Shown piece after piece: positions 1 to 64,000 of a stretch of 64,000 bases of DNA. Source of the stretch: Saccharothrix sp. Lineage in GTDB: Bacteria; Actinomycetota; Actinomycetes; Mycobacteriales; Pseudonocardiaceae. The translations under genes were made by a program, and so were the position numbers. The stretch is taken from assembly GCF_031180885.1 (NCBI RefSeq), contig NZ_JAPSLK010000010.1:62001-126000 (forward strand), written 5' to 3'. The notes below the pieces were generated by a model. That model was not told the DNA's origin and did not search any database. It was given only the letters and a program-made list of their open reading frames with translations. The first letter of the stretch is position 1, and the number at the start of each line of letters is the position of its first letter.

Positions 1-2
1 TG

Positions 3-1079
3 CTCGACCACGACGCCGTGCGGCCCCCGGTCCACGAGCACATCACCGACGCCGTCAAGGCACCCTCCCTCATCCGGCTCTCGCCCAACACCGTGCTGGT
101 CCGCTTCGAAACCCTGAAGGTGTACGCGGCGCTGGGAGCCGTGCGCCACCTGGTCGACAGCGGCGTGGTCCGCCGGGGGCAGACCGTGGTGGACAGCTCC
201 AGCGGCATCTACGCCCTCGCCCTGGCGATGGCGTGCCACCGCTACGACCTGCGCTGCCACATCGTCGCCTCCACCACCGTCAACGACACCATGCGCGCGC
301 AGTTGGAGATCCTGGGCGTGACCGTGGACCAGATGCCGCCTTCCGACGACCTGCGCCTGGACCAGAGCCGTCGGGTGGCCCGCGTGCAGGAACTGCTCTC
401 CCGGTATCCGGACATGTATTGGATGCGCCAGTACCACGACCCGGTGCACCACCTGGGCTACGCCGAACTGGCGGACCTGCTGCGGCGCGCGCTACCGGGC
501 GAACCGCTGACCGTCGTCGGCTGCGTCGGCACGGGGGCCTCTACCGGCGGTCTCACGCGGTCGCTGCGCGCGCACGATCCGCTGGTGCCATTGGTGGGCG
601 TGCAGCCGTTCGGCAGCGTGACCTTCGGCAGCGAGCGGTTCACCGATCCCGACGCCATCATCGCGGGCATCGGCAGCGCAATCCCGTTCGCCAACGTCCA
701 CCACCAGCTCTACGACCGCATCCACTGGTTGGACTTCCAGCACGCCATGGCCGCCACCGTCGACCTGATGCGCACGCACGCCGTGTTCGCCGGCCTGTCG
801 ACCGGCGCGGCCCACCTCGCCGCGACCTGGGAGGCCGCGCGGCACCCCGACCGCACCCACGTGGTCCTCGGCGCGGACACCGGTCACCGCTACACCGAAC
901 GCGTCTTCACCCGCCACCGCGAAGCCCTGGACCCCGCGTCGTTGCAGCCGGTGGAGATCGCCTCTTTGGACGAGCTGGCCCCGCCGTGGTCGGCGATCGA
1001 CTGGGCGCGCCGTGCTCACGGACCGGCCGTGCCCGTGCAGGAACGCCTCCGAGAGTTCAGGAAGGACCCCGTGCCATGA
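3..1079 (+). CDS. PLP-dependent cysteine synthase-like enzyme (5' end outside window)
   Basis: The frame is open to the left window edge, so the true start probably lies upstream; the first start inside the window is GTG at 18. The protein has the fold-type II PLP layout of the cysteine synthase family. The segment FETLKVY supplies the likely Schiff-base lysine (residue 34 counted from GTG 18). SSSGIYALALA matches the substrate-loop SSGNTGxALA motif with Asn-Thr changed to Ile-Tyr, and GCVGTGASTGG is the glycine-rich phosphate-binding loop. Relatives make cysteine or act in beta-replacement reactions, such as the SbnA-type step to 2,3-diaminopropionate. The altered Asn loop argues against an ordinary cysteine synthase. 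The stop overlaps the next start (ATGA), so it is translationally coupled to an ATP-grasp enzyme, which suggests synthesis of a small amino-acid-derived metallophore. The product is inferred, not shown. Confidence 0.8.
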   Translation, partial: LDHDAVRPPVHEHITDAVKAPSLIRLSPNTVLVRFETLKVYAALGAVRHLVDSGVVRRGQTVVDSSSGIYALALAMACHRYDLRCHIVASTTVNDTMRAQLEILGVTVDQMPPSDDLRLDQSRRVARVQELLSRYPDMYWMRQYHDPVHHLGYAELADLLRRALPGEPLTVVGCVGTGASTGGLTRSLRAHDPLVPLVGVQPFGSVTFGSERFTDPDAIIAGIGSAIPFANVHHQLYDRIHWLDFQHAMAATVDLMRTHAVFAGLSTGAAHLAATWEAARHPDRTHVVLGADTGHRYTERVFTRHREALDPASLQPVEIASLDELAPPWSAIDWARRAHGPAVPVQERLREFRKDPVP

Positions 1080-2263
1080 CCGTCGTGCTGCTGGAAGCCC
1101 TCACCTTCGGCCTGGGCCGCCTCGCCGACGCCGCGCGGGACGCGGGGCACGACCTCGTCCTGCTCACCGGCGACCGGACCATCTACCGCCACGAGCTGTC
1201 CCGCTGCGGCGACCGCGTGCGGGTGGTGGACGTCGACACCACCGACGTCGCCGAGTGCGAGAAGGCGTTGCGCGATCTGCCGGACGTGGCCGGGCTGATC
1301 AGCTCGACCGACACCTGGGCGGTGCCCGGCGCGGACCTGGCGCAGCGGCTGGGCCTGCCCGGACCGGCGCCGGCGGCGGTGCGGGTGCTGCGGGACAAGG
1401 CCGCCGTCCGGGCCCGGCTGCACGCCCACGGCCTGAGCCGCAGCGGTCCGCTCGACCCGGCCGCGGCGGAGGACTTCCCTTTGGTGCTCAAGGACTCCGC
1501 GGGCACCTCGTCCCGCGCGGTGTGGCTGTGCCGGACACCCGCCGAGCGTGACGCGGCCCTTCGCGAGGCCGCCGTCACCCCGCTCAAGGGCCGGTTGATC
1601 GCGGAACCGTACTTCGAAGGTCCTCTCTACAGCACCGAAACCGTCACCTGGCGGGGTGAAACCCGACTGCTCGGCGTGCTCAGCCGAGTGCTCTCGCCCG
1701 AACCCGTGCGCCGCGAGGAGGCTTCCGCGTTCCCGGTCGCCCTCCCCGACGCCGATCTCGCCGAGCTGGGGGAGTGGATCGGCCACGTGCTCAAAGCGGC
1801 CGGCCACGAAAGCGGCTTCGCGCACACGGAGTTCGTGTTCACCACCACCGGGCCCGAGGTGGTCGAGATCAACGCCCGCATCGGCGGCGCCCTCGTCGGC
1901 GAAGCCCTCTGCCGCGCCCTGGGCACCAACGTCTACGACGCGATGGTCCGCATCGCCCTCGGCGAACGACCCGACCTGCTCGACGGCGAACCGGGCGGCG
2001 GCACCGCGACCGGCTTCGTGGCGCTCTACCCCCGCGCGGCCGGGGTCCTGGAGGGGTGGACCGGCCTGGACCGCCTGGCCGACCTGCCCGGCAACCCCGA
2101 GTGGTACCCGACCGCGAGCCCCGGCGACGTGCTGGAGCACCTGACCGATCAGCGCTCCTGCACCGGCATCGTCGTGGCCGAAGGCCCCACCGCCGAGCTG
2201 GCGCTGCACCGGGCGCAGGCCGCCGCCGGCGGCATCACCCCCGTGGTCCGGGCGCACGACTAG
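1076..2263 (+). CDS. ATP-grasp domain ligase
   Basis: This 395-residue protein has the carboxylate-amine ligase ATP-grasp architecture: an N-terminal pre-ATP-grasp domain, a central lysine-containing nucleotide loop ([13 protein letters not shown]), and the C-terminal metal-binding signature [18 protein letters not shown], where the Glu and Asn coordinate Mg-ATP. Such enzymes activate a carboxylate as acyl phosphate and join it to an amine. ATG at 1076 overlaps the preceding stop, which fixes the start and indicates one operon with the PLP enzyme. Together they could build an aminocarboxylate or short peptide-like chelator. Similar single-domain ligases also make dipeptides, so the substrate cannot be named. 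No partner biosynthetic gene lies downstream; others may lie to the left of the window. Confidence 0.85.
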
Positions 2264-2293
2264 AGCACGGTGCGCGGTCGTGGGTGTCCGCGC

Positions 2294-2317
2294 GGTCGCG
2301 GTCGAGTCGCCGCGACC
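2294..2317. terminator. Hairpin between convergent genes
   Basis: Perfect 8-bp arms (GGTCGCGG and CCGCGACC) flank an 8-nt loop in the 70-bp gap between the ATP-grasp gene and the oppositely transcribed anti-sigma gene. The position suits a bidirectional terminator. There is no U-run, which is usual for high-GC actinomycetes. Confidence 0.4.
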
Positions 2318-2333
2318 GGGCGGTGGCGTCGGG

Positions 2334-3062
2334 TCAGGCGGCGCGTCGGTGATGCGCGCTGGGGCGCAGGTGACGTCGCTGCCTGCGGTTCCCGCCGGGA
2401 CGCGGGGTGGCGTCGACGCCGTCCCGGTCGTGGCGGTCGCCGCGGTCGTGGCCTTGCTCGGCGGGAGTGCCCGGGGTCGGCCGGCGCCGGTGGGCGCGGG
2501 CGACGAGGTAGAGCAGGACCAAGCCGGGCAGCAGGGGCAGGTGGGACACGACCCGGGCGGTGGTCGCGGTGCCGTCGAGCAGGTCGTTGACGGAGAACGC
2601 GACCAGCACCGCGACGAACCCGCCGAGCGTCGGCAGCAGGCCGGCCGCGCGGTGCTCGCTCACGGCGGCCACCAGCAGCCCGACGGCCAGCGCGAGGTTC
2701 CAGGCGATGCCCTCGTTGAACAGGTGGGTGGAGGTCCCGTGACCGGTGTCCCCGCCGGTCGCCCCGGCCAGCAACTGGGCCAACGAGAGCCACAACTGGA
2801 CGATGGCGACGGCGGCCAGCCCCAGGCGCGGGACCAGGGCGGTGTGGCGGGGTGGGGCGGCGGCCAGCACGGCGTCGACCAGGTCCGGCTCGGGCTCCGC
2901 GGGCCGGACGCGGATGGTCCTGGTCAGCGCCTGTGCGCTCGCCTGCCAGCGGGTGCAGGCGGCGCACTGTGCCAGATGCGCGTCCGTCTCGGCGGCGGGC
3001 ACGGGCTCGGCCTCGCCGTCCAGGCGGGCCGAGAGCGCTTCACGGCAGGATTGGCAGTCCAC
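2334..3062 (-). CDS. Zinc-finger (HC2-type) membrane anti-sigma factor
   Basis: This 242-residue protein starts with a zf-HC2/ZAS-type domain ([10 protein letters not shown], then [13 protein letters not shown]) with the spaced Cys, His and CxxC ligands. About four hydrophobic segments follow between residues ~75 and 195, then a basic Arg/His-rich cytoplasmic tail. This is the expected plan of a membrane anti-sigma factor that binds an ECF sigma through its N-terminal domain. A TGA lies directly before GTG 3062 in this frame, so that is the earliest start. It is divergent from the ECF sigma gene across 63 bp, whereas such pairs are usually co-transcribed. The signal it senses is unknown; the neighbouring transport genes make envelope or metal stress plausible. 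Confidence 0.75.
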
Positions 3063-3112
3063 TCACCAGTAGTCGCTCCATTCGGCTCACCGGTTCCCGA
3101 CACCACGTGGTT

Positions 3113-3127
3113 ACGATTCGGAATCGT
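3113..3127. promoter_or_regulatory. Perfect inverted repeat overlapping the sigma start
   Basis: ACGATTC-G-GAATCGT has 7-bp arms with a single-base spacer. It runs into the first two bases of the GTG start of the ECF sigma gene. It could be an operator or an mRNA structure masking the start. It lies in the divergent region shared with the anti-sigma gene. Confidence 0.45.
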
Positions 3128-3677
3128 GACAGCACCCGACGACGACGTCACCCGCTGGGCACTGGAGGCGCGTTCCGGTGACCGCGACGCACTGGAGCGG
3201 TTCGTCCGGGCGACCCAGCGCGACGTGTGGCGCTTCGTGGCCCACCTGGCCGGCGTGAGCCTCGCCGACGACCTGGCGCAGGAGACCTACGCCCGCGCCC
3301 TGCCCAGCCTGCGCCGCTTCGCCGGTCGCTCGTCGGCGCGCACCTGGCTGCTGGCGATCGCCCGCCGGGTCGTGGTCGACCAGATCCGGATGGCCCAGTC
3401 GCGTCCCCGGCTGTCCGCTGGTGCGGACTGGACGTCGGAGGCCGACCGCAAGGCGGTCGTCACCGGCTTCGAGGCCGTCGTGGAGCTGAACATGCTGCTC
3501 GACGCCCTCGACCCGGACCGCCGCGAGGCCCTGGTGCTGACCCAGGTGCTGGGTCTGCCCTACGCCGACGCAGCCGAGATCGCCGGTTGCCCGGTGGGCA
3601 CGATCCGCTCCCGGGTCGCGCGGGCCCGCGACGACCTGCTGCGCGCCACCGGTGACGAGGCCACCGAAGTGGGCTGA
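3126..3677 (+). CDS. ECF-family RNA polymerase sigma factor
   Basis: This 183-residue protein has sigma region 2 ([18 protein letters not shown], then [18 protein letters not shown]) and region 4 with a helix-turn-helix ([20 protein letters not shown]). There is no region 1 or 3, as in ECF sigmas. The frame stays open far upstream, but similarity to sigma factors begins right after GTG 3126, so I place the start there. It resembles the SigC-like group of short ECF sigmas. The divergent zinc-finger protein is the probable anti-sigma factor. A small membrane-protein ORF follows 27 bp downstream and may be co-transcribed. The regulon is not evident: I could not find a repeated -35/-10 pair in front of the neighbouring transport genes. 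Confidence 0.85.
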
Positions 3678-3704
3678 CCTCCGGCAGGGGCCGCGACCGG
3701 CGCT

Positions 3705-3878
3705 GTGACCGACGGCACCGGTCTCGCTCATCGCGACCGGCAGGGCCATCCCCTGCTCGGCCTGAGCCTGCTCGCCTTCCTCGTCCTGGACGCACTGATC
3801 GGCCTGACCCGCCGACGCGCGGACCGCAGGAGCGGCGCCGCCGACGAGGGGCCCCGACCGGCGAGGACGGTGTTGTGA
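3705..3878 (+). CDS. Putative 57-residue single-pass membrane protein
   Basis: GTG 3705 opens a 57-residue frame 27 bp after the sigma stop. One hydrophobic stretch (LLGLSLLAFLVLDALIGL) is followed by TRRRADRR, a typical positive-inside anchor. I recognise no family. The ribosome binding site is weak (GGCAGGGG, well upstream). Its place behind the sigma gene suggests a small accessory of the sigma system, but it could be a chance frame in GC-rich DNA. Confidence 0.4.
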   Translation: MTDGTGLAHRDRQGHPLLGLSLLAFLVLDALIGLTRRRADRRSGAADEGPRPARTVL

Positions 3879-3918
3879 CACCACGATGAGAACGTCGCGC
3901 GGACCGGCGTCGAGGCCC

Positions 3919-4611
3919 CTACTCGACCGTGGACGTGTGGGGTGGGTCCGTGCGCGAGTCCGTGCGCCGTCGACCCGGGAGAAGGAGCGTGTGGTCGGCC
4001 CAGCGGTCGAGGAGGGCGGTGTCGTGGGAGATGGCCAGCACGCCGGCTCCGGTGGCGTGCTGGTAGTCCCGGATGACCCCGACCAGCGCGGCGGTGGTGG
4101 AGGCGTCGAGCATGGTGGTCATCTCGTCGCAGATGAGGAACGCGGGGCGCAGCGTGAGGGCGCGGGCCAGGCAGGCGCGTTGCAGTTGGCCGTCGCTGAC
4201 CTCGTGGGCGCGGCGGCCGAGCAGGTCGGCGGTGAGCATGACGAGGTCGGCGAGTTCGTCGACCCGGTCGGGTGATCGGGTCGCGCGCAGCGGCTCGGCG
4301 ATGGCTTGCCGCAGGGTCATGCGCGGGTCGACGGAGAGTCGGGGTTGTTGGAACAGCACGCCGATGCGCGTGCGCAGGGCGCGTGGTGCCCGGTGCCGGT
4401 AGCGCGTGACGGGCGTGCCGTCGATGCGCACCGTCCCGCTGAAGGGCTTGTGCAGCAACGCGAGGACGCGCGCGAGCGTGGACTTGCCGCTGCCGCTGGG
4501 GCCGGCCACGCCCACGGTCTGTCCGGGGTGGACGGTGAGGCTGATGTCGGTGATCACCGGGTGGCGGTAGCCGGCGGTGATGTTCTCGGCGGTCAGCACG
4601 GCCGGTGGCAC
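3919..4611 (-). CDS. Opp/Dpp-type ABC transporter ATP-binding protein (second ATPase)
   Basis: This ABC ATPase of about 230 residues has Walker A GPSGSGKST, Q-loop LFQQP, an ABC signature in the form VSDGQLQRACLARAL (LSGGQ changed to VSDGQ), Walker B AFLICDEMTTMLD and the H-loop histidine in AISHD. It lacks the C-terminal oligopeptide-transporter extension seen in its partner. The start is either GTG 4611 or GTG 4599, both overlapping the end of the preceding ATPase gene and therefore coupled. It is the last gene of a five-gene operon (binding protein, two permeases, two ATPases) that imports a peptide-like or metal-chelate substrate, comparable in layout to Opp, Nik or Cnt systems. Confidence 0.85.
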   Translation of the reverse strand: MPPAVLTAENITAGYRHPVITDISLTVHPGQTVGVAGPSGSGKSTLARVLALLHKPFSGTVRIDGTPVTRYRHRAPRALRTRIGVLFQQPRLSVDPRMTLRQAIAEPLRATRSPDRVDELADLVMLTADLLGRRAHEVSDGQLQRACLARALTLRPAFLICDEMTTMLDASTTAALVGVIRDYQHATGAGVLAISHDTALLDRWADHTLLLPGRRRTDSRTDPPHTSTVE

Positions 4612-5516
4612 GCTACGGCGTGTTCGTCGTCGGTGAGGGCTGGGCGTTCGGCGCAGATCGGGGCGACCCGGTCGCATCGCGGGGCGAAGGAACACCCGGC
4701 CGGCAGGTCGGTGAGCAGCGGCGGCTGTCCGGGGATCGGGGTGAACGCGCGGTCGGGCAGCGCGTTGCCGAGTCCTTTGCTGTAGGGGTGCAGGGGTGTT
4801 TCGAGGACTTTGCGGGCGGGGCCGATTTCGATGACGCGGCCCGCGTACATGACGGCGACGCGGTCGGCGACCCGTTGTGCGGCGGCGAGGTCGTGGGTGA
4901 TGAGCAGGACGGCGTGGCCGGCGGTGACCATGCGGCGGAACTCCTCGATGAGGCTGTCGACGAGGTGGCGGTCGAGGCCGGTCGTGGGTTCGTCGGCGAC
5001 GAGCAGCCACGGGTCGCCGACGAGGGCGAGTGCGTTGGCGACCCGTTGGGCCATGCCGCCCGACAACTGGTGGGGGTAGCGGTCGATGTCCTCGGGCGAA
5101 AGGCCCGCGCGTGCCGCGACGGCGTCCGCGGTGTGCGGGGACCGGTGGACGCGGATGGCTTCCTCGATCTGGGCGCGGGCGGTCCGGACCGGGGTGAGGT
5201 GGGAGGCCGGGCTCTGCGGGACGAGGCCGATGCGGCGGCCCCGGACGGTGGTGGCGAGTTCCCGGTCGGTGGCGGTCAGCAGGTCGAGTTCGGGTCCGTC
5301 GCCGCGCAGCGTCGCGGTGCCGGCCGTTTCGGCGTTGCCGGGCAGGAACCCGAGCAGGGCGTTGGCGAGCACGGTCTTGCCGCAGCCGCTTTCGCCGACG
5401 AGCGCCAGGCACTCGCCGGGCCGCAGGCTCAGCGACACGTCGTCGACCGCGGCGACGGTGGCGCCGGGCAGGGTGAACCGGACGCGGACGCGGTCGAGCA
5501 CGAGTTCGGTCACCAT
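4593..5516 (-). CDS. Opp/Dpp-type ABC transporter ATP-binding protein (first ATPase)
   Basis: This 307-residue ATPase has Walker A GESGCGKT, Q-loop LVPQSP, signature LSGGMAQRV, Walker B WLLVADEPTTGLD and H-loop LITHD. The C-terminal CSFAPRCDRVAPIC extension is the Cys-containing oligopeptide-transporter tail typical of OppD/DppD. ATG 5516 overlaps the stop of the permease gene before it, giving a tightly coupled operon. It energises uptake of whatever the family-5 binding protein captures. Confidence 0.9.
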   Translation of the reverse strand: MVTELVLDRVRVRFTLPGATVAAVDDVSLSLRPGECLALVGESGCGKTVLANALLGFLPGNAETAGTATLRGDGPELDLLTATDRELATTVRGRRIGLVPQSPASHLTPVRTARAQIEEAIRVHRSPHTADAVAARAGLSPEDIDRYPHQLSGGMAQRVANALALVGDPWLLVADEPTTGLDRHLVDSLIEEFRRMVTAGHAVLLITHDLAAAQRVADRVAVMYAGRVIEIGPARKVLETPLHPYSKGLGNALPDRAFTPIPGQPPLLTDLPAGCSFAPRCDRVAPICAERPALTDDEHAVACHRPC

Positions 5517-6391
5517 GTCAGCTCCGTGCGGCGCTTGGGGTTGAGCCGGTCCCGCCACACGCCGCCGACACCGGAGACGGCGAGGGTGGCGGCGATCAGG
5601 ACCAGGCCGGGCGCCAGTGACATCCACCAGCCGCCGGTGAGCAGGGACCGCTGGGCGTCGTTGATCATGTTGCCGATGCTGGCCGCGTGCGGGGGCAGGC
5701 CGAGGCCCAGGAACGACAGCGCGGTCTCGTGCCACACCGCGTGCGGCACGGCCAGGGTGGTGGCGAGCAGCACCTGGGGCGCGACGTTGGGCAGCAGGTG
5801 CCGCACCAGCACGCGGGTGCGCGACGAGCCGCCGACGATCGCCGCGTCGATGAACGGCCTGCCGCGCAGCGAGAGCACCTCCGAGCGCACGATCCGCGCC
5901 GAGGACAGCCAGTGCGTCAGCCCGATCGAGATGACGACCGCGGTCAGGCTGGGGCGCAGTACGGCGACGATCACGATGCCCAGCAGCAGGTGCGGCACCG
6001 AGGCGACGGCGTCGACCAGCCGCATCAGCAACCGGTCCACCCAGCCGCCCACCGCACCGGCCAACGCGCCCAGGGCCGTGCCGAGCACGGACGAGATCAG
6101 CGCGGCGACCAGCCCGACGGTCATGGACACGCGCAACGCGTAGACGCAGCGCAGCATCACGTCCCGGCCGAGTTCGTCGGTGCCGAACGGGTGCCGCGCC
6201 GAGGGCGGGCGGTTCGCGGCGGCGAGGTCGACGTACTGCTGGTCGAGGTCCACCACGAGCGGCACGACCAGCACCGCCGCCGCGAGCACGCCGAGCACCA
6301 CCGCCGACGGGATCAGCCGCCACCGCGGCGACCGGGGTGCGGCGGCGGCGAGGCGGGACCGCGGCGCGCGGCGCCAGGCCAGGTCAGCCAT
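5510..6391 (-). CDS. Opp/Dpp-type ABC permease (DppC-like)
   Basis: This 293-residue membrane protein has an N-terminal helix (residues ~28-48), the OppC-specific segment HPFGTDELGRDVMLR, and the permease core with the EAA-like loop (DAAIVGGSSRTRVLVRHLLP) that contacts the ATPases. About six membrane helices are expected. ATG 6391 lies inside the end of the upstream permease gene (8-bp overlap). It pairs with the DppB-like permease to form the channel of the metallophore/peptide importer. Confidence 0.9.
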   Translation of the reverse strand: MADLAWRRAPRSRLAAAAPRSPRWRLIPSAVVLGVLAAAVLVVPLVVDLDQQYVDLAAANRPPSARHPFGTDELGRDVMLRCVYALRVSMTVGLVAALISSVLGTALGALAGAVGGWVDRLLMRLVDAVASVPHLLLGIVIVAVLRPSLTAVVISIGLTHWLSSARIVRSEVLSLRGRPFIDAAIVGGSSRTRVLVRHLLPNVAPQVLLATTLAVPHAVWHETALSFLGLGLPPHAASIGNMINDAQRSLLTGGWWMSLAPGLVLIAATLAVSGVGGVWRDRLNPKRRTELTW

Positions 6392-7361
6392 CGAGCACCA
6401 CCCTCGGGTCGGCCAGCGCGTAGAGCACGTCGGCGAGCAGGTTGCCCAGCAGCACCACCGCCGTCGCGAGCACGGTCAGCGCGCCGAGCAGCGCGAAGTC
6501 GACGTTGAGCGCCGCGTCCACGGTCGCCCGTGCGATGCCCGGCCAGGAGAACACGGTCTCCACCAGCAACGCCCCGGTGATCAGCTCCGGCAGTCGCGCG
6601 CCGAGCAGGGTGAGGAACGGCAGCAGGGAGGTGCGCAGGGCGTGCCCGGAGACCACGAGGTGGTCGGGCAGGCCGCGCGAGCGCGCGCCGACCACGTGGT
6701 CCTGGGTGAACGACTCCAGCAGGTTCTGCCGGACGAACAGCACGAACCACGGCGCCTGCGAGATCGCCAGCACCGAGACCGGCAGCACCAGGTGCGTGGC
6801 GACTTGCCCGAACGACACCGGGGCGTCGGCGTCGGTGAGCCCGCCGCCGGGCAGCCACCGCAGGTGCAGCGCGAACACGTACAGCGCGGCCAGCCCCAAC
6901 CAGAACACCGGCGCGGCTTCGAGCGTGTAGGAGGTGGCGGTGATCAGCCGGTCCAGCCAACTGCCCTGCAACCACGCCGCCGCGGTGCCCAGGAGCAGGC
7001 CGAGCAGCAGCGCGAGGGTGAACCCGATCGCGACCAGCAGCACCGACCAGCCCAGCCGGTCGCCGATCACCTGCGACACGGGCTGCTGGAACGACAGCGA
7101 GTCGCCGAAGTCGAAGGCGACCGCGTGCCGCAGCCACGCCAAGTACTGCTCGACCACCGGCTGGTCGACGCCCCAGTTCGCGCGGATCTGCGCGACCCGT
7201 TCCGGCGAGGCGCCGATGATCCGCACGCCGAAGTAGCGCTCGACCGGGTCGAAGGGCGAGGCCTTCGCCAGCACGAACAACGCGAAGCTCACCAGCAGCA
7301 GCACCGGGACCGCGAAGCCGAGCCGGCGCAGCACGAGTTTGCCGACACCGCGGTCGCTCAC
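6384..7361 (-). CDS. Opp/Dpp-type ABC permease (DppB-like)
   Basis: This 325-residue protein begins with the OppB-type N-terminal helix and periplasmic segment (LARLG-like region replaced by VLRRLGFAVPVLLLV) and the ...IRANWGVDQPVVEQYLAWL motif. The permease core with its EAA loop (GARSRGLPDHLVVSGHAL) follows. The frame stays open upstream, but GTG 7361 overlaps the stop of the binding-protein gene as GTGA, which is the convincing start. It forms a heterodimeric channel with the DppC-like subunit. Confidence 0.88.
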   Translation of the reverse strand: MSDRGVGKLVLRRLGFAVPVLLLVSFALFVLAKASPFDPVERYFGVRIIGASPERVAQIRANWGVDQPVVEQYLAWLRHAVAFDFGDSLSFQQPVSQVIGDRLGWSVLLVAIGFTLALLLGLLLGTAAAWLQGSWLDRLITATSYTLEAAPVFWLGLAALYVFALHLRWLPGGGLTDADAPVSFGQVATHLVLPVSVLAISQAPWFVLFVRQNLLESFTQDHVVGARSRGLPDHLVVSGHALRTSLLPFLTLLGARLPELITGALLVETVFSWPGIARATVDAALNVDFALLGALTVLATAVVLLGNLLADVLYALADPRVVLDG

Positions 7362-8944
7362 GACTTGGGCGTCCACTTTTCGAGGTTCCACCACGCCGCG
7401 TGGATCAGGCCGTGGTCGTGCGGCTCGACCTGGGTCTGCCGGCCGTCCCACTTGTCGCGCAAGACGTAGGTGTGGTCGAGGAACACCAGGAACGCCCAGC
7501 CGGGGTCGGCGACGTAGGCCCGCTGGAAGTCGGTGTAGGCCTGCTTGCGGGCGACGGGGTCCAGCGACCTGCGCGCGGTGTCCAGCGCGGCGTCCACCGC
7601 CGGGTTGCGGTACAGCGTCATGTTCACGTAGCCGTCCTGGCCCGCGTACTTGGAGTGCAGCAGCGTGTACGCCGCGGTGTCCGGGTCGTAGGGGTCGCCG
7701 CCGCCCCAGACCGCCGCGGCGTCCTTCTGCCGTTGCAGCATGATCTCGAACGTGGTCGCCTCGACCGGCGCCTCGACACCGAGCTTGGCGATGTCGCTCG
7801 CCGCGGCCAGCGCGAGTTCCTTGCGCAGCACGTCCGGCGCCGGGTACAGGACGGGCAGCCGCGCCGGTTGACCGTTTTTGGCGCGCTTGCCGTCCGCGCC
7901 CCGGTGCCACCCGGCCTCGTCGAGCAGGCGCTCGGCCTCGGCGACGTCGCGGGGGAACGTCGCGCCGGTGTCGTGCCAGTCCGCGAGGTGCGGCGAGATC
8001 GGTGTGGCGGCGGGCGTCCCGGCGCCGGCGAGCACGGCGTCGATCATCGCCCGGCGGTCGATGGCGAGGTTGATCGCGCGCCGGACCCTGGCGTCGGAGG
8101 TGAACGGCGACTCGGACGGCAGGCCGAGGCCGCGGTAGTCCGCGGACGGGTTCCGCACGACCTGGTAGCCGGGCTTGCCGGTGTAGGTCCTGGCCAGCTT
8201 CGGCGGCAGCACCGTGCCGTCGAACTCGCCGGCGGCCATCCGGGTGGCGCGGGCGTTGTCGTCCGGCACGAACACCACGGTCACCGTCTTGATCGCGGGC
8301 GCGCCGCCCCAGTGGTCCTCGTTGGCCTTCAACACCATCCGGTCGCCCTTGCGCCACTCGGCGACGGTGTAGGGGCCGGTGCCGACCGGGGCGGTGTTGA
8401 AGGGCGCGCTGTTGATGTCGGCGCCTTCGAGCTTCGCGCGCGGGACGATGCCCAGCGTCAACTGCTGCGCGAACGGCGCGTACGGGTGGGACAACCGGAA
8501 CTCGACGGTCCGGTCGTCGGGTGCGGTGACGTCGGCGAGGGCGTCGAACCTCGACGCGATGGTGGAGTTGACCTTCTGGTCCAGCACGGACTTGTAGGTG
8601 AACACCACGTCGTGGGCGGACAGGGCCGAGCCGTCGGAGAAGGTGACCCCGTCCTTGAGCTTCGCCGTCCAGGTCAGACCGTCCGCGGACGCGGTCGGGA
8701 CCTGTTCGGCCAACGCGGGAACCAGGGCGAGCTGCGCGTCGCGGGCGACCAGGCCGTCGAAGATCTTCGACGCGCCGTCCGGGCCGTAGCCGAGGATCGG
8801 GTTGAGGTTCTCCGGTTCGCTGCCCGCCCCGATGACGATGGACTGCCCGGTGTTCGCGGTGCCGCCTCCGTCGGGGGAGGTGCACGCCGCCACGAGCCCC
8901 GCCGCCACGACGACGGCGATCATCGGTCCACGGCGCACGCGCAT
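7358..8944 (-). CDS. Family 5 extracellular solute-binding lipoprotein
   Basis: This ~529-residue protein has a lipoprotein signal: a short basic N-terminus, a hydrophobic core and the lipobox VAAC (Cys near residue 21). The SBP_bac_5 fold follows, with GSEPENLNPILG and FNTAPVGTGPYTVAEW as family landmarks. Members bind peptides, nickel chelates or metallophores such as the CntA substrate. ATG 8944 is preceded by GTG 8947 and a very close GAGG, so the exact start is uncertain by one codon. It heads the operon with both permeases and both ATPases. Its neighbours (aztABCD, ATP-grasp/PLP enzymes, MFS exporter) suggest the ligand is a zinc-loaded chelator; a simple peptide remains possible. Confidence 0.87.
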   Translation of the reverse strand: MRVRRGPMIAVVVAAGLVAACTSPDGGGTANTGQSIVIGAGSEPENLNPILGYGPDGASKIFDGLVARDAQLALVPALAEQVPTASADGLTWTAKLKDGVTFSDGSALSAHDVVFTYKSVLDQKVNSTIASRFDALADVTAPDDRTVEFRLSHPYAPFAQQLTLGIVPRAKLEGADINSAPFNTAPVGTGPYTVAEWRKGDRMVLKANEDHWGGAPAIKTVTVVFVPDDNARATRMAAGEFDGTVLPPKLARTYTGKPGYQVVRNPSADYRGLGLPSESPFTSDARVRRAINLAIDRRAMIDAVLAGAGTPAATPISPHLADWHDTGATFPRDVAEAERLLDEAGWHRGADGKRAKNGQPARLPVLYPAPDVLRKELALAAASDIAKLGVEAPVEATTFEIMLQRQKDAAAVWGGGDPYDPDTAAYTLLHSKYAGQDGYVNMTLYRNPAVDAALDTARRSLDPVARKQAYTDFQRAYVADPGWAFLVFLDHTYVLRDKWDGRQTQVEPHDHGLIHAAWWNLEKWTPKS

Positions 8945-9062
8945 CACCCTCGGTCGGAGTAGGTCGACTGTTGCCGCGTGCAGCTAACAGCAAATCACCT
9001 GCAACAAGCAAGGGTGTGCGGGAGCGATGTGGGCGACATGGCCGGGACGCCGCGTGACCGCC

Positions 9063-9761
9063 TCATGTCCGCAGCCGCTCCACCGGAAGGTGCTGGAGGA
9101 CGGCGGTCGGGTCGCCCTCGGCGACCGGTCGGCCGTTGTCCAGCAGCAGGCAGTGGTCCGCCCGTGAGGCCTCGTCCAGGTCGTGGGTGACGTGGACGAC
9201 CGTCACGCCGTCGGCCCGTGCGTCGGACAGCGCGGCGGAGATGTCGCGCCGGGCCCGGGAGTCCAGGCCGGCGTCCGGTTCGTCGAGCAGCAGCAGGTCG
9301 GACTCCTGCGCGAACGCCTGCGCCAGCAGGGCGCGCTGGCGTTGCCCCCCGGACAGGGTGCTCAGCCGGCGCGACGCGAGATCGGCGATGCCCAGCCGCT
9401 CCAGGCAGGACCGCACCACGTCTTTGTCCTTTGTGGAGAGTCGTCGCCACGCACCCCGGTGTGCCCATCTGCCCATGGCGACCGTTTCCCACACGGTGAT
9501 CGGCAGCCCGGTCGGGACCGCGCTGTGCTGCACCACGAAGGCGGGGCGTCGCGTCCTGATCTCCACGGTGCCCGCGGCGGGGGTGATGACGCCGGCGAGG
9601 ACGCCCAGCAGCGTGGACTTGCCGGAGCCGTTGTGGCCCACGACCGCCGTCACCTTGGCGCGCGGCAGTTCCGCGCTCACCTCGTGCAGCACGGTGTGCC
9701 GGGCGTAGCCGGCCGACAGTCCGAGCAGCCGCACGGCCGGTTGGTCCGAGTTCTGCGTCAC
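9063..9761 (-). CDS. aztA: Zinc ABC transporter ATP-binding protein AztA
   Basis: This 232-residue ABC ATPase has Walker A GHNGSGKST, Q-loop VVQHS, signature LSGGQRQRALLA, Walker B LLLLDEPDAGLD and H-loop HVTHD. Length and sequence fit the ATPases of metal (zinc/manganese) ABC importers. I take GTG 9761 with an upstream GGAG as the start. It is transcribed divergently from aztB, with a Zur-like inverted repeat in the gap, so the whole importer should respond to zinc. The assignment to the Azt system rests on the neighbouring aztC and aztD. Confidence 0.85.
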   Translation of the reverse strand: MTQNSDQPAVRLLGLSAGYARHTVLHEVSAELPRAKVTAVVGHNGSGKSTLLGVLAGVITPAAGTVEIRTRRPAFVVQHSAVPTGLPITVWETVAMGRWAHRGAWRRLSTKDKDVVRSCLERLGIADLASRRLSTLSGGQRQRALLAQAFAQESDLLLLDEPDAGLDSRARRDISAALSDARADGVTVVHVTHDLDEASRADHCLLLDNGRPVAEGDPTAVLQHLPVERLRT

Positions 9762-9782
9762 AGCACGCTCCACTGAGATTGT

Positions 9783-9799
9783 AACGAAAATCGTTTCCA
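9783..9799. promoter_or_regulatory. Zur-like operator between aztA and aztB
   Basis: AACGAAAATCGTTTCCA contains the perfect inverted repeat AACGA-AAA-TCGTT. It fills the 45-bp divergent gap between aztA and aztB. It matches the site in front of the MFS exporter at 13 of 17 positions. Fur-family Zur repressors bind AT-rich palindromes of this general form in actinobacteria. The regulator itself is not in the window. Confidence 0.65.
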
Positions 9800-9806
9800 A
9801 TATACG

Positions 9807-11810
9807 GTGCCGCTCGTGGAGTGGTTGCTTACCCCTTTCGAGGTGTCGTTCGTGCAGCGGGCGTTGTGGGCCGGCGTGCTGGTGTCGTGCCTGTGCGCGG
9901 TCGCCGGGACGTGGGTCGTGTTGCGCGGCATGGCGTTCCTCGGTGACGCGATGTCGCACGGCATGCTGCCCGGCGTCGCGATCGCGTCGTTGTTGGGCGG
10001 CAACCTGTTCCTCGGCGCCGCGGCGAGTGCGGGCGCGATGGCGTTCGGGGTCACCGCACTCGGGCGGTCCCGGCGGTTCTCCCAGGACACCGGCATCGGG
10101 CTGCTCTTCGTGGGGATGCTCGCGCTGGGCGTGATCCTCGTGTCGCACTCCGAGTCGTTCGCGGTGGACCTGACCGCGTTCCTCTTCGGCGACGTGTTGG
10201 CCGTGCGCGCGCGGGACCTGGGCTATCTCGCCGTGGCGTTGGCGGTCGCCGCGCCGGCGGCGCTGTGGGGGCACCGCGCGTTCGTGGCGCTGACCTTCGA
10301 CCCGCGCAAGGCGCAGACGCTGGGGATGCGCCCGCGGCTGGCGCACGCGGTGCTGCTGGGCCTGGTGACCCTGGCCATCGTGGCGTCGTTCCAGGTGGTC
10401 GGCACGTTGCTGGTGTTCGGTCTGCTCATCGCGCCACCGGCCGCCGCGACGTACTGGGCGCGCCGCATCCCGACGATCATGCTCGGCGCGGCGGTGCTGG
10501 GCGTGACCGCCACCGTGGCCGGTCTGCTCGTCTCGTGGCACGCGGGCACGGCCGCGGGCGCGACCATCGCGCTGATCGCCGTCGTGCTGTTCTTCCTTTC
10601 CGCGCTCGGTGCCCGGGTGCGTGACCGGGTGCGGCTGCCCGGTGCGGGTGGGCAGCACGCGGTGCTGCTCGCCGTGCTGGTCGTGGTGCTGCCGCCGGCC
10701 GGCTGCGGCACCGAGCCGGCTCGGGAGGAGGTGCCGCACGGCTATGTCGAGGGTGCCGAGGAGACGGCGGAGGCACAGCCCCGTCTGGTCGTGGCCGACG
10801 ACCGCACCGGCGCGGTCCGGGTCGTCGACCTGATCACCGAGGAGGTGACCGACGTCGGCCGGGTGGACGGTGTCCGGGCGATCACCGGCGACGGCCGTTT
10901 CGCGTACCTGACCGGTGCGGGATCGGTGCGGATCGTCGACAGCGGCGCCTGGATGGTCGACCACGGCGACCACGTCCACTACTACCGCGCCCGCGCCAGG
11001 GAGGTCGGTTCCGTCCCGGGGGACGCGGTGGTGAACGCGGACAGCGACCCCACCGTCGCGGCCGTGGCGCTCGGCCGCGGCGACACGACCTTGTTGGACC
11101 GGCAGGGCCTCGACGGCGGCGCGGTGACCACCCGCGGGGAACCGCTTGGCGGGATCGCGCTGCCCTACGCCGAACACCTGCTGGTGGCGGCATCCGATCG
11201 AGTGGCGGTCAAGACGAGGGACGGCGGGGACGTGACGACGATCGAGCAAGCGTGCCAGAGCCCGCGCGGCCAGGCGGTGACCCGGAAGGGCGTGGTCTTC
11301 GGCTGCGCCGACGGGGCGCTGCTGGTGACGGCGAAGGACGGTTCCTTCACCGGCGAGAAGATCCCGTACCCGCGTGCCGTGCCGGAGGCCGAGCGGGCCG
11401 TCGAGTTCCGCCACCGGCCCGGCAGCACGACGCTCGCCGCGCGGGCGGGGGACCTCGGCGCCTGGGCGCTGGACGTGCGGGCGAAGACGTGGACGCTGCT
11501 GCCGATCGGGCCGGTCGTCGCGGTGAACGCGGTCGGCGAGGCGGGGCCGCTGCTGGCCCTGACCGCGGACGGTGTGCTGCACGGCTACGACGCCAAGTCC
11601 GGCACGCCGATCGCGCAACGCCGAGTGCTCTCCGCGCCCATCGCCGAGGGCGGCGCACCGCCGGTGATCGAAGTGGACCCGAACCGCGCCTACGTCAACG
11701 ACGCCGGGGTGCGAGCGGTCCACGAGATCGACTACAACGACGGCCTGCGGGTCGCCCGGACGATCCGGCTGGAGATCGAGCCGGCGCACATGGTGGAGAC
11801 CGGCCGGTGA
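9807..11810 (+). CDS. aztB: AztB zinc permease fused to an AztD-like propeller domain
   Basis: The 667-residue frame has two parts. Residues ~1-280 are a complete metal ABC-3 permease: about eight helices, with GDAMSHGMLPGVAIA and the conserved LVFGLLIAPPAAA. Residues ~290-305 form a further hydrophobic segment ending in the lipobox-like PPAGC. The rest is a beta-propeller-like domain resembling the AztD metallochaperone encoded two genes later, including a His-rich stretch (DHGDHVHYYRA). Typical AztB proteins end after the permease. No stop separates the parts, so this is a fusion, although internal GTG codons near 10627 might also give a separate lipoprotein. GTG 9807 or GTG 9816 is the start; no ribosome site is seen, so the mRNA may be leaderless. 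The end overlaps aztC (GTGA). Confidence 0.82.
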   Translation: MPLVEWLLTPFEVSFVQRALWAGVLVSCLCAVAGTWVVLRGMAFLGDAMSHGMLPGVAIASLLGGNLFLGAAASAGAMAFGVTALGRSRRFSQDTGIGLLFVGMLALGVILVSHSESFAVDLTAFLFGDVLAVRARDLGYLAVALAVAAPAALWGHRAFVALTFDPRKAQTLGMRPRLAHAVLLGLVTLAIVASFQVVGTLLVFGLLIAPPAAATYWARRIPTIMLGAAVLGVTATVAGLLVSWHAGTAAGATIALIAVVLFFLSALGARVRDRVRLPGAGGQHAVLLAVLVVVLPPAGCGTEPAREEVPHGYVEGAEETAEAQPRLVVADDRTGAVRVVDLITEEVTDVGRVDGVRAITGDGRFAYLTGAGSVRIVDSGAWMVDHGDHVHYYRARAREVGSVPGDAVVNADSDPTVAAVALGRGDTTLLDRQGLDGGAVTTRGEPLGGIALPYAEHLLVAASDRVAVKTRDGGDVTTIEQACQSPRGQAVTRKGVVFGCADGALLVTAKDGSFTGEKIPYPRAVPEAERAVEFRHRPGSTTLAARAGDLGAWALDVRAKTWTLLPIGPVVAVNAVGEAGPLLALTADGVLHGYDAKSGTPIAQRRVLSAPIAEGGAPPVIEVDPNRAYVNDAGVRAVHEIDYNDGLRVARTIRLEIEPAHMVETGR

Positions 11811-12721
11811 CACCGACGACTCGACTCCTCACGGCGGCCTGCGCCCTGCTGCTGGTGCTCGCCGGGTGCGGCACCGGGAACGGGCAGCGCGACGGGATCG
11901 TGGTCACCACCAACATCCTCGGTGACATCACCCGCCACATCGTCGGTGACGCCGCGCCGGTCACGGTGCTGATGAAGCCCAACGCCGACCCCCACTCGTT
12001 CGCGATCTCCGCGCAGGAGGCCGCACGGCTGGAAAGCGCCGCGCTGGTCGTCTACAACGGACTCGGGTTGGAGGAAGGTGTCCTGCGGCACGTCCAGGCG
12101 GCCGAACAGGCCGACGTGCCGACCCTGTCGGTGGGCGACCACATCGACCCGATCAGCTACACCGCCGAGGACGCCGCGGGCCGGCCGGACCCGCACTTCT
12201 GGACCGACCCGAAGCGCGTGCGCCGGGCGGTCGAGGTGATCGGCGAGCGCGTCATCGAACACGTCGACGGCGTCGACGCCGACGCGGTCCGGGCCAACAC
12301 CGCGCGCTACCTCGCCGAGATCGACGAACTCGACCGCTGGACCGGCGAGCGGTTCGCGACGATCCCGGCGCAGCGCCGCAAGCTGGTCACCAACCACCAC
12401 GTCTTCGGCTACCTCGCCCAGCGCTTCGGCTTCGAGGTCGTCGGCGCCGTGATCCCCAGCGGCACGACGCTCGCCTCGCCCAGCGCCTCCGACCTGGCCT
12501 CGCTCGCGCAAGCCGTCCGCACGGCGGGCGTCGGCGCGATCTTCGCCGACTCCTCCCAACCCGACCGCCTGGCCCGCGTGCTCGCCGAGCAGGCCGGGGT
12601 GCACGTCCGGGTCATCCCCCTGCACTCGGAGTCGCTCACCGCGGCGGGCGGCGGAGCGGCGACCTACGTCGAGATGGCGCGCGCCAACACCGAGGCCATC
12701 GTGCGCGGCCTCACCCCATGA
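11807..12721 (+). CDS. aztC: Zinc-binding lipoprotein AztC
   Basis: This 304-residue cluster A-I (ZnuA/TroA family) metal-binding protein has a lipobox LAGC near residue 20. The expected metal ligands are visible: PNADPHSF, HFWTDPKR, the TNHHVFGYLAQRFG loop and the C-terminal Asp in IFADSSQP. It lacks the long His/Asp-rich loop of ZnuA, as is usual for AztC, which obtains zinc from AztD. GTG 11807 overlaps the aztB stop. It delivers zinc to the AztB permease at the outer face of the membrane. Confidence 0.9.
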   Translation: MTPTTRLLTAACALLLVLAGCGTGNGQRDGIVVTTNILGDITRHIVGDAAPVTVLMKPNADPHSFAISAQEAARLESAALVVYNGLGLEEGVLRHVQAAEQADVPTLSVGDHIDPISYTAEDAAGRPDPHFWTDPKRVRRAVEVIGERVIEHVDGVDADAVRANTARYLAEIDELDRWTGERFATIPAQRRKLVTNHHVFGYLAQRFGFEVVGAVIPSGTTLASPSASDLASLAQAVRTAGVGAIFADSSQPDRLARVLAEQAGVHVRVIPLHSESLTAAGGGAATYVEMARANTEAIVRGLTP

Positions 12722-12756
12722 CGGACCCGACACCCTGAAGAGGAAGTTGAGAAGCG

Positions 12757-13923
12757 ATGACAAGCTGGTCGCGAACGCGGACGACCGCAGTGGCGTCCGC
12801 AGTGGCCTCAGCGCTCGTCCTGGCCGGATGCGGCGCGGAGCGGCAGGCCCAACCGCCCGCCGCGGTCCCGGCCCCGGTGGCCGAACCGGTCGCCGTCACC
12901 TATGACGGCGGGATCTACGTGCTGGACGGCAAGACCCTCGAAGTCAAGGCCGACGTCAGGTTGGAAGGATTCAACCGGCTCAACCCCGCCGGTGACGACC
13001 GGCACCTGATGGTGTCCACGTCCAGCGGGTTCCGGGTGCTCGACGCCGCCGGCGGCAAGCTGACCGACGTCGAGTTCCCCGGCGCGGAGCCCGGCCACGT
13101 GGTCCGGCACGCCGGGCGCACGGTGCTGTTCACCGACGGGACCGGCGAGGTCCGCGTCCTCGACCCGGCCACGTTGACCGGTGCGGAGCGGAAGGTCGAG
13201 ACCTACAAGACCGCCGAGCCGCACCACGGTGTCGCGATCGAGCTGGCCAACGGAGAGCTGGTCGTCACCCTCGGCAACAAGGACAAGCGCGTCGGGATCG
13301 CGGTCCTGGACAAGGACCGCAAGGAGATCACCCGCAACGAGGACTGCCCCGGTGTCCACGGCGAGGCGACCGCCAAGGACGAGGTCGTCGTCATCGGCTG
13401 CCAGAACGGTGTGCTGATCTACCGCGCCGGGACGATCACGAAGGTGCAGAGCCCCACCCCGTACGGCCGGATCGGCAACCAGGCGGGCAGCGACCACTCC
13501 CCGATCGTCCTCGGCGACTACAAGCAGGACGCCGACGCCGAACTGGAACGGCCCACGCGGATCTCGCTGATCGACACCACGACCGGCACCCTCAAGCTCG
13601 TCGACATCGGCGCCAGCTACACCTTCCGCTCGCTGGCGCGCGGCCCGCAGGGTGAGGCGCTGGTGCTCGGCACCGACGGCAAGATCCACGTGATCGACCC
13701 CGTCAAGGCCGAGGTCACCCGCACCATCCCCGTCACCGACACGTGGCAGGAACCCCTGGAGTGGCAGCAGCCGCGGCCGGCCATTTTCGTCCGGGGCGGC
13801 ACGGTCTACGTGTCGGACCCGAACAAGCAGCAGCTGCACCGCATCGACCTCGCCGAGGGGAAGGTCACGGCGACGGCGTCGTTGTCCCGCAAGCCGAACG
13901 AACTCAGCGGCGTCACCGCCTGA
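12757..13923 (+). CDS. aztD: Zinc metallochaperone AztD
   Basis: This 388-residue lipoprotein has lipobox LAGC and a beta-propeller of repeated short blades (YDGGIYVLDGKTLEV, FRVLDAAGGKLTDV, VRVLDPATLTG). Conserved His-containing segments (AEPHHGVAI, PGVHGEAT, AGSDHSPIVL) match the AztD family, whose members hand zinc to AztC. The start is ATG 12757, with an AGAGGAAG ribosome site. It is the last gene of the aztBCD operon and is followed by a strong hairpin. The fused domain of AztB looks like a divergent second copy. Confidence 0.9.
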   Translation: MTSWSRTRTTAVASAVASALVLAGCGAERQAQPPAAVPAPVAEPVAVTYDGGIYVLDGKTLEVKADVRLEGFNRLNPAGDDRHLMVSTSSGFRVLDAAGGKLTDVEFPGAEPGHVVRHAGRTVLFTDGTGEVRVLDPATLTGAERKVETYKTAEPHHGVAIELANGELVVTLGNKDKRVGIAVLDKDRKEITRNEDCPGVHGEATAKDEVVVIGCQNGVLIYRAGTITKVQSPTPYGRIGNQAGSDHSPIVLGDYKQDADAELERPTRISLIDTTTGTLKLVDIGASYTFRSLARGPQGEALVLGTDGKIHVIDPVKAEVTRTIPVTDTWQEPLEWQQPRPAIFVRGGTVYVSDPNKQQLHRIDLAEGKVTATASLSRKPNELSGVTA

Positions 13924-13937
13924 GCACCATCGTCAGT

Positions 13938-13985
13938 CCGCGGCCCGGACGCGGCCGGTGCGACCGGTCCGCGTTCGGGCCGCGG
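13938..13985 (+). terminator. Strong hairpin after aztD
   Basis: Arms of 17 bp (13938-13954 and 13969-13985) pair with one G-U wobble, and a CCGGT/ACCGG stem fits inside the loop. It starts 15 bp after the aztD stop. Confidence 0.75.
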
Positions 13986-14052
13986 CGACGACGGGCGGGC
14001 TCCGCGGACTCGTCCCCCGCGTCGGTGTGGCGGGGAGCGGAGAGGCGCGCTG

Positions 14053-14180
14053 ATGGCCAACCGGGCGTTCGGGCGGCGGGCCGTGCGGTACTGCGTGGCG
14101 GCGGGTGCCCGGCAGTTCCCGGACCTGGGCTCGGGCAGCCCATGGTCGGGAACGTCCACGAAGTCGCGCGGAGCGCCGGA
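14053..14180 (+). pseudogene. Remnant of a DUF574-type SAM-dependent methyltransferase
   Basis: From ATG 14053 the frame reads ANRAFGRRAVRYCVAAGARQF, then PDLGSG. After a one-base deletion near 14133 the next frame continues QPMVGNVHEVA. Together these match the core SAM-binding region of the actinobacterial DUF574 methyltransferases (NRAF...QFLDIGTG...NVHEVA). Nothing recognisable precedes or follows, so only about 45 codons survive. It has no function now. Confidence 0.6.
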
Positions 14181-14347
14181 CGGGGCAGTGGGTCACGCTG
14201 CGTCGGACGCGCGGAGGGTCTGGATGTGCGTTGCCCGCTCGCCGGTGTGGGCGTCGCGGGCAGGCCGGTCGGCACGAGCGCGCCCGCGTCGGCGAGGACC
14301 TGTGGCGGCGGGGTCGGTGGCCGTGACGCGGGCGGGGACGACGCCGG

Positions 14348-15574
14348 TCACCGCGCGGCCCGGAAGCCGCGTGCCGAGGGCACGAGCGCGGCGGCGGCGG
14401 GTGCGGCGAAGCAGATCACCGCGCAGGCCGCCAGGACGGGCGTGGGGCCGAACCAGTCGATCGCGGGCGCGATGACCGCCAGGCCGACGGGGGCGAGGCC
14501 GTAGGACAGCAGGAAGTCCAAAGAGGACACCCGGGCGAGCATCCGCGGGTCCACCTCGCGCTGGGTGGCGGTGAACCACGGCACGTTGAACAGTTCGATG
14601 CCCACCCCGGCCAGGACGTAGGCCGCGACGACCACCGCCGCCGGGACGGGCAGCAGGAGGCTCAGCGGCGCGAACCCGTAGCAGGCCAGGCCCGCGAGGG
14701 CGGCCCAGCCCGGGGCGCGGGGCTTCCAGCGGGCGATGAGCACCGCGCCGACGAGGGCGCCGACGGTGTAGGCGGTCAGCGCGGCGGCGAGCACGGCTTC
14801 GGTGCCGTAGCGGTCGCGGCTGACCAGGGGCAGCACCACGCCGGTGGCGGAGTAGCCGGTGGCGATCACCGCGGTCAGGGCGCCGAGCCCGGCGAGGAAC
14901 CAGGGGTGCCTGCGGGCTTCGCGGATGCCGTCGAGGAAGTCCGCGGTGAAGCGGGTCTTGGTGCCCGGCTCCGCGGGAGCCCGGTCGGCTCCGGCCGGTG
15001 GGATCAGGGCGGCGCACAGCCACAGCGCGCCGGTGGCGATCAGCAGGACGTGAGTGTCGACCAGCACGGCGAGCAAAGCGGTCAGGCCCGGTGCCACGAG
15101 GGTGGTGACCCGCACGGCGAGGGTCATGGCGGCGTTGGCCTGCTGCCGCTGGTCCTCGGCGACGACTTCGGCGGTCAGCGCCTGGAACGCGGGCCGGCAG
15201 GCCCCTTGCCCGGCTCCCACGACCGCGGCGGCCACCGCCATCACCACCACCGATCGCCCGACGCCGAACGCGATCACCGGTGCGGCGACGCCTGCGACCA
15301 GTCCCGCCCACAGCACTACCCGGCGGCGGGAGTGCCGGTCGGCCAGGACCCCGGCCACGGGGACGGCGGCGAGGAAACCGGCGGTGCGGGCGGCCAGGAC
15401 GACGCCGAGTTCGACCGCGCTGATCGACCGCTCCAGCACGGCCAGGCCGAGGATGAACGGCAGGGCCCAGGTCGCCATGCCGGACGCCGTGGTGCCCGTC
15501 CAGAGCCGGAGGAAGGACAGGCTGCGGAACACGGATGTCGACGGTGTCGCGGCCGGGGCGGCGTCCTGCACCAC
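14348..15574 (-). CDS. MFS exporter, probably of a metallophore
   Basis: This protein of about 408 residues has roughly 12 membrane helices and MFS signatures (VPVAGVLADRHSRRRVVLW between helices 2 and 3). It resembles the EntS-like major facilitators that export siderophores or drugs. The open frame begins at 15616, inside an operator, but AGAGGAG at 15580-15586 lies 5 nt before GTG 15574, so I start there. A Zur-like site at 15604-15620 lies 30 bp upstream. Together with the Opp-type importer and the ATP-grasp/PLP enzymes, this suggests export of a zinc chelator, analogous to CntE in staphylopine systems. A general drug-efflux role cannot be excluded. Confidence 0.8.
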   Translation of the reverse strand: MVQDAAPAATPSTSVFRSLSFLRLWTGTTASGMATWALPFILGLAVLERSISAVELGVVLAARTAGFLAAVPVAGVLADRHSRRRVVLWAGLVAGVAAPVIAFGVGRSVVVMAVAAAVVGAGQGACRPAFQALTAEVVAEDQRQQANAAMTLAVRVTTLVAPGLTALLAVLVDTHVLLIATGALWLCAALIPPAGADRAPAEPGTKTRFTADFLDGIREARRHPWFLAGLGALTAVIATGYSATGVVLPLVSRDRYGTEAVLAAALTAYTVGALVGAVLIARWKPRAPGWAALAGLACYGFAPLSLLLPVPAAVVVAAYVLAGVGIELFNVPWFTATQREVDPRMLARVSSLDFLLSYGLAPVGLAVIAPAIDWFGPTPVLAACAVICFAAPAAAALVPSARGFRAAR

Positions 15575-15603
15575 GCGGACTCCTCTTCGCAGGGGCTTGC
15601 TTT

Positions 15604-15620
15604 TGGTAATGATCATCGTT
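15604..15620. promoter_or_regulatory. Zur-like operator upstream of the MFS exporter
   Basis: TGGTAATGATCATCGTT; its complement AACGATGATCATTACCA aligns with the aztA/aztB site. The near-palindrome AATGAT-C-ATCGTT has one mismatch. It lies just upstream of the exporter start and also overlaps the start of a short rightward ORF. Confidence 0.6.
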
Positions 15621-15764
15621 CAGGGTGGCGGTGCCGTCGTCGAGGTTTGGAGGGACTTGGACGGTCCCGCCGATGTCCGGCTCGGCCACCCCGTGTTCCA
15701 CCACTACTACGACCCCGTCCCGGCCGACCTGCGCCCCGCGTTCGTCGCCCGCACGCCCTGGTGA
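15609..15764 (+). CDS. Short ORF with His-rich segment, function unknown
   Basis: ATG 15609 opens a 51-residue frame containing GHPVFHHYYDPVPADLRP and ending in ARTPW. I recognise no family. The start lies inside the Zur-like site, so it would be leaderless or begin at GTG 15696. It could be a zinc-responsive peptide, the tail of a decayed gene, or a chance frame. Confidence 0.3.
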   Translation: MIIVQGGGAVVEVWRDLDGPADVRLGHPVFHHYYDPVPADLRPAFVARTPW

Positions 15765-15974
15765 CCCGCACGAGCACCGACAGGCCGCCGCGGAGGTGGG
15801 CGGCGGGAACGGCGACCGACTCGGTTCGGGTTGCTTGCATCCGGGAGTCCGAAGGCGGCCGGATTTGCCGAGTTCAGCAGTGCTGTCGGATCGCGCTCGC
15901 GCGATCTGCCGCACGACCGCCAGGAGCGCCCGTGATGCCCGCTGATGCGCTCCTTTCGAGGCCCGCGCCCGCTG

Positions 15975-16172
15975 TCAGGGTGCGACGGCGGCGAAGGGGG
16001 AGTCGTTGTGGATCGGGGCGGTGTTGGTGGTCAGGTCGGTCCACAGTTCGAGGGTGCGGTGCCTGATGTAGCGGTCCGGGTAGTTGTGGGACTCGTACGC
16101 GACCCGTCTTCCCGATCGTGTACGGGCCGTTGAGGCTGGGGCCCTGCGGACCGGACCTGGTGCCCCACGGCT
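15975..16172 (-). pseudogene. Fragment of an AbfB-like carbohydrate-binding domain
   Basis: On the minus strand one frame reads GPSLNGPYTIGKTG. After a frameshift near 16108 the next continues RVAYESHNYPDRYIRHR and LELWTD to the stop at 15975. The NYPxRYIRHR segment is typical of AbfB/arabinofuranosidase C-terminal domains. Only about 65 codons remain, with no start or catalytic domain. It fits the polysaccharide-degradation context. The family call is tentative. Confidence 0.4.
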
Positions 16173-16178
16173 CGCAGA

Positions 16179-16226
16179 ACCCGGTCCGAGGTGCCTGGAG
16201 GGGAGTTCAGGCACCTCGGACCGGGT
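16179..16226 (-). terminator. 19-bp perfect hairpin downstream of the esterase-lectin remnant
   Basis: Arms 16179-16197 and 16208-16226 pair perfectly around a 10-nt loop. The hairpin begins 16 bp past the stop codon at 16242 on the minus strand, as expected for the terminator of the GH74-esterase transcript. Confidence 0.8.
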
Positions 16227-16241
16227 GCTCGGGGATCGGGG

Positions 16242-17311
16242 CTAGGTGAACGTCCACCGTTGGTTTGAGGTGCCGCTGCAGGTCCAGAGGATGATCCGGG
16301 TGCCGTTGGTGGTGGCGGCGCCCGTCGCGTCCAGGCAGAGTCCGTTGTGGACGTTGGTGATGGAGCCGTTCGCGGTCACGGTCCAGCGCTGGTTCGCGCC
16401 GCCCGAGCAGTCCCGGATGACCGCTCGGGTGCCGTTGGCCGAACCCCAGCCCTCGGCGTCGAGGCACTTCCCGTTGACCTTCAGCTCTCCTGCCGAGGTG
16501 CGGGTGAACAGCTGGTTGGAGCCGCCGTGGCAGTCCCACAGGTGCGCCTGCGTCCCGTTGGTGGTCGAGGAGTTCGGGATGTCGATGCAGCGGTTCGACG
16601 CTGCGCCGACGATCGCGGTGGGGCCGCCGGTGGACGCGGTCAGGCCGAAGAAGCGGAGTGTCTCGGCGGGCTGGTGCGGCAGGCCGTGGTCGGTGCCGCT
16701 CATGCTGATCGCCTCGACCGGGGCCTGGCCGCCGGTGCCGCCGTAGCGGGTGCGGGTCCAGTTCGACTGCGGGTGGTCGGTGGACTCCGGTGTCTGGTCG
16801 GTGGCGTTGACGTTGGTCCACTGGTCGATCTTTTGGTCATCATCGCGCCGGAGGAGATGCCGGTGGCGTAGACCCGGTTCCGGTCGCCGCCGACGTTGGC
16901 GAGCGTGTGGTCGACCATCGACTTGATGCTGACGGAGTCGCCGCCGGTGCCGCTGAGCGAGGCCGGCGAGGCGACGTCGAAGCACTTGCTGCTGCGGGTG
17001 ACCGACGGGTAGATGACGATGTAGCCGTACTGGTTCGCCAGTTCGTCGAACCGGGTGCCGTTGTACATGTCGGTCGCGGACCCGGTGCACCAGTGGTTGG
17101 CGACCACGATCGCCGGGTTCGCGGGGACGTTGTCGGGCACGTACAGGTACATCTCGAGGTCGCCGGGGTTGTTCCCGAAGTTCGCGATCTGCCGGAGCTG
17201 GGCGGCCTGCGCCTCCTTGGCGGCCGGGAAGACCATCAGCGCGGAGGCCGGCACGAGCGCGATCGCGACGACCGCTGTCGCGCTGCGGCGCAATCGGGTG
17301 ACGGTGGACAT
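16242..17311 (-). pseudogene. CE1 (PHB-depolymerase family) esterase with ricin-type CBM13, internally deleted
   Basis: ATG 17311, with an AAGGAAGGAG ribosome site, starts a secreted protein: a Sec signal ending AQA, then LEMYLYVPDNVPANPA and the nucleophile motif GISSGAMMT (Gly-x-Ser-x-Gly). Here (about 16832) the frame jumps by +2 to KIDQWTNVNATDQTPESTD and SGTDHGLPHQP, carrying the catalytic His. Three QxW-type ricin lectin repeats follow (NQLFT, NQRWTVT, NQRWTFT). Intact relatives (acetylxylan or feruloyl esterases) carry roughly 100 more residues between these parts, including the catalytic Asp region. So a deletion plus frameshift has inactivated the gene. It lies 64 bp after the GH74 gene and was probably co-transcribed with it. 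Confidence 0.8.
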
Positions 17312-17375
17312 GGGCTCCTTCCTTCGTCGTCAGGGGGAGCGTGGGACAGACGGGTTCCGAGGCTCGCCTGCTTGG

Positions 17376-19733
17376 TCAGTCGGCGATGTCGCCGTAGATC
17401 ACGCCGCGTGCGGACAGGTAGACGCGGCCGTAGATGTGCGGGTCGCCGGTGATGGCGGACCCGGCGAAGGCCCACTGGTGTTGGTCGTCGTTGATGCGGG
17501 TCCAGGTGGTGCCGCCGTCGGTGGAGCGGAAGATGCCGTCCTGGCCCGCGACCGTGGCCGAGGTGTAGATCGCCGGGTAGCCGGACCGCGGGGCGGCCTT
17601 GCCGAAGCCGACGCCGATCGCCGAGTCGATCGCGCTGATGCGCTTCCAGGTCGCGCCGCCGTCCTTGGATCGCCACAAGCCGGTCGCGACACCCGCCTTG
17701 TCGCTGCGGCCGGCGAGCCAGATGTGGCCCTTGCGGCCGGGGACGACCCGGAAGTCGTCGACGCCTTCGGGGGGCAGGCCGGTCGCTCCGGTGTCGGTGA
17801 ACGTCGCGCCCGCGTCGGTGCTGCGGTAGAACGTGCCGCCGGAGAAGGCGTACAGGGTTGCCGGGTTGACGCGGTCGGACCGGATCCTGGCCCCTGCCGG
17901 GAGTCCCCGGACCGGGTGCCAGGTCTGACCCAGGTCGGTGCTGTAGACCGGGGTGACGCCGGTGTTGGTGGGGGACCACAGGATCGCGGCGGCGTCGGCG
18001 GTGATCGCGACGACGCCGGAACCGCCGCCCGGGACGCCTTCGAGGCGCGCGGCGGGCTTCCAGGTCTTCCCGCGGTCGGTGGAGACGATGACGTGCGTGT
18101 CCACGGCCGCGTCGACTTCGCCGCTGCCGACGATGACGTCCGGGTCGTACTGGGCGTAGTCGAGACTGGTGCCGGCCCAGCCGGAGCGGATCATCCGCTC
18201 GGCCCGGTCGAGGTCGGTGTGGACGAAGCCGCTGACGTCGGCCATGGCGGAGACGAGGGTGCCGCCGAGGGCGGCGATGTCGCGCACCCAGGTCTCTTCG
18301 ACGCCGTGGGCCCGCACGCCGACCGTGAACCGCTCGACGGGCAGGGCGATCCGCTCGCCGGCCTCGTTCCGGCCGATCAGCTCGCCCTGGGCATCCCACC
18401 GCGTCAGCTCCTCGGTGCCCCAGATCATGGCGCCGGTGCCCCACAGGACGCGGTCGGAGTCGTGCGGGTCGATCGCCAGGGCCTCGATCATCCACCCGTG
18501 CTTGACCGCGTACGCCGGCCCCTGGTCGGTGCCGTTCCACGACAGCCAGGGGGCGTCGGTGCTGTCCATGACGAAGCGGTCGGTGCGGTCGGTCCCCTCG
18601 GCGTAGTCCCAGCTGAGCTGCCAGGTCTGCCCGGAGTCGGTGGAACGGTAGAGGATCTCGTCGGGGTACCAGTTGTTGCACGTGGACGCCATGACCGTGC
18701 CCGGGTTGCGGCGGTCGACGGTCACCGCGCCGAAGCCGGGGATCACGCCTCTCGGGTTGTAGGTGGGGGTGACGTCGGTCCACTCGCCGGTCCGGGTCGA
18801 CAGCCGCTGGATCTTGCCGCCGTTGCCCGACGCGGGCGCGCCGTTGTACGGACCGGGGTCGTGGCTGGTGATGATGTACAGGTAGCCGTTCGCGTCGTCC
18901 ATCGCGGACTGCTTGGGGATGGTGCGGTTGCCGTCGACCTCGCCGAGCGCCGCGGCCGCTCCGGGGACGGGCTGCCAGGTCGCGCCGCCGTCCTGGGACA
19001 CGTACAGCGGGTCGTCCGGGTCGGCCACGCCCACGTAGATCCGGCCGCCGGTCCGGTCGAAGTCGATCCAGATCACGCCCTGGTTGTCGGCGAGGTAGTC
19101 GTTGGTGGGATCGACGACGAAGTTGCCGGGGTTGGGGAAGTTCTCGACCGCGGCCCAGGTGCGGCCGTGGTCGGTGGAGCGCCACAGCCCGTTCCCGCCG
19201 GGCGTGCCCAGGTAGACCTGGGCGTTGTCGGCCGGGTTGACGGCCAGCCGCTCGCCCATGCCGCGGCCGGGCATGTTGCCGCCCTGCTTGAACGGCAGCT
19301 CGGCGACACCCCAGGTCTCGCCGTAGTCGTCGGAGTACAGGACCGCGCCGTTGTTCGGGTCCCAGTCGGTGGTGTAGGCGCCGACCGCGGCGTAGACGCG
19401 GTTGGTCTCGACCGGGTCGGTGGCCATGGAGACCACGTAGTAGTAGCCCCACTTGTCGCGGCCGACCCAGTCGAGCAGCTGTTTCCAGGTCTGGGAGTCC
19501 TTCTGCCACCGGTAGCAGCCGCCGACGTCGGTGCGGGCGTAGATCAGGTCCGGCTCGGTCTCGTTGAAGATGATGCCGGGCACGAAGCCACCGCCGTTGA
19601 CGACGGCGTTCCTCCAGGTGTAGGCGTCCTTGCCCGGCCGGCCGGGCCTGGCGACAGCCGGGACGGGCAGGGCGCCGACCGCGACCGCGACCACGGCCGC
19701 GCCGAGCGAGGCGGTGAACGTGCGTCGTCGCAT
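17376..19733 (-). CDS. Secreted GH74 xyloglucanase
   Basis: This 785-residue secreted protein opens with an RRR-containing signal peptide ending near PAVA (residues 1-30). The family 74 double seven-bladed propeller follows. At least eight Asp-box/BNR motifs are visible (STDHGRTW, SQDGGATW, STDSGQTW, STDRGKTW, STDLGQTW, SKDGGATW, STDGGTTW). The segments ARTDVGGCYRW and SAMADVSGFVH carry the two aspartates used as acid and base in GH74. It cleaves the beta-1,4-glucan backbone of xyloglucan outside the cell. There is no appended cellulose-binding module. ATG 19733, with AAGGAG 7 nt upstream, is the start, although the frame stays open to 19967. It probably shares a transcript with the broken esterase gene. 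Confidence 0.92.
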   Translation of the reverse strand: MRRRTFTASLGAAVVAVAVGALPVPAVARPGRPGKDAYTWRNAVVNGGGFVPGIIFNETEPDLIYARTDVGGCYRWQKDSQTWKQLLDWVGRDKWGYYYVVSMATDPVETNRVYAAVGAYTTDWDPNNGAVLYSDDYGETWGVAELPFKQGGNMPGRGMGERLAVNPADNAQVYLGTPGGNGLWRSTDHGRTWAAVENFPNPGNFVVDPTNDYLADNQGVIWIDFDRTGGRIYVGVADPDDPLYVSQDGGATWQPVPGAAAALGEVDGNRTIPKQSAMDDANGYLYIITSHDPGPYNGAPASGNGGKIQRLSTRTGEWTDVTPTYNPRGVIPGFGAVTVDRRNPGTVMASTCNNWYPDEILYRSTDSGQTWQLSWDYAEGTDRTDRFVMDSTDAPWLSWNGTDQGPAYAVKHGWMIEALAIDPHDSDRVLWGTGAMIWGTEELTRWDAQGELIGRNEAGERIALPVERFTVGVRAHGVEETWVRDIAALGGTLVSAMADVSGFVHTDLDRAERMIRSGWAGTSLDYAQYDPDVIVGSGEVDAAVDTHVIVSTDRGKTWKPAARLEGVPGGGSGVVAITADAAAILWSPTNTGVTPVYSTDLGQTWHPVRGLPAGARIRSDRVNPATLYAFSGGTFYRSTDAGATFTDTGATGLPPEGVDDFRVVPGRKGHIWLAGRSDKAGVATGLWRSKDGGATWKRISAIDSAIGVGFGKAAPRSGYPAIYTSATVAGQDGIFRSTDGGTTWTRINDDQHQWAFAGSAITGDPHIYGRVYLSARGVIYGDIAD

Positions 19734-20036
19734 GACGTTCTCCTTTGCGATGGGTACGAGAGGTGCGGCGGGCTGGTCTTCGACTCGCGTGGCACGCGGA
19801 CGTCGCGTGGATGAATGGGTCCGCCTCAGTGACGCCGGCGATGCGCAACCGCCCCGGGGCGCCGCGCTGAGCGCGATCGCGTTGGCGGCGATCGGGATGC
19901 ACGCGAACACCGCCAGCGGGATGGTGACGGGCAGCGTCATCAGGGCCGGGGGATGAGCCCGCCGCACCTTGTGCCGGAACGTGATCCCGCCCTGGAGACG
20001 CGGCGACGGCGGCCGGACCGGGGCAGCGGTCCCTGC

Positions 20037-20228
20037 TTACGGTGATGCGGCGGCGGGCCACCACCGCTCTCCCGCGATGCGGAGGGCCGCGGGACCGTGC
20101 GCCGCGACAGGCTCGTCCGGCTTGTCCGGCACCACCCCGTACATCCGCGCCCCGAACCACTGGGGATCGTCGATCGCCCGGACCCAGAGGAACGTTGTCC
20201 GGCTCGGGCCGGAGTGTGAGGTCGGCAT
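20037..20228 (-). CDS. Unrecognised short ORF upstream of GH74
   Basis: ATG 20228 gives about 63 residues including TTFLWVRAIDDPQWFGARMY and VVPDKPDEPV, which look coding. A GAGGGAG lies about 10 nt before the start. I know no family for it; it may be a remnant of a larger gene. The rest of 19734-20283 holds no convincing gene. Confidence 0.3.
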   Translation of the reverse strand: MPTSHSGPSRTTFLWVRAIDDPQWFGARMYGVVPDKPDEPVAAHGPAALRIAGERWWPAAASP

Positions 20229-20283
20229 GACGTCGTCACTCCCTCGTGACACTCCGCTTCGCACGTGATGCGTCAACCCGGCA

Positions 20284-20299
20284 ATCGAAGCGCTTCGAT
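20284..20299. promoter_or_regulatory. LacI-type palindrome
   Basis: ATCGAAGCGCTTCGAT is a perfect 16-bp palindrome with the central CG typical of LacI-family operators. It lies about 55 bp upstream of the short leftward ORF and 550 bp upstream of the GH74 start. A near copy lies at 20443. Confidence 0.6.
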
Positions 20300-20442
20300 G
20301 ACGGAGGTTAGGGCCACTTCGGCGGGTTGCACAAGGTCTGCGGCGAGTTCGATCCGGTATTCGACAACGTGACCGAGGGGAGGCATTGGGCATCTCAGTT
20401 GTGGTCGCGCGGTCCCTTGACGGGGCCGGGATCCGGCCGGGA

Positions 20443-20456
20443 TCGAAGCGCTTCGA
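20443..20456. promoter_or_regulatory. Second LacI-type palindrome
   Basis: TCGAAGCGCTTCGA repeats the core of the palindrome at 20284, 159 bp away. Paired operators of this kind allow repression loops by LacI-family sugar regulators. No such regulator gene is in the window. Confidence 0.55.
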
Positions 20457-20517
20457 AATCGGCGTGGCCGCTCTCGGCCGGCGCGTCCTCGGTCATCCCG
20501 GTGCTCAGCGGCTGCCG

Positions 20518-20690
20518 CGTTGACCACGTCGTCGGCGCCGAGATCGCGAAGGCGTTGCTCCTTGTCCGCGCGGCCCGTCGTGGCGATCACCCTGGCACCG
20601 AGGAGCTTGGCGAACTGCAGTGCGAGCTGGAGGCGTTCCTCCCCGCCGACGAGGCGGCGGCGGCCGTCCTCACCGAACTCGTGTTCCGAT
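20518..20690 (-). pseudogene. Fragment of an MDR-family (zinc-type alcohol dehydrogenase/quinone) oxidoreductase
   Basis: On the minus strand LQLALQFAKLLGARVIATTG, followed by RADKEQRLRDLGADDVVN, matches the Rossmann segment of medium-chain dehydrogenases. The preceding glycine motif is garbled and the catalytic and C-terminal parts are absent. About 45 recognisable codons remain, next to a second, truncated MDR gene. Confidence 0.55.
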
Positions 20691-20720
20691 GACCCGCACC
20701 CACCGGACACCGCGCGGCGG

Positions 20721-21650
20721 TCATTCCGGTGTGGCGCGGACGAGTGCCTTGCCGGTGTTCTCGCCGCGCAGCATGCCGAGGAAGGCATCGACGATGGTGT
20801 CGAAGCCGTCGGCCGCGGTCTCCTCGACCGCGATCCTGCCGTTGCGCACGTGCGGGATCAGGAACTGCTCGAACTCCTCGTGCGCGTCCGCGTGGTCGCG
20901 CACGAGGAAGCCTTCCAGCCGGATGCTCTTCCCGACGACGTCGAAGAGGTTGTGCGGCGCCGCGGGCGGGTCGTCGAGGTTGTTGTACTGAGCGACCGCA
21001 CCGCACCAGGCGATCCTCCCGTGATCGCGCAGCACGGCGATGGCCGCCGCGAGGTGGTCCCCTCCGACGTTGTCGAGGTACACGTCGATGCCCTCCGGCG
21101 CGGCTTTCGCGAGCGACGTCTGGATCGGGCCGTCGTGGCGGTCGAAGGCGGCGTCGAAGCCGAGCCGCGTGGTCAGGTGTTCGACCTTGGCCGCCGACCC
21201 CGCGCTGCCGACGATCCGGCCCGCGTGCAGCAGGCGCGCGATCTGTCCCGCCGCACCGCCGACGGCACCGGCCGCCGCCGACACGAACAGGTCCTCGCCG
21301 GGCTGCAACCGGGCGATGCGGGTGAGACCGACGTACGCGGTCAGCCCGGTTCCGCCGAGGATGCCGAGGAAAGCGCTGAGCGGGACGCCGTCCACCGGTG
21401 CGACCACCCGGACGTCGGCTTCGGACAGCACGGCGTGCGTGCACCAGCCGTGCCGGTGGAACACGACGGTCCCCACCGGGAGAGCGGTCGCCCTCGACTC
21501 GACCACCCGCCCCAGCGCGCGGCCTTCGAGCCCGAATCCCCGTTCCCAGCCGCCGCAGTCCATCAACTCCCGCATGTACGGGTCGACGGACAGGTAGACG
21601 TTCTCGACGAGGACCTGTCCGTCGCCGGGACCGGTCAACGGCCCCGTGAT
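20721..21650 (-). pseudogene. 5'-truncated NADP-dependent MDR oxidoreductase (curA/LTB4DH-like)
   Basis: The sequence from GDGQVLVENVYLSVDPYMRE to the stop is a good match to CurA-type enal/quinone reductases: the nucleotide loop is AAAGAVGGAAGQIARL, and WCGAVAQYNN is characteristic. About 25 N-terminal residues that should precede it are missing. The frame upstream of ~21650 belongs instead to an unrelated regulator fragment on the other strand. No good start or ribosome site is present, so I treat it as a truncated gene, although translation from an internal start might still give a partial protein. Confidence 0.65.
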
Positions 21651-21652
21651 GA

Positions 21653-21890
21653 ACGATGGGCACGGACCCGGGCGCCGCGTTGCGGGACCTGCACGGGCGC
21701 ATCCTCGACACCGACCCCGCCCCGGCCCCGACCTCGCCGGCGATCGCCCCGACCCAGCCTGCGATCGGCGGCGGGACACCGGCGAAGGCGGGGGTGCCGG
21801 TGCCCCGGCAGTTGCCCGCGCCGCCGCGGTGGTTCACCGGCCGCGCCGCCGAACTGGCCCGCCTGGACCGGGCGTCGACCGCCGCGCCGG
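21653..21890 (+). pseudogene. Internal fragment of an AfsR/SARP-type regulator
   Basis: GTDPGAALRDLHGRILDTDP is the end of a bacterial transcriptional activator (BTAD) domain. PRQLPAPPRWFTGRAAELA is the usual link into the NB-ARC domain. The reading then degenerates before the P-loop. The matching C-terminal TPR part lies at 22172-22327. It abuts the truncated oxidoreductase end to end. Confidence 0.6.
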
Positions 21891-21944
21891 AAACAAGCCC
21901 ACAGCATGCCGACGACTTCGACGATGTGGGCTTCGGCGGGGCCG

Positions 21945-22115
21945 GCTGGCAAACGCAGCCACGCAGTGTCCACTCCGGACGCTGCCACGGTGGCGGTGAC
22001 CCGTCCTGGTGAAGGGCTGGACAACCGCAGGCGGGGTACGGGCGGCACGTCGCTGATCGGCACGACCGCGACGTCCGGGGCGATGTCGGTGAACGGGGTC
22101 GACGTCGCCACCGGC
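21945..22115 (-). pseudogene. Possible C-terminal fragment of a LysR regulator
   Basis: PFTDIAPDVAVVPISDVPPV resembles the end of a LysR effector domain. No DNA-binding domain is present. It lies between the two halves of the AfsR-type remnant on the opposite strand. Weak identification. Confidence 0.3.
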
Positions 22116-22171
22116 CCTCGGGCGCGCCGGTCCCGGGCACACATTGATGAAGACCATGACCCACCGGGCAC

Positions 22172-22327
22172 TTGGCAACGCTCGACACAAGACCGGCTGG
22201 CCAGGCCAAGCCCGCGCATCGTGGGCACAGGGCACTCGCCGTCCTGGACCGGCTCCACTCGCCGGGGCCGCCGAGCTCCGCACTCGGCTCGCCGCCCTCG
22301 ACAACTCAAACCCACCAGCATCATGAT
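22172..22327 (+). pseudogene. C-terminal TPR fragment of an AfsR-type regulator
   Basis: RALAVLDRLHSPG in one frame continues after a frameshift as AAELRTRLAALD in another. This is the standard ending of AfsR-family proteins (ALAxLDxLxHPxAxxxRxRLAxLD). It probably belonged to the same gene as the fragment at 21653. Confidence 0.5.
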
Positions 22328-22380
22328 CAGTCACAGCATCCCGCGCACGACGGTGGGCGGTACTGCGCACGATGGCCTGA

Positions 22381-22423
22381 AGGCGCTGTCCGGGGCGGCG
22401 GCGGTCGGCCCCGGACAGCGCCT
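22381..22423. terminator. 16-bp perfect hairpin
   Basis: Arms 22381-22396 and 22408-22423 with an 11-nt loop. It lies 54 bp past the rightward regulator remnant and beyond the lichenase terminator, so it could serve either strand. Confidence 0.65.
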
Positions 22424-22483
22424 CCAGACGATGTGGCTCTGCTGCTGGTTTCTTGGGTGGCTCGGGACGGCTGTCGGCCGGCG

Positions 22484-22514
22484 CTGAGTTCGGGGTGGCA
22501 GACCCCGAACTCAG
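22484..22514 (-). terminator. 13-bp perfect hairpin containing the lichenase stop codon
   Basis: Arms CTGAGTTCGGGGT and ACCCCGAACTCAG flank a 5-nt loop. The TGA stop of the GH16 gene (22511-22513) is part of the stem. With the hairpin at 22381 it forms a tandem terminator. Confidence 0.75.
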
Positions 22515-23266
22515 TACTTCGTGTAGCTGACCGAGTCGTACCGGGCGGTCAGGGGTGTGCCGGGGTACACGAAGGGGCCGAGCCAGTTGTCGACGCCGAT
22601 GCCGGGCCAGAGGTTCGCCATGATGCGCTGCGGGCGGGTGGGGAGCGGGCCGCGTGAGCCGTTCTCCTGGTGGACGAGGCGGCCGTCGACGAACCAGTTG
22701 ATCGTGCCCCTGTTCCACCACTCGATGGCGTAGGTGTGGTAGCCGGCGGCGGCGTCGAACCCGAGGTTGATGATCGTTTCGTGTCCGCCGACGCCGTTGG
22801 TGAAGTAGTTGGTCTGCATCTGGGTGGTGTTCTTGCCGAGGATCTCGATGTCGATCTCGTCCCAGGGCTGGTTGTCGCTCGGTCCGGTGTAGGTGAAGAA
22901 GGACGTCACCGTGCCGGGGCGTTTGACGGCCATCATCCGCACCTCGAACCGGCCGTACGAGTACAGGTCGTTGGACCGGAACTCGCCGGAGGCGTAGGGC
23001 TTGCCGGAACAGCCGCCGGGGCACGTGGCCTTGTCCAGGTTGATGCCCGTGACGCCGCCGTTGGTCCAGACGTGGTCCGCGCGCCAGCCGACGTTGAACA
23101 TGCCGCCGTTGCTCCAGCCGTCGGCCTTGTGCCAGCGGTTGGTGTCGAACCCGTTGAAGTGGTCGACGAAGCTGCCGCCGATGGCGGCGTGGGCGGTGGG
23201 GGAGAGGTGGGCGGCGGCGAGGGCCATCGTCGCGGTGAGGACGAGCGTTCGGATGAGGCGTTTCAT
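22511..23266 (-). CDS. Secreted GH16 lichenase (endo-beta-1,3-1,4-glucanase)
   Basis: This 251-residue protein has a Sec signal (residues 1-27, cleavage after AHA) and one GH16 jelly-roll domain. The catalytic motif WDEIDIEILGKNTTQMQ holds nucleophile and acid/base glutamates. The flanking NYFTNGVGGHETIINLGFDA and MANLWPGIGVDNWLG segments follow Bacillus-type lichenases closely, which points to mixed-linkage beta-glucan rather than laminarin. There is no carbohydrate-binding module. Its leader carries a perfect CebR/CelR-type operator 74 bp upstream, so cello-oligosaccharides probably induce it. It is a single-gene transcript closed by a hairpin over its own stop. Confidence 0.92.
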   Translation of the reverse strand: MKRLIRTLVLTATMALAAAHLSPTAHAAIGGSFVDHFNGFDTNRWHKADGWSNGGMFNVGWRADHVWTNGGVTGINLDKATCPGGCSGKPYASGEFRSNDLYSYGRFEVRMMAVKRPGTVTSFFTYTGPSDNQPWDEIDIEILGKNTTQMQTNYFTNGVGGHETIINLGFDAAAGYHTYAIEWWNRGTINWFVDGRLVHQENGSRGPLPTRPQRIMANLWPGIGVDNWLGPFVYPGTPLTARYDSVSYTKY

Positions 23267-23339
23267 GTGGCTGCTCCGGTTTCTGGAGGCGACTTCCGGC
23301 GGCGGTACACCGTGGGCGGGGGGTTGTGGGAGCTAGACA

Positions 23340-23353
23340 TGGGAGCGCTCCCA
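23340..23353. promoter_or_regulatory. CebR/CelR-type operator
   Basis: TGGGAGCGCTCCCA is the canonical perfect palindrome bound by the LacI-family cellulose-utilisation repressors CebR (Streptomyces) and CelR (Thermobifida). It lies upstream of the lichenase gene. Confidence 0.9.
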
Positions 23354-23429
23354 CAGTTGTGATCGGCGGCTCGCGCTGTCAACCCCGGGACAACCGATCG
23401 ACATCGTCTCGTAACTTCCAGGGTGCTTT

Positions 23430-23890
23430 ACGCATTGGCGGCGTGACGGTGTCGCCCGGCGGCGCGGACGGCCGCGACGAGAAGGGGGTAGGGGGTGGCG
23501 ATGGTGAGTCGGCGGGTGGCCCAGCGCGGTGACCAAGGGCCGGCCGGGGTCCACACCGGGGTAGAACGCGGCCGGCACCAGCGTCGCGGCAGCCGTGGCC
23601 GGCAGCACCGTGCAGGCGGAGAAGACCTTGCGGTGCGCCACCGCGCGGCGACGGAAAGGCCCTGAACCACTCGTGGGTGGAACTCGCGGCGATCAGGACC
23701 GCTTGCAGCGGTACGGGCAGCAGCAGGACACCGGCGAAGAACCACACCGACCGCAGGTGGGTGCACGGGGTGCCCTCCGCGGCGAGTTCGCGGACCCGTT
23801 CGATGCCCTGGGCGGCTTCCAGGTGGATGACCGACCGGTTGAAGTGGGACGTCTCGTCCTGCTCGTCCGTCCCAGGATGCCTGGCACGGC
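23430..23890 (-). pseudogene. Frameshifted remnant of an unknown membrane protein
   Basis: The minus strand reads coherently as HFNRSVIHLEAAQGIERV, then WFFAGVLLLPVPLQAVLIAA in one frame. VFSACTVLPATAAATLVPAA follows in a second, then TIATPYPLLVAAVRAA in a third. The hydrophobic segments suggest a small multi-pass membrane protein with two frameshifts. No family recognised. The rest of 23354-23981 shows nothing else. Confidence 0.3.
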
Positions 23891-23981
23891 GGCGTCCCGG
23901 CGTGGAGGGGCTCGTCGGGATCGACGACCCGACCCCGGGGTGGACCGGCGCGCCGGTGCCGGCGCGGCCGGTCCGGGCCGG

Positions 23982-26120
23982 TCAGGCGCCGTTCGCGCCT
24001 GCCGGCAGCCCCGCCAGGGCCATGACGTGCGTGGCACGTCGGTCGGGACGCCGCAGGGCCAGGGTGGTGATCTCGGGCTGGCGCTTCGGCCACGGGTCGG
24101 GGTCGCCGGGAACGGTGTCATCGGGGCCGAAAGGGCTGTTGTCCGCGGTGGACAGCATCACCCGGCGCAGTCGGTCGACCGTCCCGTCACGCGGCGGGTC
24201 CAGGGTGATGGACGCCGCGTGCGGTTTGCCGCCGCCCCAGCTCGGCCGCCGGGCCAGCAGTGACGGGCAGGCCGACACGACCACCAGCAGCGGCACGGGG
24301 TTGTCCGAGTCCGCCAGGGACTCCACCGCGTCGAGGACCTCCTCGCCGGCCAGGTGCACGTCGCGCAGCACGACCACCAGCGGGTGGTCGTGGGCGACCA
24401 GCTCCACGAACCGCCGCCACGCCGTCAGCACCCCGGTGTCCGGCAACGCCGGGTCGAACAGCGGCAGCAGCCGGGTCGCCAGCACGTCCGCCTCGGCCCG
24501 ACCGGCCGCGCACACGGCCGACGACAGCCTCGCCCGCACCGCGTCGAGCCCGTCCTCCGGCCGCACCCCGCAGTACCCGCGCAGCACGTCGGCCACCGCG
24601 CCCAGCGGCTCGCCGTCCACGACCCGGCCCTCCAGCACCCGCGCGCCGTCCACCGCGCCGGCGAAACGGTCCAGGAACCCGTCCGGCTCACCCAGCACCG
24701 TCACCAGGTGCGGCGTCTCGCGACGCAGGGTCCGGTCCAGCAGGCCGCGCACCACGGCCAGCTCGCTGTCGTGCTCGTCGGCGTGCCCGCGAGCGCCCGT
24801 GATCTCCCACGCGCCGTCCGCCGCCTCCGTGCCGTGGAACGCCGTGCCGGTCAGCTCCCGGGTCCGCCGGCAGATCCACACCGCGCCCTCCGGCACCGAC
24901 GACAGCACCTGGTGGCAGTGGTCGACCAACGCGCCGTTCACCGTCGGCGGGGCGTCCGGCTCGGTCAGCACCAGCGCCTCACCGGTCGCCACGGCGATGT
25001 GCACGGCGAGGTCACGGCTCATCCCGTCGGCGAAGCAGTCCCGCAACGCCAACGCCGCCCGCACCGCCCGCGCCTCGTCGTCGCCCTGCGCGTACGGCCC
25101 GCCGAACACCGCCAACGACGCCGAGCCGATGGACGTGGCCACCGTGCCGCCCAGCTCCTCGATGCCCGACCGCACCATCGCGGTCGCCGCGGCGAGCGCG
25201 TGGTCCACCACCGCGGGATCGGCGTCGGTGAACCCGCAGCGCAGCCGCACCCGCACCACCGCCACGGTCAGCCGCCGCCGTCGCGCGCCCGACGACGTCC
25301 TGGGCGCCGGGATCGGCTCCACCGGCCGCAGGTGCCGCACCACGGCACGCTCCCGTTCGGCGGGCAGCGCCAGCGACGGGTCGTGCGTGAGGATGGCGTG
25401 CTGCAACTTCTGCAACGCAGGCCCCGGCTCCAGGCCCAGGTCCTCCACCAGAGCCGTGCGCAGCCTGCTGTAGACGGCGAGCGCGTCCGCGTGCCGCCCG
25501 CACCGGTACAGCGCCAGCATCAGCTGGCCGCACGAGCGCTCCCGCAGCCGTTCCGCCTCGACCACCGCCTCCAACTCGCCCAGCACCGACTGGTGCCTGC
25601 CGCACGCCAGCTCCGCGTCGAAGTAGTCCTCCATCGCGTCGAGCCGGGCGTTCTCCACGACGGTCAGCTCGGGCCAGCAGATGCCGCTCTCCACGAGGTC
25701 GGCCAACGCCGCGCCGCGCCACGTGGCCAACGCCTCCCGCAGCACGGTCGCCGCGACCTCGGGCCTGCCCTGCTCGGCCCGGCCCCGTTCGGCGAGCTCG
25801 TGGAACCGGAACAGGTCCACCCGTGCCGGGTCCACCCGCAGCACGTACCCGGGCGCTTGGGTGGACAGCCGGGGCGCGCCCGGCCCGTCGCTCGACGACA
25901 GTGCGGCCCGCAGGCTCCACACCGCGTTCTGCAGCATCTTCCGCGCCGACGCGGGAGGGTCCTCACCCGGCCACAGCGCGCACAGCAACTGGCTGGTCGG
26001 CACCACCTGGTTCGCCTTGAGCAGCAGGAAACCGAGCGTGGCGCGCTGCTTGATGCCGCCGAGCGAGACCGGCCGCCCGTCGTGCAGCACTTCCAGCGGA
26101 CCCAGTAATCCGAACTCCAT
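23982..26120 (-). CDS. SARP-family regulator with degenerate cyclase and ATPase domains
   Basis: This 712-residue protein has four parts. An OmpR-type winged helix (residues ~1-95) is followed by a BTAD domain (~100-250). Next is a class III adenylate-cyclase-like domain (GGTVATSIGSASLAVFGGP, then DDEARAVRAALAL) that lacks the metal-binding Asp of active cyclases. The C-terminus resembles the AAA half of SARP-LAL proteins, but VTVLGEPDGFLDR stands where the Walker A GxxxxGK should be. PimR-type regulators of polyene clusters have this mixed architecture. ATG 26118-26120 follows GGGGGAA at good spacing. It probably activates the PKS cluster to its right. The missing P-loop means ATP binding is unlikely. 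Confidence 0.82.
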   Translation of the reverse strand: MEFGLLGPLEVLHDGRPVSLGGIKQRATLGFLLLKANQVVPTSQLLCALWPGEDPPASARKMLQNAVWSLRAALSSSDGPGAPRLSTQAPGYVLRVDPARVDLFRFHELAERGRAEQGRPEVAATVLREALATWRGAALADLVESGICWPELTVVENARLDAMEDYFDAELACGRHQSVLGELEAVVEAERLRERSCGQLMLALYRCGRHADALAVYSRLRTALVEDLGLEPGPALQKLQHAILTHDPSLALPAERERAVVRHLRPVEPIPAPRTSSGARRRRLTVAVVRVRLRCGFTDADPAVVDHALAAATAMVRSGIEELGGTVATSIGSASLAVFGGPYAQGDDEARAVRAALALRDCFADGMSRDLAVHIAVATGEALVLTEPDAPPTVNGALVDHCHQVLSSVPEGAVWICRRTRELTGTAFHGTEAADGAWEITGARGHADEHDSELAVVRGLLDRTLRRETPHLVTVLGEPDGFLDRFAGAVDGARVLEGRVVDGEPLGAVADVLRGYCGVRPEDGLDAVRARLSSAVCAAGRAEADVLATRLLPLFDPALPDTGVLTAWRRFVELVAHDHPLVVVLRDVHLAGEEVLDAVESLADSDNPVPLLVVVSACPSLLARRPSWGGGKPHAASITLDPPRDGTVDRLRRVMLSTADNSPFGPDDTVPGDPDPWPKRQPEITTLALRRPDRRATHVMALAGLPAGANGA

Positions 26121-26210
26121 GTCTTGTTCCCCCAGTTTTTGTCGCCACCGGCCGGAACAGGTGTGCCCGCCCCGGCCACCGCGTCCGACGCGGTCTTGCC
26201 GAGCGAAACG

Positions 26211-27710
26211 TCAGGCGTTGCTCTTCTCCGCCGCGGGCTCCTGGTCGGACGCCGGGGCGGGGCGCACCAGCACCGCCGTCACCACCGCGACGACCACCGT
26301 CGCCACCGCGCTGATCACGCCGACGACGTTCAACCCGGAGGTGAACGCCGACCGGGCCGCCTCGACCACGTCCGCGCCGCCCACGGCCAGCGCGCCGGCC
26401 GCCGACTCCACCGCGTCGGCGGGCATGCCCTCGGGCAGCTCGGACCGGTACACCGCGGTGCCCACGCTGCCCAGCACCGCGACACCGAGCGCCAGGCCGA
26501 ACTCCATGCTCGTCTCCGACATCGCCGCCGCGGACCCGGCCCGCTCGGCGGGCGCGGCGCCCACCACCAGGTCGGTGCCCAGCGCCATCATCGGCCCGAT
26601 GCCCAGGTACACCACGACGAGCCCGGTCACCACCAGCGCGAGGCCGCCGGGACCGTCCACGAACGCCAGCAGCAGGTACCCCACCGCCGACACCGCCAAC
26701 GCCGCCGCGACGAGCCTGCCCGGCGCGACCCGCTTGGCCAGCGCGGGCGCCGCCATCGACGCCACGATCATCGCCACCGCCGAGGGCAGCAGCCACAGCC
26801 CCGCGACCAGCGGCGAGTGGCCCGCGACCAGCTGCAGGTACTGCGTCACGAACAGGTACACCACGCCGACGACCGCCAGACCCACGAGCAGGGCGAGCAA
26901 CGCGCCCAGGAACGCGGGCCGCGCGAACAACCGCACGTCCAGCAACGGGTCCGGCAGCGACTTCTGCCGCCGCACGAACACCGCGGCGAACACCAGGCCG
27001 ACGACGACCGCCGCGATCGCGCCCAGCCCGACGCCGTCCGCCGCGACGACCTTGAGCCCGTAGATCACCGGCAGGATCGCCGCCAGCGACAGCACCACGC
27101 TGAGCAGGTCGAGCCTGCCCGGCTCCGGGTCGCGCGACTCGGGCAGCAGGATCGGCGCGGTCACCAGCAGCACCGCCATCACCGGCACGGCGAGCAGGAA
27201 CACCGAGCCCCACCAGAACAGCTCCAGCAGCGCGCCGCCGATCAGCGGACCCGCGGCCACGCCCGCCGAGAAGCACGCCGCCCACACGCCGATCGCGAGA
27301 CCCCGCTGGCCGGGGTCGTGGAACATGTTGCTGATCAGCGCCAGCGTCGAGGGCATCAAAGTCGCGCCCGCGATGCCGAGCAGGGCCCGAGCGCCGATCA
27401 GCATCGCCGGGTCGGTCGCGTAGGCGGCGGCCACCGACGCCGCGCCGAACGCGAGCGCGCCGATCACGAGCAGCTTCCGGCGGCCGATCCGGTCGCCGAG
27501 CGTGCCCATCGTGATCAGGAAGCCCGCGATCATGAACCCGTACACGTCGATGATCCACAGGGTCTCCGTGGCGCTGGGGCGCAGGTCCGCCCCCAGGTGC
27601 GGCAAAGCCAGGTAGAGCACCGTCGCGTCCACCGACAACAGCAAGGTCGGCAACGCGAGCACGGCGAGCCCGAGCCATTCCCTGGCCCCGGCTCGTTCGG
27701 TGCGTTCCAT
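26211..27710 (-). CDS. 14-TM MFS drug exporter (EmrB/QacA family)
   Basis: This protein of about 499 residues has roughly 14 membrane helices, the DHA2 motif A GTLGDRIGRRKLL and motif C-like GPLIGGALLELFWW. Members export antibiotics by proton antiport. The start is ATG 27710, preceded by AGGGGAAGGAC; an earlier in-frame ATG at 27731 lacks a ribosome site. It lies 90 bp upstream of the SARP gene on the same strand and 36 bp downstream of the imine-reductase-like gene, so the three may share a transcript. The likely role is export of, and self-protection against, the polyketide product. Confidence 0.87.
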   Translation of the reverse strand: MERTERAGAREWLGLAVLALPTLLLSVDATVLYLALPHLGADLRPSATETLWIIDVYGFMIAGFLITMGTLGDRIGRRKLLVIGALAFGAASVAAAYATDPAMLIGARALLGIAGATLMPSTLALISNMFHDPGQRGLAIGVWAACFSAGVAAGPLIGGALLELFWWGSVFLLAVPVMAVLLVTAPILLPESRDPEPGRLDLLSVVLSLAAILPVIYGLKVVAADGVGLGAIAAVVVGLVFAAVFVRRQKSLPDPLLDVRLFARPAFLGALLALLVGLAVVGVVYLFVTQYLQLVAGHSPLVAGLWLLPSAVAMIVASMAAPALAKRVAPGRLVAAALAVSAVGYLLLAFVDGPGGLALVVTGLVVVYLGIGPMMALGTDLVVGAAPAERAGSAAAMSETSMEFGLALGVAVLGSVGTAVYRSELPEGMPADAVESAAGALAVGGADVVEAARSAFTSGLNVVGVISAVATVVVAVVTAVLVRPAPASDQEPAAEKSNA

Positions 27711-27746
27711 GTCCTTCCCCTTCCAGCTCAAGGCAAGTGAGCGTGC

Positions 27747-28625
27747 TCAGTCGGAGTGCGGGTCGCGCAGCACCTCGATCAGGCTCGCGAACCCGTCACC
27801 CGCGTGGCCCCGGCGGATCGCCTGCTCCACCCGGGCCAGCAGGAAGCCCGGCAGGCCGTCGTCGACGCCGCCGGCCCGGCTCGCGGCGAACAGGCGCTCG
27901 ATCACCACTGCCTCGTGGCCGAGCGTCGTGCCGGGGTACTCGCCCCGGTCCACGCCGGCGGTCAGCTCCGGCACCGATCCGACGACCCGCTGCAGCCACC
28001 GCGTGGCGTGCGGCAGGAAGTCGGTGGCGGCCGAGCGCTCGGTCGACACCAGCGAGAGGCCGTGCAGCAGACCTGCCCACGCGCTCCACATCACGCCGAG
28101 CAACGCCATCTCGTACAGCGCGGGCAGACCGACGTCGTCGCCCAGGTACGTGCAGGTGCCGCCCAGCGCCGCCAGCGTCGGCTCGTGCTCCTGGTACAGC
28201 GCCTTCGGACCTCCGTAGAACGTCAGCGTGGTGTCCGCACCCAGCTCTTCGGCGGTCGTGAGGATCGCGCCGTCGAGGTAACCGACGCCCCGCGATGCCG
28301 CCCAGGAAGCGGTGTCGCGGGCCTCTTCCGCGGTGCCCGCCGTGAGGTTCACGACCACCCGGCCGGTGGTGTCGCCCAGCGAGTTGACGATCTCCCGCAT
28401 CGCGCGGTGGTCGACCACGCGGACGACCACCAACGGACTCGCCGACACCGCCTCCACCAGCGTTGCGGCGCGGATCGCGCCGTTGGCCGCCGGCTGGTCG
28501 GGACGCTGGTGGAAGCGGTGCCAGACCGTCGTCCGGTGACCCGCGGCCACGAACGCCCGGGTGAGCGCCGAACCCATCGGCCCGAGGCCGATCACCGTCA
28601 CAGGCGAACGGTCGCCCGCCGTCAT
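27747..28625 (-). CDS. NADP-dependent imine-reductase-like dehydrogenase
   Basis: This 292-residue beta-hydroxyacid dehydrogenase-fold protein has an N-terminal Rossmann domain (VTVIGLGPMGSALTRAF, then TTVWHR, an NADP-type loop) and the helical dimerisation domain with PALYEMALLGVMW. The latter region is typical of actinobacterial imine reductases and related 6-phosphogluconate-dehydrogenase-like enzymes. These reduce cyclic imines or iminium ions. ATG 28625 has a GGAGGGCGG leader. In a cluster with two aminotransferases and an amine oxidase, a role in reducing an imine formed after transamination is attractive but unproven. It is divergent from the AfsR-type regulator. Confidence 0.78.
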   Translation of the reverse strand: MTAGDRSPVTVIGLGPMGSALTRAFVAAGHRTTVWHRFHQRPDQPAANGAIRAATLVEAVSASPLVVVRVVDHRAMREIVNSLGDTTGRVVVNLTAGTAEEARDTASWAASRGVGYLDGAILTTAEELGADTTLTFYGGPKALYQEHEPTLAALGGTCTYLGDDVGLPALYEMALLGVMWSAWAGLLHGLSLVSTERSAATDFLPHATRWLQRVVGSVPELTAGVDRGEYPGTTLGHEAVVIERLFAASRAGGVDDGLPGFLLARVEQAIRRGHAGDGFASLIEVLRDPHSD

Positions 28626-28655
28626 CTCCGCCCTCCTCGTCGTGACGTCGACACC

Positions 28656-28706
28656 CTCTCGCGGACCCCTCCCGATCCCCTCTCGGAGACCTCTCGGGCC
28701 TCTCGG
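28656..28706. repeat. Direct heptamer repeats with 11-bp period (SARP-type sites)
   Basis: CTCTCG-type units begin at 28656, 28669 (CTCCCG), 28680, 28691 and 28700. The spacings 28669 to 28680 to 28691 are exactly 11 bp, the helical phase of SARP binding sites. They lie between the divergent imine-reductase-like and AfsR-type genes. Confidence 0.5.
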
Positions 28707-28769
28707 GGGTGGTCGTGGGCACGCTCTCCGTTACCCGTGACGGTGATCGGGCCCCGTTATGGTGTCTTT

Positions 28770-31700
28770 GTGCGCTTCGGCATCCTGGGGCCCTTGACCG
28801 TCTGGACGGAGGACGACCGCGTCGTCACCGTCCCGGGGGTGAAGGCGCGCACCCTGCTGGCGTGCCTGCTGGCGCACGACGGCGAAGCGGTGTCGGCCGA
28901 CCGCTTGGCCGACGAGCTGTGGGGCGACTCGCCGCCGAGCAACGTGGCCGGCGCCCTGCACACCAAGGTCTGGCAGCTGCGCCGCTCGCTGGAGGACGCC
29001 GAGCCGGGCGCGGGCGAGCTGGTGGTGTCCCGCTCGCCGGGCTACCTGCTGGACGTGCCCGCCGACGCGGTGGACGCGCGCCGGTTCGCCGCGCTGCTGG
29101 CCGCCTCGCACGAGACCACCGACCTGCGGGCGCGGGCGGCGCTGCTGGGCGACGCCCTGGCGCAGTGGCGGGGCCCGGCGCTGGCGGACTTCGCCGACGC
29201 CGAGTTCGCCCGGCCGGTCGTGGCGAGGCTGGAGGAGCTGCGGCTCACCGCCCTGGAGGACCGGGCGGAGGTGATGCTCGGCCTCGGAGAACACGGGCTG
29301 CTGGTCGGCGAGCTGGGTGACCTGCTCGCCCGCCACCCCCTGCGCGAACGGCTGCGTGCCGCGCACATGCGCGCCCTCTACGCGGCGGGCAGGCAGAGCG
29401 AGGCGCTGGCGAGCTTCGACGCGCTGCGGTCGGTGCTGGCGGAGGAACTGGGGCTGGAGCCGAGCGCCGAGCTGGTCTCGCTGCGCCAGAAGATCCTGGA
29501 GCGCGACCTGCGGCTCACGCCCATGCCGTCCCCGATCACGACCGCCGCCCGCCCGCTGACCAACCTGCCCGCGCAGATGACGCCGCTGATCGGCCGGGAC
29601 GCGGCGATCGGCCAGGTCCGGGCGCTGCTGGACGCGAGCAGGCTGGTGACGCTCAACGGCATCGGCGGCGTCGGCAAGACCAGGCTGGCGTTGGCCGCCG
29701 CGGCCGAGGTCGCCGACCTCCACCCGGACGGCGTGTGGCTGGTCGAGCTGGCCGCGCTGGAGTCGCCGGACGGCGTGCTGGAGGTCGTCGCGACCGTGCT
29801 GGGCGTGCGGGACGAGGTGACCGGCGCGGGGCCGCCGATCGCGCTGGCCACGCGGTTGGCCGACGCCTTGCGCACCAAGCAGTTGCTGCTGGTGCTGGAC
29901 AACTGCGAGCACGTGGTCGAGCGGGTCGCGGACGTGGCCGAGATGCTGCTGATGGCCGCGCCCGGCGTGCGCGTCCTGGCCACCAGCCAGGAGCCGCTGG
30001 GCATCGCGGGCGAGCGGGTGTGGACCGTGCCGCCGCTGACGCTGCCCGACGGCGACGGCGAGTCGACGGCGGTGGAGCTGTTCGTGGCGCGCGCGACCGC
30101 GGCGGCGCCGGATTTCGTGCTGGACGAGTCCACTGTGGACGCCGTGCACGCGATCTGCCGGAGGCTGGACGGCATCCCGTTCGCGTTGGAGCTGGCCGCG
30201 ACGAGGGTGCGCGCGTTGGGCGTGCACGAGGTCGCGGCCCGCTTGCGGGACCGCTTCACCCTGCTGACCGTGGGCAGGCGGGGCGCGCCGACGCGGCAGC
30301 AGACCCTGCGCGCGGCGATCGACTGGAGCTGGGAGCTGCTGTCGGACCGGGAACGCGTGGTGCTGCGCCGGCTGTCGGTGTTCAGCGGCGGCTGCCCGTT
30401 GACCGCGGCCGAGGAGGTGTGCGCGGGCGACGGCGTGGGGCAGGACGAGGTGCTGGACCTGGCGGCCAGGCTGGTGGACCGCAGCCTGGTGAGCGCCTCG
30501 GACGTGGCGGGCACGCGCCGGTACCGGCTCCCCGAGTCGGTGGCCGCCTACTGCGCCGAGCGGCTGCGCGAGGCGGGGGAGAGCGACCGGGTGCGGGCCA
30601 GGCACGCCGCCTACCACGCCGACTTCGCCGTGCGGGTGATGGGGCACCTGCGCGGCCCCGACCAGCGCCGGTGGCTCGAGCTGGCCGACGTGGAGGCGGC
30701 CAACCTCCGGGTCGCCCTGGACACGGCGGCCCACCAGGGCCGCGCCGACCTCGCGCTGCGCACGGTCAACGCGCTGGCGTGGTACTGGTTCCTGCGCGGC
30801 AGGCTCGGCGAGGCCACGCGGGCGTTCGCGGCGGCGCTGGCCGTCGAAGGGCCCTCCGACCCGTCGGAACGGGCGAAGGCGCTGGCCTGGCAGGCGGGGT
30901 TCAGCCTGCGCGCGGGCGAGTCGACCTACCCGCTGGAGAACTACGACGAGTTGGCCGACGAGATCGCCGACCCGCTGGGCCGGGCCACGGCGCGCTGGTT
31001 CCTCGGGTTCGCCCGCATCGGGTACGGCGACCAGGACAGCAGCGAGAAGCGCATCGACCGGGCGTTGAGCGAGTTCCGCGCGCTGGACGACCGGTGGGGC
31101 ACGGCGGCGGCGCTGGCCGCGTTGGCGACCCAGGCCGTGCTGCGCGGCGACCTGAGCACGACCCAGCAGTACGGCGAGGAGAGCGCCGCGCTGTTCCGCG
31201 ACGTCGGCGACGGCTGGGGCCAGTTGCAGGCCGGTGACGCGCTGGCGTCGTTGGCCGAGGTGCGCGGCGACTACGACCACGCGGTGCGCGTGCACCGGGA
31301 GGGCCTGCGCATCGCCGAGACGCTGGGACTGTGGTCGGAGGTGTCGACCAAGCTGTCCGGCCTGGCCCGGATCGCGCTGCTCATGGGCGACTACGCGCAG
31401 GCACGCGAGCTGCACGAGCGCGCTATGCGGCTGGCCGCCGAGCAGAGCTTCACCTTCGGCGAGCAGTTCGCCGAGGTGGGGCTGGGGCTGGGCGCGCGCA
31501 GGGAGGGCCGGCTGGACGCGGCCGAGGCGCACCTGCGGCGCTGGCTGGACTGGTGCCGCCAACTGGACGGCGACGTCGGTGAGGCGCTGATCCTGGCCGA
31601 GCTGGGGTTCGTGGCCGAGCAGCGCGGTGACGCGGCGGGCGCGTTGGCGCTGCACCAGGAGGGGTACGCGGTGGCGAAGACCACCGGCGACCCGCGTTCG

Positions 31701-31958
31701 ATGGCGTTGGCGCTGGAAGGCTTGGCGGGCGCTCTGGCGGTGGCGGGCCGGCACGAGGACGCGGCCGTCCTGCTCGGCGCGGCCACCTCGGCGCGCGAGG
31801 CGGCCGGCGCGCCGCTGCCCGCTGCCGAGCGCGGCGACGTGCACCGGATAGAGGCGGCGGTGCGCGCGGTGCTCGGCGACGAGTTCGCGGCCCATCACGC
31901 GCACGGCCGCGCGCTCGACCCCGTCACGGCGCACGCCCTGGTGTGCCCGAACGCCTAG
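28770..31958 (+). CDS. AfsR-family transcriptional regulator (SARP-NB-ARC-TPR)
   Basis: This 1062-residue regulator has a winged-helix domain (residues ~1-95) and a BTAD domain (~100-250). An NB-ARC ATPase (~260-560) has an intact Walker A (GIGGVGKTRLA) and Walker B (LLLVLDNCE). About ten TPR-like helices fill the C-terminal half. GTG 28770 is preceded at 6 nt by TATGGT, a -10-like element, so the message is probably leaderless. It is transcribed toward the tailoring operon, beginning 191 bp before the first aminotransferase. It is the second pathway-type activator in the cluster and, unlike the 23982 regulator, keeps a working P-loop. The 11-bp repeats just upstream suggest control by itself or by the other SARP. 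Confidence 0.9.
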   Translation: MRFGILGPLTVWTEDDRVVTVPGVKARTLLACLLAHDGEAVSADRLADELWGDSPPSNVAGALHTKVWQLRRSLEDAEPGAGELVVSRSPGYLLDVPADAVDARRFAALLAASHETTDLRARAALLGDALAQWRGPALADFADAEFARPVVARLEELRLTALEDRAEVMLGLGEHGLLVGELGDLLARHPLRERLRAAHMRALYAAGRQSEALASFDALRSVLAEELGLEPSAELVSLRQKILERDLRLTPMPSPITTAARPLTNLPAQMTPLIGRDAAIGQVRALLDASRLVTLNGIGGVGKTRLALAAAAEVADLHPDGVWLVELAALESPDGVLEVVATVLGVRDEVTGAGPPIALATRLADALRTKQLLLVLDNCEHVVERVADVAEMLLMAAPGVRVLATSQEPLGIAGERVWTVPPLTLPDGDGESTAVELFVARATAAAPDFVLDESTVDAVHAICRRLDGIPFALELAATRVRALGVHEVAARLRDRFTLLTVGRRGAPTRQQTLRAAIDWSWELLSDRERVVLRRLSVFSGGCPLTAAEEVCAGDGVGQDEVLDLAARLVDRSLVSASDVAGTRRYRLPESVAAYCAERLREAGESDRVRARHAAYHADFAVRVMGHLRGPDQRRWLELADVEAANLRVALDTAAHQGRADLALRTVNALAWYWFLRGRLGEATRAFAAALAVEGPSDPSERAKALAWQAGFSLRAGESTYPLENYDELADEIADPLGRATARWFLGFARIGYGDQDSSEKRIDRALSEFRALDDRWGTAAALAALATQAVLRGDLSTTQQYGEESAALFRDVGDGWGQLQAGDALASLAEVRGDYDHAVRVHREGLRIAETLGLWSEVSTKLSGLARIALLMGDYAQARELHERAMRLAAEQSFTFGEQFAEVGLGLGARREGRLDAAEAHLRRWLDWCRQLDGDVGEALILAELGFVAEQRGDAAGALALHQEGYAVAKTTGDPRSMALALEGLAGALAVAGRHEDAAVLLGAATSAREAAGAPLPAAERGDVHRIEAAVRAVLGDEFAAHHAHGRALDPVTAHALVCPNA

Positions 31959-32001
31959 CGGCTACCTTTCCGGTACCGCGGGTTCAATTTCCACTTCCCG
32001 G

Positions 32002-32020
32002 TAATCGGACGCTCATCGGC
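32002..32020. promoter_or_regulatory. Putative regulator site upstream of the tailoring operon
   Basis: TAATCGG-ACGC-TCATCGG is a pair of similar heptamers with 11-bp phase. It recurs in inverted orientation at 40164-40182 with 17 of 19 bases identical. It lies about 130 bp before the aminotransferase start; a TATATC at 32076 could be the -10 element. Confidence 0.5.
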
Positions 32021-32149
32021 TATTCCCTGGCCGCCCCGTGAACCGGCGATGACCACGGTCCGCCGGCTGGTGGGATATATCTGGCAACCGAGCGCGCCGA
32101 TCCCGGCGCGCGATTTCCTGCCGAACGCCGAACGGAAGTCGAGGACGTC

Positions 32150-33724
32150 ATGAGCCTTTCTCCTGGTGCGCCCGAATTCGCGGACTCCCACCTCATCGGG
32201 ATGCTGGACGGGTTCGGGCTGGCCGTGAAGTACGTCCGAGCCGAGGGCAACACGCTGTACCACGTCGACGGCGAGGGCCGCGAGATCGGCGTCCTCGACC
32301 TGGCCTCCGGCTTCGGCTCGTTGATCCTCGGGCACAACAACCCGCACATCGTCGAGCACGCCAAGCGGTTGCTCGACGAGCGGGTGGCGGTGCACGCGCA
32401 GTTCTCCGGGTACTCCTTCGGCATCGACGTGGCCGCCGCGCTGAACCGGATCATTCGCCGCGAACTCGGCACCGACGAGAAGTTCTACGGCCTGTTCGGC
32501 AACTCCGGCGCCGAAGCGGTCGAGATCGCGATCAAGCACGCCGAGATGGACCGCGGCATGCGGATCACCGAGCTGCTGGAAACCATCGACGGCAACCTGG
32601 AGAAAGCGGCCGAGGCCGTTCGCGGCGGCACCCCGGTGGCCCAGGACGCGCTCCGGGCGCTCGGTGTCGACTCGTTCGAGGCGCTGGCCGCCGAGGTGCG
32701 CCGGCGCAACACCGAGACCTCGCTCCGGCAGCCGCTGTTCCTGGCCCTGGAGGGCGGCTTCCACGGCAAGCTGGTCAGCAGCATCCAGCTCACCTACAAC
32801 TCCGACTTCCGCACCCCGTTCCGGGCGCTGGCCGCGCAGGCCCGGTTCGTGCCGTCCGACCAGGTCGAGCTGGCCGCGAAGATCGTGGAGGAGGAGCGGG
32901 TCGCGCTGCTGGATGTCGTGGTCCGCGACGGCGCGGTGCACCTGGCCGAGCAGGACTTCCCGGTGTTCGGCGCGTTCTTCGCCGAGCCGATCATGGGTGA
33001 GGCGGGCATCAAGCCGCTGTCCGCCGAGACCGTGCGGGCGCTGCGCGAGGTGTGCGACGCGACCGGCATCCCGCTGGTGGCCGACGAGATCCAGAGCGGC
33101 ATGGGCCGCTCCGGCACGTTCTTCGCCTCGGCGCACTGCGGGCTGGTCCCCGACTACATCATCCTGGCCAAGGCGCTGGGCGGCGGCATCGCCAAGACCG
33201 GTGTCGTGCTGGTCCGCGAGTCCCGCTACCGGCAGGACTTCGAGCTGCTGCACACGTCCACCTTCGGCAAGGACGGCTTCTCCAGCCGGATCGCGCTCAA
33301 GCTGCTGGAGCTGCTGGAGGCCGACGACGGCGCCGCCTACCGGCAGGCCGCCGAGCGCGGCGCCAAGGCCAAGGCCGCGATGGAGGCGGTGGCCGCCGAG
33401 TTCCCGGACGTCTTCAAGGAGGTCCGCGGCCGCGGCTTGATGCTCGGCATCCAGTTCCACGGCCAGGAGAACTCCGGCAACGAGGTCTTCCGCGAGTGGG
33501 CCGAGCACCACGTGTTCGCGTTCGCCGTCGCGGGCTACCTGCTGCACGAGAAGCAGATCCGCATCTTCTCCACCGCCAGCAGCCCCGACACGCTGCGGTT
33601 CGAGCCCTCGATCCACATCACCGACGAGGAGATCGACCGGTTCGCCGAAGCGCTGCGCGACGTGGCCCGGATCGTGCGCGCCCAGGACTCCGACGCGCTC
33701 GCCCGCACCGGGACCTCGTCGTGA
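32150..33724 (+). CDS. Class III PLP-dependent aminotransferase
   Basis: This 524-residue protein has the class III layout: GNSGAEAVEIAIKHAE (phosphate-binding loop), an aspartate before the cofactor in VADEIQSGMGRSG, and the Schiff-base lysine K341 in ILAKALGGGIAK. It is longer than usual because of an extra helical segment near residues 140-190. It transfers an amino group to an aldehyde or ketone, probably on the polyketide or on a starter. Its stop overlaps the P450 start (GTGA). A related but shorter paralogue lies at 45745. It is the first gene of a five-gene coupled set of tailoring enzymes. Confidence 0.88.
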   Translation: MSLSPGAPEFADSHLIGMLDGFGLAVKYVRAEGNTLYHVDGEGREIGVLDLASGFGSLILGHNNPHIVEHAKRLLDERVAVHAQFSGYSFGIDVAAALNRIIRRELGTDEKFYGLFGNSGAEAVEIAIKHAEMDRGMRITELLETIDGNLEKAAEAVRGGTPVAQDALRALGVDSFEALAAEVRRRNTETSLRQPLFLALEGGFHGKLVSSIQLTYNSDFRTPFRALAAQARFVPSDQVELAAKIVEEERVALLDVVVRDGAVHLAEQDFPVFGAFFAEPIMGEAGIKPLSAETVRALREVCDATGIPLVADEIQSGMGRSGTFFASAHCGLVPDYIILAKALGGGIAKTGVVLVRESRYRQDFELLHTSTFGKDGFSSRIALKLLELLEADDGAAYRQAAERGAKAKAAMEAVAAEFPDVFKEVRGRGLMLGIQFHGQENSGNEVFREWAEHHVFAFAVAGYLLHEKQIRIFSTASSPDTLRFEPSIHITDEEIDRFAEALRDVARIVRAQDSDALARTGTSS

Positions 33725-34953
33725 CGAGCCGGCTCACCCCGCCGGTCATCGACGTCGAGGGCCGCGACATCCACGGCGAGGCCGAGCGGCTGCGCGCCCT
33801 CGGCCGGGCCGTCGAGGTCGAGCTGCCCGACGGCGTGCTCGTCTGGTTGGTGACCGACCTGGAGCTGGTCAAGCAGCTGCTCACCGACCGGCGGGTGTCC
33901 CGCGACACCTACCGCCACTGGCCTGCCTGGGGCAACGGTGAGAGCGAGCTGGCGAAGACCTGGCCGCTGGCGGTGTGGGTGGCCGACCGCAACATGATCA
34001 CCGCGTACGGCCAGGAGCACACCCGGCTGCGCAAGCTGGTGGCCAAGGCGTTCACCGCCCGCCGCACCGCGGCGATGCGCCCCCGGGTCGAGGCGATCAC
34101 CACCGGGCTGCTGGACCGCCTCGCCGCGCACCCGGCGGGCGAGGTGGTGGACCTGCGCGCGGAGTTCGCCCACCCGCTGCCGGTCGAGGTGATCTCCGAG
34201 CTGCTCGGCATCCCCGGCGAGATCCGCGACGACCTGCTCCACCACGTCCACGCGATCATGGACACCGCGGTCACGGCCGAGCAGGCGCAGCACAACAACA
34301 ACGAGTTGTACCGGCTGCTGCGCGAGCTGGTGGAGATCAAGCGGCGGCGGCCCGGCGACGACGTCACCACCGGCCTGATCCAGGCCCGCGCGGAGGACGG
34401 CGACGGGCTCAGCGAGATCGAGCTGGTCGACACCGTCCTGCTGATGTTCACCGCGGGCCACGAGACCACGGTGAACCTGCTCGACCAGACCATCGCCCTG
34501 CTGCTGACCCACCCCGAGCAGCGCGCCCGCGTCACCGCCGGGACGCTGCCGTGGGAGGACGTGATCGAGGAGTCGCTGCGGCTGGAGGCCCCGTTCACCA
34601 ACCTGCCCATGCGGTACGCGGTGGAGGACATCGAACTCGACGACGTCACCATCCGCCGGGGCGAGCCGATCATGATCGCGTTCGCCGCGGCCGGCCGGGA
34701 CCGGAAGGTGCACGGGCCGGACGCGCACCGGTTCGACCCGGACCGCCCGACCCGTCGCGAGCACGTGGCGTTCGGGCACGGCGCCCACCACTGCCTCGGT
34801 GCGCCGCTGGCCAGGCTGGAGGCCGGGATCGGGCTCCCGGCCCTGTTCGCGCGGTTCCCGCGGGTGGAGCTGGCCGTGCCCGCGACGGAGCTGAAGCCCC
34901 TCGGGTCCTTCATCTCCAACGGGCACGCGAGCCTGCCGGTGAGGTTGGGCTGA
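33721..34953 (+). CDS. Cytochrome P450
   Basis: This 410-residue soluble bacterial P450 has the I-helix AGHETT (residues ~245-250), ExxR at 284-287 (EESLR) and the heme loop FGHGAHHCLGAPLA with the ligand Cys358. All catalytic elements are intact, including the acid-alcohol pair. GTG 33721 overlaps the aminotransferase stop and its own stop overlaps the next ATG (TGATG), so translation is coupled. It likely hydroxylates or epoxidises the polyketide. Electrons must come from a ferredoxin encoded elsewhere, as none is nearby. Confidence 0.93.
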   Translation: MTSRLTPPVIDVEGRDIHGEAERLRALGRAVEVELPDGVLVWLVTDLELVKQLLTDRRVSRDTYRHWPAWGNGESELAKTWPLAVWVADRNMITAYGQEHTRLRKLVAKAFTARRTAAMRPRVEAITTGLLDRLAAHPAGEVVDLRAEFAHPLPVEVISELLGIPGEIRDDLLHHVHAIMDTAVTAEQAQHNNNELYRLLRELVEIKRRRPGDDVTTGLIQARAEDGDGLSEIELVDTVLLMFTAGHETTVNLLDQTIALLLTHPEQRARVTAGTLPWEDVIEESLRLEAPFTNLPMRYAVEDIELDDVTIRRGEPIMIAFAAAGRDRKVHGPDAHRFDPDRPTRREHVAFGHGAHHCLGAPLARLEAGIGLPALFARFPRVELAVPATELKPLGSFISNGHASLPVRLG

Positions 34954-36497
34954 TGGACTTCGACTACGTCGTGGTCGGCGCGGGCTCGGCGGGTTGCGTG
35001 GTGGCGGCCCGCCTGTCCGAGGACCCCGGCACCACCGTCGCCCTCGTCGAGGCGGGCGGACCCGACGACGACCCGAACGTGCGGGTCCCGTTGGCCACGC
35101 CGGAGCTGTTCGGCACCGACCTGGACTGGAACCTCGCCACCACGCCGCAGCCGGGGCTGGCCGGGAGGTCCGTCACGTGGCCGCGCGGACGCGGCCTCGG
35201 CGGCTCGTCCACGATCAACTTCCAGATGTGGGTGCCCGGCCACGCCGACGACCTCGACACGTGGGCCGCCGGCCCGCTGTGGGGGAAGGAGGCGTTCGGG
35301 CCGTACTTCCGGCGCGTCGAGCGCTGGGCGGGAGAGCCGGACGCGGGCCGCACGCACGGCGTGGACGGACCGCTGTGGATCTCACCGCCGCGCGACCCCG
35401 ACCCCAGCTCGGCGGCGTTCGTGGAAGCCTGCGCCGAAGCGGGCCTGGGGCCCATCGACGGCGGCCTGGGCGGCTCGCCCGACTCGGGCGCCGCCCTCAC
35501 CCCGCTCACCCAGCGCGAGGGGCGACGGTGGAGCACCGCCGACGCCTACCTGCGCCCGGCGGCCGACCGGCCCAACCTGACCGTGCTCACCAACGCGCAG
35601 GTGCACGGGGTCGTGCTGCGGGACGGCCGGGCGACCGGCGTCCGACTGGCCGACGGCGTCCTCACCGCACGCCGCGAGGTCGTGGTCAGCGCGGGCGCGA
35701 TCGGGTCGCCGCACCTGCTCATGCTGTCCGGGATCGGCGACCCCGACCGGCTCGCCGCGGCCGGCGTCGAGCCCGAGGTCGCGCTGCCGGGCGTCGGCCA
35801 GGGCCTGCACGACCACCTCGTGGTCGACTTCGTGCTGCGGGCCAAGGGCGGCACCCGGTTCACCGACCTCGGACCGGACGCCCGGCGGCAGTACGACACC
35901 GACCGCACCGGCCCGTTCAGCTCCAACCTGGCCGAGGCGGTCGCGTTCTTGCGCGCCGACGGCGGGGACGGCCCGCCCGACCTGGAGCTGATCTGGGTGC
36001 CGGCGGCGTTCGACGCCGACGGCGCGCCGCTGGCCGGTCGCACCCTCGGCGTGGTGCTGCTGCAACCGCGCAGCCGCGGCCGGATCGACCTGGTCGACGC
36101 GAACCCCGCCACGCCGCCGCGGATCGACCCCGGCTACCTCACCGACCCGCGCGACCTGACCGCGTTCCTCGAAGGCGTGCGGTTCGCCCGCAAGGTCGCC
36201 GACGCGCGGGTGCTCGAGCCGCTGCTCGACGGCCCGCTCACGCCGTGGCCCGGCGACGACGAAGCGCTCGGCGCGTTCGTCCGCGAGCACGCCGAGACCG
36301 TGTTCCACCCCGTCGGCACCTGCCGCATGGGCACGGCGGAGGACTCCGTCGTCGACCCGCGGCTGAGGGTTCGGGGCGTGGCCGGGCTCCGGGTGGTCGA
36401 CGCGTCGGTGATCCCGCACGTGCCCCGCGGTCACACCCACGCCCACGCCGTCGCCGTCGGCGAACGCGGCGCCGAACTGATCAAGGAGGAGCAATGA
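34953..36497 (+). CDS. GMC-family FAD-dependent alcohol oxidoreductase
   Basis: This 514-residue protein has the N-terminal FAD motif VVVGAGSAGCVVAARLSED, the GMC signature PRGRGLGGSSTINFQMW, and the C-terminal active-site histidines in TVFHPVGTCRMG and HTHAHAVAVGE. The family (choline dehydrogenase, glucose oxidase) oxidises alcohols to aldehydes or ketones. Placed between a P450 and oxidative enzymes and downstream of an aminotransferase, it could turn an alcohol on the polyketide into the carbonyl that is transaminated. It overlaps the genes on both sides, so operon membership is certain. Confidence 0.92.
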   Translation: MDFDYVVVGAGSAGCVVAARLSEDPGTTVALVEAGGPDDDPNVRVPLATPELFGTDLDWNLATTPQPGLAGRSVTWPRGRGLGGSSTINFQMWVPGHADDLDTWAAGPLWGKEAFGPYFRRVERWAGEPDAGRTHGVDGPLWISPPRDPDPSSAAFVEACAEAGLGPIDGGLGGSPDSGAALTPLTQREGRRWSTADAYLRPAADRPNLTVLTNAQVHGVVLRDGRATGVRLADGVLTARREVVVSAGAIGSPHLLMLSGIGDPDRLAAAGVEPEVALPGVGQGLHDHLVVDFVLRAKGGTRFTDLGPDARRQYDTDRTGPFSSNLAEAVAFLRADGGDGPPDLELIWVPAAFDADGAPLAGRTLGVVLLQPRSRGRIDLVDANPATPPRIDPGYLTDPRDLTAFLEGVRFARKVADARVLEPLLDGPLTPWPGDDEALGAFVREHAETVFHPVGTCRMGTAEDSVVDPRLRVRGVAGLRVVDASVIPHVPRGHTHAHAVAVGERGAELIKEEQ

Positions 36498-37666
36498 CGA
36501 CGAGCGAGTTCACCGCCGTGCTCGAGGCCGTGGGGGAGATCGTGCCCACGCTGCGCGAGAACGGCCGGGCCTCGGAGGACAACCGCTGGATCGTGGACGA
36601 GAACGTCCACCTGCTGGAGAAGACCGGCGTGCTGCGCGCCGTGTCGCCCCGCCGCTACGGCGGCCTGGACCTGCCGCTCGCCGAGGCCGCCGAGATCATC
36701 AAGGAAGTCGCCTCGGGCTGCGGCTCCACCGGCTGGGTCGCCATGGTGTGGGTGTCCAACGCCTGGATCGCCACGCTCTACCCGGACAAGGCGCAGGACG
36801 AGATCTGGGCCGACGGCCCGTCCACGCGGATCTCCGGCGGCTTCACCCCGTCCGGCACGCTCACGCCCACCGAGGGCGGCTACACCCTCAGCGGCACCTG
36901 GCGGTTCAACTCCGGCTGCCGCGGCGCGGACTGGAACATGGCCGCCGCGATCCTGCACCGCCCGGACGGCACCGAGGAAGAGGCGATCGCCATCGTGCCG
37001 ATGAGCGAGTTCACCATCGCCGACGACTGGGACACCTTCGCCGCCGCCGGCACCGGCAGCGCCTCGTCCACGCTCGAGGACGTGTTCGTGCCCGAGCACC
37101 GCGTCGTGACGTTCGAGCAGGCCCTGATGGACAGCACCCCCGGTCGCGAGCACCTCGCGCCGGAGCGCCGCTACGGCCTGTTCCCGGTGGTCTTCACCGA
37201 GTGCGCGGCGGCCTGCGTCGGCATCGCGCGCGGCGCGATGGACCTGTTCCTGCAGCGCGTCCCGGGCCGTCCCATCACCTACACGTCGTGGACCGACCAG
37301 CGGCAGCACCCGCTGACCCAGGTCCAGGTCGCCACCGCGGCCAACAAGATCGCCGCGGCCGAGGGCCTGGCCCGGGGCTGGTGGCAGCTGCTCCAGGGCC
37401 GCGCCGACGAGGGCGGCACGTTGACCGCCGAGGAGCGGGCCGTGCTGCGCGGCGAGGCGGCGTTCGCCATCCAGCTGGCGAAGGAAGCCGTCGAGATCCT
37501 CTACGGCGCGAGCGGCGCGTCGGTGCTGCAGAAGTCCGTGCCGATGCAGCGGTTCTTCCGCGACATCGAGGGCTTCGCGCAGCACGCGCTGCTGTTGAAC
37601 ACCACCAACCTCGAAGTGCAGGGCCGCGTGCTGCTCGGGCTCGACCCCGACACCCCGTTCCTGTGA
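36494..37666 (+). CDS. Acyl-CoA dehydrogenase-fold flavin-dependent monooxygenase
   Basis: This 390-residue protein has the ACAD fold but resembles the HsaA/HpaB-like group D monooxygenases. Its middle domain reads LSGTWRFNSGCRGADW and [20 protein letters not shown]. It lacks a clear catalytic glutamate of true acyl-CoA dehydrogenases. Such enzymes use reduced FMN or FAD from a separate reductase to hydroxylate or N-oxygenate substrates. A matching flavin reductase is encoded at 40744. AAGGAGG precedes ATG 36494, which overlaps the GMC stop. A dehydrogenation role remains possible. Confidence 0.82.
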   Translation: MTTSEFTAVLEAVGEIVPTLRENGRASEDNRWIVDENVHLLEKTGVLRAVSPRRYGGLDLPLAEAAEIIKEVASGCGSTGWVAMVWVSNAWIATLYPDKAQDEIWADGPSTRISGGFTPSGTLTPTEGGYTLSGTWRFNSGCRGADWNMAAAILHRPDGTEEEAIAIVPMSEFTIADDWDTFAAAGTGSASSTLEDVFVPEHRVVTFEQALMDSTPGREHLAPERRYGLFPVVFTECAAACVGIARGAMDLFLQRVPGRPITYTSWTDQRQHPLTQVQVATAANKIAAAEGLARGWWQLLQGRADEGGTLTAEERAVLRGEAAFAIQLAKEAVEILYGASGASVLQKSVPMQRFFRDIEGFAQHALLLNTTNLEVQGRVLLGLDPDTPFL

Positions 37667-37770
37667 CGCGCGCCTGACCGTGCCCGGCACGACCCACCGG
37701 ACGCACCCCGACCGCGTCCACCGCCCCTTGCCAGTGCTCCGCCGCCGCGGACTGAGAAGAACGAGATGAG

Positions 37771-39207
37771 ATGACCGAGCCGAACCCTCCCCGACAGGGC
37801 GCTGTTGGCCGTCGCACACTGCTGAAGGCGCTGGGCGTCGGCGGCATCGCGGCGGCGGCCGGAGCCGCCGCCCGGACCGGCGCCGCCTCCGCCTCGACGT
37901 CGACCTCCCTCAACGACGTGATCGTGATCGGCGCCGGTTTCGCCGGCATCACCGCGGCCCGCGCCCTGCGCGCGCAGGGCGTGCGCGCCGTGGTGCTGGA
38001 GGCCCGTGACCGCATCGGCGGTCGCACGTGGACCACCACGTTCGCGGGCGAGCAGGTCGAGCTGGGCGGCCAGTGGCTGGCCGAGAGCCAGCCCCTGGCC
38101 GCCGCCGAGCTCCGCCGGTACAACATCCCCCTGATCAGCGACCCGGACTCCTTCCCCGACGTGGCGTACTACCCGGCCGCCGAAGGCCCGAGGGCGTTCG
38201 ACTTCCTCTCCGCCAACGACCACCTCGGCACGCTGCTGGCCAAGCTGTTCGACGGCACGCGGGACTACTTCCCGCGCCCGTACGAGCCGCTGTACGCCCG
38301 CGACCTCGTGACCGGGGTGGACAAGCTGTCCCTGGCCGCCCGGCTCGACCAGCTCGGTCTGTCCACACAGGACCGCCTGTGGCTGCAGGGCGTCACCGAC
38401 TCCTACTCCGGCGGCGACAGCCGCACCCGCGGCCTGACCAGCATGGCGCAGTGGTGGGCGCTCGGCGGCCACACCCACGCCGGCTGGGACGCCCAGGTCG
38501 CGACCCGCCCGCAGGGCGGCATGATCGGCCTGCTGCAGCGGATCCTCGCCGACGCCGCACCGGACCTGCGCCTGAACACCCCGGTGACGACGATCTCGGA
38601 CAACGGCCGCCAGGTCGACGTGACCACCCGGGACGGCCGGGTGCTGTCCGCCCGCGCGGTCATCGTGGCCGTCCCGGCGAACGTGTGGCGCACGCTGCGG
38701 TTCACCGCCGGCCTGCCCGCCGTGCACACGGCCGCCTCCCGCTTCGGGCTCGGCGTGCCGAACGTGGTCAAGTTCTGGTTCCGCACCACGGGCGACAACG
38801 GCCGCGTCTACGCGACCGGCAGGCCCGGCGACCCGGTGTCGCTGCTGCTGCCGCAGCGGGTGCTCGCCAACGGCGACGTCCTGTCCGTCGGCTTCGCCGA
38901 GGACCCGGCGCTCGACATCACCGACCGGGCCGCGGTGGAGGCGGCGATCCGGCGCATCGCGCCGGGCACCAAACTGCTGGAGCACGCGTACGGGCCGTGG
39001 GGCCGCGACCGGTACTCCCTGGGCGCCTGGGGCATGCGCGGCCCGAACCAGCTCGTCCACCTGCCCACCATCCAGCAGCCGCACGGGCGGCTGGCCTTCG
39101 CCACCGGCGACATCGCCTCCGGCTGGAACGGCGCGTACGTCGACGGCGCGATCGAGAGCGGCATGCGTGCCGCGCGGCAGGCTCTCGACCTCCTCCAGGC
39201 GGCGTGA
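37771..39207 (+). CDS. Tat-exported flavin amine oxidase
   Basis: This 478-residue protein begins with a twin-arginine signal (GRRTLLKALGVGGIAAAA, ending near residue 42). The FAD-binding VIVIGAGFAGITAARAL, EARDRIGGRTWT and ELGGQW motifs of monoamine/L-amino-acid oxidases follow. The C-terminal FAD motif is LAFATGDIASGWNGAYVDGA. It oxidises an amine to an imine, giving aldehyde and ammonia, outside the membrane. Export is unusual for a tailoring enzyme and suggests maturation of the product outside the cell. The start is ATG 37771, with GAAGAACGAG upstream; a 104-bp gap separates it from the ACAD-fold gene. Confidence 0.88.
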   Translation: MTEPNPPRQGAVGRRTLLKALGVGGIAAAAGAAARTGAASASTSTSLNDVIVIGAGFAGITAARALRAQGVRAVVLEARDRIGGRTWTTTFAGEQVELGGQWLAESQPLAAAELRRYNIPLISDPDSFPDVAYYPAAEGPRAFDFLSANDHLGTLLAKLFDGTRDYFPRPYEPLYARDLVTGVDKLSLAARLDQLGLSTQDRLWLQGVTDSYSGGDSRTRGLTSMAQWWALGGHTHAGWDAQVATRPQGGMIGLLQRILADAAPDLRLNTPVTTISDNGRQVDVTTRDGRVLSARAVIVAVPANVWRTLRFTAGLPAVHTAASRFGLGVPNVVKFWFRTTGDNGRVYATGRPGDPVSLLLPQRVLANGDVLSVGFAEDPALDITDRAAVEAAIRRIAPGTKLLEHAYGPWGRDRYSLGAWGMRGPNQLVHLPTIQQPHGRLAFATGDIASGWNGAYVDGAIESGMRAARQALDLLQAA

Positions 39208-39306
39208 GCGCGCCGAGAGCCGATGGAGAGGACCGCTCGCTACCGTCGGTGATGATCCCCACCGCGGTGCGGGTCGTGAGTTGAAGAACAGGAAAGAGGG
39301 AATCTC

Positions 39307-40056
39307 GTGAGCCGGTATGCCGGTAAGAAAGCAGTCATCTCCGGGGGCACGCACGGCATGGGCCTCGCCGTGGCGAAGGCGCTGCTGGCTGGTGGGGCCG
39401 AGGTCCTGATCACCGGGCGCGACGGCAAGAACCTGGAGGCGGCGCGTCAGGAACTGGGCGAGCGGGCGCACGTCGTCAGCTGCGACGTGAGCGACCTCGG
39501 CGACATCCGCGCGGTCGGCGAGGCCGTCGAGGAGAAGCTGGGTCGGATCGACCTGCTGCACGTCAACGCGGGCTACGCCAAGCTGGAGCCCCTGGAGGCG
39601 GTGACCGAGGAGACCTACGACCGGACGTTCGCGGTCAACACCAAGGGCGCGTTCTTCACCACGCAGGTCCTGGCACCGCTGGTGCGGGACGGCGGCGCGA
39701 TCGTGTACACCACGTCCATCGCGAACGTCGGCGGCACCGCCGGGATGAGCGTCTACGCGGGCGCGAAGTCGGCCGTGCGGTCGTTCGCGCAGGTGTTCGC
39801 GGCCGAGCTGGTGGGCCGCGGCATCCGGGTCAACGCGGTGAGCCCCGGCTTCATCGACACCCCGAGCATGGGCGTCGACGCCTCGGCGCAGGAGCGCCAG
39901 GAGTTCTCCGAGCTGGGTGACCAGATCACCCCGATGAAGCGGCACGGCACGCCGGAGGAGATCGCGGCGGCGGTGCTGTACCTCGGCTTCGAGGCCACCT
40001 TCACCACCGGTCAGGAACTGGTGGCCGACGGCGGTCTGACGGTCGTGTCGGCGTAA
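39307..40056 (+). CDS. Short-chain dehydrogenase/reductase
   Basis: This 249-residue classical SDR has the nucleotide motif ISGGTHGMGLAVAKAL (TGxxxGxG with Ser-Gly-Gly), NAGY, the catalytic Ser-Tyr-Lys set (TTSIANVGGTAGMSVYAGAK) and PGFIDTPS. It interconverts an alcohol and a ketone with NAD(P). GTG 39307 has a GAGGGA ribosome site. It is the last gene before a hairpin at 40073, so it ends the tailoring transcript. Confidence 0.92.
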   Translation: MSRYAGKKAVISGGTHGMGLAVAKALLAGGAEVLITGRDGKNLEAARQELGERAHVVSCDVSDLGDIRAVGEAVEEKLGRIDLLHVNAGYAKLEPLEAVTEETYDRTFAVNTKGAFFTTQVLAPLVRDGGAIVYTTSIANVGGTAGMSVYAGAKSAVRSFAQVFAAELVGRGIRVNAVSPGFIDTPSMGVDASAQERQEFSELGDQITPMKRHGTPEEIAAAVLYLGFEATFTTGQELVADGGLTVVSA

Positions 40057-40072
40057 CCCGCGCAGGGCAGTC

Positions 40073-40105
40073 AGGCCCGGTCGCCCTTCGCCGGCGGCCG
40101 GGCCT
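40073..40105 (+). terminator. Hairpin after the SDR gene
   Basis: A 13-bp stem with one G-U pair (40073-40085 with 40093-40105), a 7-nt loop, then TTTCG. It separates the tailoring operon from the NTF2-flavin reductase-carboxylase operon, which needs its own promoter. Confidence 0.7.
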
Positions 40106-40163
40106 TTCGCGCTTCCCGGCCCCGGCCCGCGCTCACGGACCGCTCACCGCTTTTCCCGGATCG

Positions 40164-40182
40164 GCCGATGAGCGGCCGGTTA
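40164..40182. promoter_or_regulatory. Putative regulator site upstream of the second operon
   Basis: Read on the minus strand this is TAACCGG-CCGC-TCATCGG-C, 17 of 19 identical to the site at 32002. It lies about 80 bp before the NTF2-like gene. A separate direct repeat (GCTCACG at 40131, GCTCACC at 40142, 11 bp apart) lies just upstream. Confidence 0.5.
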
Positions 40183-40262
40183 TTCCGCGATGGGCAGGTC
40201 GCGGGAACGGGCCGATAACGTCGGTGCCGGGCATTTGCCGCACTGCAGGAAAGGAATCGCCC

Positions 40263-40679
40263 ATGACCGCGCAGATCGACTTGCAGAACTTGGACCTGAC
40301 CGACGACCCCGATACCCAGAACGAGGTCTTCCTGGCCGCGTTCAACTCCGGCCAGGGCGCCATCTTCGACAGCCTCTACCGGGACGACTCCATTTCCAAC
40401 CTGTCCGGCGGACCGCTGACCGGCAAGGCCCGCACGGAGGCCATCATCGCGCTGCTGGCCACCAAGCCGAAGCTGAAGTCCAAGGTCAAGGCCAACTACA
40501 CGGCGGGCGACACGTCGTTGATCATCGTGGACTACGACCTGGAGATCACCAAGCCCGACGGCGGCAAGCAGCGCATCCTCGGCAAGTGCACGGACGTGCT
40601 GGTCCGCGGCGAGGACGGCAAGTGGGTGATGGCCGTCGACCGCCCGGTCGCCGACCGCGTCGAGGACATCCAGGGCTGA
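40263..40679 (+). CDS. SnoaL/NTF2-fold protein
   Basis: This 138-residue protein has the NTF2-like cone fold (FLAAFNSGQGAIFDSLYRDD, then TDVLVRGEDGKWVMAVDRP). Homologues in polyketide clusters act as cyclases, isomerases or dehydratases; others have no known activity. ATG 40263 follows GGAAAGGAAT. It heads an operon with flavin reductase and acyl-CoA carboxylase genes. A shorter paralogue lies at 47195 next to the second aminotransferase. Confidence 0.82.
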   Translation: MTAQIDLQNLDLTDDPDTQNEVFLAAFNSGQGAIFDSLYRDDSISNLSGGPLTGKARTEAIIALLATKPKLKSKVKANYTAGDTSLIIVDYDLEITKPDGGKQRILGKCTDVLVRGEDGKWVMAVDRPVADRVEDIQG

Positions 40680-40743
40680 GCCGCACGCGCGGGCCGCGTT
40701 GCCCGGCGCGGCCCGCGCCCTGCTCGCGGGAAGGACGTGTGCG

Positions 40744-41268
40744 ATGGAACTGGCACCCGAGCTGACCGGGGTGTCCCCGACCGAGATGCGCTCCACCCTG
40801 GCCCGCTTCGCCACCGGCGTCGTCGTGCTGACCGTCGGTGGCGAGCACATGCACGGGATGACCGCGAACGCGTTCAGCTCCGTGTCGTTGGACCCTCCGC
40901 TGGTGCTGTGCTGCGTGGCGCACACCGCGGTCATGCACGGCGCGATCACCGCGTCCGGGCACTTCGCCGCCTCGGTGCTGCACGGCGACCAGGAGGCCAG
41001 CGCCCGCTGGTTCGCCGCCCGCGACCGGCCGCTGGGCCCGGCCCAGTTCGAGCAGGTCGACTGGGCGCCCGGACCGGCCACCGGGGCGCCGGTGCTCGCC
41101 GGCTCGCTGGCCTGGCTGGAGTGCGAGCTGGCCGACGTCCACGAGGCGGGCGACCACTCCGTGTTCTTCGGCCGGGTGCTCGGCGCGGGCCGGGGCGACG
41201 GCCGGGCGGGGCTGGTGTTCCTCGACGGTGGCTTCTGGCAGGTCGACACGAGCGAAAGGCGACGATGA
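40744..41268 (+). CDS. Flavin reductase (HpaC-like)
   Basis: This 174-residue protein has the split-barrel FMN-binding fold of flavin reductase-like proteins (RSTLARFATGVVVLTV, GMTANAFSSVSLDPPLVL, ASVLHGDQEASARWFA). It reduces FMN or FAD with NAD(P)H for a two-component monooxygenase, most likely the ACAD-fold enzyme at 36494. ATG 40744 has GGAAGGA upstream. Its stop overlaps the carboxylase start (ATGA). Confidence 0.9.
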   Translation: MELAPELTGVSPTEMRSTLARFATGVVVLTVGGEHMHGMTANAFSSVSLDPPLVLCCVAHTAVMHGAITASGHFAASVLHGDQEASARWFAARDRPLGPAQFEQVDWAPGPATGAPVLAGSLAWLECELADVHEAGDHSVFFGRVLGAGRGDGRAGLVFLDGGFWQVDTSERRR

Positions 41269-42845
41269 GCATCTCCGAGATCGACATCCGGCCCGCCGTG
41301 CGCCCGACGCAGCCGCCGCCGCAGCACACCATGCGGGCGTTGCGCGACCGGCGCGACGAGCTGGCCCGACGCATCGCGCTGGGCGACCGGGTGGCGGTGG
41401 AGCGCCAGCACCGGCTGGGCAAGCGGACCGCGCGGGAACGGCTGGAGCTGCTGCTGGACCCCGGTTCGTTCGTCGAGGTCGACATGTACCGGCGGGGCAC
41501 GACCGGCGCGCACACCGATGGCGTGGTCGCGGGCTCCGGCACGGTGGACGGGCGGCGGGTGTTCGTCTACGCGCAGGACTTCACCATCTCCGGCGGGTCG
41601 CTGGGCGCGGGTCACGCCGAGAAGATCCACAAGGTCATGGACATGGCCGTGGCCACCGGGTCGCCGATCGTGGCGCTCAATGACAGCGGCGGCGCGCGCA
41701 TCCAGGAAGGCGTGATGGCGCTCAACGGCTACGGCGGCATCTTCCGCCGCCAGGTCGAGGCGTCCGGCATCATCCCGCAGATCAGCGTCGTCCTGGGTCC
41801 GTGCGCGGGCGGGGCGGCGTACTCGCCGGCGTTGGCCGACTTCACGTTCATGGTGCGCGAGACCGCGCAGATGTACCTGACCGGGCCGGACGTGGTGAAG
41901 GCGGTCAGCGGCGAGCGGGTGACGCACAACCAGCTCGGCGGCGCGGACGTGCACGGCTCGATGTCGGGCGTGGCGTCGTTCGTGCACGACGACGAGGAGA
42001 GCTGCCTGGCCGACGTGCGGTACCTGTTGTCGTTGCTGCCGTCGAACAACCTGGAGCCGCCGCCGTCGTACGAGCCACCGGAGGACGACGACGTGCGGCC
42101 CGAGCTGGCCTCGCTCGTGCCGGTGGAGCCGAGCAGGCCCTACGACATCCGGGGCGTGATCGCCGAGGTCGTGGACGACGGCGAGTTCCTGGAGGTGCAC
42201 GAGGGCTGGGCGGCCAACGTGGTGTGCGCGTTCGCCCGGGTCGGCGGCGGGGTCGTCGGCGTGGTCGGCAATCAGCCGCTGGTGCTGGCGGGCGTGCTGG
42301 ACACGGCGGCGTCGCAGAAGGCGGCCCGGTTCGTGCGGTTCTGCGACGCGTTCAACATCCCGCTGGTGACGCTGGTGGACGTGCCGGGCTTCCTGCCGGG
42401 CACCGACCAGGAGTACGGCGGGGCCATCCGGCACGGGGCCAAGCTGCTGTACGCCTACTGCGAGGCCTCGGTGCCGCGGGTGCAGGTGATCCTGCGCAAG
42501 GCGTACGGCGGCGCGTACATCGTGATGGACTCGCGGTCGATCGGCTGCGACCTGTCGTTGGCGTGGCCGACCAACGAGATCGCGGTGATGGGCGCGGAGG
42601 CGGCGGTGAACGTCGTCCACCGCAAGGAGCTGGCCGCCGCCGCGGACCCGGACGAGCTGCGGCAGGTGCTGGTGGCGCGGTACGTCGACGAGCTGGCGCA
42701 CCCGTACTACGCCGCTGAGCGCGGTCTGGTGGACGACGTCATCGACCCGGCGCAGACGCGTGTGGCGGTGCGGCGAGGGCTGGAGATGCTGCGCGACAAG
42801 CGCCGCCGCGGCCCGGCGCGCAAGCACGGCAACGTGCCGCTGTAG
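41265..42845 (+). CDS. Acyl-CoA carboxylase beta subunit (carboxyltransferase)
   Basis: This 526-residue carboxyltransferase of the PccB/AccD family has KRTARERLELLLDPGSF, NDSGGARIQEGV, and the two oxyanion loops SGGARIQ and PGFLPGTDQEYGG; GPCAGGAAYSPAL and AYGGAYIVM are diagnostic. It moves CO2 from biotin to acetyl- or propionyl-CoA. Inside a PKS cluster it probably raises the malonyl-CoA supply, as all visible ATs look malonyl-specific. No alpha (biotin carboxylase) or epsilon subunit is nearby, so it must use a chromosomal alpha subunit. Confidence 0.92.
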   Translation: MSISEIDIRPAVRPTQPPPQHTMRALRDRRDELARRIALGDRVAVERQHRLGKRTARERLELLLDPGSFVEVDMYRRGTTGAHTDGVVAGSGTVDGRRVFVYAQDFTISGGSLGAGHAEKIHKVMDMAVATGSPIVALNDSGGARIQEGVMALNGYGGIFRRQVEASGIIPQISVVLGPCAGGAAYSPALADFTFMVRETAQMYLTGPDVVKAVSGERVTHNQLGGADVHGSMSGVASFVHDDEESCLADVRYLLSLLPSNNLEPPPSYEPPEDDDVRPELASLVPVEPSRPYDIRGVIAEVVDDGEFLEVHEGWAANVVCAFARVGGGVVGVVGNQPLVLAGVLDTAASQKAARFVRFCDAFNIPLVTLVDVPGFLPGTDQEYGGAIRHGAKLLYAYCEASVPRVQVILRKAYGGAYIVMDSRSIGCDLSLAWPTNEIAVMGAEAAVNVVHRKELAAAADPDELRQVLVARYVDELAHPYYAAERGLVDDVIDPAQTRVAVRRGLEMLRDKRRRGPARKHGNVPL

Positions 42846-42852
42846 TCGGTTG

Positions 42853-42896
42853 GGCGGCTGGGGTCGTCGGGCGGCGCGCCGGCGACCCCAGCCGCC
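42853..42896. terminator. Bidirectional hairpin
   Basis: Perfect 14-bp arms 42853-42866 and 42883-42896 in the 57-bp gap between the convergent carboxylase and LRV-protein genes. Confidence 0.8.
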
Positions 42897-42902
42897 GACC
42901 GG

Positions 42903-44270
42903 TCACAGCCCTGCCAGGTCCAGCAGTGCCCGCATGGTGTCCGCAGGCAGCGCCGGGTTTGCCCCTGCCGCTTGGACGACAGCGGTGACGTCGTCGGTGA
43001 GCAGGTCGTCCAAGACGGCCGCCGGCAGGCGCGGGTGGCGCGCGGCGGCGGTGCGGACGGCTTTGTCGTCATCGCGCGCCAAGGCGGTGAGGACGTCGGC
43101 GGGCAGGTCGGTTCCGCGGGCGGCGAGCACCCGTCGGGCCGGGTCGTCGGAGGCGGCGAGCGCGACGAACGCCGCCGGCGGGAAGTTGGGGTGCTCGGTG
43201 TGGCCCGGCCGGTGCTTCGTATCCTCGCCGTGCTCGATGACCAGGCGTTCGAGCACGTCTCCCGGGGCGTCGGGACGCCGTGCGGCGATCCGGCGAACGC
43301 CGAGGTCATCGTGCCGGTGCAACCGCTCGACCACGTCCGACGGCAGGTCGCGGCCGGCCGCGCCCGCGCGCCGGATGCCCGGGACCGGCGAGTCGAGGTG
43401 GCGGACGCGGTCGACCACGGGGAGGGCGTCCACCCAGCGAGGCCGCTCGTGGTCCAACATCGCCACCGCGACGAACGCCTCGCTGTCGTGCTCGTCCTCG
43501 GCCGCACCGACCAGGTGGGCGAACAACGCCCCGCGTCGGTCGTCGGGCAAGTCCTGGCGCAGCAGGACACGGGAGCGCACGTACGGGCTCGGGTCGTCGG
43601 CCAGCCGGTCGCGCGCCTCGGGCGGCAGCGTCGGGTTGACCGCCAGCTGGGCGCGCAGCTCTTCGTCACCGGCCATGCACTGACAGATTGCCTCCGGTGT
43701 CAACGCGGCATAGGCGGCGACCTCGGCCCGGGTCGCCTCGTCCGCCAGGAGTCGAGCGAGCAAGTCCTCGGGCACGGAAGGGTGCGGATAGCCCACCGCC
43801 GCCCGTCGCACGCGCGGGTCGGGGTCGGCGAGCAGTTCCCGTCTCAGTTCGACGGGCATGTCGACCCAGTTGCCGGCCACTGCGGCGCGCAGCAGCGGGT
43901 CCTGGTCACGGGCGAGGCCGGTGAGCCCGTCGGGGCCGGCGAGCACTGCGAGGTCGTCGGGCGTGACCCGGTTGCCCGCGGCGATCGTGTGCTCGACGAA
44001 CCGCCGTCGGGCTTCGCGGACTTCGGCGTCCGGGTCCTCGGCGATCCTGCGCCGGACCGCGTCGGACCGGTCGGGACGGTCGAGGGCGAGCGCGACCTCC
44101 GGGCCGAAATCGGTCAGCAACCGCTCGGTGACCTCGTCGGGCAGCGCCTGCTGCCGCCAGGCCATCTCCGACGCGGTCTCGGGCAGGGCGGCCAGCCGGA
44201 GCAGGACGTCCGGTGGCGCTGAGGGGTTGGCCGCGATGCCGACCAGGGCTGCGCGCAAGCGAACGTCCAC
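42903..44270 (-). CDS. Leucine-rich-repeat-variant (LRV/HEAT-like) protein
   Basis: This 455-residue protein is built almost entirely of ~24-residue alpha-helical repeats of the LRV type (NPSAPPDVLLRLAALPE, NPTLPPEARDRLADDPSPYVR, HPRLPAAVLDDLLTDD). Its repeats carry a Pro-rich turn and many Asp, Arg and Ala. It has no signal or catalytic motif, so it is probably a protein-binding scaffold. GTG 44270 is the start. It lies 21 bp downstream of a frameshifted short gene on the same strand. Nothing links it to polyketide formation; it looks like resident DNA inside the cluster. Confidence 0.8.
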   Translation of the reverse strand: MDVRLRAALVGIAANPSAPPDVLLRLAALPETASEMAWRQQALPDEVTERLLTDFGPEVALALDRPDRSDAVRRRIAEDPDAEVREARRRFVEHTIAAGNRVTPDDLAVLAGPDGLTGLARDQDPLLRAAVAGNWVDMPVELRRELLADPDPRVRRAAVGYPHPSVPEDLLARLLADEATRAEVAAYAALTPEAICQCMAGDEELRAQLAVNPTLPPEARDRLADDPSPYVRSRVLLRQDLPDDRRGALFAHLVGAAEDEHDSEAFVAVAMLDHERPRWVDALPVVDRVRHLDSPVPGIRRAGAAGRDLPSDVVERLHRHDDLGVRRIAARRPDAPGDVLERLVIEHGEDTKHRPGHTEHPNFPPAAFVALAASDDPARRVLAARGTDLPADVLTALARDDDKAVRTAAARHPRLPAAVLDDLLTDDVTAVVQAAGANPALPADTMRALLDLAGL

Positions 44271-44291
44271 CGCCGCACCCTACGTGGCGGT

Positions 44292-44556
44292 TCAGCGGTC
44301 GACCCTCACCAGGCGGGCGGTGGTGGAGGGTGGGCGGCTGAGGAGGCGGGCGGCGCGGCCCGGGGACCCACTCGCATCCGCGTGTTGCCGGTCGTGGAGA
44401 CGACTTCGGCGTGGTCGGGGAAGGCCAGGCCCCAGGCGGCGATGTCGGCGTCGGTGTTGTCGTGGACTTGGACGACGGCGAACAGGCGGGCGCGTCGTCG
44501 GCCACCATCTCGGCGACCAAGGTGTCCAGGTCAGGCACCAGCTCGGTGTCGGTCAT
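44292..44556 (-). pseudogene. Frameshifted short actinobacterial gene
   Basis: ATG 44556 encodes LVPDLDTLVAEMVADDAP. One base appears to be missing in the C-run near 44489. The next frame continues RLFAVVQVHDNTDADIAAWG and LAFPDHAEVVSTTGNTRMRV to TGA at 44292-44294. Together they look like one small conserved hypothetical protein of about 87 residues. It could also be a sequencing error. No function known. Confidence 0.6.
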
Positions 44557-44665
44557 GGCGCAACGCTGGCGATTGAAATTCAGTTTGATGTGTAGGTGAC
44601 ACGGAGTCCGCTCGATGGAGTGAATGGCAGCCGGGTCAATCGGGCGGTCGGGCAGACTCCGGGCT

Positions 44666-45505
44666 GTGATCACACCCGACCCCGGTCCGATCGTGCAGCG
44701 CATCCTGCTGGGTGCCGAGCTGCGCGACGCGCGAGAGGCCGCCGGGCTGTCCAGTGCCGACGCCGGCAAGGCGCTCGGCTTTTACTCCGGGAAGCTGTCG
44801 AAGGTCGAGCAGGGCGACCTGCAGGTCAGCGAGAAGGACCTGGCGAAGATCGTCCGGATCTACGGGATTCCCGAGGTCGCCCAGCCGGAGCTGCGGCGGC
44901 TGGCGACCGAGTCGCGTCGCAAGCTGCCGCCGGCCCGGGTGCCGGAGCACTCGGTGAAGTACGTGAACCTGGAGCGCGCGGCCACCGAGTTGAAGGTCTT
45001 CAACATCGACTGCGTCCCGGGCATCGTCCAGACCGCCGACTACGCCAGGGCACTGCTGGAGCGGTCGGTGACCGCCTCGGCGACCGATGTCGACCGGATG
45101 GCCGAGGACCGGGCCAAGCGCCTGGAGTGGATGAAGTCGGACGGTGCGCCACGCCTGTGGCTGGTGCTCAGCGAAGAGGCTCTCCACCGCGAGATCGGCG
45201 GTCCGGAGGTGATGCGGGCGCAGCTCGCCGAGCTGCGCGCGTTGGGCAAGCTGCCGCATGTGTGCGTGCAGGTCATACCGTTCGACGCCGGCGCGCACGC
45301 TTCCCACGGTGTCGCCTTCACGATCCTGACGCTGCTCGCGGGGCGACCGGGGATCGTCTACGTCGAAGGGCTGACCGCGTCGGACTACCTGGGGCGCGAG
45401 CACGTCCGGACCTACAACCTGGCTTTCGACAGCCTCCGGGCCAACGCCTTGAGCGAGCAGCGCACGGTTGAGAAGATCAATCGGCGTATTCGCGAGCTGT
45501 CTTAG
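44666..45505 (+). CDS. XRE-family regulator with DUF5753 domain
   Basis: This ~280-residue protein has an N-terminal helix-turn-helix (LGAELRDAREAAGLSSADAG, then YSGKLSKVEQGD) followed by the DUF5753 domain (VPGIVQTADYARALLE, VLSEEALHREIGG, VQVIPFDAGAHASHG). Such regulators are found in many copies in actinomycetes and pair with small DUF397 proteins. I prefer GTG 44666, which places the usual ~8 residues before the helix-turn-helix; ATG 44624 is an in-frame alternative. A DUF397 gene follows after 8 bp. The family is linked to development and antibiotic control and sometimes behaves like a toxin-antitoxin pair. Confidence 0.9.
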   Translation: MITPDPGPIVQRILLGAELRDAREAAGLSSADAGKALGFYSGKLSKVEQGDLQVSEKDLAKIVRIYGIPEVAQPELRRLATESRRKLPPARVPEHSVKYVNLERAATELKVFNIDCVPGIVQTADYARALLERSVTASATDVDRMAEDRAKRLEWMKSDGAPRLWLVLSEEALHREIGGPEVMRAQLAELRALGKLPHVCVQVIPFDAGAHASHGVAFTILTLLAGRPGIVYVEGLTASDYLGREHVRTYNLAFDSLRANALSEQRTVEKINRRIRELS

Positions 45506-45513
45506 GAGCGGCC

Positions 45514-45675
45514 ATGTGGCGGAAGTCGTCGCGCAGTGGTGGGGCGCAGAACTGTGTCGAGGTGGCTCGGTCCGCGGAACGGGCGGCGGTGCGGGACACG
45601 AAGAGGCGGGAGGCGGGGACGTTGGTGTTCCGGCCGGTGGCCTTCCAGGCGTTCCTCAACGCCCTCAAGCGGTGA
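45514..45675 (+). CDS. DUF397 small protein
   Basis: This 53-residue protein has WRKSSRSGGAQNCVEVA at the start and AVRDTK, then the LVFRPVAFQAFLNAL ending; all are diagnostic of DUF397. ATG 45514 has GGAG at 6-nt spacing and lies 8 bp after the XRE gene. It is the partner of the XRE-DUF5753 regulator. Confidence 0.9.
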   Translation: MWRKSSRSGGAQNCVEVARSAERAAVRDTKRREAGTLVFRPVAFQAFLNALKR

Positions 45676-45677
45676 GA

Positions 45678-45715
45678 ACGGCCCACCGACCGGAGGGGAG
45701 CGGTCGGTGGGCCGT
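45678..45715. terminator. 15-bp perfect bidirectional hairpin
   Basis: Arms 45678-45692 and 45701-45715 with an 8-nt loop. It begins 2 bp after the DUF397 stop and lies 30 bp from the convergent aminotransferase stop. Confidence 0.85.
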
Positions 45716-45744
45716 CGGTGACAGCCGACCCCCGGGGGTTCGGG

Positions 45745-47193
45745 TCAGCCGGGTAGCAGGACCGACGGGTTGTCGCGCAGGGCCGTGCAGGCGGCGCGCA
45801 GGCCCGTGGCCAGTTGGGCGATCTGCTCGTCGGTGATGAAGACCGACGGCTCGAACCGCAGGGTGTGGGTGGCGCTCGCGGTGGGGAAGACGCGCACGCG
45901 GTGGGCGTTGAGCAGGTAGCCGGCCAGCACGTAGCCGAGCAGGCCCTGCCCGGCCAGCTCACCCACCGGGCCGGGCGCGCCGGTCTGGTCGTGGAACTCC
46001 AGGCCGAGCATCAGGCCGCGACCGCGCACGTCGGCGACCACGGTCGGGAACTCGGCCTGGACCGCGCGCAACGCCGACTCCAGCGCCGCGCCCCGTTCCG
46101 CCGCACGCCCGCACGCGTCGAGCCGCTCGACCAGCTCGACCACCCGCGTGCCGATGTGGCAGGAGAACGCGTCCTTGGCGAACGTGGAGCTGTGCACCAG
46201 CTCGAAGTCCGGCACGTACTTCGACTGCCGCATCAGCGTCACCGCCGACTTGGCGACGCCGCCGCCCAGCGCCTTGGCCAGCAGCACGTAGTCGCCGAGC
46301 AGCCCGACGTGCGACGACGCGAAGAACGCGCCGGTCCGGCCGACACCGGTCTGGATCTCGTCCACCACCACCGGGAAGCCGCCCGCGTCGGCCGCGGCCC
46401 GGATGTCGGCGGCCACCTCGGCGTCGAGGACGTGGATGCCGCCTTCGCCCTGGATCGGCTCGACGAAGAACGCGGCGATCACCGGCAGGTCCCGTTCCAC
46501 CAACCGGCCGTCCTGGACGTCGAGCAGCGTGACGCGGCACGCCTCGACCTCCTTGGCGACCTCGCCGCCGGACACGAACCGCGCCTGCACCGCCAGCGTC
46601 CGGAACGGCAGCCGGTAGCCGGCGTTGTGGGTCAGCTGCACGCTGCCCGCGAGCTTGCCGTGGAACGAGCCTTCCAGCGTGAGGAACACCGGCGGCGTGT
46701 CGTACCGGCTCTCGTTGTGCTCGCGCACCCGTTCGGCGAGGTCGGCGGGCGCGTCGGCCAAATGCGCCTCGATCTCCTCCCGCAGCGCCGCCACCCGCGC
46801 GCCGCGGGCCATCTCGGCGTGCTTCAACGCGATCTCGACGGCCTCGGCGCCGGTGCTGGCGAAGATCGCCGAGTACGGCTCGTCGGTGCCGAACTCCCGC
46901 CACAGCACGCGGTTGAGCGCGAGGGCCAGGTCGTTGGCGTAGGGGTGGTAGGAGAACTGGGCGTGCACCGGGACCTGCCGCGCCAGCAGGTCCCGCGCGT
47001 GCGCCACGATCTCCGGGTGGTTGTGGCCCAGCACCAGCGAGCCGTAGCCGCCGACGAAGTCCACCACCGGCACCTCGTCGCCGGCGGGCCTGCGCCACCA
47101 CAGCGTGTCCGCTTCGCCGCGCACGTACTCGGCGTCCAGCCCCAGCTGGGACAACAGGCCACCCAGGTGCGCCTCGGCCAGTCGCGGCCGCAT
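45745..47193 (-). CDS. Second class III PLP-dependent aminotransferase
   Basis: This 482-residue paralogue of the enzyme at 32150 shares the sequence around ASTGAEAVEIALKHAEMARG, VVDEIQTGVGRTGAFFASSH and the Schiff-base lysine in LLAKALGGGVAKS. The N-terminal HLGGLLSQLGLDAEYVRGEA and the C-terminal TLRFEPSVFITDEQI also correspond. It lacks about 30 residues of the helical insertion of the first copy. ATG 47193 lies 1 bp after the NTF2-like stop, giving a two-gene operon divergent from the PKS genes. It may act on a second carbonyl, or the two may form a heteromer. Confidence 0.88.
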   Translation of the reverse strand: MRPRLAEAHLGGLLSQLGLDAEYVRGEADTLWWRRPAGDEVPVVDFVGGYGSLVLGHNHPEIVAHARDLLARQVPVHAQFSYHPYANDLALALNRVLWREFGTDEPYSAIFASTGAEAVEIALKHAEMARGARVAALREEIEAHLADAPADLAERVREHNESRYDTPPVFLTLEGSFHGKLAGSVQLTHNAGYRLPFRTLAVQARFVSGGEVAKEVEACRVTLLDVQDGRLVERDLPVIAAFFVEPIQGEGGIHVLDAEVAADIRAAADAGGFPVVVDEIQTGVGRTGAFFASSHVGLLGDYVLLAKALGGGVAKSAVTLMRQSKYVPDFELVHSSTFAKDAFSCHIGTRVVELVERLDACGRAAERGAALESALRAVQAEFPTVVADVRGRGLMLGLEFHDQTGAPGPVGELAGQGLLGYVLAGYLLNAHRVRVFPTASATHTLRFEPSVFITDEQIAQLATGLRAACTALRDNPSVLLPG

Positions 47194-47194
47194 G

Positions 47195-47569
47195 TCAGTC
47201 GTCGCCGAAGGGGTTGTCGATGGCGTAGCGCCACTTGCCGTCCGGGCCCTTGCGCAGCACGTCCAGGCCGGTGCCGGACAGCGGCTCCTCGCCCTCGATG
47301 TCGAACGACCAGTCGACCACCAGCAGCGCGGTGTCGCCGGTCACGTACGACTCCTTGAGCTCGGCGCGCATCACCGGGCGCTTGGCCATGAACTCCTTCA
47401 CGGCCTGCGCGTGCTCGGCGCCGCTGACGGGGTTCTCCGGGTCCCACACCGACACCGCGTCCTCGGTGTAGAGCGACAGGACGGCGTCGACGTCGCCCGA
47501 GTTCATCGCGCGGACGTACAGCGCGGTCATTTTGGTGGCGTCCTCGGGCAGCGGGAAGTTCGTGGTCAT
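47195..47569 (-). CDS. Second SnoaL/NTF2-fold protein
   Basis: This 124-residue NTF2-like protein has TALYVRAMNSGDVDAVLSLY and TGLDVLRKGPDGKWRYAIDNP, parallel to the protein at 40263. The start is ATG 47569 with AAAGGA upstream. It is the first gene of the operon with the second aminotransferase, divergent from the PKS. It probably assists a cyclisation or isomerisation step, but no catalytic residues can be assigned. Confidence 0.82.
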   Translation of the reverse strand: MTTNFPLPEDATKMTALYVRAMNSGDVDAVLSLYTEDAVSVWDPENPVSGAEHAQAVKEFMAKRPVMRAELKESYVTGDTALLVVDWSFDIEGEEPLSGTGLDVLRKGPDGKWRYAIDNPFGDD

Positions 47570-47749
47570 GGGGACCAGTCCTTTTCTCGGGGTTGGCCGG
47601 AATGACGGGAACGACGTTAACCAGGACCCGGTCACGCGCCGGTAATCCGCCGACCGGAGAACGTTCGACGACCGTTTCATGACTGGGTCGGTGGAATTCA
47701 TCGGTAGAACCGGAGATCGGAAACCATCCCGCTCGCGAAGGGCTTGTCG
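47570..47749. promoter_or_regulatory. Divergent promoter region of the PKS and the aminotransferase/NTF2 operon
   Basis: This 180-bp gap must hold promoters for both directions. It carries CCGGTAATC at 47639, also present in the 32.0-kb promoter region, and TCATCGG at 47698, the heptamer of the shared site. It also has TTCGACG/TTTCATG spaced 11 bp apart. No clear -35/-10 pair was found. Confidence 0.5.
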
Positions 47750-50700
47750 ATGACGAACCTGGACGACACGGTCGCGGTGGTCGGTGTGTCCTGCCGGCTG
47801 CCCCGTGCGGCCGACCCGGCCGCGTTCTGGCGGCTGCTGCGCGACGGCCGGGACGCGGTGACCGAGGTGCCCGCGGACCGGTGGGAGACCCTGTCGCCGG
47901 AGACGAAGGCGGTGCGCGGGGCGCGGTACGGCGCGTTCCTGGACGCGGTCGGCGACTTCGACGCCGGGTTCTTCGGCATCTCGCCGCGCGAGGCCGCCGC
48001 CACCGACCCGCAGCAGCGGCTGGTGCTGGAGCTGGCCTGGGAGGCGTTGGAGGACGCCGGGATCGTGCCCGGGTCGTTGGCGGGCACGGCGGCATCGGTG
48101 TTCGTGGGCTCGTTGCGCGACGACTACGCCGGGCTGGTGCTCGGGCGCGGCGCGATCACGCAGCACACCAACACCGGCACGCACCGAGGCATCATCGCCA
48201 ACCGGGTGTCCTACGCGCTGGACCTGCGCGGTCCCAGCGTCGTCGTGGACACCGCGCAGTCGTCGTCGCTGGTCGCGGTGCACCTCGCGGCGGAGAGCGT
48301 GCGCAGCGGTGAGTCGCCGCTGGCGCTGGCGGCGGGCGTGAACCTGAACATCCTCGCCGAGGGAGCGCTGGGCGCTGACAGGTTCGGCGGCCTGTCACCT
48401 GACGGCCGGTGCTTCACCTTCGACGCGCGGGCCAACGGGTACGTGCGCGGCGAGGGTGCGGCGGTGCTGGTGCTCAAGCCGTTGCGGGCGGCGCTGGCCG
48501 ACGGCGACGACGTGTACGCGGTGATCCGGGGCAGCGCGGTCAACAACGACGGCGCGACGCCGGGCCTGACCGTGCCGCGGCCCGCGGCGCAGGCGGCGGT
48601 CGTGCGGGCGGCGCAGCGGCGGGCCGGGGTGGACGCCGAGGTGGTGCAGTACGTGGAGCTGCACGGCACCGGCACGCCGGTCGGCGACCCGATCGAGGCG
48701 GCCGGGTTGGGCGAGGTGTTCGCGGGCCGGTCCGAGCCGCTGCCGGTCGGGTCGGTGAAGACCAACATCGGGCACCTGGAGGGCGCGGCGGGCATCGTCG
48801 GCCTGCTGAAGTCGGTGCTCGCCATCCGCCACCGCGAACTGCCCGCGAGCCTGAACTTCACCACGCCCAACCCCGAGCTGCGCTTGGACGAGCGCAACCT
48901 CACCGTCCACACGGGACGCGGATCGTGGCCGCACCCCGACCGGCCGCTGGTGGCGGGCGTCAGCTCGTTCGGCATGGGCGGCACGAACTGCCACGTGGTC
49001 GTCTCCGAACCGCCCGCCGTCGCGGCCGCCGACGCGCCGACGGTGACGAGCGCAGGTTCGGCGGGTGCCGGGTCGGTGCCGGGCGGTGGTTCGGCGGCCG
49101 GCGCCGAGGCGGCCGGTGATGGCGCTCGGTTCGCGGTCGTGCCCGTGTCCGGGCGCACGCCCGAGGCGTTGCGGGCGCACGCAGCCCTCATCCGCGGCAC
49201 CGAGGGTGAGCCGCGCGACCTCGGCTGGTCGCTGGCCACCACGCGCACCTCGTTCGAGCACCGGGCGGTGGTGGTCGCGTCCGACCGCGACTCCCTCGAC
49301 GCGGGCCTGGACGCCATCGCGACGGGAGTGCCCGCACCGCACGTCGTCAGCGGCACGGTCGGGGACGGCACGCTCGGTGTCGTCTTCACCGGTCAGGGTG
49401 CCCAGCGCGCGGGCATGGGCGCGCAGCTGCACCGCGCGTTCCCGGTGTTCGCGGAGGCCTTCGACGAGGTGTGCGCGCACCTCGACCCCGGCCTGCGTGA
49501 CGTCATCGCCTCCGGCGACGGGCTGGACGACACCGCGTGGACCCAGCCCGCGCTGTTCGCGGTCGAGGTGGCCGCCTACCGGCTGGCCGAGTCGTGGGGC
49601 CTCACGCCGCGGGTCGTGCTGGGTCACTCCATCGGCGAGATCGCCGCCGCCCACGTCGCCGGCATCCTGTCCCTGCCCGACGCCTGCGCCCTGGTGAGCG
49701 CGCGCGGCAGGTTGATGAGCGCGCTGCCCCCGGGCGGCGCGATGGTCGCGGTGGAGGCGGCCGAGGACGAGCTGGACCTGCCCGACGGCGTCGCGCTGGC
49801 CGCGGTCAACGGTCCGCGCTCAGTGGTGCTGTCGGGCCGCGAGGACGCCGTCCTGGCCTATGCCCGAGGGCTGGGCCGCCGCACGAAGCAGCTCACCGTC
49901 AGCCACGCGTTCCACTCGCCGCTGATGGACCCGATGCTGGACGAGTTCCGCGACGTCGTGCGCGGCCTCACGTTCCACGAGCCGGTCATCCCGGTGGTGT
50001 CGACCGTGCGGCCCGACGCCGACCTCACCGACCCCGAGCACTGGGTCCGCCAGGTCCGCGAGCCGGTCCGCTTCCTGCAGGCCGTGCGAGCCCTGGACGT
50101 CACCACGCTGGTCGAGGCGGGACCGGACGGCGTGTGCTCGGCGATGGCGGCCGAGGCGGGCGTGCGCGCGTTCCCGATGATGCGCAAGGGCCACGACGAG
50201 GTGACCACCGCGCTGACCGCGTTCGCCGCAGCGCACGCGCGTGGCGTGGCCGTGGACTGGTCCGCCCTGCACGTCGGGCGGCGGATCAAGCTGCCCACCT
50301 ACCCGTTCCAGCGCGAACGGCACTGGCTCGACGAGCGGGCCGAGCCCGTCGTGGTCGAGCGGTCGGCGGACGTCTCCCGGCTGGTGCTGCACCACGTCGC
50401 CGCGGTGCTCGGCACGGAACCGGGCAAGGTCGACGCCCGCCGCCCGTTCCGCGACCTGGGGTTCGACTCGCTGATGGGCGTCGAGCTGCGCGAGAACCTG
50501 GCCGCCGCGACCGGCCGCGACCTGCCCACCGGCCTGCTGTTCGAGCACCCCACCCCGCAGGCCGTGATCGCCTGCCTGCGGCGGGACGACGTCACCGAGG
50601 AGACGTTCGAGCGGCTGGAGCAGGACGACGAGCCGATCGCGATCGTCGGCATGGCGTGCCGCTTCCCGGGTGGCGTGGAGTCGCCGGACGACCTGTGGCG

Positions 50701-53700
50701 CCTGGTCGCCGAGGGCCGTGACGCGATCGGCCCGTTCCCGACCGACCGCGGCTGGTCGGGCGACCTCTACCACCCCGACCCGGACCGCTCCGGCACCAGC
50801 TACGTGCGCGAGGGCGGCTTCCTGGCCGGCGCCGGCGAGTTCGACCCGGCGTTCTTCGGCATCTCGCCGCGCGAGGCCCTGGCCATGGACCCGCAGCAGC
50901 GGCTGCTGCTCCAGACCGCGTGGGAGGCCGTCGAACGGGCGGGCATCGACCCGGAGTCGTTGCGCGGCAGCCGGACCGGCGTGTTCGTGGGCGGCACGGC
51001 GGCCGACTACGGACCGCGCATGCACGAGGCGTCCGACCAGGCCGAAGGGCACGTGCTGACCGGCGCGACGCCGAGCGTGATGTCCGGCCGCATCGCCTAC
51101 CAGCTCGGCCTGGTCGGGCCCGCGCTCACGGTGGACACGGCGTGCTCGTCGTCCCTGGTCGCCCTGCACCTCGCGGTGCGGTCGCTGCGCAGCGGCGAGT
51201 CGAGCGCGGCGATCGCGGGCGGCGTCACGGTCATGGCCACGCCCGGCATGTTCCTGGAGTTCTCCCGCCAGCACGGCCTCGCCGCCGACGCGCGCTGCAA
51301 GTCGTTCGCCGCCGACGCGGACGGCACGGCGTGGGCGGAAGGCGTCGGCATGGTGGTGCTCGAACGCCTCTCCGACGCCCGCCGCAACGGTCACCGCGTG
51401 CTGGCCGTCATCCGGGGCAGCGCGATCAACTCCGACGGCGCGTCCAACGGCCTGACCGCGCCGAACGGCCGCTCGCAGCAGCAGGTCATCCGCCAGGCGC
51501 TCGCCGACGCCGGGCTGGAGCCGAAGGACGTCGACCTGGTCGAGGCGCACGGCACCGGCACGTCGTTGGGCGACCCGATCGAGGCCGAGGCCATCCTCGC
51601 CACCTACGGCCGGGACCGCGACGAGCCGCTGTGGCTGGGTTCGCTCAAGTCCAACATCGGCCACGCGCAGGCGGCGGCCGGTGTGGGCGGCGTGATCAAG
51701 CTGGTCGAGGCGATGCGGCACGGTGTCATGCCGCGCACCCTGCACGTCGGCGCGCCCACGCCGAAGGTCGACTGGACCAAGGGCAAGGTCGAGCTGCTCA
51801 CCGAGGCCCGGGAGTGGCCCGCCGACCGTCCCCGGCGGGCGGGCATCTCCTCGTTCGGCATCAGCGGCACCAACGCGCACCTCGTGCTGGAGCAGGGCGA
51901 CGTCCGCGAGCCGACGCGCGCGGAGGTGACCACGCCCGTGCCGTGGATCTCCAGCGGCCGGGACGCCGAAGCCGCCCTCGCCGTCCTGGACCGGGTCCGG
52001 GGCCGCGCGGACATCGCCGAAGTGGCCCGCACGCTGGCCGGACGCACCCGCTTCGACCACCGGGCCGTGCTCGTGGGCGTCACGCCGAAGGACTTCGCGA
52101 GCGCCGCGCCGCTCACCGGCCGCGCGGTCCCGGACGGCCGCACGGCGGTGCTGTTCACCGGCCAGGGCGCGCAACGCGCGGGCATGGGACGTGAGCTGTA
52201 CGAGGCGTTCCCGGTGTTCGCCCGCGCTTTGGACGAGGTCGCCGACGCCTTCGCGCCGCACCTGGACGTGCCGCTGAAGGAGCTGATGTTCGGCGACCGC
52301 CCGGAGCTGCACGAGACCCGCTACACCCAGCCCGCCCTGTTCGCCTTCGAGACCGCGCTGTTCCGACTGGCCGAGCACCACGGCCTCACCCCCGACCTGG
52401 TCGCCGGCCACTCCATCGGCGAACTCGTCGCCGCCCACGTCGCGGGCGTGCTCACGCTCGACGACGCGGCCGAGCTCGTCACCGCACGCGGCCGGCTCAT
52501 GCAGTCGGCCCGGCCCGGCGGCGTGATGATCTCCGTGCAGGCCACCGAAGCCGAGCTCGGCGAGCTGCCCGAGGGCGTGGCGCTCGCGGCCGTCAACAGC
52601 CCCACCTCGCTGGTGCTGGCGGGTGACGAGGACGCCGTCACGTCGTTCGCGAGCCGGTTCCCGCGCGCCCGCAAGCTCCAGGTCAGCCACGCGTTCCACT
52701 CGCCGTACATGGACGACGTGCTGGACGAGTTCCGCGCGGTCGCCGTGACGGTCACCCACCACGACCCGCGCATCCCGGTCATCTCCACCGTGACCGGCGC
52801 GCCGCTGGCGGCCGACGCCGACCACTGGGCGCGCCAGATCCGCGGCACGGTGCGCTTCCTGGACGCCGTCCGCGCGCTGGAGCAGCACGGCGCCACGGTG
52901 TTCGTGGAGGTCGGCCCGGACGCGGTGCTCGCGCCGCTCGCCCAGGCCGCCGGCGTCACGGCGGTGTCGCTGGGACGGGCCGGTCGGCCGGAGCCGGCGA
53001 CCGCGGTGTGGGGCCTGGCGCACGCGCACACCCACGGCGCGCCGCTGGACGTGGCGTCGTTCGTGCCGGGCGCGGACCGCGCCGACGACGTGCCGACCTA
53101 CCCGTTCCGCCGCGACCACTACTGGCTGACCGACCGGCCCCGCGCCACCGGCCTGGTCACCACCGCGGTCGAGCTGGCCGAGCGGGACGAGGTGGTGCTC
53201 ACCGGCGAGGTGTCGCTCACCGCGCAGCCGTGGCTGGCCGGTCACGTCGTCAACGGCTCGGTGCTGGTGCCCGGCACGGCGTTCCTGGAGCTGGCGCTGG
53301 CGGCGGGGGAGCGCGTCGGCCTGCCGCGCGTCGAGGACCTGACCCTGGAGACGCCGCTCGTCGTGCCGGCCACCGGCTCGGTGCCGGTGCAGGTCACCGT
53401 GCGGGAAGGCCGGTTCACCGTCCACTCGCGCCAGGACACCTGGCAGCGGCACGCGTCCGGCACGCTCACCGAGGCCGTGACCACCGCGGAGCCGTTCCCG
53501 TGGCCCCCGGAGGCCGACGAGGAACCCGTCGACGACGCTTACGACCGCCTGGCCGCCCTCGGCTACGACTACGGCGACCCGTTCCGCGGCCTGCGCGCGA
53601 TGTGGCGTGACGGCGACACGATCTACGCCGAGGTCGCTATCACCGCGCCCGCCAAGGGCTTCGCGGTCCACCCGGCGCTGCTGGACGCCGTGCTGCACCC

Positions 53701-56700
53701 GCTGGTGCTCGAACCGGCAGGCGTTGGCCGGATCAGGCTGCCGTTCGCGTGGAGCGGGGTGGAGCTGAACGCCGAGGGCGCGACCGGGCTGAGGGTCCGC
53801 ATCACGCCCAGCGGCGGCGACACGTTCGCCGTGGACGTGGCCGACACCGCGGGCGTGCCGTTGGGGCGCATCGACGGCATCACGTTGCGGGCCGTCGCCA
53901 AGAACGCCCTCGCGGGCAGCTCGACGTTCGCCCTGACCTGGACCGAGGCCGAGGGCGAGGAGCCGGTGGGCGACCTGGTGGTCGTGCCGCCCGCCGAGAC
54001 CGAGGACCCGCGCGTGGCCGTGCGCCGCGCCCTGCGGTTGGTGAAGGACTGGCTCGCGGAGGAGCACGACCCGGGCGACCGGCTGGTGTTCCACACCCGC
54101 CGCGCGATCGCCGCCGAGCCGGACGAGCCGGTGGACGACCTGGCCAACGCCGCCGTGTGGGGCCTGGTGCGCGTCGTGCAGTCCGAGCACCCCGACCGGG
54201 TGGTCGTGGTGGACGCCGACGACGTCGACGCGGTGCACGCCGCCGTGGCGACCGGTGAGCCGCAGGTCGCGGTGCGGGGCCGCCGGTTCCTCGTGCCGCG
54301 CCTGACCCGGACCGGGCTGGGCGAGCCCGTGCGGCTGCACGGCACCGTGCTCGTCACCGGCGGCACGGGCGGGCTGGGCGCGCTGGTCGCCCGCCACCTG
54401 CACGCCCACCACGGCGTGCGCGACCTGCTGCTGGTCAGCAGGCGCGGCCTGGACGCGCCCGGCGCGCGGGAACTGGCCGAGGAACTGGGCGCGCGGGTGG
54501 CCGCGGTGGACGTGGCCGATCGCGACGCGCTGGCGGAGCTGCTGGCCGGCGAGCGGATCACCGCGGTCGTCCACGCGGCCGGCGTGCTGGACGACGCGAC
54601 CACGACGGCGTTGACCGACGACCAGGTGGACCGGGTCCTCGCGCCCAAGGCGCTCGCGGCCCGCCACCTGCACGAGCTGGTGGGCGAGGTCGAGGCGTTC
54701 GTGCTGTTCTCCTCGATCTCCGGCGTGCTCGGCACGGCGGGCCAGGGCAACTACGCTGCCGCGAACACCTACCTGGACGCCCTGGCCGCCCACCGCCGCG
54801 CGCAGGGCCTGCCCGCCGTGTCGCTCGCATGGGGCCTGTGGGACGCGGGCATGGGCGAAACGCTCGGCGAGACCGACCTGGCGCGCTGGGCACGTGCCGG
54901 TGTCGCGCCGCTCGACCCCGAGCGCGGCTTGGCCCTGCTCGACCGCGCGCTGGCGGGTGACGCGGGTCTGCTCGTGCCCGCCGCACTGGAACCGTCCCGG
55001 GTGGACGGTGACGTGCCGCCGCCGTTGCGCGGCCTGGTGAAGCGGCGCGTGGCCAAGACCGCGTCGACCGCGTTGACCGAGGCGAACGCGCTGGACCTGG
55101 TGCGCTCGCTGGCCGCCGCCGCGCTCGGCCACGCCGACGGCGCGGCGGTGGACCCCGAGAAGGCGTTCCGGGACCAGGGCTTCGACTCGCTCGCGGGTGT
55201 CGACCTGCGCAACCGGCTGGTCGCGGCCACCGGCCGCAAGCTGCCCACGACGCTGGTCTTCGACCACCCGACGCCGACCGCGCTGGCCGCGTACCTGGTG
55301 GCGGGCAACCGGAAGGCGGAGACGAAGGTCGCCGCGCGCGCCGAGGAGCCGATCGCGATCGTCGGCATGGCGTGCCGCTTCCCCGGCGGCGTGCGGTCGC
55401 CGGAGGACCTGTGGCGGCTGGTCGCGCAGGGCCGGGACGCGATCTCGGAGTTCCCGACCAACCGCGGCTGGGACGTGGACGCGCTGTACGACCCGGACCC
55501 GGAGAAGCTCGGCACGACCTACACCCGGCACGGCGGGTTCCTGCACGACGCCGACCTGTTCGACGCCGAGTTCTTCGGCATGTCGCCGCGCGAGGCGCTG
55601 GCCACCGACCCGCAGCAGCGGCTGCTGCTGGAGACGGCGTGGGAGGCGTTCGAGGACGCGGGGATCGACCCGACGACCCTGCGCGGCAGCCGGTCGGGCG
55701 TGTTCACCGGCGTGATGTACGACGACTACGCCTCACGCCTGCCCGAGACGCCCGACGAGGTCGAGGGCTTCCTGCTGGCGGGCAACACCTCCAGCGTGAT
55801 CTCCGGCCGCCTGGCCTACACCTACGGCCTGGAGGGCCCCGCGATCACGGTCGACACGGCGTGCTCGTCGTCGCTGGTCGCGCTGCACCTGGCGGCGCAG
55901 GCGCTGCGCAACGGCGAGTGCGACCTGGCCCTGGCGGGCGGCGTCACGGTCATGGCCGGGCCCAGCACGTTCATCGAGTTCTCCCGCCAGCGCGGGCTGT
56001 CCGCGGACGGGCGCTGCAAGTCGTTCTCCGCCGACGCGGACGGCACCGGCTGGTCCGAGGGCGTGGGCCTGCTGGTGGTCGAGCGGCTCTCCGACGCGCG
56101 CAAGCGCGGCCACCGCGTGCTGGCCGTGGTGCGCGGCTCGGCGGTGAACTCCGACGGCGCGTCCAACGGCCTCACCGCGCCCAACGGGCCGTCCCAGGAA
56201 CGGGTGATCCGGGCGGCGCTCGCCGCCGCCCGGCTGTCGCCGTCCGACGTCGACCTGGTCGAGGCGCACGGCACCGGCACCAGGCTCGGCGACCCGATCG
56301 AGGCGCAGGCCCTGCTGGCCACCTACGGCCAGGACCGCGACGAGCCGCTGTGGCTGGGCTCGCTGAAGTCCAACATCGGCCACGCGCAGGCGGCGGCCGG
56401 TGTCGGCGGGATCATCAAGGTGGTGCAGGCGATGCGGCACGGCGTCATGCCGCGCACCCTGCACGTCGGCGAGCCGTCGCCGCACGTCGACTGGTCGTCC
56501 GGCGCGGTGGAGCTGCTGACCGAGCCGCGCGAGTGGCCCGCGGGCCGTCCGCGTCGCGCGGCGGTGTCGTCGTTCGGCATCAGCGGCACCAACGCCCACG
56601 TCGTGCTCGAACAGGCCCCGGAGCCCGCGCCGAGCCGGCGCGTGACGCCGGAGGTGGTGCCGTGGGTGCTGTCGGCGCGGGACGACGAGGCGTTGCGCGC

Positions 56701-59700
56701 CCAGGCCGCCGCCCTGCACGCCGCCCTGGCCGAGCACCCCGACCTGGACCCGGCCGACGTCGGCCTCACCCTGTCCCGCCGGGCGCTGCTGGACCGCCGC
56801 GCGGTGGTCTTCGGCCGTGACGCCCTGCTCGGCGACCTCGTCATCGGGGACGGCGAGGGGCGTGGCAAGACCGCGTTCCTGTTCACCGGGCAGGGCAGCC
56901 AGCGGGTCGGCATGGGACGCGAGCTGTACGAGTCGTCGCCGGTGTTCCGGCGGGCGCTGGACGACATCTGCGCCCACCTGGACCCGGTGCTGGACCGCCC
57001 GCTGCGGGCGGTGCTGTTCGCCGAGCCGGACTCCGCGGACTCGGCGCTGCTCGGCCAGACCGCGTTCACCCAGGCCGCGCTGTTCGCCGTGGAGGTCGCG
57101 CTGTACCGGTTCGCGGAGCACCACGGCGTGCGCCCGGACTACCTGTTCGGCCACTCGGTCGGCGAGGTGGCCGCCGCGCACGTGGCCGGCGTGCTGGACC
57201 TGGCCGACGCCTGCACGCTGGTCGCTGCGCGCGGCCGGGCCATGCAGTCGGCGCGCGACGACGGCGCGATGGCCGCGATCGAGGCGACCGAGGGGGAGGT
57301 GCGGGCGTCGCTGAGCGGCGTGCTGGCGGTGGCCGCGCTGAACGCGCCCCGCTCGACCGTCGTGTCCGGTGACGAGGCCGCGGTGGCGCGGGTGGTCGAG
57401 GAGTGGTCGGCCAAGGGGCGCCGCACGCGCAGGCTGCCGGTGAGCCACGCGTTCCACTCGCCGCACATGGACGAGGTGCTGGACGCGTTCCGCGCCGACC
57501 TGGCCGACGTGGTGTTCCGCGAGCCGTCGATCGCCGTGGTCTCGGACGTCACCGGCGAGGTGGCGACAGTCGAGCAGCTTCGGTCGCCGGAGTACTGGGT
57601 GCGCCACATCCGGGAAGCCGTGCGGTTCCTGGACGGCGTGCGGACGCTGGAACGGCTCGGCGTCACGGAGTTCGTCGAGCTGGGCCCGGACGGTGTGCTG
57701 ACCGCGTTGACCCGGCAGTGCCTGGAGCGGGAACCGGGTTCGGCGGTGACGTTGCTGCGCGCCGGGCGGCCGGAGCTGGAGCACGCGCTGTCGGCGCTGG
57801 GCGTCCTGCACACCCGCGGCGTCCCGGTGACGTGGGACTTCGGCGACGCGCGGCCGGTGACGCTGCCGACGTACCGGTTCCGGGGCCGCCGGTACTGGCT
57901 GGACGCGCCGCGCACCACGCGGTCGGCGGGCGCGCTGGGCCTGTCCGATCCCCGGCACCCGCTGCTCGGCGCGGCGGTGGAGCTGAGCGGTGGCGACACC
58001 GTCGTGCTGACCGGGCGGTTGTCGGGCAGCGGCTGGCTGGCCGACCACCGGGTGCGCGACGACGTGCTGCTGCCGGGCACGGCGTTCGCGGAGCTGGCGC
58101 TCGCGGCCGGCGCGTACACGGGCTACCCGCACCTGGCCGAGCTGACCTTGTCGGCGCCACTGGTGCTCGGCAGCGCCGAGCTGCAGGTCGCGGTCGGCGC
58201 GCCGGAGGCCGGGCGGCGCCCCGTCACGATCCACTCGCGGCCGGACGCGGACTCGCCGTGGGAGCAGCACGCGACCGGCGTGCTGAACGAGGAGGTGCCC
58301 GCGGCCGGCGAGTTCTCCTGGCCGACCGACGGCACGCCGGTCGACCTGGACGGCGTCTACGAGCGGTTGGCGCTGCACGGCTACCACTACGGGCCCGCGT
58401 TCCAGGGGCTGAAGGCGTTGTGGCAGGACGGCGACCACCTGGTCGCCGAGCTGGCGCCGCAGGACGGTGACGGGTTCCTGGTGCACCCGGCCGTGCTCGA
58501 CGCCGCCCTGCACGCCCTGCTGCCCGGCGTCGCGGACGACGACGCGCCCGCCGTGCTGCCGTTCGCGTGGAGCGGAATCACGGTGCACTCCACCGCGCCG
58601 GCCGTTCGCGCGAGGTTGACCCGGACCGGCTCGTCGGTGTCGCTGGTGCTGGCCGACGCGGCGGGGCGACCGGTGCTGACGGTGGACGAGCTGGCGTTGC
58701 GGCCCTTGGGCGGACGGGTGGCCCCGGCCGGGCTGCACGCGCTGACCTGGCGCGAGGTGAGCGTGCCGGGCGGCCTGCCGCCGCACGGCCTGACCGTGCA
58801 CCGGGTGCCGGAGCTGGGCGCGCGTGAGGCGGTCCACCACACGCTCGACGTGCTGCGCCGGGCGGACGGCCCGCTCGCGGTCGTGGTGCGGGACGGGGTG
58901 GAGCACGCGGCCGTGCGCGGTCTGGTGCGCAGCGCGCAGGCCGAGCAGCCGGGCCGCTTCGTGCTGGTCACCGCGGACGCCGACGACTTGGTGGACACCG
59001 CGTTGCGGTTGGGCGAGCCGGAGGTCGCGGTGCGCGGCGGTGAGGTGCTGGTGCCCCGCCTGGCCCGCACGCCGTCGGCCGACCGGCCGGTGGACTGGGG
59101 TGACGGTCCGGTGCTGATCACCGGCGCGACCGGCGCGCTGGGCGCGATCCTGGCCCGGCACCTGGTCATCAACCACGGCGTGAAGGAACTGGTGCTGCTG
59201 AGCAGGCGCGGCCCGGACGCGCCGGGCGCGGACCGCCTGGTCGCCGAGCTGGACGCGGTGGTGCACCTGGTGGCGTGCGACGCGGCCGACCGCGACGCGG
59301 TGGCCGCGGTGCTGGCGCGGTACCGGCCGACGGCGGTCGTGCACACCGCGGGCGTGGTCGAGGACGGCACGCTCGCCGGGCTCACCGCCGAGCAGGTGGA
59401 CCGGGTGCTGCGGCCCAAGGTCGACGCGGCGTGGAACCTGCACGAGCTGGCCGGTGACGTGTCGGCGTTCGTGCTGTACTCGTCGGTCGCGGGCCTGCTC
59501 GGCACCGCGGGCCAGGCCAACTACGCGGCGGGCAACAGCTACCTGGACGCGTTGGCCGAGCACCGGCACGCGGCCGGCCTGCCCGCGACCTCGCTGGCCT
59601 GGGGCTTGTGGGAGACCGAGAGCGAGCTGTCCGGCGGTCTGTCCGAAGTGGACCTGCGGCGGCTGGCCCGGTCCGGGCTGCAGCCGCTGGGCGCGGACGA

Positions 59701-60271
59701 GGCGATGGAGCTGTTCGACGCGGCCCTCGCGCACGGCGCGCCGGTGCTCGCGGTGACCCGGTTCGACCAGGCGGCGCTGAAGGGCCGGGACGACCTGCCC
59801 GCCGTGCTGCGGGACCTGGTCCGCGTCCGCCGGACAGCCGTCCCGGCCGCGAGGACGCCCGAGACGACCGACCTGCCGACGTTGGTGCGCCTGCAGGTCG
59901 CGGCCGTGCTGGGGCACGACGACCCGGACGCGGTCGACCCCCGGCGGGCGTTCACCGAGCTGGGCTTCGACTCGCTGACCGCCGTCGAGCTGCGCAACCG
60001 GCTCGGCGCGGCCACCGGGCTGACGCTGCCGACGACGGTCGTGTTCGACCACCCGAGCCCGGACGCGCTGGCCGGGTACCTGCGGTCGCTGACGTCGGCC
60101 GACGAGGAATCGCTGGTGGACCGCGTGGCAGCGGCGGTGCGCGCGGGCGAGCTGGACGACACCGCGCTGGCCCGGCTGCGCGCCCTGCTCGGCGCGGGCC
60201 CCGCACTGGACCCCGACCTCGACTCCGCTGACGACGACGCGTTGTTCGCGCTGGTCGACGAGCTGGACTAG
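47750..60271 (+). CDS. Type I modular PKS: loading module plus modules 1 and 2
   Basis: This 4173-residue synthase has the order KSQ-AT-ACP, KS-AT-DH-KR-ACP, KS-AT-DH-KR-ACP, then a C-terminal docking segment. The first KS has Gln170 in place of the active Cys (DTAQSSS), so it decarboxylates malonyl-ACP to prime with acetate. Both extender KSs have DTACSSS. All three ATs carry GHSxGE and HAFHSP, the malonyl-CoA signature. DH and KR active residues are present in both modules and the KRs have the B-type LDD or VED motif, so each cycle should leave a trans double bond. ATG 47750 has GAAGGG upstream. The last helices dock to the next subunit at 60280. Confidence 0.95.
47762..50590 (+). other. 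Loading module KSQ-AT-ACP
   Basis: KSQ ~47762-49003 (Gln codon 48257-48259; [12 protein letters not shown] and [10 protein letters not shown] intact). AT ~49375-50300 ([20 protein letters not shown], so malonyl). ACP ~50380-50580 with Ser907 in LGFDSL. Expected primer: acetyl-ACP from malonyl-ACP. Confidence 0.9.
50632..55320 (+). other. Extension module 1 KS-AT-DH-KR-ACP
   Basis: KS ~50632-51890 (Cys1132). AT ~52147-53060 (HAFHSPYMD, malonyl). DH ~53160-53930 with H1832 in [10 protein letters not shown] and DAVLH. KR ~54340-54850 with NADPH loop [16 protein letters not shown] (B-type) and Tyr in [12 protein letters not shown] ~55090-55310 (QGFDSL). No ER. Confidence 0.9.
55336..60271 (+). 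other. Extension module 2 KS-AT-DH-KR-ACP plus docking domain
   Basis: KS ~55336-56600, AT ~56870-57790 (HAFHSPHMD, malonyl). DH ~57950-58730 with H3433 but [10 protein letters not shown], in which the motif Gly is Asp. KR ~59100-59700 ([25 protein letters not shown]). ACP ~59870-60090 (LGFDSL). The last ~55 residues form the acidic docking helices. Confidence 0.88.
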
Positions 60272-60279
60272 GAGACGAC

Positions 60280-63200
60280 GTGGCTGACGAGAACAAGCTC
60301 CGCGACTACCTCAAGCGGGCCATCGCCGACGCGCGGGACGCCCGCAGGCGGTTGAAGGAGGTCGAGGACCGCGACCACGAGCCGGTCGCGATCGTCGGCA
60401 TGGCCTGCCGTTACCCCGGTGGCGTCAGCACGCCCGACGAGCTGTGGCAGCTGGTGGCGGAGGGACGTGACGCGATCACGCCGTTCCCCACCAACCGCGG
60501 CTGGCCCGCCGACCTGCACGACCCCGACCCGGAGCGGGTCGGCCGGTCGACCACGGGCCACGGCGGGTTCCTGCACGACGCCGACCGGTTCGACGCCGAG
60601 TTCTTCGGCCTGTCGCCCCGCGAGGCCCTCGCCGTGGACCCGCAGCAGCGGCTGCTGCTGGAGACCACCTGGGAGACGGTGGAGGGCGCGGGCATCGACC
60701 CGGAGTCGTTGCGCGGCAGCAAGACCGGCGTGTTCGTCGGCGTGATGTACAACGACTACGGCTCGCGACCCAACCTCCCGCCCGACGACGTGGAGGGCTA
60801 CCTGTTCAGCGGCAGCGCGGGCAGCATCGCGTCCGGCCGGCTGGCCTACACGTTCGGGCTGGAAGGCCCGACCGTGACCGTGGACACCGCGTGCTCGTCG
60901 TCGCTGGTCGCCGTGCACCTGGCGGCGAACGCGCTGCGCCGGGGCGAGTGCTCGCTGGCGGTGGCGGGCGGCGTCACGGTGATGTCGACGCCGACCGCGT
61001 TCATCGAGTTCTCCCGGCTGCGCGGGCTCGCGGCGGACGGCCGCTGCAAGTCGTTCTCCGACCGCGCCGACGGCACCGGCTGGGCCGAGGGCGTCGGCGT
61101 GCTGCTGCTGGAACGGCTGTCGGACGCCCGCCGCAACGGCCACCGGGTGCTGGCGGTGATCAGGGGCAGCGCGGTGAACTCCGACGGCGCGTCCAACGGC
61201 CTGACCGCGCCGAACGGACCGGCGCAGGAACGCGTGATCCGCGCGGCCCTGTCGGCGGCCGGCCTGTCGCCGTCGGACGTGGACCTGGTGGAGGCGCACG
61301 GCACCGGGACGACGTTGGGCGACCCGATCGAGGCGCGCGCGGTGCTCGCCACCTACGGCCGTGACCGCGAGGAGCCGGTGTGGCTGGGTTCGCTGAAGTC
61401 GAACATCGGGCACGCCCAGGCGGCGGCCGGTGTCGGCGGGATCATCAAGGTGGTGCAGGCGATGCGGCACGGCGTGATGCCCCGCACGCTGCACGTGGAC
61501 GCGCCGTCGAGCCACGTCGACTGGACGGCGGGCAAGGTCGAGCTGCTGACCGGGGCTCGGCAGTGGCCGCGCGGCGACCGGCCGCGGCGGGCGGGTGTGT
61601 CGTCGTTCGGGTTCGGCGGCACCAACGCGCACGTGGTGGTCGAAGAAGCCACGCCGGCGCTGGTGGACGAGACGCCCGCCGGCGGTGCCCCGGCGGACGC
61701 GGTGTCGGCTCCGGTCGGTGGCGCGGGTTCCGCGGACGACCCGGGCCTGCCGGTGCCGTTCGTGCTGTCCGGTCGCAGTCCGGAGGCGGTGGCGGAGCAG
61801 GCGGAGCGGCTCGCCCGGGCCGGCGCGTCCGGTCGTGACGCGGCGTTCACGTTGGCCTGCCGCACGCCCATGCCGTACCGCGCGGCGGGGACCGACCTGC
61901 GCGACTTCCCGGCCGTGGTGGTCCCGCCGCGGGGCGAGGTGGCGTTCGCGTTCACCGGGCAGGGCGCGCAGCGGGTCCGCATGGGCCTGGAACTGGCCGA
62001 GGCCCACCCGGTGTTCGCCCGCGCGTTCGCCGAGGTGTGCGAGCACCTGCCCGTGCGCGAGGTCATCGAGTCCGGCGTCGACCTCGACCTCACCGGCAAC
62101 GCGCAGCCCGCGCTGTTCGCGGTCGAGGTGGCCTTGTTCCGGCTGCTGGAGTCGTGGGGCGTGCGCCCGGACTTCCTGGTCGGCCACTCGATCGGCGAGC
62201 TGGCCGCGGCGCACGTGGCCGGCGTGCTGTCGCTCGCCGACGCGGCCGAGCTCGTCGCCGCACGCGGTCGGCTCATGCAGGCGTTGCCGCCCGGCGGCGC
62301 GATGGTCGCGGTCCGGGCCGCCGAGGACGAGCTGGAGCTGCCGGAGGGCGTGGCGATCGCCGCCGTCAACGGGCCGCGCTCGCTCGTCCTGTCCGGTGCG
62401 GAGGACGCCGTCCTCAAGGCCGCCGAAGGGCTGCGCGGCAAGCGGCTCGCGGTCAGCCACGCGTTCCACTCGCCGTCGATGGAGCCGATGCTGGACGACT
62501 TCCGCGAAGTCGCCCGCACCCTGACCTACCACCGGCCGCGGATCACCGTGGTGTCCACCGTGGGCGAGGACGCCGACTGGACCGACCCCGAGTACTGGGT
62601 GCACCAGGTCCGCGCCACGGTCCGCTTCCACGACGCCCTCACCGCGCTGCGCGACCGCGGTGTGCGCACCCTGGTCGAGCTGGGCCCGGACGCGGTCCTC
62701 TCCGGCCTCACCGCCGCCGCGTTCGACGACGTCACGGCGGTGCCGCTGCTGCGCGCAGGCGTGCCCGAGCCGCTCACCGTCGCCGCCGCGTTGGCCGAGC
62801 TGCACATGCGCGGCGTGGACCCGGACTGGGCCGCGGTGTTCCCCGGCGCGCGCAAGGTGCCGCTGCCGACCTACGCGTTCCAGCGCAAGCGGTACTGGCT
62901 CACGCCGTCGGCGAGCGGTGACGTGTCGGCGGCCGGCCTCACGTCCTCCGGGCACCCGCTGCTCGGCGCGACGGTCGAGCTGCCCGACGGCGCCACCGTG
63001 CGGACCGGCAAGCTGTCCCTGGCCACCCACCCGTGGTTGGGCGAGCACCGCGTGCACGGCACCGCCGTCGTGCCCGGCACGGCACTGGTCGAGCTGGCCG
63101 GCGACGTCGCCGAGCTGACCGTCACCTCCCCGCTGGTCGTCCCGGACACCGGCGCGGTGACCGTCCAGGTCGTGCGCACCGCGACCACCGTCGAGATCCA

Positions 63201-64000
63201 CTCCCGTCGGGACGACGAGCCGTGGACCCGGCACGCGACCGGCACGCCGGACCCCGCGGACGAGCCGGTCGACGACCTGTCGCAGTGGCCGCCCGCCGCG
63301 CCCGAGATGCCCGTCTCCTACGACGGCCTCGACCGGCACGGTTACGGTTACGGACCGGCGTTCCGGGGCCTGCGCAGGGTGTGGCGGGCCGACGGGGAGA
63401 TCTACGCCGAGGTCACGTCGGACGTACCGACGACCGGCTTCACCGTGCACCCGGCGTTGTTCGACGCGGCGCTGCACCCGTTGCTGCCGGGCCTGGTCGA
63501 GGACGGTCCCGCCCGGCTGCCGTTCTCGTGGTCCGGCGTCCGGTTCCACGGCACGGCCGGCACGTCCCTGCGCGTCCGGATCACCCCGACCGGCCCGGAC
63601 TCGGTGGCCCTGCTGGTCGCCGAGAGCACGGGCGCGCCGGTGGTCTCGGTCGCCGACCTCGTCCTGCGCCCGCTCACCGGCCCGGTGACCGGCGCGGAAC
63701 TGCTGTTCACGCCGACCCCGCGGACCTCGCCCGCCCGCGTGGACCGGGTGCTCACCGTCGAGACGCCGCAAGGCCCGCTGCCCGAGCGGGTCCGCCGCGT
63801 CACGCACCGGGTGCTGGGCGAGCTCCGCGCCTGGGCGGCCGGGTCCGGCGGCGTCCTGGGCGTGGCCGTCACCGACGACCTCGCGCACGCGGCCGTCGAG
63901 GGACTCGTCCGCAGCGCCGCGGCCGAGCACCCCGGCCGGTTCGTGCTGCTGCGCGACGGCCAGGAGGTCCACCCCGTGCTCACCCCGGCCCCCCGCGCTG
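60280..64000 (+). CDS. Type I modular PKS, module 3 (3' end outside window)
   Basis: GTG 60280, with GGAG 5 nt before it and 8 bp after the previous stop, begins a second synthase. An N-terminal docking coiled coil ([20 protein letters not shown]) comes first, then KS ([19 protein letters not shown]) and AT (~61940-62830, GHSIGE, HAFHSP, malonyl). DH follows (~62950-63700, [10 protein letters not shown] and DAALH, intact), then the first half of a KR, cut off at the window end. The AT entry loop reads [10 protein letters not shown], with Arg where Gly is usual. Module 3 should add another trans double bond to the polyene. Further modules and the release domain lie to the right. Confidence 0.93.

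Follow-up and report, generated by a model that had tools for sequence, protein, structure and literature searches.

A putative copper-metallophore locus with SigC-type promoters around a PLP/ATP-grasp enzyme pair in Saccharothrix sp.

Introduction

The first 15,764 nucleotides of the window, a 64,000-nucleotide stretch of the Saccharothrix sp. genome, hold genes for a PLP-dependent enzyme, an ATP-grasp ligase, an Opp/Nik-type importer, the AztABCD zinc importer and an MFS transporter. Do these genes form a single metal-scavenging system, and which metal would the enzyme pair serve? A first-pass annotation had read the interval as one zincophore locus that joins synthesis, export, chelate uptake and Azt import.

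The Enzyme Pair

1..1079, + strand, PLP-dependent SbnA/cysteine-synthase-like enzyme; the GTG start lies one base left of the window
1076..2263, + strand, ATP-grasp L-amino-acid-ligase-like enzyme; overlaps the PLP gene by ATGA

The shared ATGA fits the translational coupling proposed at first pass. The two genes are separated in two genomes of the genus (G015, G021). The PLP enzyme carries a PALP Pfam domain (115 bits), and its best PDB match is the SbnA entry 9k2p in both sequence and profile searches, with CmnB next by profile; its predicted model (pLDDT 77) has O-ureidoserine synthase as the best fold match. Staphyloferrin B SbnA/SbnB and CmnB, of Dap synthesis, are thus among the named families nearest to it in sequence, but it scores only 135 bits against TIGR03945 (SbnA), far under the cut-off of 349.95, and differs from staphyloferrin B biosynthesis further in that no SbnB-type gene adjoins it: the single OCD-family PF02423 gene of the genome lies on another contig (C74, not C111). 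In the comparison with Sbn and Cnt genes that had been called for, SbnA is nearest to the PLP enzyme by PDB match, and neither its cut-off nor, for the importer (below), those of CntA, CntC, CntD and CntF are reached. For the second enzyme, the LAL_C2 domain (PF18603, 64.6 bits, cut-off 29.4) and a predicted model (pLDDT 91.8) whose best fold match is the L-amino acid ligase 3vot identify a predicted L-amino acid ligase-type ATP-grasp enzyme.

Copper Genes and a Probable SigC-Type Sigma Factor

The proposal to look leftward for more genes was fruitful: left of the window lie genes for a FecBCD-type importer, a methyltransferase, a P450, a CopD/CtaG protein and a copper P1B-ATPase. The ATPase, CopA, scores 509 bits against a copper P-type ATPase cut-off of 397, and CopD has a Caa3_CtaG domain with a CopD match below threshold. 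On the other side of the pair stand an anti-sigma and a sigma factor gene.

2334..3062, − strand, zf-HC2 anti-sigma-type protein (PF13490, 33.9 bits), probably membrane-bound as judged from its sequence
3072..3098, − strand, putative promoter of the anti-sigma gene, SigC type (GGGAACC-N16-CGAC)
3126..3677, + strand, ECF sigma factor, probably SigC type (PDB match; NF007231 score just under cut-off)

The best PDB match of the sigma factor is Mycobacterium tuberculosis SigC (2o7g, 112 bits; the best non-SigC entry reaches 58), and NF007231 (SigC) is the top model among the 83 matched, at 213.4 bits for a cut-off of 219. Two further SigC-like sigma factors (64% and 55%) are encoded in the genome and are likewise candidate readers of the motif described next.

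The putative ECF promoter GGGAACC-N16-CGAC is found 5′ of five units, namely CopD, the methyltransferase, FecCD, the PLP enzyme (G000:C111:61825-61851, ∼150 bp 5′ of the start) and the anti-sigma gene, with a sixth site at the 3′ end of copA. Across its 9.46 Mb the genome contains 25 exact matches, against 8 for the pattern read backwards, and 6 of the 25 fall within 14 kb (C111:51099-65098); four of these six sites are not independent because the motif was first read from the same locus. Outside Saccharothrix, a relaxed motif (N16) precedes genes of the cassette in 55 of the 72 loci; other spacings do so in 0–4 of the 72 save N13, whose 14 matches are all CGxCGxC overlaps of N16 matches. With a bare CG as the −10 element, the contrast between spacings is weaker (N16 55, N12 30, N13 23; 72 loci), and when those windows are read on the opposite strand the relaxed motif occurs in 13 of 72 loci, some of these matches lying between divergent genes. 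No relaxed motif was found in the tested windows of 17 of the 72 loci, 15 of 41 from Streptomyces and 2 of 5 from Actinokineospora. The start finder behind these counts worked in 64 of 80 loci. The anti-sigma promoter site is also found beside sigC in L036, L053, L072, L176, L177 and L178. CopD orthologues (≥69%) are present in 9 of 25 genomes of the genus, our own included; six have a SigC homologue no more than 15 kb away, the remaining three show the motif immediately 5′, and two have both. In sequence, the locus has the make-up expected of a SigC copper regulon: a copper P1B-ATPase and small-molecule genes share a putative promoter motif, and a SigC-type sigma factor is encoded with them.

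Relatives of the PLP enzyme are encoded in 477 stretches of one genome collection; the class-wide count is at least 8 of 394 genomes, with four candidates scored per genome. Of the 80 named PLP loci, 78 have an ATP-grasp gene and 76 a methyltransferase; 34 encode a FecCD permease and 39 a sigma homologue. We used only the families that direct tblastn found again, as antisense ORFs and ORFs with N-terminal extensions confounded the clusters from all-against-all BLAST. Copper genes seldom lie close to the cassette: among 119 loci, own locus included, 4 have a CopA homologue there and 5 have CopD. In the open PMC literature, none of the titles and abstracts among the matches listed deals with a PLP/ATP-grasp/methyltransferase cassette. 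The promoters and the neighboring copper genes suggest a hitherto uncharacterised copper-scavenging gene set common to many soil actinobacteria.

Proposed Role in Copper Acquisition

An SbnA-like PLP enzyme, an amino-acid ligase, a probable exporter and an ABC importer together favor the small-molecule metallophore logic of the first-pass annotation. The best reading of the pair's locus is a putative copper metallophore, because SigC runs copper acquisition in M. tuberculosis, where SigC as a copper-starvation regulator was worked out. There, SigC is reported to induce ctpB and the nrp operon and to prevent copper starvation (PMC7924339), and the nrp products are described as chalkophores (PMC9600254). 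The locus shares with the M. tuberculosis SigC regulon (ctpB and the ppe1-nrp diisonitrile chalkophore genes) a SigC-type sigma factor and the pairing of a P1B-ATPase with a small-molecule pathway. It differs in that SbnA-like PLP, ATP-grasp and methyltransferase genes replace the NRPS/isonitrile enzymes and in that it also encodes a zf-HC2 anti-sigma protein and an importer of the FecBCD type. We place the probability that the pair belongs to a copper-acquisition regulon driven by the SigC-type ECF sigma factor at a little under 0.6, with the metal read from the company the genes keep.

In the scheme that we infer, from the metal and its ligand to each catalytic step and the direction of transport, copper scarcity would cause the anti-sigma protein to release SigC, which would transcribe the anti-sigma, methyltransferase, PLP–ATP-grasp, FecBCD-type importer and CopD/CtaG–CopA units from the GGGAACC-N16-CGAC promoters. 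The PLP enzyme would join a nucleophile to the β-carbon of a serine-derived aminoacrylate, as in SbnA, CmnB and O-ureidoserine synthase type chemistry, and the ATP-grasp ligase would form an amide bond between the resulting amino acid and another. The methyltransferase, and possibly the P450 too, would complete a small copper ligand. An MFS transporter would then export the ligand, FecBCD would retrieve its copper complex, and CopA and CopD/CtaG would pass copper to cuproenzymes. If this is true, SigC-driven copper acquisition reaches many soil actinomycetes, and a compact three-gene pathway can be named in actinomycetes amenable to culture and gene deletion.

The O-ureidoserine synthase fold match would also suit a small peptide antibiotic or signal, SigC merely coupling the cassette to copper or envelope stress; gene sets that combine PLP, ATP-grasp and MFS functions are behind cycloserine and dapdiamide-type compounds. 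We regard such a product as improbable, since FecBCD- or Opp-type ABC importers share the promoter motif and copper genes lie under it as well.

The Opp/Nik-Type Importer

3919..4602, − strand, Opp/Nik-type ATPase (ABC_tran; best NCBIfam model NikE, below cut-off)
4593..5516, − strand, Opp/Nik-type ATPase (ABC_tran and oligo_HPY)
5510..6391, − strand, Opp/Nik-type permease C
6384..7361, − strand, Opp/Nik-type permease B
7358..8947, − strand, SBP_bac_5 binding protein (PF00496, 296 bits)
8980..9012, − strand, conserved TTGC-type box 5′ of the binding-protein gene, compared by eye with L065–L069

What had been called an Opp/Cnt-type importer is of the Opp/Nik type over 3919–8947, but the Cnt part of that claim falls away, as the CntA, CntC, CntD and CntF models score 106, 130, 149 and 150 bits for cut-offs of 800, 440, 380 and 385. 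The binding protein has a NikA-like score (TIGR02294, 191 bits, cut-off 393), and we take the TTGC-type box to be Nur-like. The importer shares its ABC family with the staphylopine Cnt system and differs from it in having its own box and no linkage to the pair in relatives: Opp orthologues occur in G002, G005, G012, G015 and G017, the pair in all of these except G012, and in none of the four relatives with both is Opp near the pair. We therefore rejected Opp as the importer of the pair in Saccharothrix; it looks like a separate, neighboring, nickel-like regulon. For other families the idea is sound, because a distant Opp-type importer (27–44%) lies between the ATP-grasp and PLP genes inside the cassette in L097, L106, L126 and L137. 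Opp-type subunits occur in 7 of the 80 loci (these four, L105, and L131 and L147 via OppC/OppD); L144, where OppD alone matched, was left out.

Such variation in the importer, FecCD in 34 loci and Opp-type subunits in seven, fits a metallophore for another metal or several (iron, nickel, cobalt or a Cu/Zn mixture) whose uptake route, FecBCD or Opp-type, is set by lineage. A ferric-reductase-like gene, present in 20 of the 119 loci, points the same way. So does the MFS gene (below), which some genomes have behind a Zur-like box and which lies directly 3′ of sigC in L046, L047, L056 and L057. We consider this unlikely: IdeR-like sites occur in 3 of 99 loci (L096, L114, L146), Nur-like sites were seen in 4 of the 99 (one species accounts for two), and the metal genes under the shared promoter are of copper type. 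A plain iron siderophore was rejected for the scarcity of IdeR-like sites.

Zinc Genes and the MFS Transporter

9063..9761, − strand, aztA (NF040873, 262 bits, cut-off 220)
9785..9799, no strand, Zur-like box between aztA and aztB (3 mismatches to the consensus TGAAAATGATTTTCA)
9807..11810, + strand, aztB, joined with an AztD-like domain into a single ORF (NF040871, 381 bits, cut-off 280)
11807..12721, + strand, aztC (NF040870, 395 bits, cut-off 350)
12757..13923, + strand, aztD (NF038015, 512 bits, cut-off 400)
14348..15576, − strand, MFS transporter (PF07690, 121 bits; longest ORF to 15616)
15601..15624, − strand, Zur/Fur-like box 5′ of the MFS gene (near-identical block in L039 and L052)

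The AztABCD assignment stands, all four subunits lying above their NCBIfam cut-offs; the locus matches the known AztABCD transporter in every subunit and differs from it in the fused AztB, in which NF038015 covers residues 329–664. The Zur-like sites proposed for aztA/aztB and the MFS gene are likewise present in the sequence, and the two relatives with azt, L062 (4 mismatches) and L063 (3 mismatches), retain the element at azt. With Zur-like boxes in their promoters, azt and the MFS gene would make up a neighboring zinc regulon. The MFS protein is a probable exporter. Its orthologues (≥70% identity) occur in 14 of 25 genus genomes, three genomes with distant 43–47% matches being left out; ten lie within ∼15 kb of a family PLP gene, three beside a sigC homologue and one alone. 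As the MFS gene of the genus travels with a family PLP gene or sigC, the export idea of the first-pass annotation has some support. The window's MFS is found in 1 of the 80 named PLP loci. Other box forms stand 5′ of the MFS gene in L054 and L059–L061; no box was seen there in L046, L047, L053, L056 and L057.

Could the pair nevertheless make a zinc chelator, exported by the Zur-controlled MFS transporter, with chelate uptake and Azt returning the zinc? Beyond the boxes at azt and MFS, the genome has one copy only of the pair's PLP family, which the MFS transporter may serve; in relatives, clusters with Zur boxes unite the MFS orthologue, a PLP paralogue and genes of the FecBCD type (L052, L058–L061), that of L059 beside an anchored-repeat surface protein of a family that is presumably zinc-linked. 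In L039, a Zur-boxed MFS/FecBCD block adjoins the pair, so there may be a zinc link. Against this, the search for a Zur box came up empty at the pair and its FecBCD genes here and in 97 of the 99 loci scanned (≤3 mismatches; the exceptions are L039, at the MFS/FecB block, and L126), and the pair and its FecBCD genes have SigC-type promoters instead, here and in relatives. The Zur-boxed PLP genes fall into a clade of their own (starred), and their loci yielded no ATP-grasp gene of the pair's family. AztB, AztC and AztD occur in 0 of the 80 named PLP loci, and in the one relative with both, Azt lies ∼266 kb from the pair. The zincophore is thus rejected as the best reading of the whole interval, because the pair has SigC-type promoters and no Zur box, and we hold it to be distinctly unlikely. 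Nor does the single-locus claim survive: the stretch looks like three regulons (PLP/ATP-grasp with the copper genes, Opp/Nik, and Azt/MFS), the sigma pair at 2334–3677 stands between the enzyme pair and the Opp genes, and relatives show neither Opp nor Azt linked to the pair.

More tentatively, the copper-metallophore locus may belong to a new actinobacterial metallophore class, in which an amino-acid ligand is made by SbnA-like PLP, ATP-grasp and methyltransferase enzymes rather than by NRPS or NIS enzymes, one family having SigC/copper and Zur/zinc branches with shared exporters and swapped importers (FecBCD or Opp). The SigC-type and Zur-type versions of the enzyme family would then offer a test pair. 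In relatives, the clusters of Zur-boxed PLP genes may be similar to the EDDS (aes) system of Amycolatopsis japonicum. EDDS is reported as zinc-dependently regulated, going by a title in the reference list of PMC6103462.

Gene Organization around the PLP/ATP-Grasp Pair

The first-pass annotation had read positions 1–15764 as one candidate zincophore locus comprising a PLP enzyme, an ATP-grasp protein, an Opp-type importer, AztABCD, and an MFS exporter. The genes are real, but the interval appears to take in only half of a SigC-type metallophore locus, probably for copper, together with two other metal systems. Judged from sequence, we place this copper reading of the pair's locus, the best supported one, at a probability a little under 0.6; Opp and Azt/MFS are two further regulons beside it. 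Leftward extension, one of the checks that the annotation had proposed, brings in a FecBCD-type importer, a methyltransferase, a P450, and copper-type genes. The features are as follows (window coordinates, equal to those of the source locus L009 minus 12000; the window spans 62001–126000 of its contig, in a genome of 9.46 Mb).

Further left, beyond the FecBCD-type genes: methyltransferase, P450, CopD/Caa3_CtaG membrane protein
Left, after CopD: heavy-metal P-type ATPase (copA), passing the copper-translocating cutoff (509 vs 397 bits)
Left, divergent from the PLP gene: FecCD permease (238 bits), ABC ATPase, then Peripla_BP_2 binding protein
L009:12000 to window 1079: PLP gene, GTG start one base left of the window
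1076–2263: ATP-grasp gene
Right of the pair: zf-HC2 protein (anti-sigma type) and ECF sigma factor
3919–8947 (−): Opp/Nik-type importer, right of the zf-HC2/sigma genes
8980–9012: Opp box, CTTGCT..TTGCA..TTGCTGTTAGC, with counterparts in relatives' loci L065–L069
9063–13923: AztABCD
14348–15576 (−): MFS protein

The best match of the sigma factor is SigC of M. tuberculosis, at 112 bits vs 58 for the best other entry; against NF007231, whose cutoff is 219, it scores 213.4 bits. In M. tuberculosis, SigC switches on ctpB, which encodes a P1B-ATPase, along with the ppe1-nrp operon, and it protects against copper starvation (PMC7924339); the nrp products are chalkophores (PMC9600254). As a putative SigC-type regulon uniting a copper ATPase with a small-molecule cassette, the locus follows the same logic.

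A Putative SigC-Type Promoter Motif

The motif GGGAACC-N16-CGAC is common to the upstream regions of Saccharothrix loci and occurs 25 times in the genome, against 8 for the reversed pattern. Six of the 25 lie within 14 kb, before CopD, the methyltransferase, FecCD, PLP, and anti-sigma genes and at the copA 3′ end; four of these six served to define the motif. As a first independent test, a relaxed form, GGGAAC-N17-CG[AT]C, was sought in the 250 bp preceding methyltransferase, PLP, FecCD, OppA, or ATP-grasp genes in 72 loci outside Saccharothrix, and was found in 55. Other spacings gave 0–4 except the N13 position (14), where all matches overlap N16 hits; for the strict motif, only N16 (30 of the 72) and N13 (14) give any matches. 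A bare CG as the −10 element weakens the contrast (N16 55, N12 30, N13 23), and the wrong strand of the same windows yields the relaxed motif in 13/72. By genus, the relaxed motif at N16 is present in 11/11 Amycolatopsis, 26/41 Streptomyces, and 3/5 Actinokineospora loci, and in at least one locus of each of the 14 genera.

CopD orthologues served as a second independent test. They occur (≥69%) in nine genomes, including this one; six lie ≤15 kb from a SigC homologue, and the other three (G006, G015, G023) have the motif just upstream. The 627-residue CopD/CtaG protein presumably resembles Rv0102. In two genomes the motif falls inside the copA 3′ end (L009:1125(−), L175:1332(−)), with no downstream gene identified for either site.

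Conservation of the Cassette

The ATP-grasp protein is found at E 1e-60 in 17/25 genus genomes, own included. We surveyed 20 kb around 18 ATP-grasp places (17 genus, one family) and two distant paralogues. A PLP gene adjoins in 16/18 places, being partial in L035; L041 and L044 lack it. Next to the pair stands an importer of the FecBCD type, with 78–93% orthologous subunits in nine loci (L032, L033, L034, L036, L037, L038, L040, L042, L044), less similar FecCD/FecE in L039, L043, L045, L048, and L049, FecCD fragments in L035, and none within the 20-kb survey in L041, L046, and L047. L035 (genome G003) is a second, apparently decaying copy of the pair. Two genus genomes also hold a distant PLP/ATP-grasp pair, 29–33% identical (L050, L051).

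Among the best 80 of 477 PLP loci, all named, drawn from 14 genera and some ending at contig ends, 78 also encode ATP-grasp and 76 the methyltransferase; a sigma homologue is present in 39 and a FecCD permease in 34. Opp-type importers occur in 7 of the 80, the MFS of the window in a single locus, and AztB/C/D in none. Four loci from other actinomycete families (L097, L106, L126, L137) carry an Opp-type importer between ATP-grasp and PLP, with SigC-type motifs nearby.

A scan of 99 cassette loci found no Zur box (≤3 mismatches) in 97; the two with a match are L126 and L039, the latter at the MFS/FecB block. The same consensus does detect boxes at azt and in Zur-type clusters L058–L061; those in L052 and L062 match at 4 mismatches. 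A second Zur-like match in the window lies at 44574 (3 mismatches).

The Neighboring Metal Systems

The Opp subunits score highest against Nik/Opp models, every one under cutoff. Upstream of the binding-protein gene, a TTGC-type box is kept in six genomes, own included; it resembles a nickel (Nur) box and is possibly a Nur site. Five genus genomes have OppA orthologues (79–87%). The pair is present in four of the five, in no case close to OppA, so that in this genus the earlier assignment of Opp to the pair's system is not supported.

Putative Zur boxes do stand at azt and the exporter, as previously claimed. Membership of Azt in one system with the pair finds no support in relatives: AztD occurs in G005 and G019, and in G005, the only one with the pair, the two are ∼266 kb apart. 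AztB permease and an AztD-like domain form a single ORF (9807–11810). The junction between them is lipobox-like, and L062 and L063 retain the fusion in full length.

MFS orthologues (≥70%) are present in 14/25 genomes, each with a PLP of the pair's family, itself found in 20/25. The MFS gene lies within ∼15 kb of a PLP-family gene in 10, beside a sigC homologue in 3, and alone in 1; in four genomes it is directly downstream of sigC. Relatives' Zur-boxed clusters combine MFS with a PLP paralogue (57–59%) and FecBCD-type genes. From this linkage and these clusters, it is plausible that the MFS exports the product of the window's pair. Its control would be mixed (Zur-like box, sigC).

The Zur-boxed clusters, in five genus genomes (L052, L058–L061), also contain a HemK-like methyltransferase and are candidates for true zincophore systems. 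Their five PLPs form one well-supported clade adjoining L049 and L146, both of which have ATP-grasp. L052 adds DUF364 (putative heavy-metal chelation), and L058 a RimK-type ATP-grasp and a Fur protein. In L059 a GHMP kinase stands next to an anchored-repeat surface protein.

Predicted Chemistry of the Pair

The ATP-grasp start at 1076 lies inside the PLP gene end (ATGA overlap). The closest named PLP relatives among the best 80 of 477 are from Saccharothrix. The PLP enzyme scores highest to SbnA and 9k2p, with CmnB next in a profile search; its AlphaFold model (pLDDT 77, built on 28 sequences) is about equally similar to O-ureidoserine synthase, CysK, and SbnA. For the ATP-grasp protein, the model (pLDDT 92) best matches the L-amino acid ligase 3vot, and the protein's top NCBIfam model, PRK02186, named argininosuccinate lyase, is covered over the first 389/890 positions, far under cutoff. 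From such comparisons we infer the chemistry of the pair. An Sbn route to free diaminopropionate is not indicated, because the sole SbnB-family gene of the genome sits on a different contig. Left of the window, a 23-codon ORF (L009:11923–11994) that begins ATGACCCTG terminates at the PLP gene's ribosome-binding site and is possibly a leader or a peptide substrate; comparable short ORFs, read by eye, precede PLP in several genus loci.
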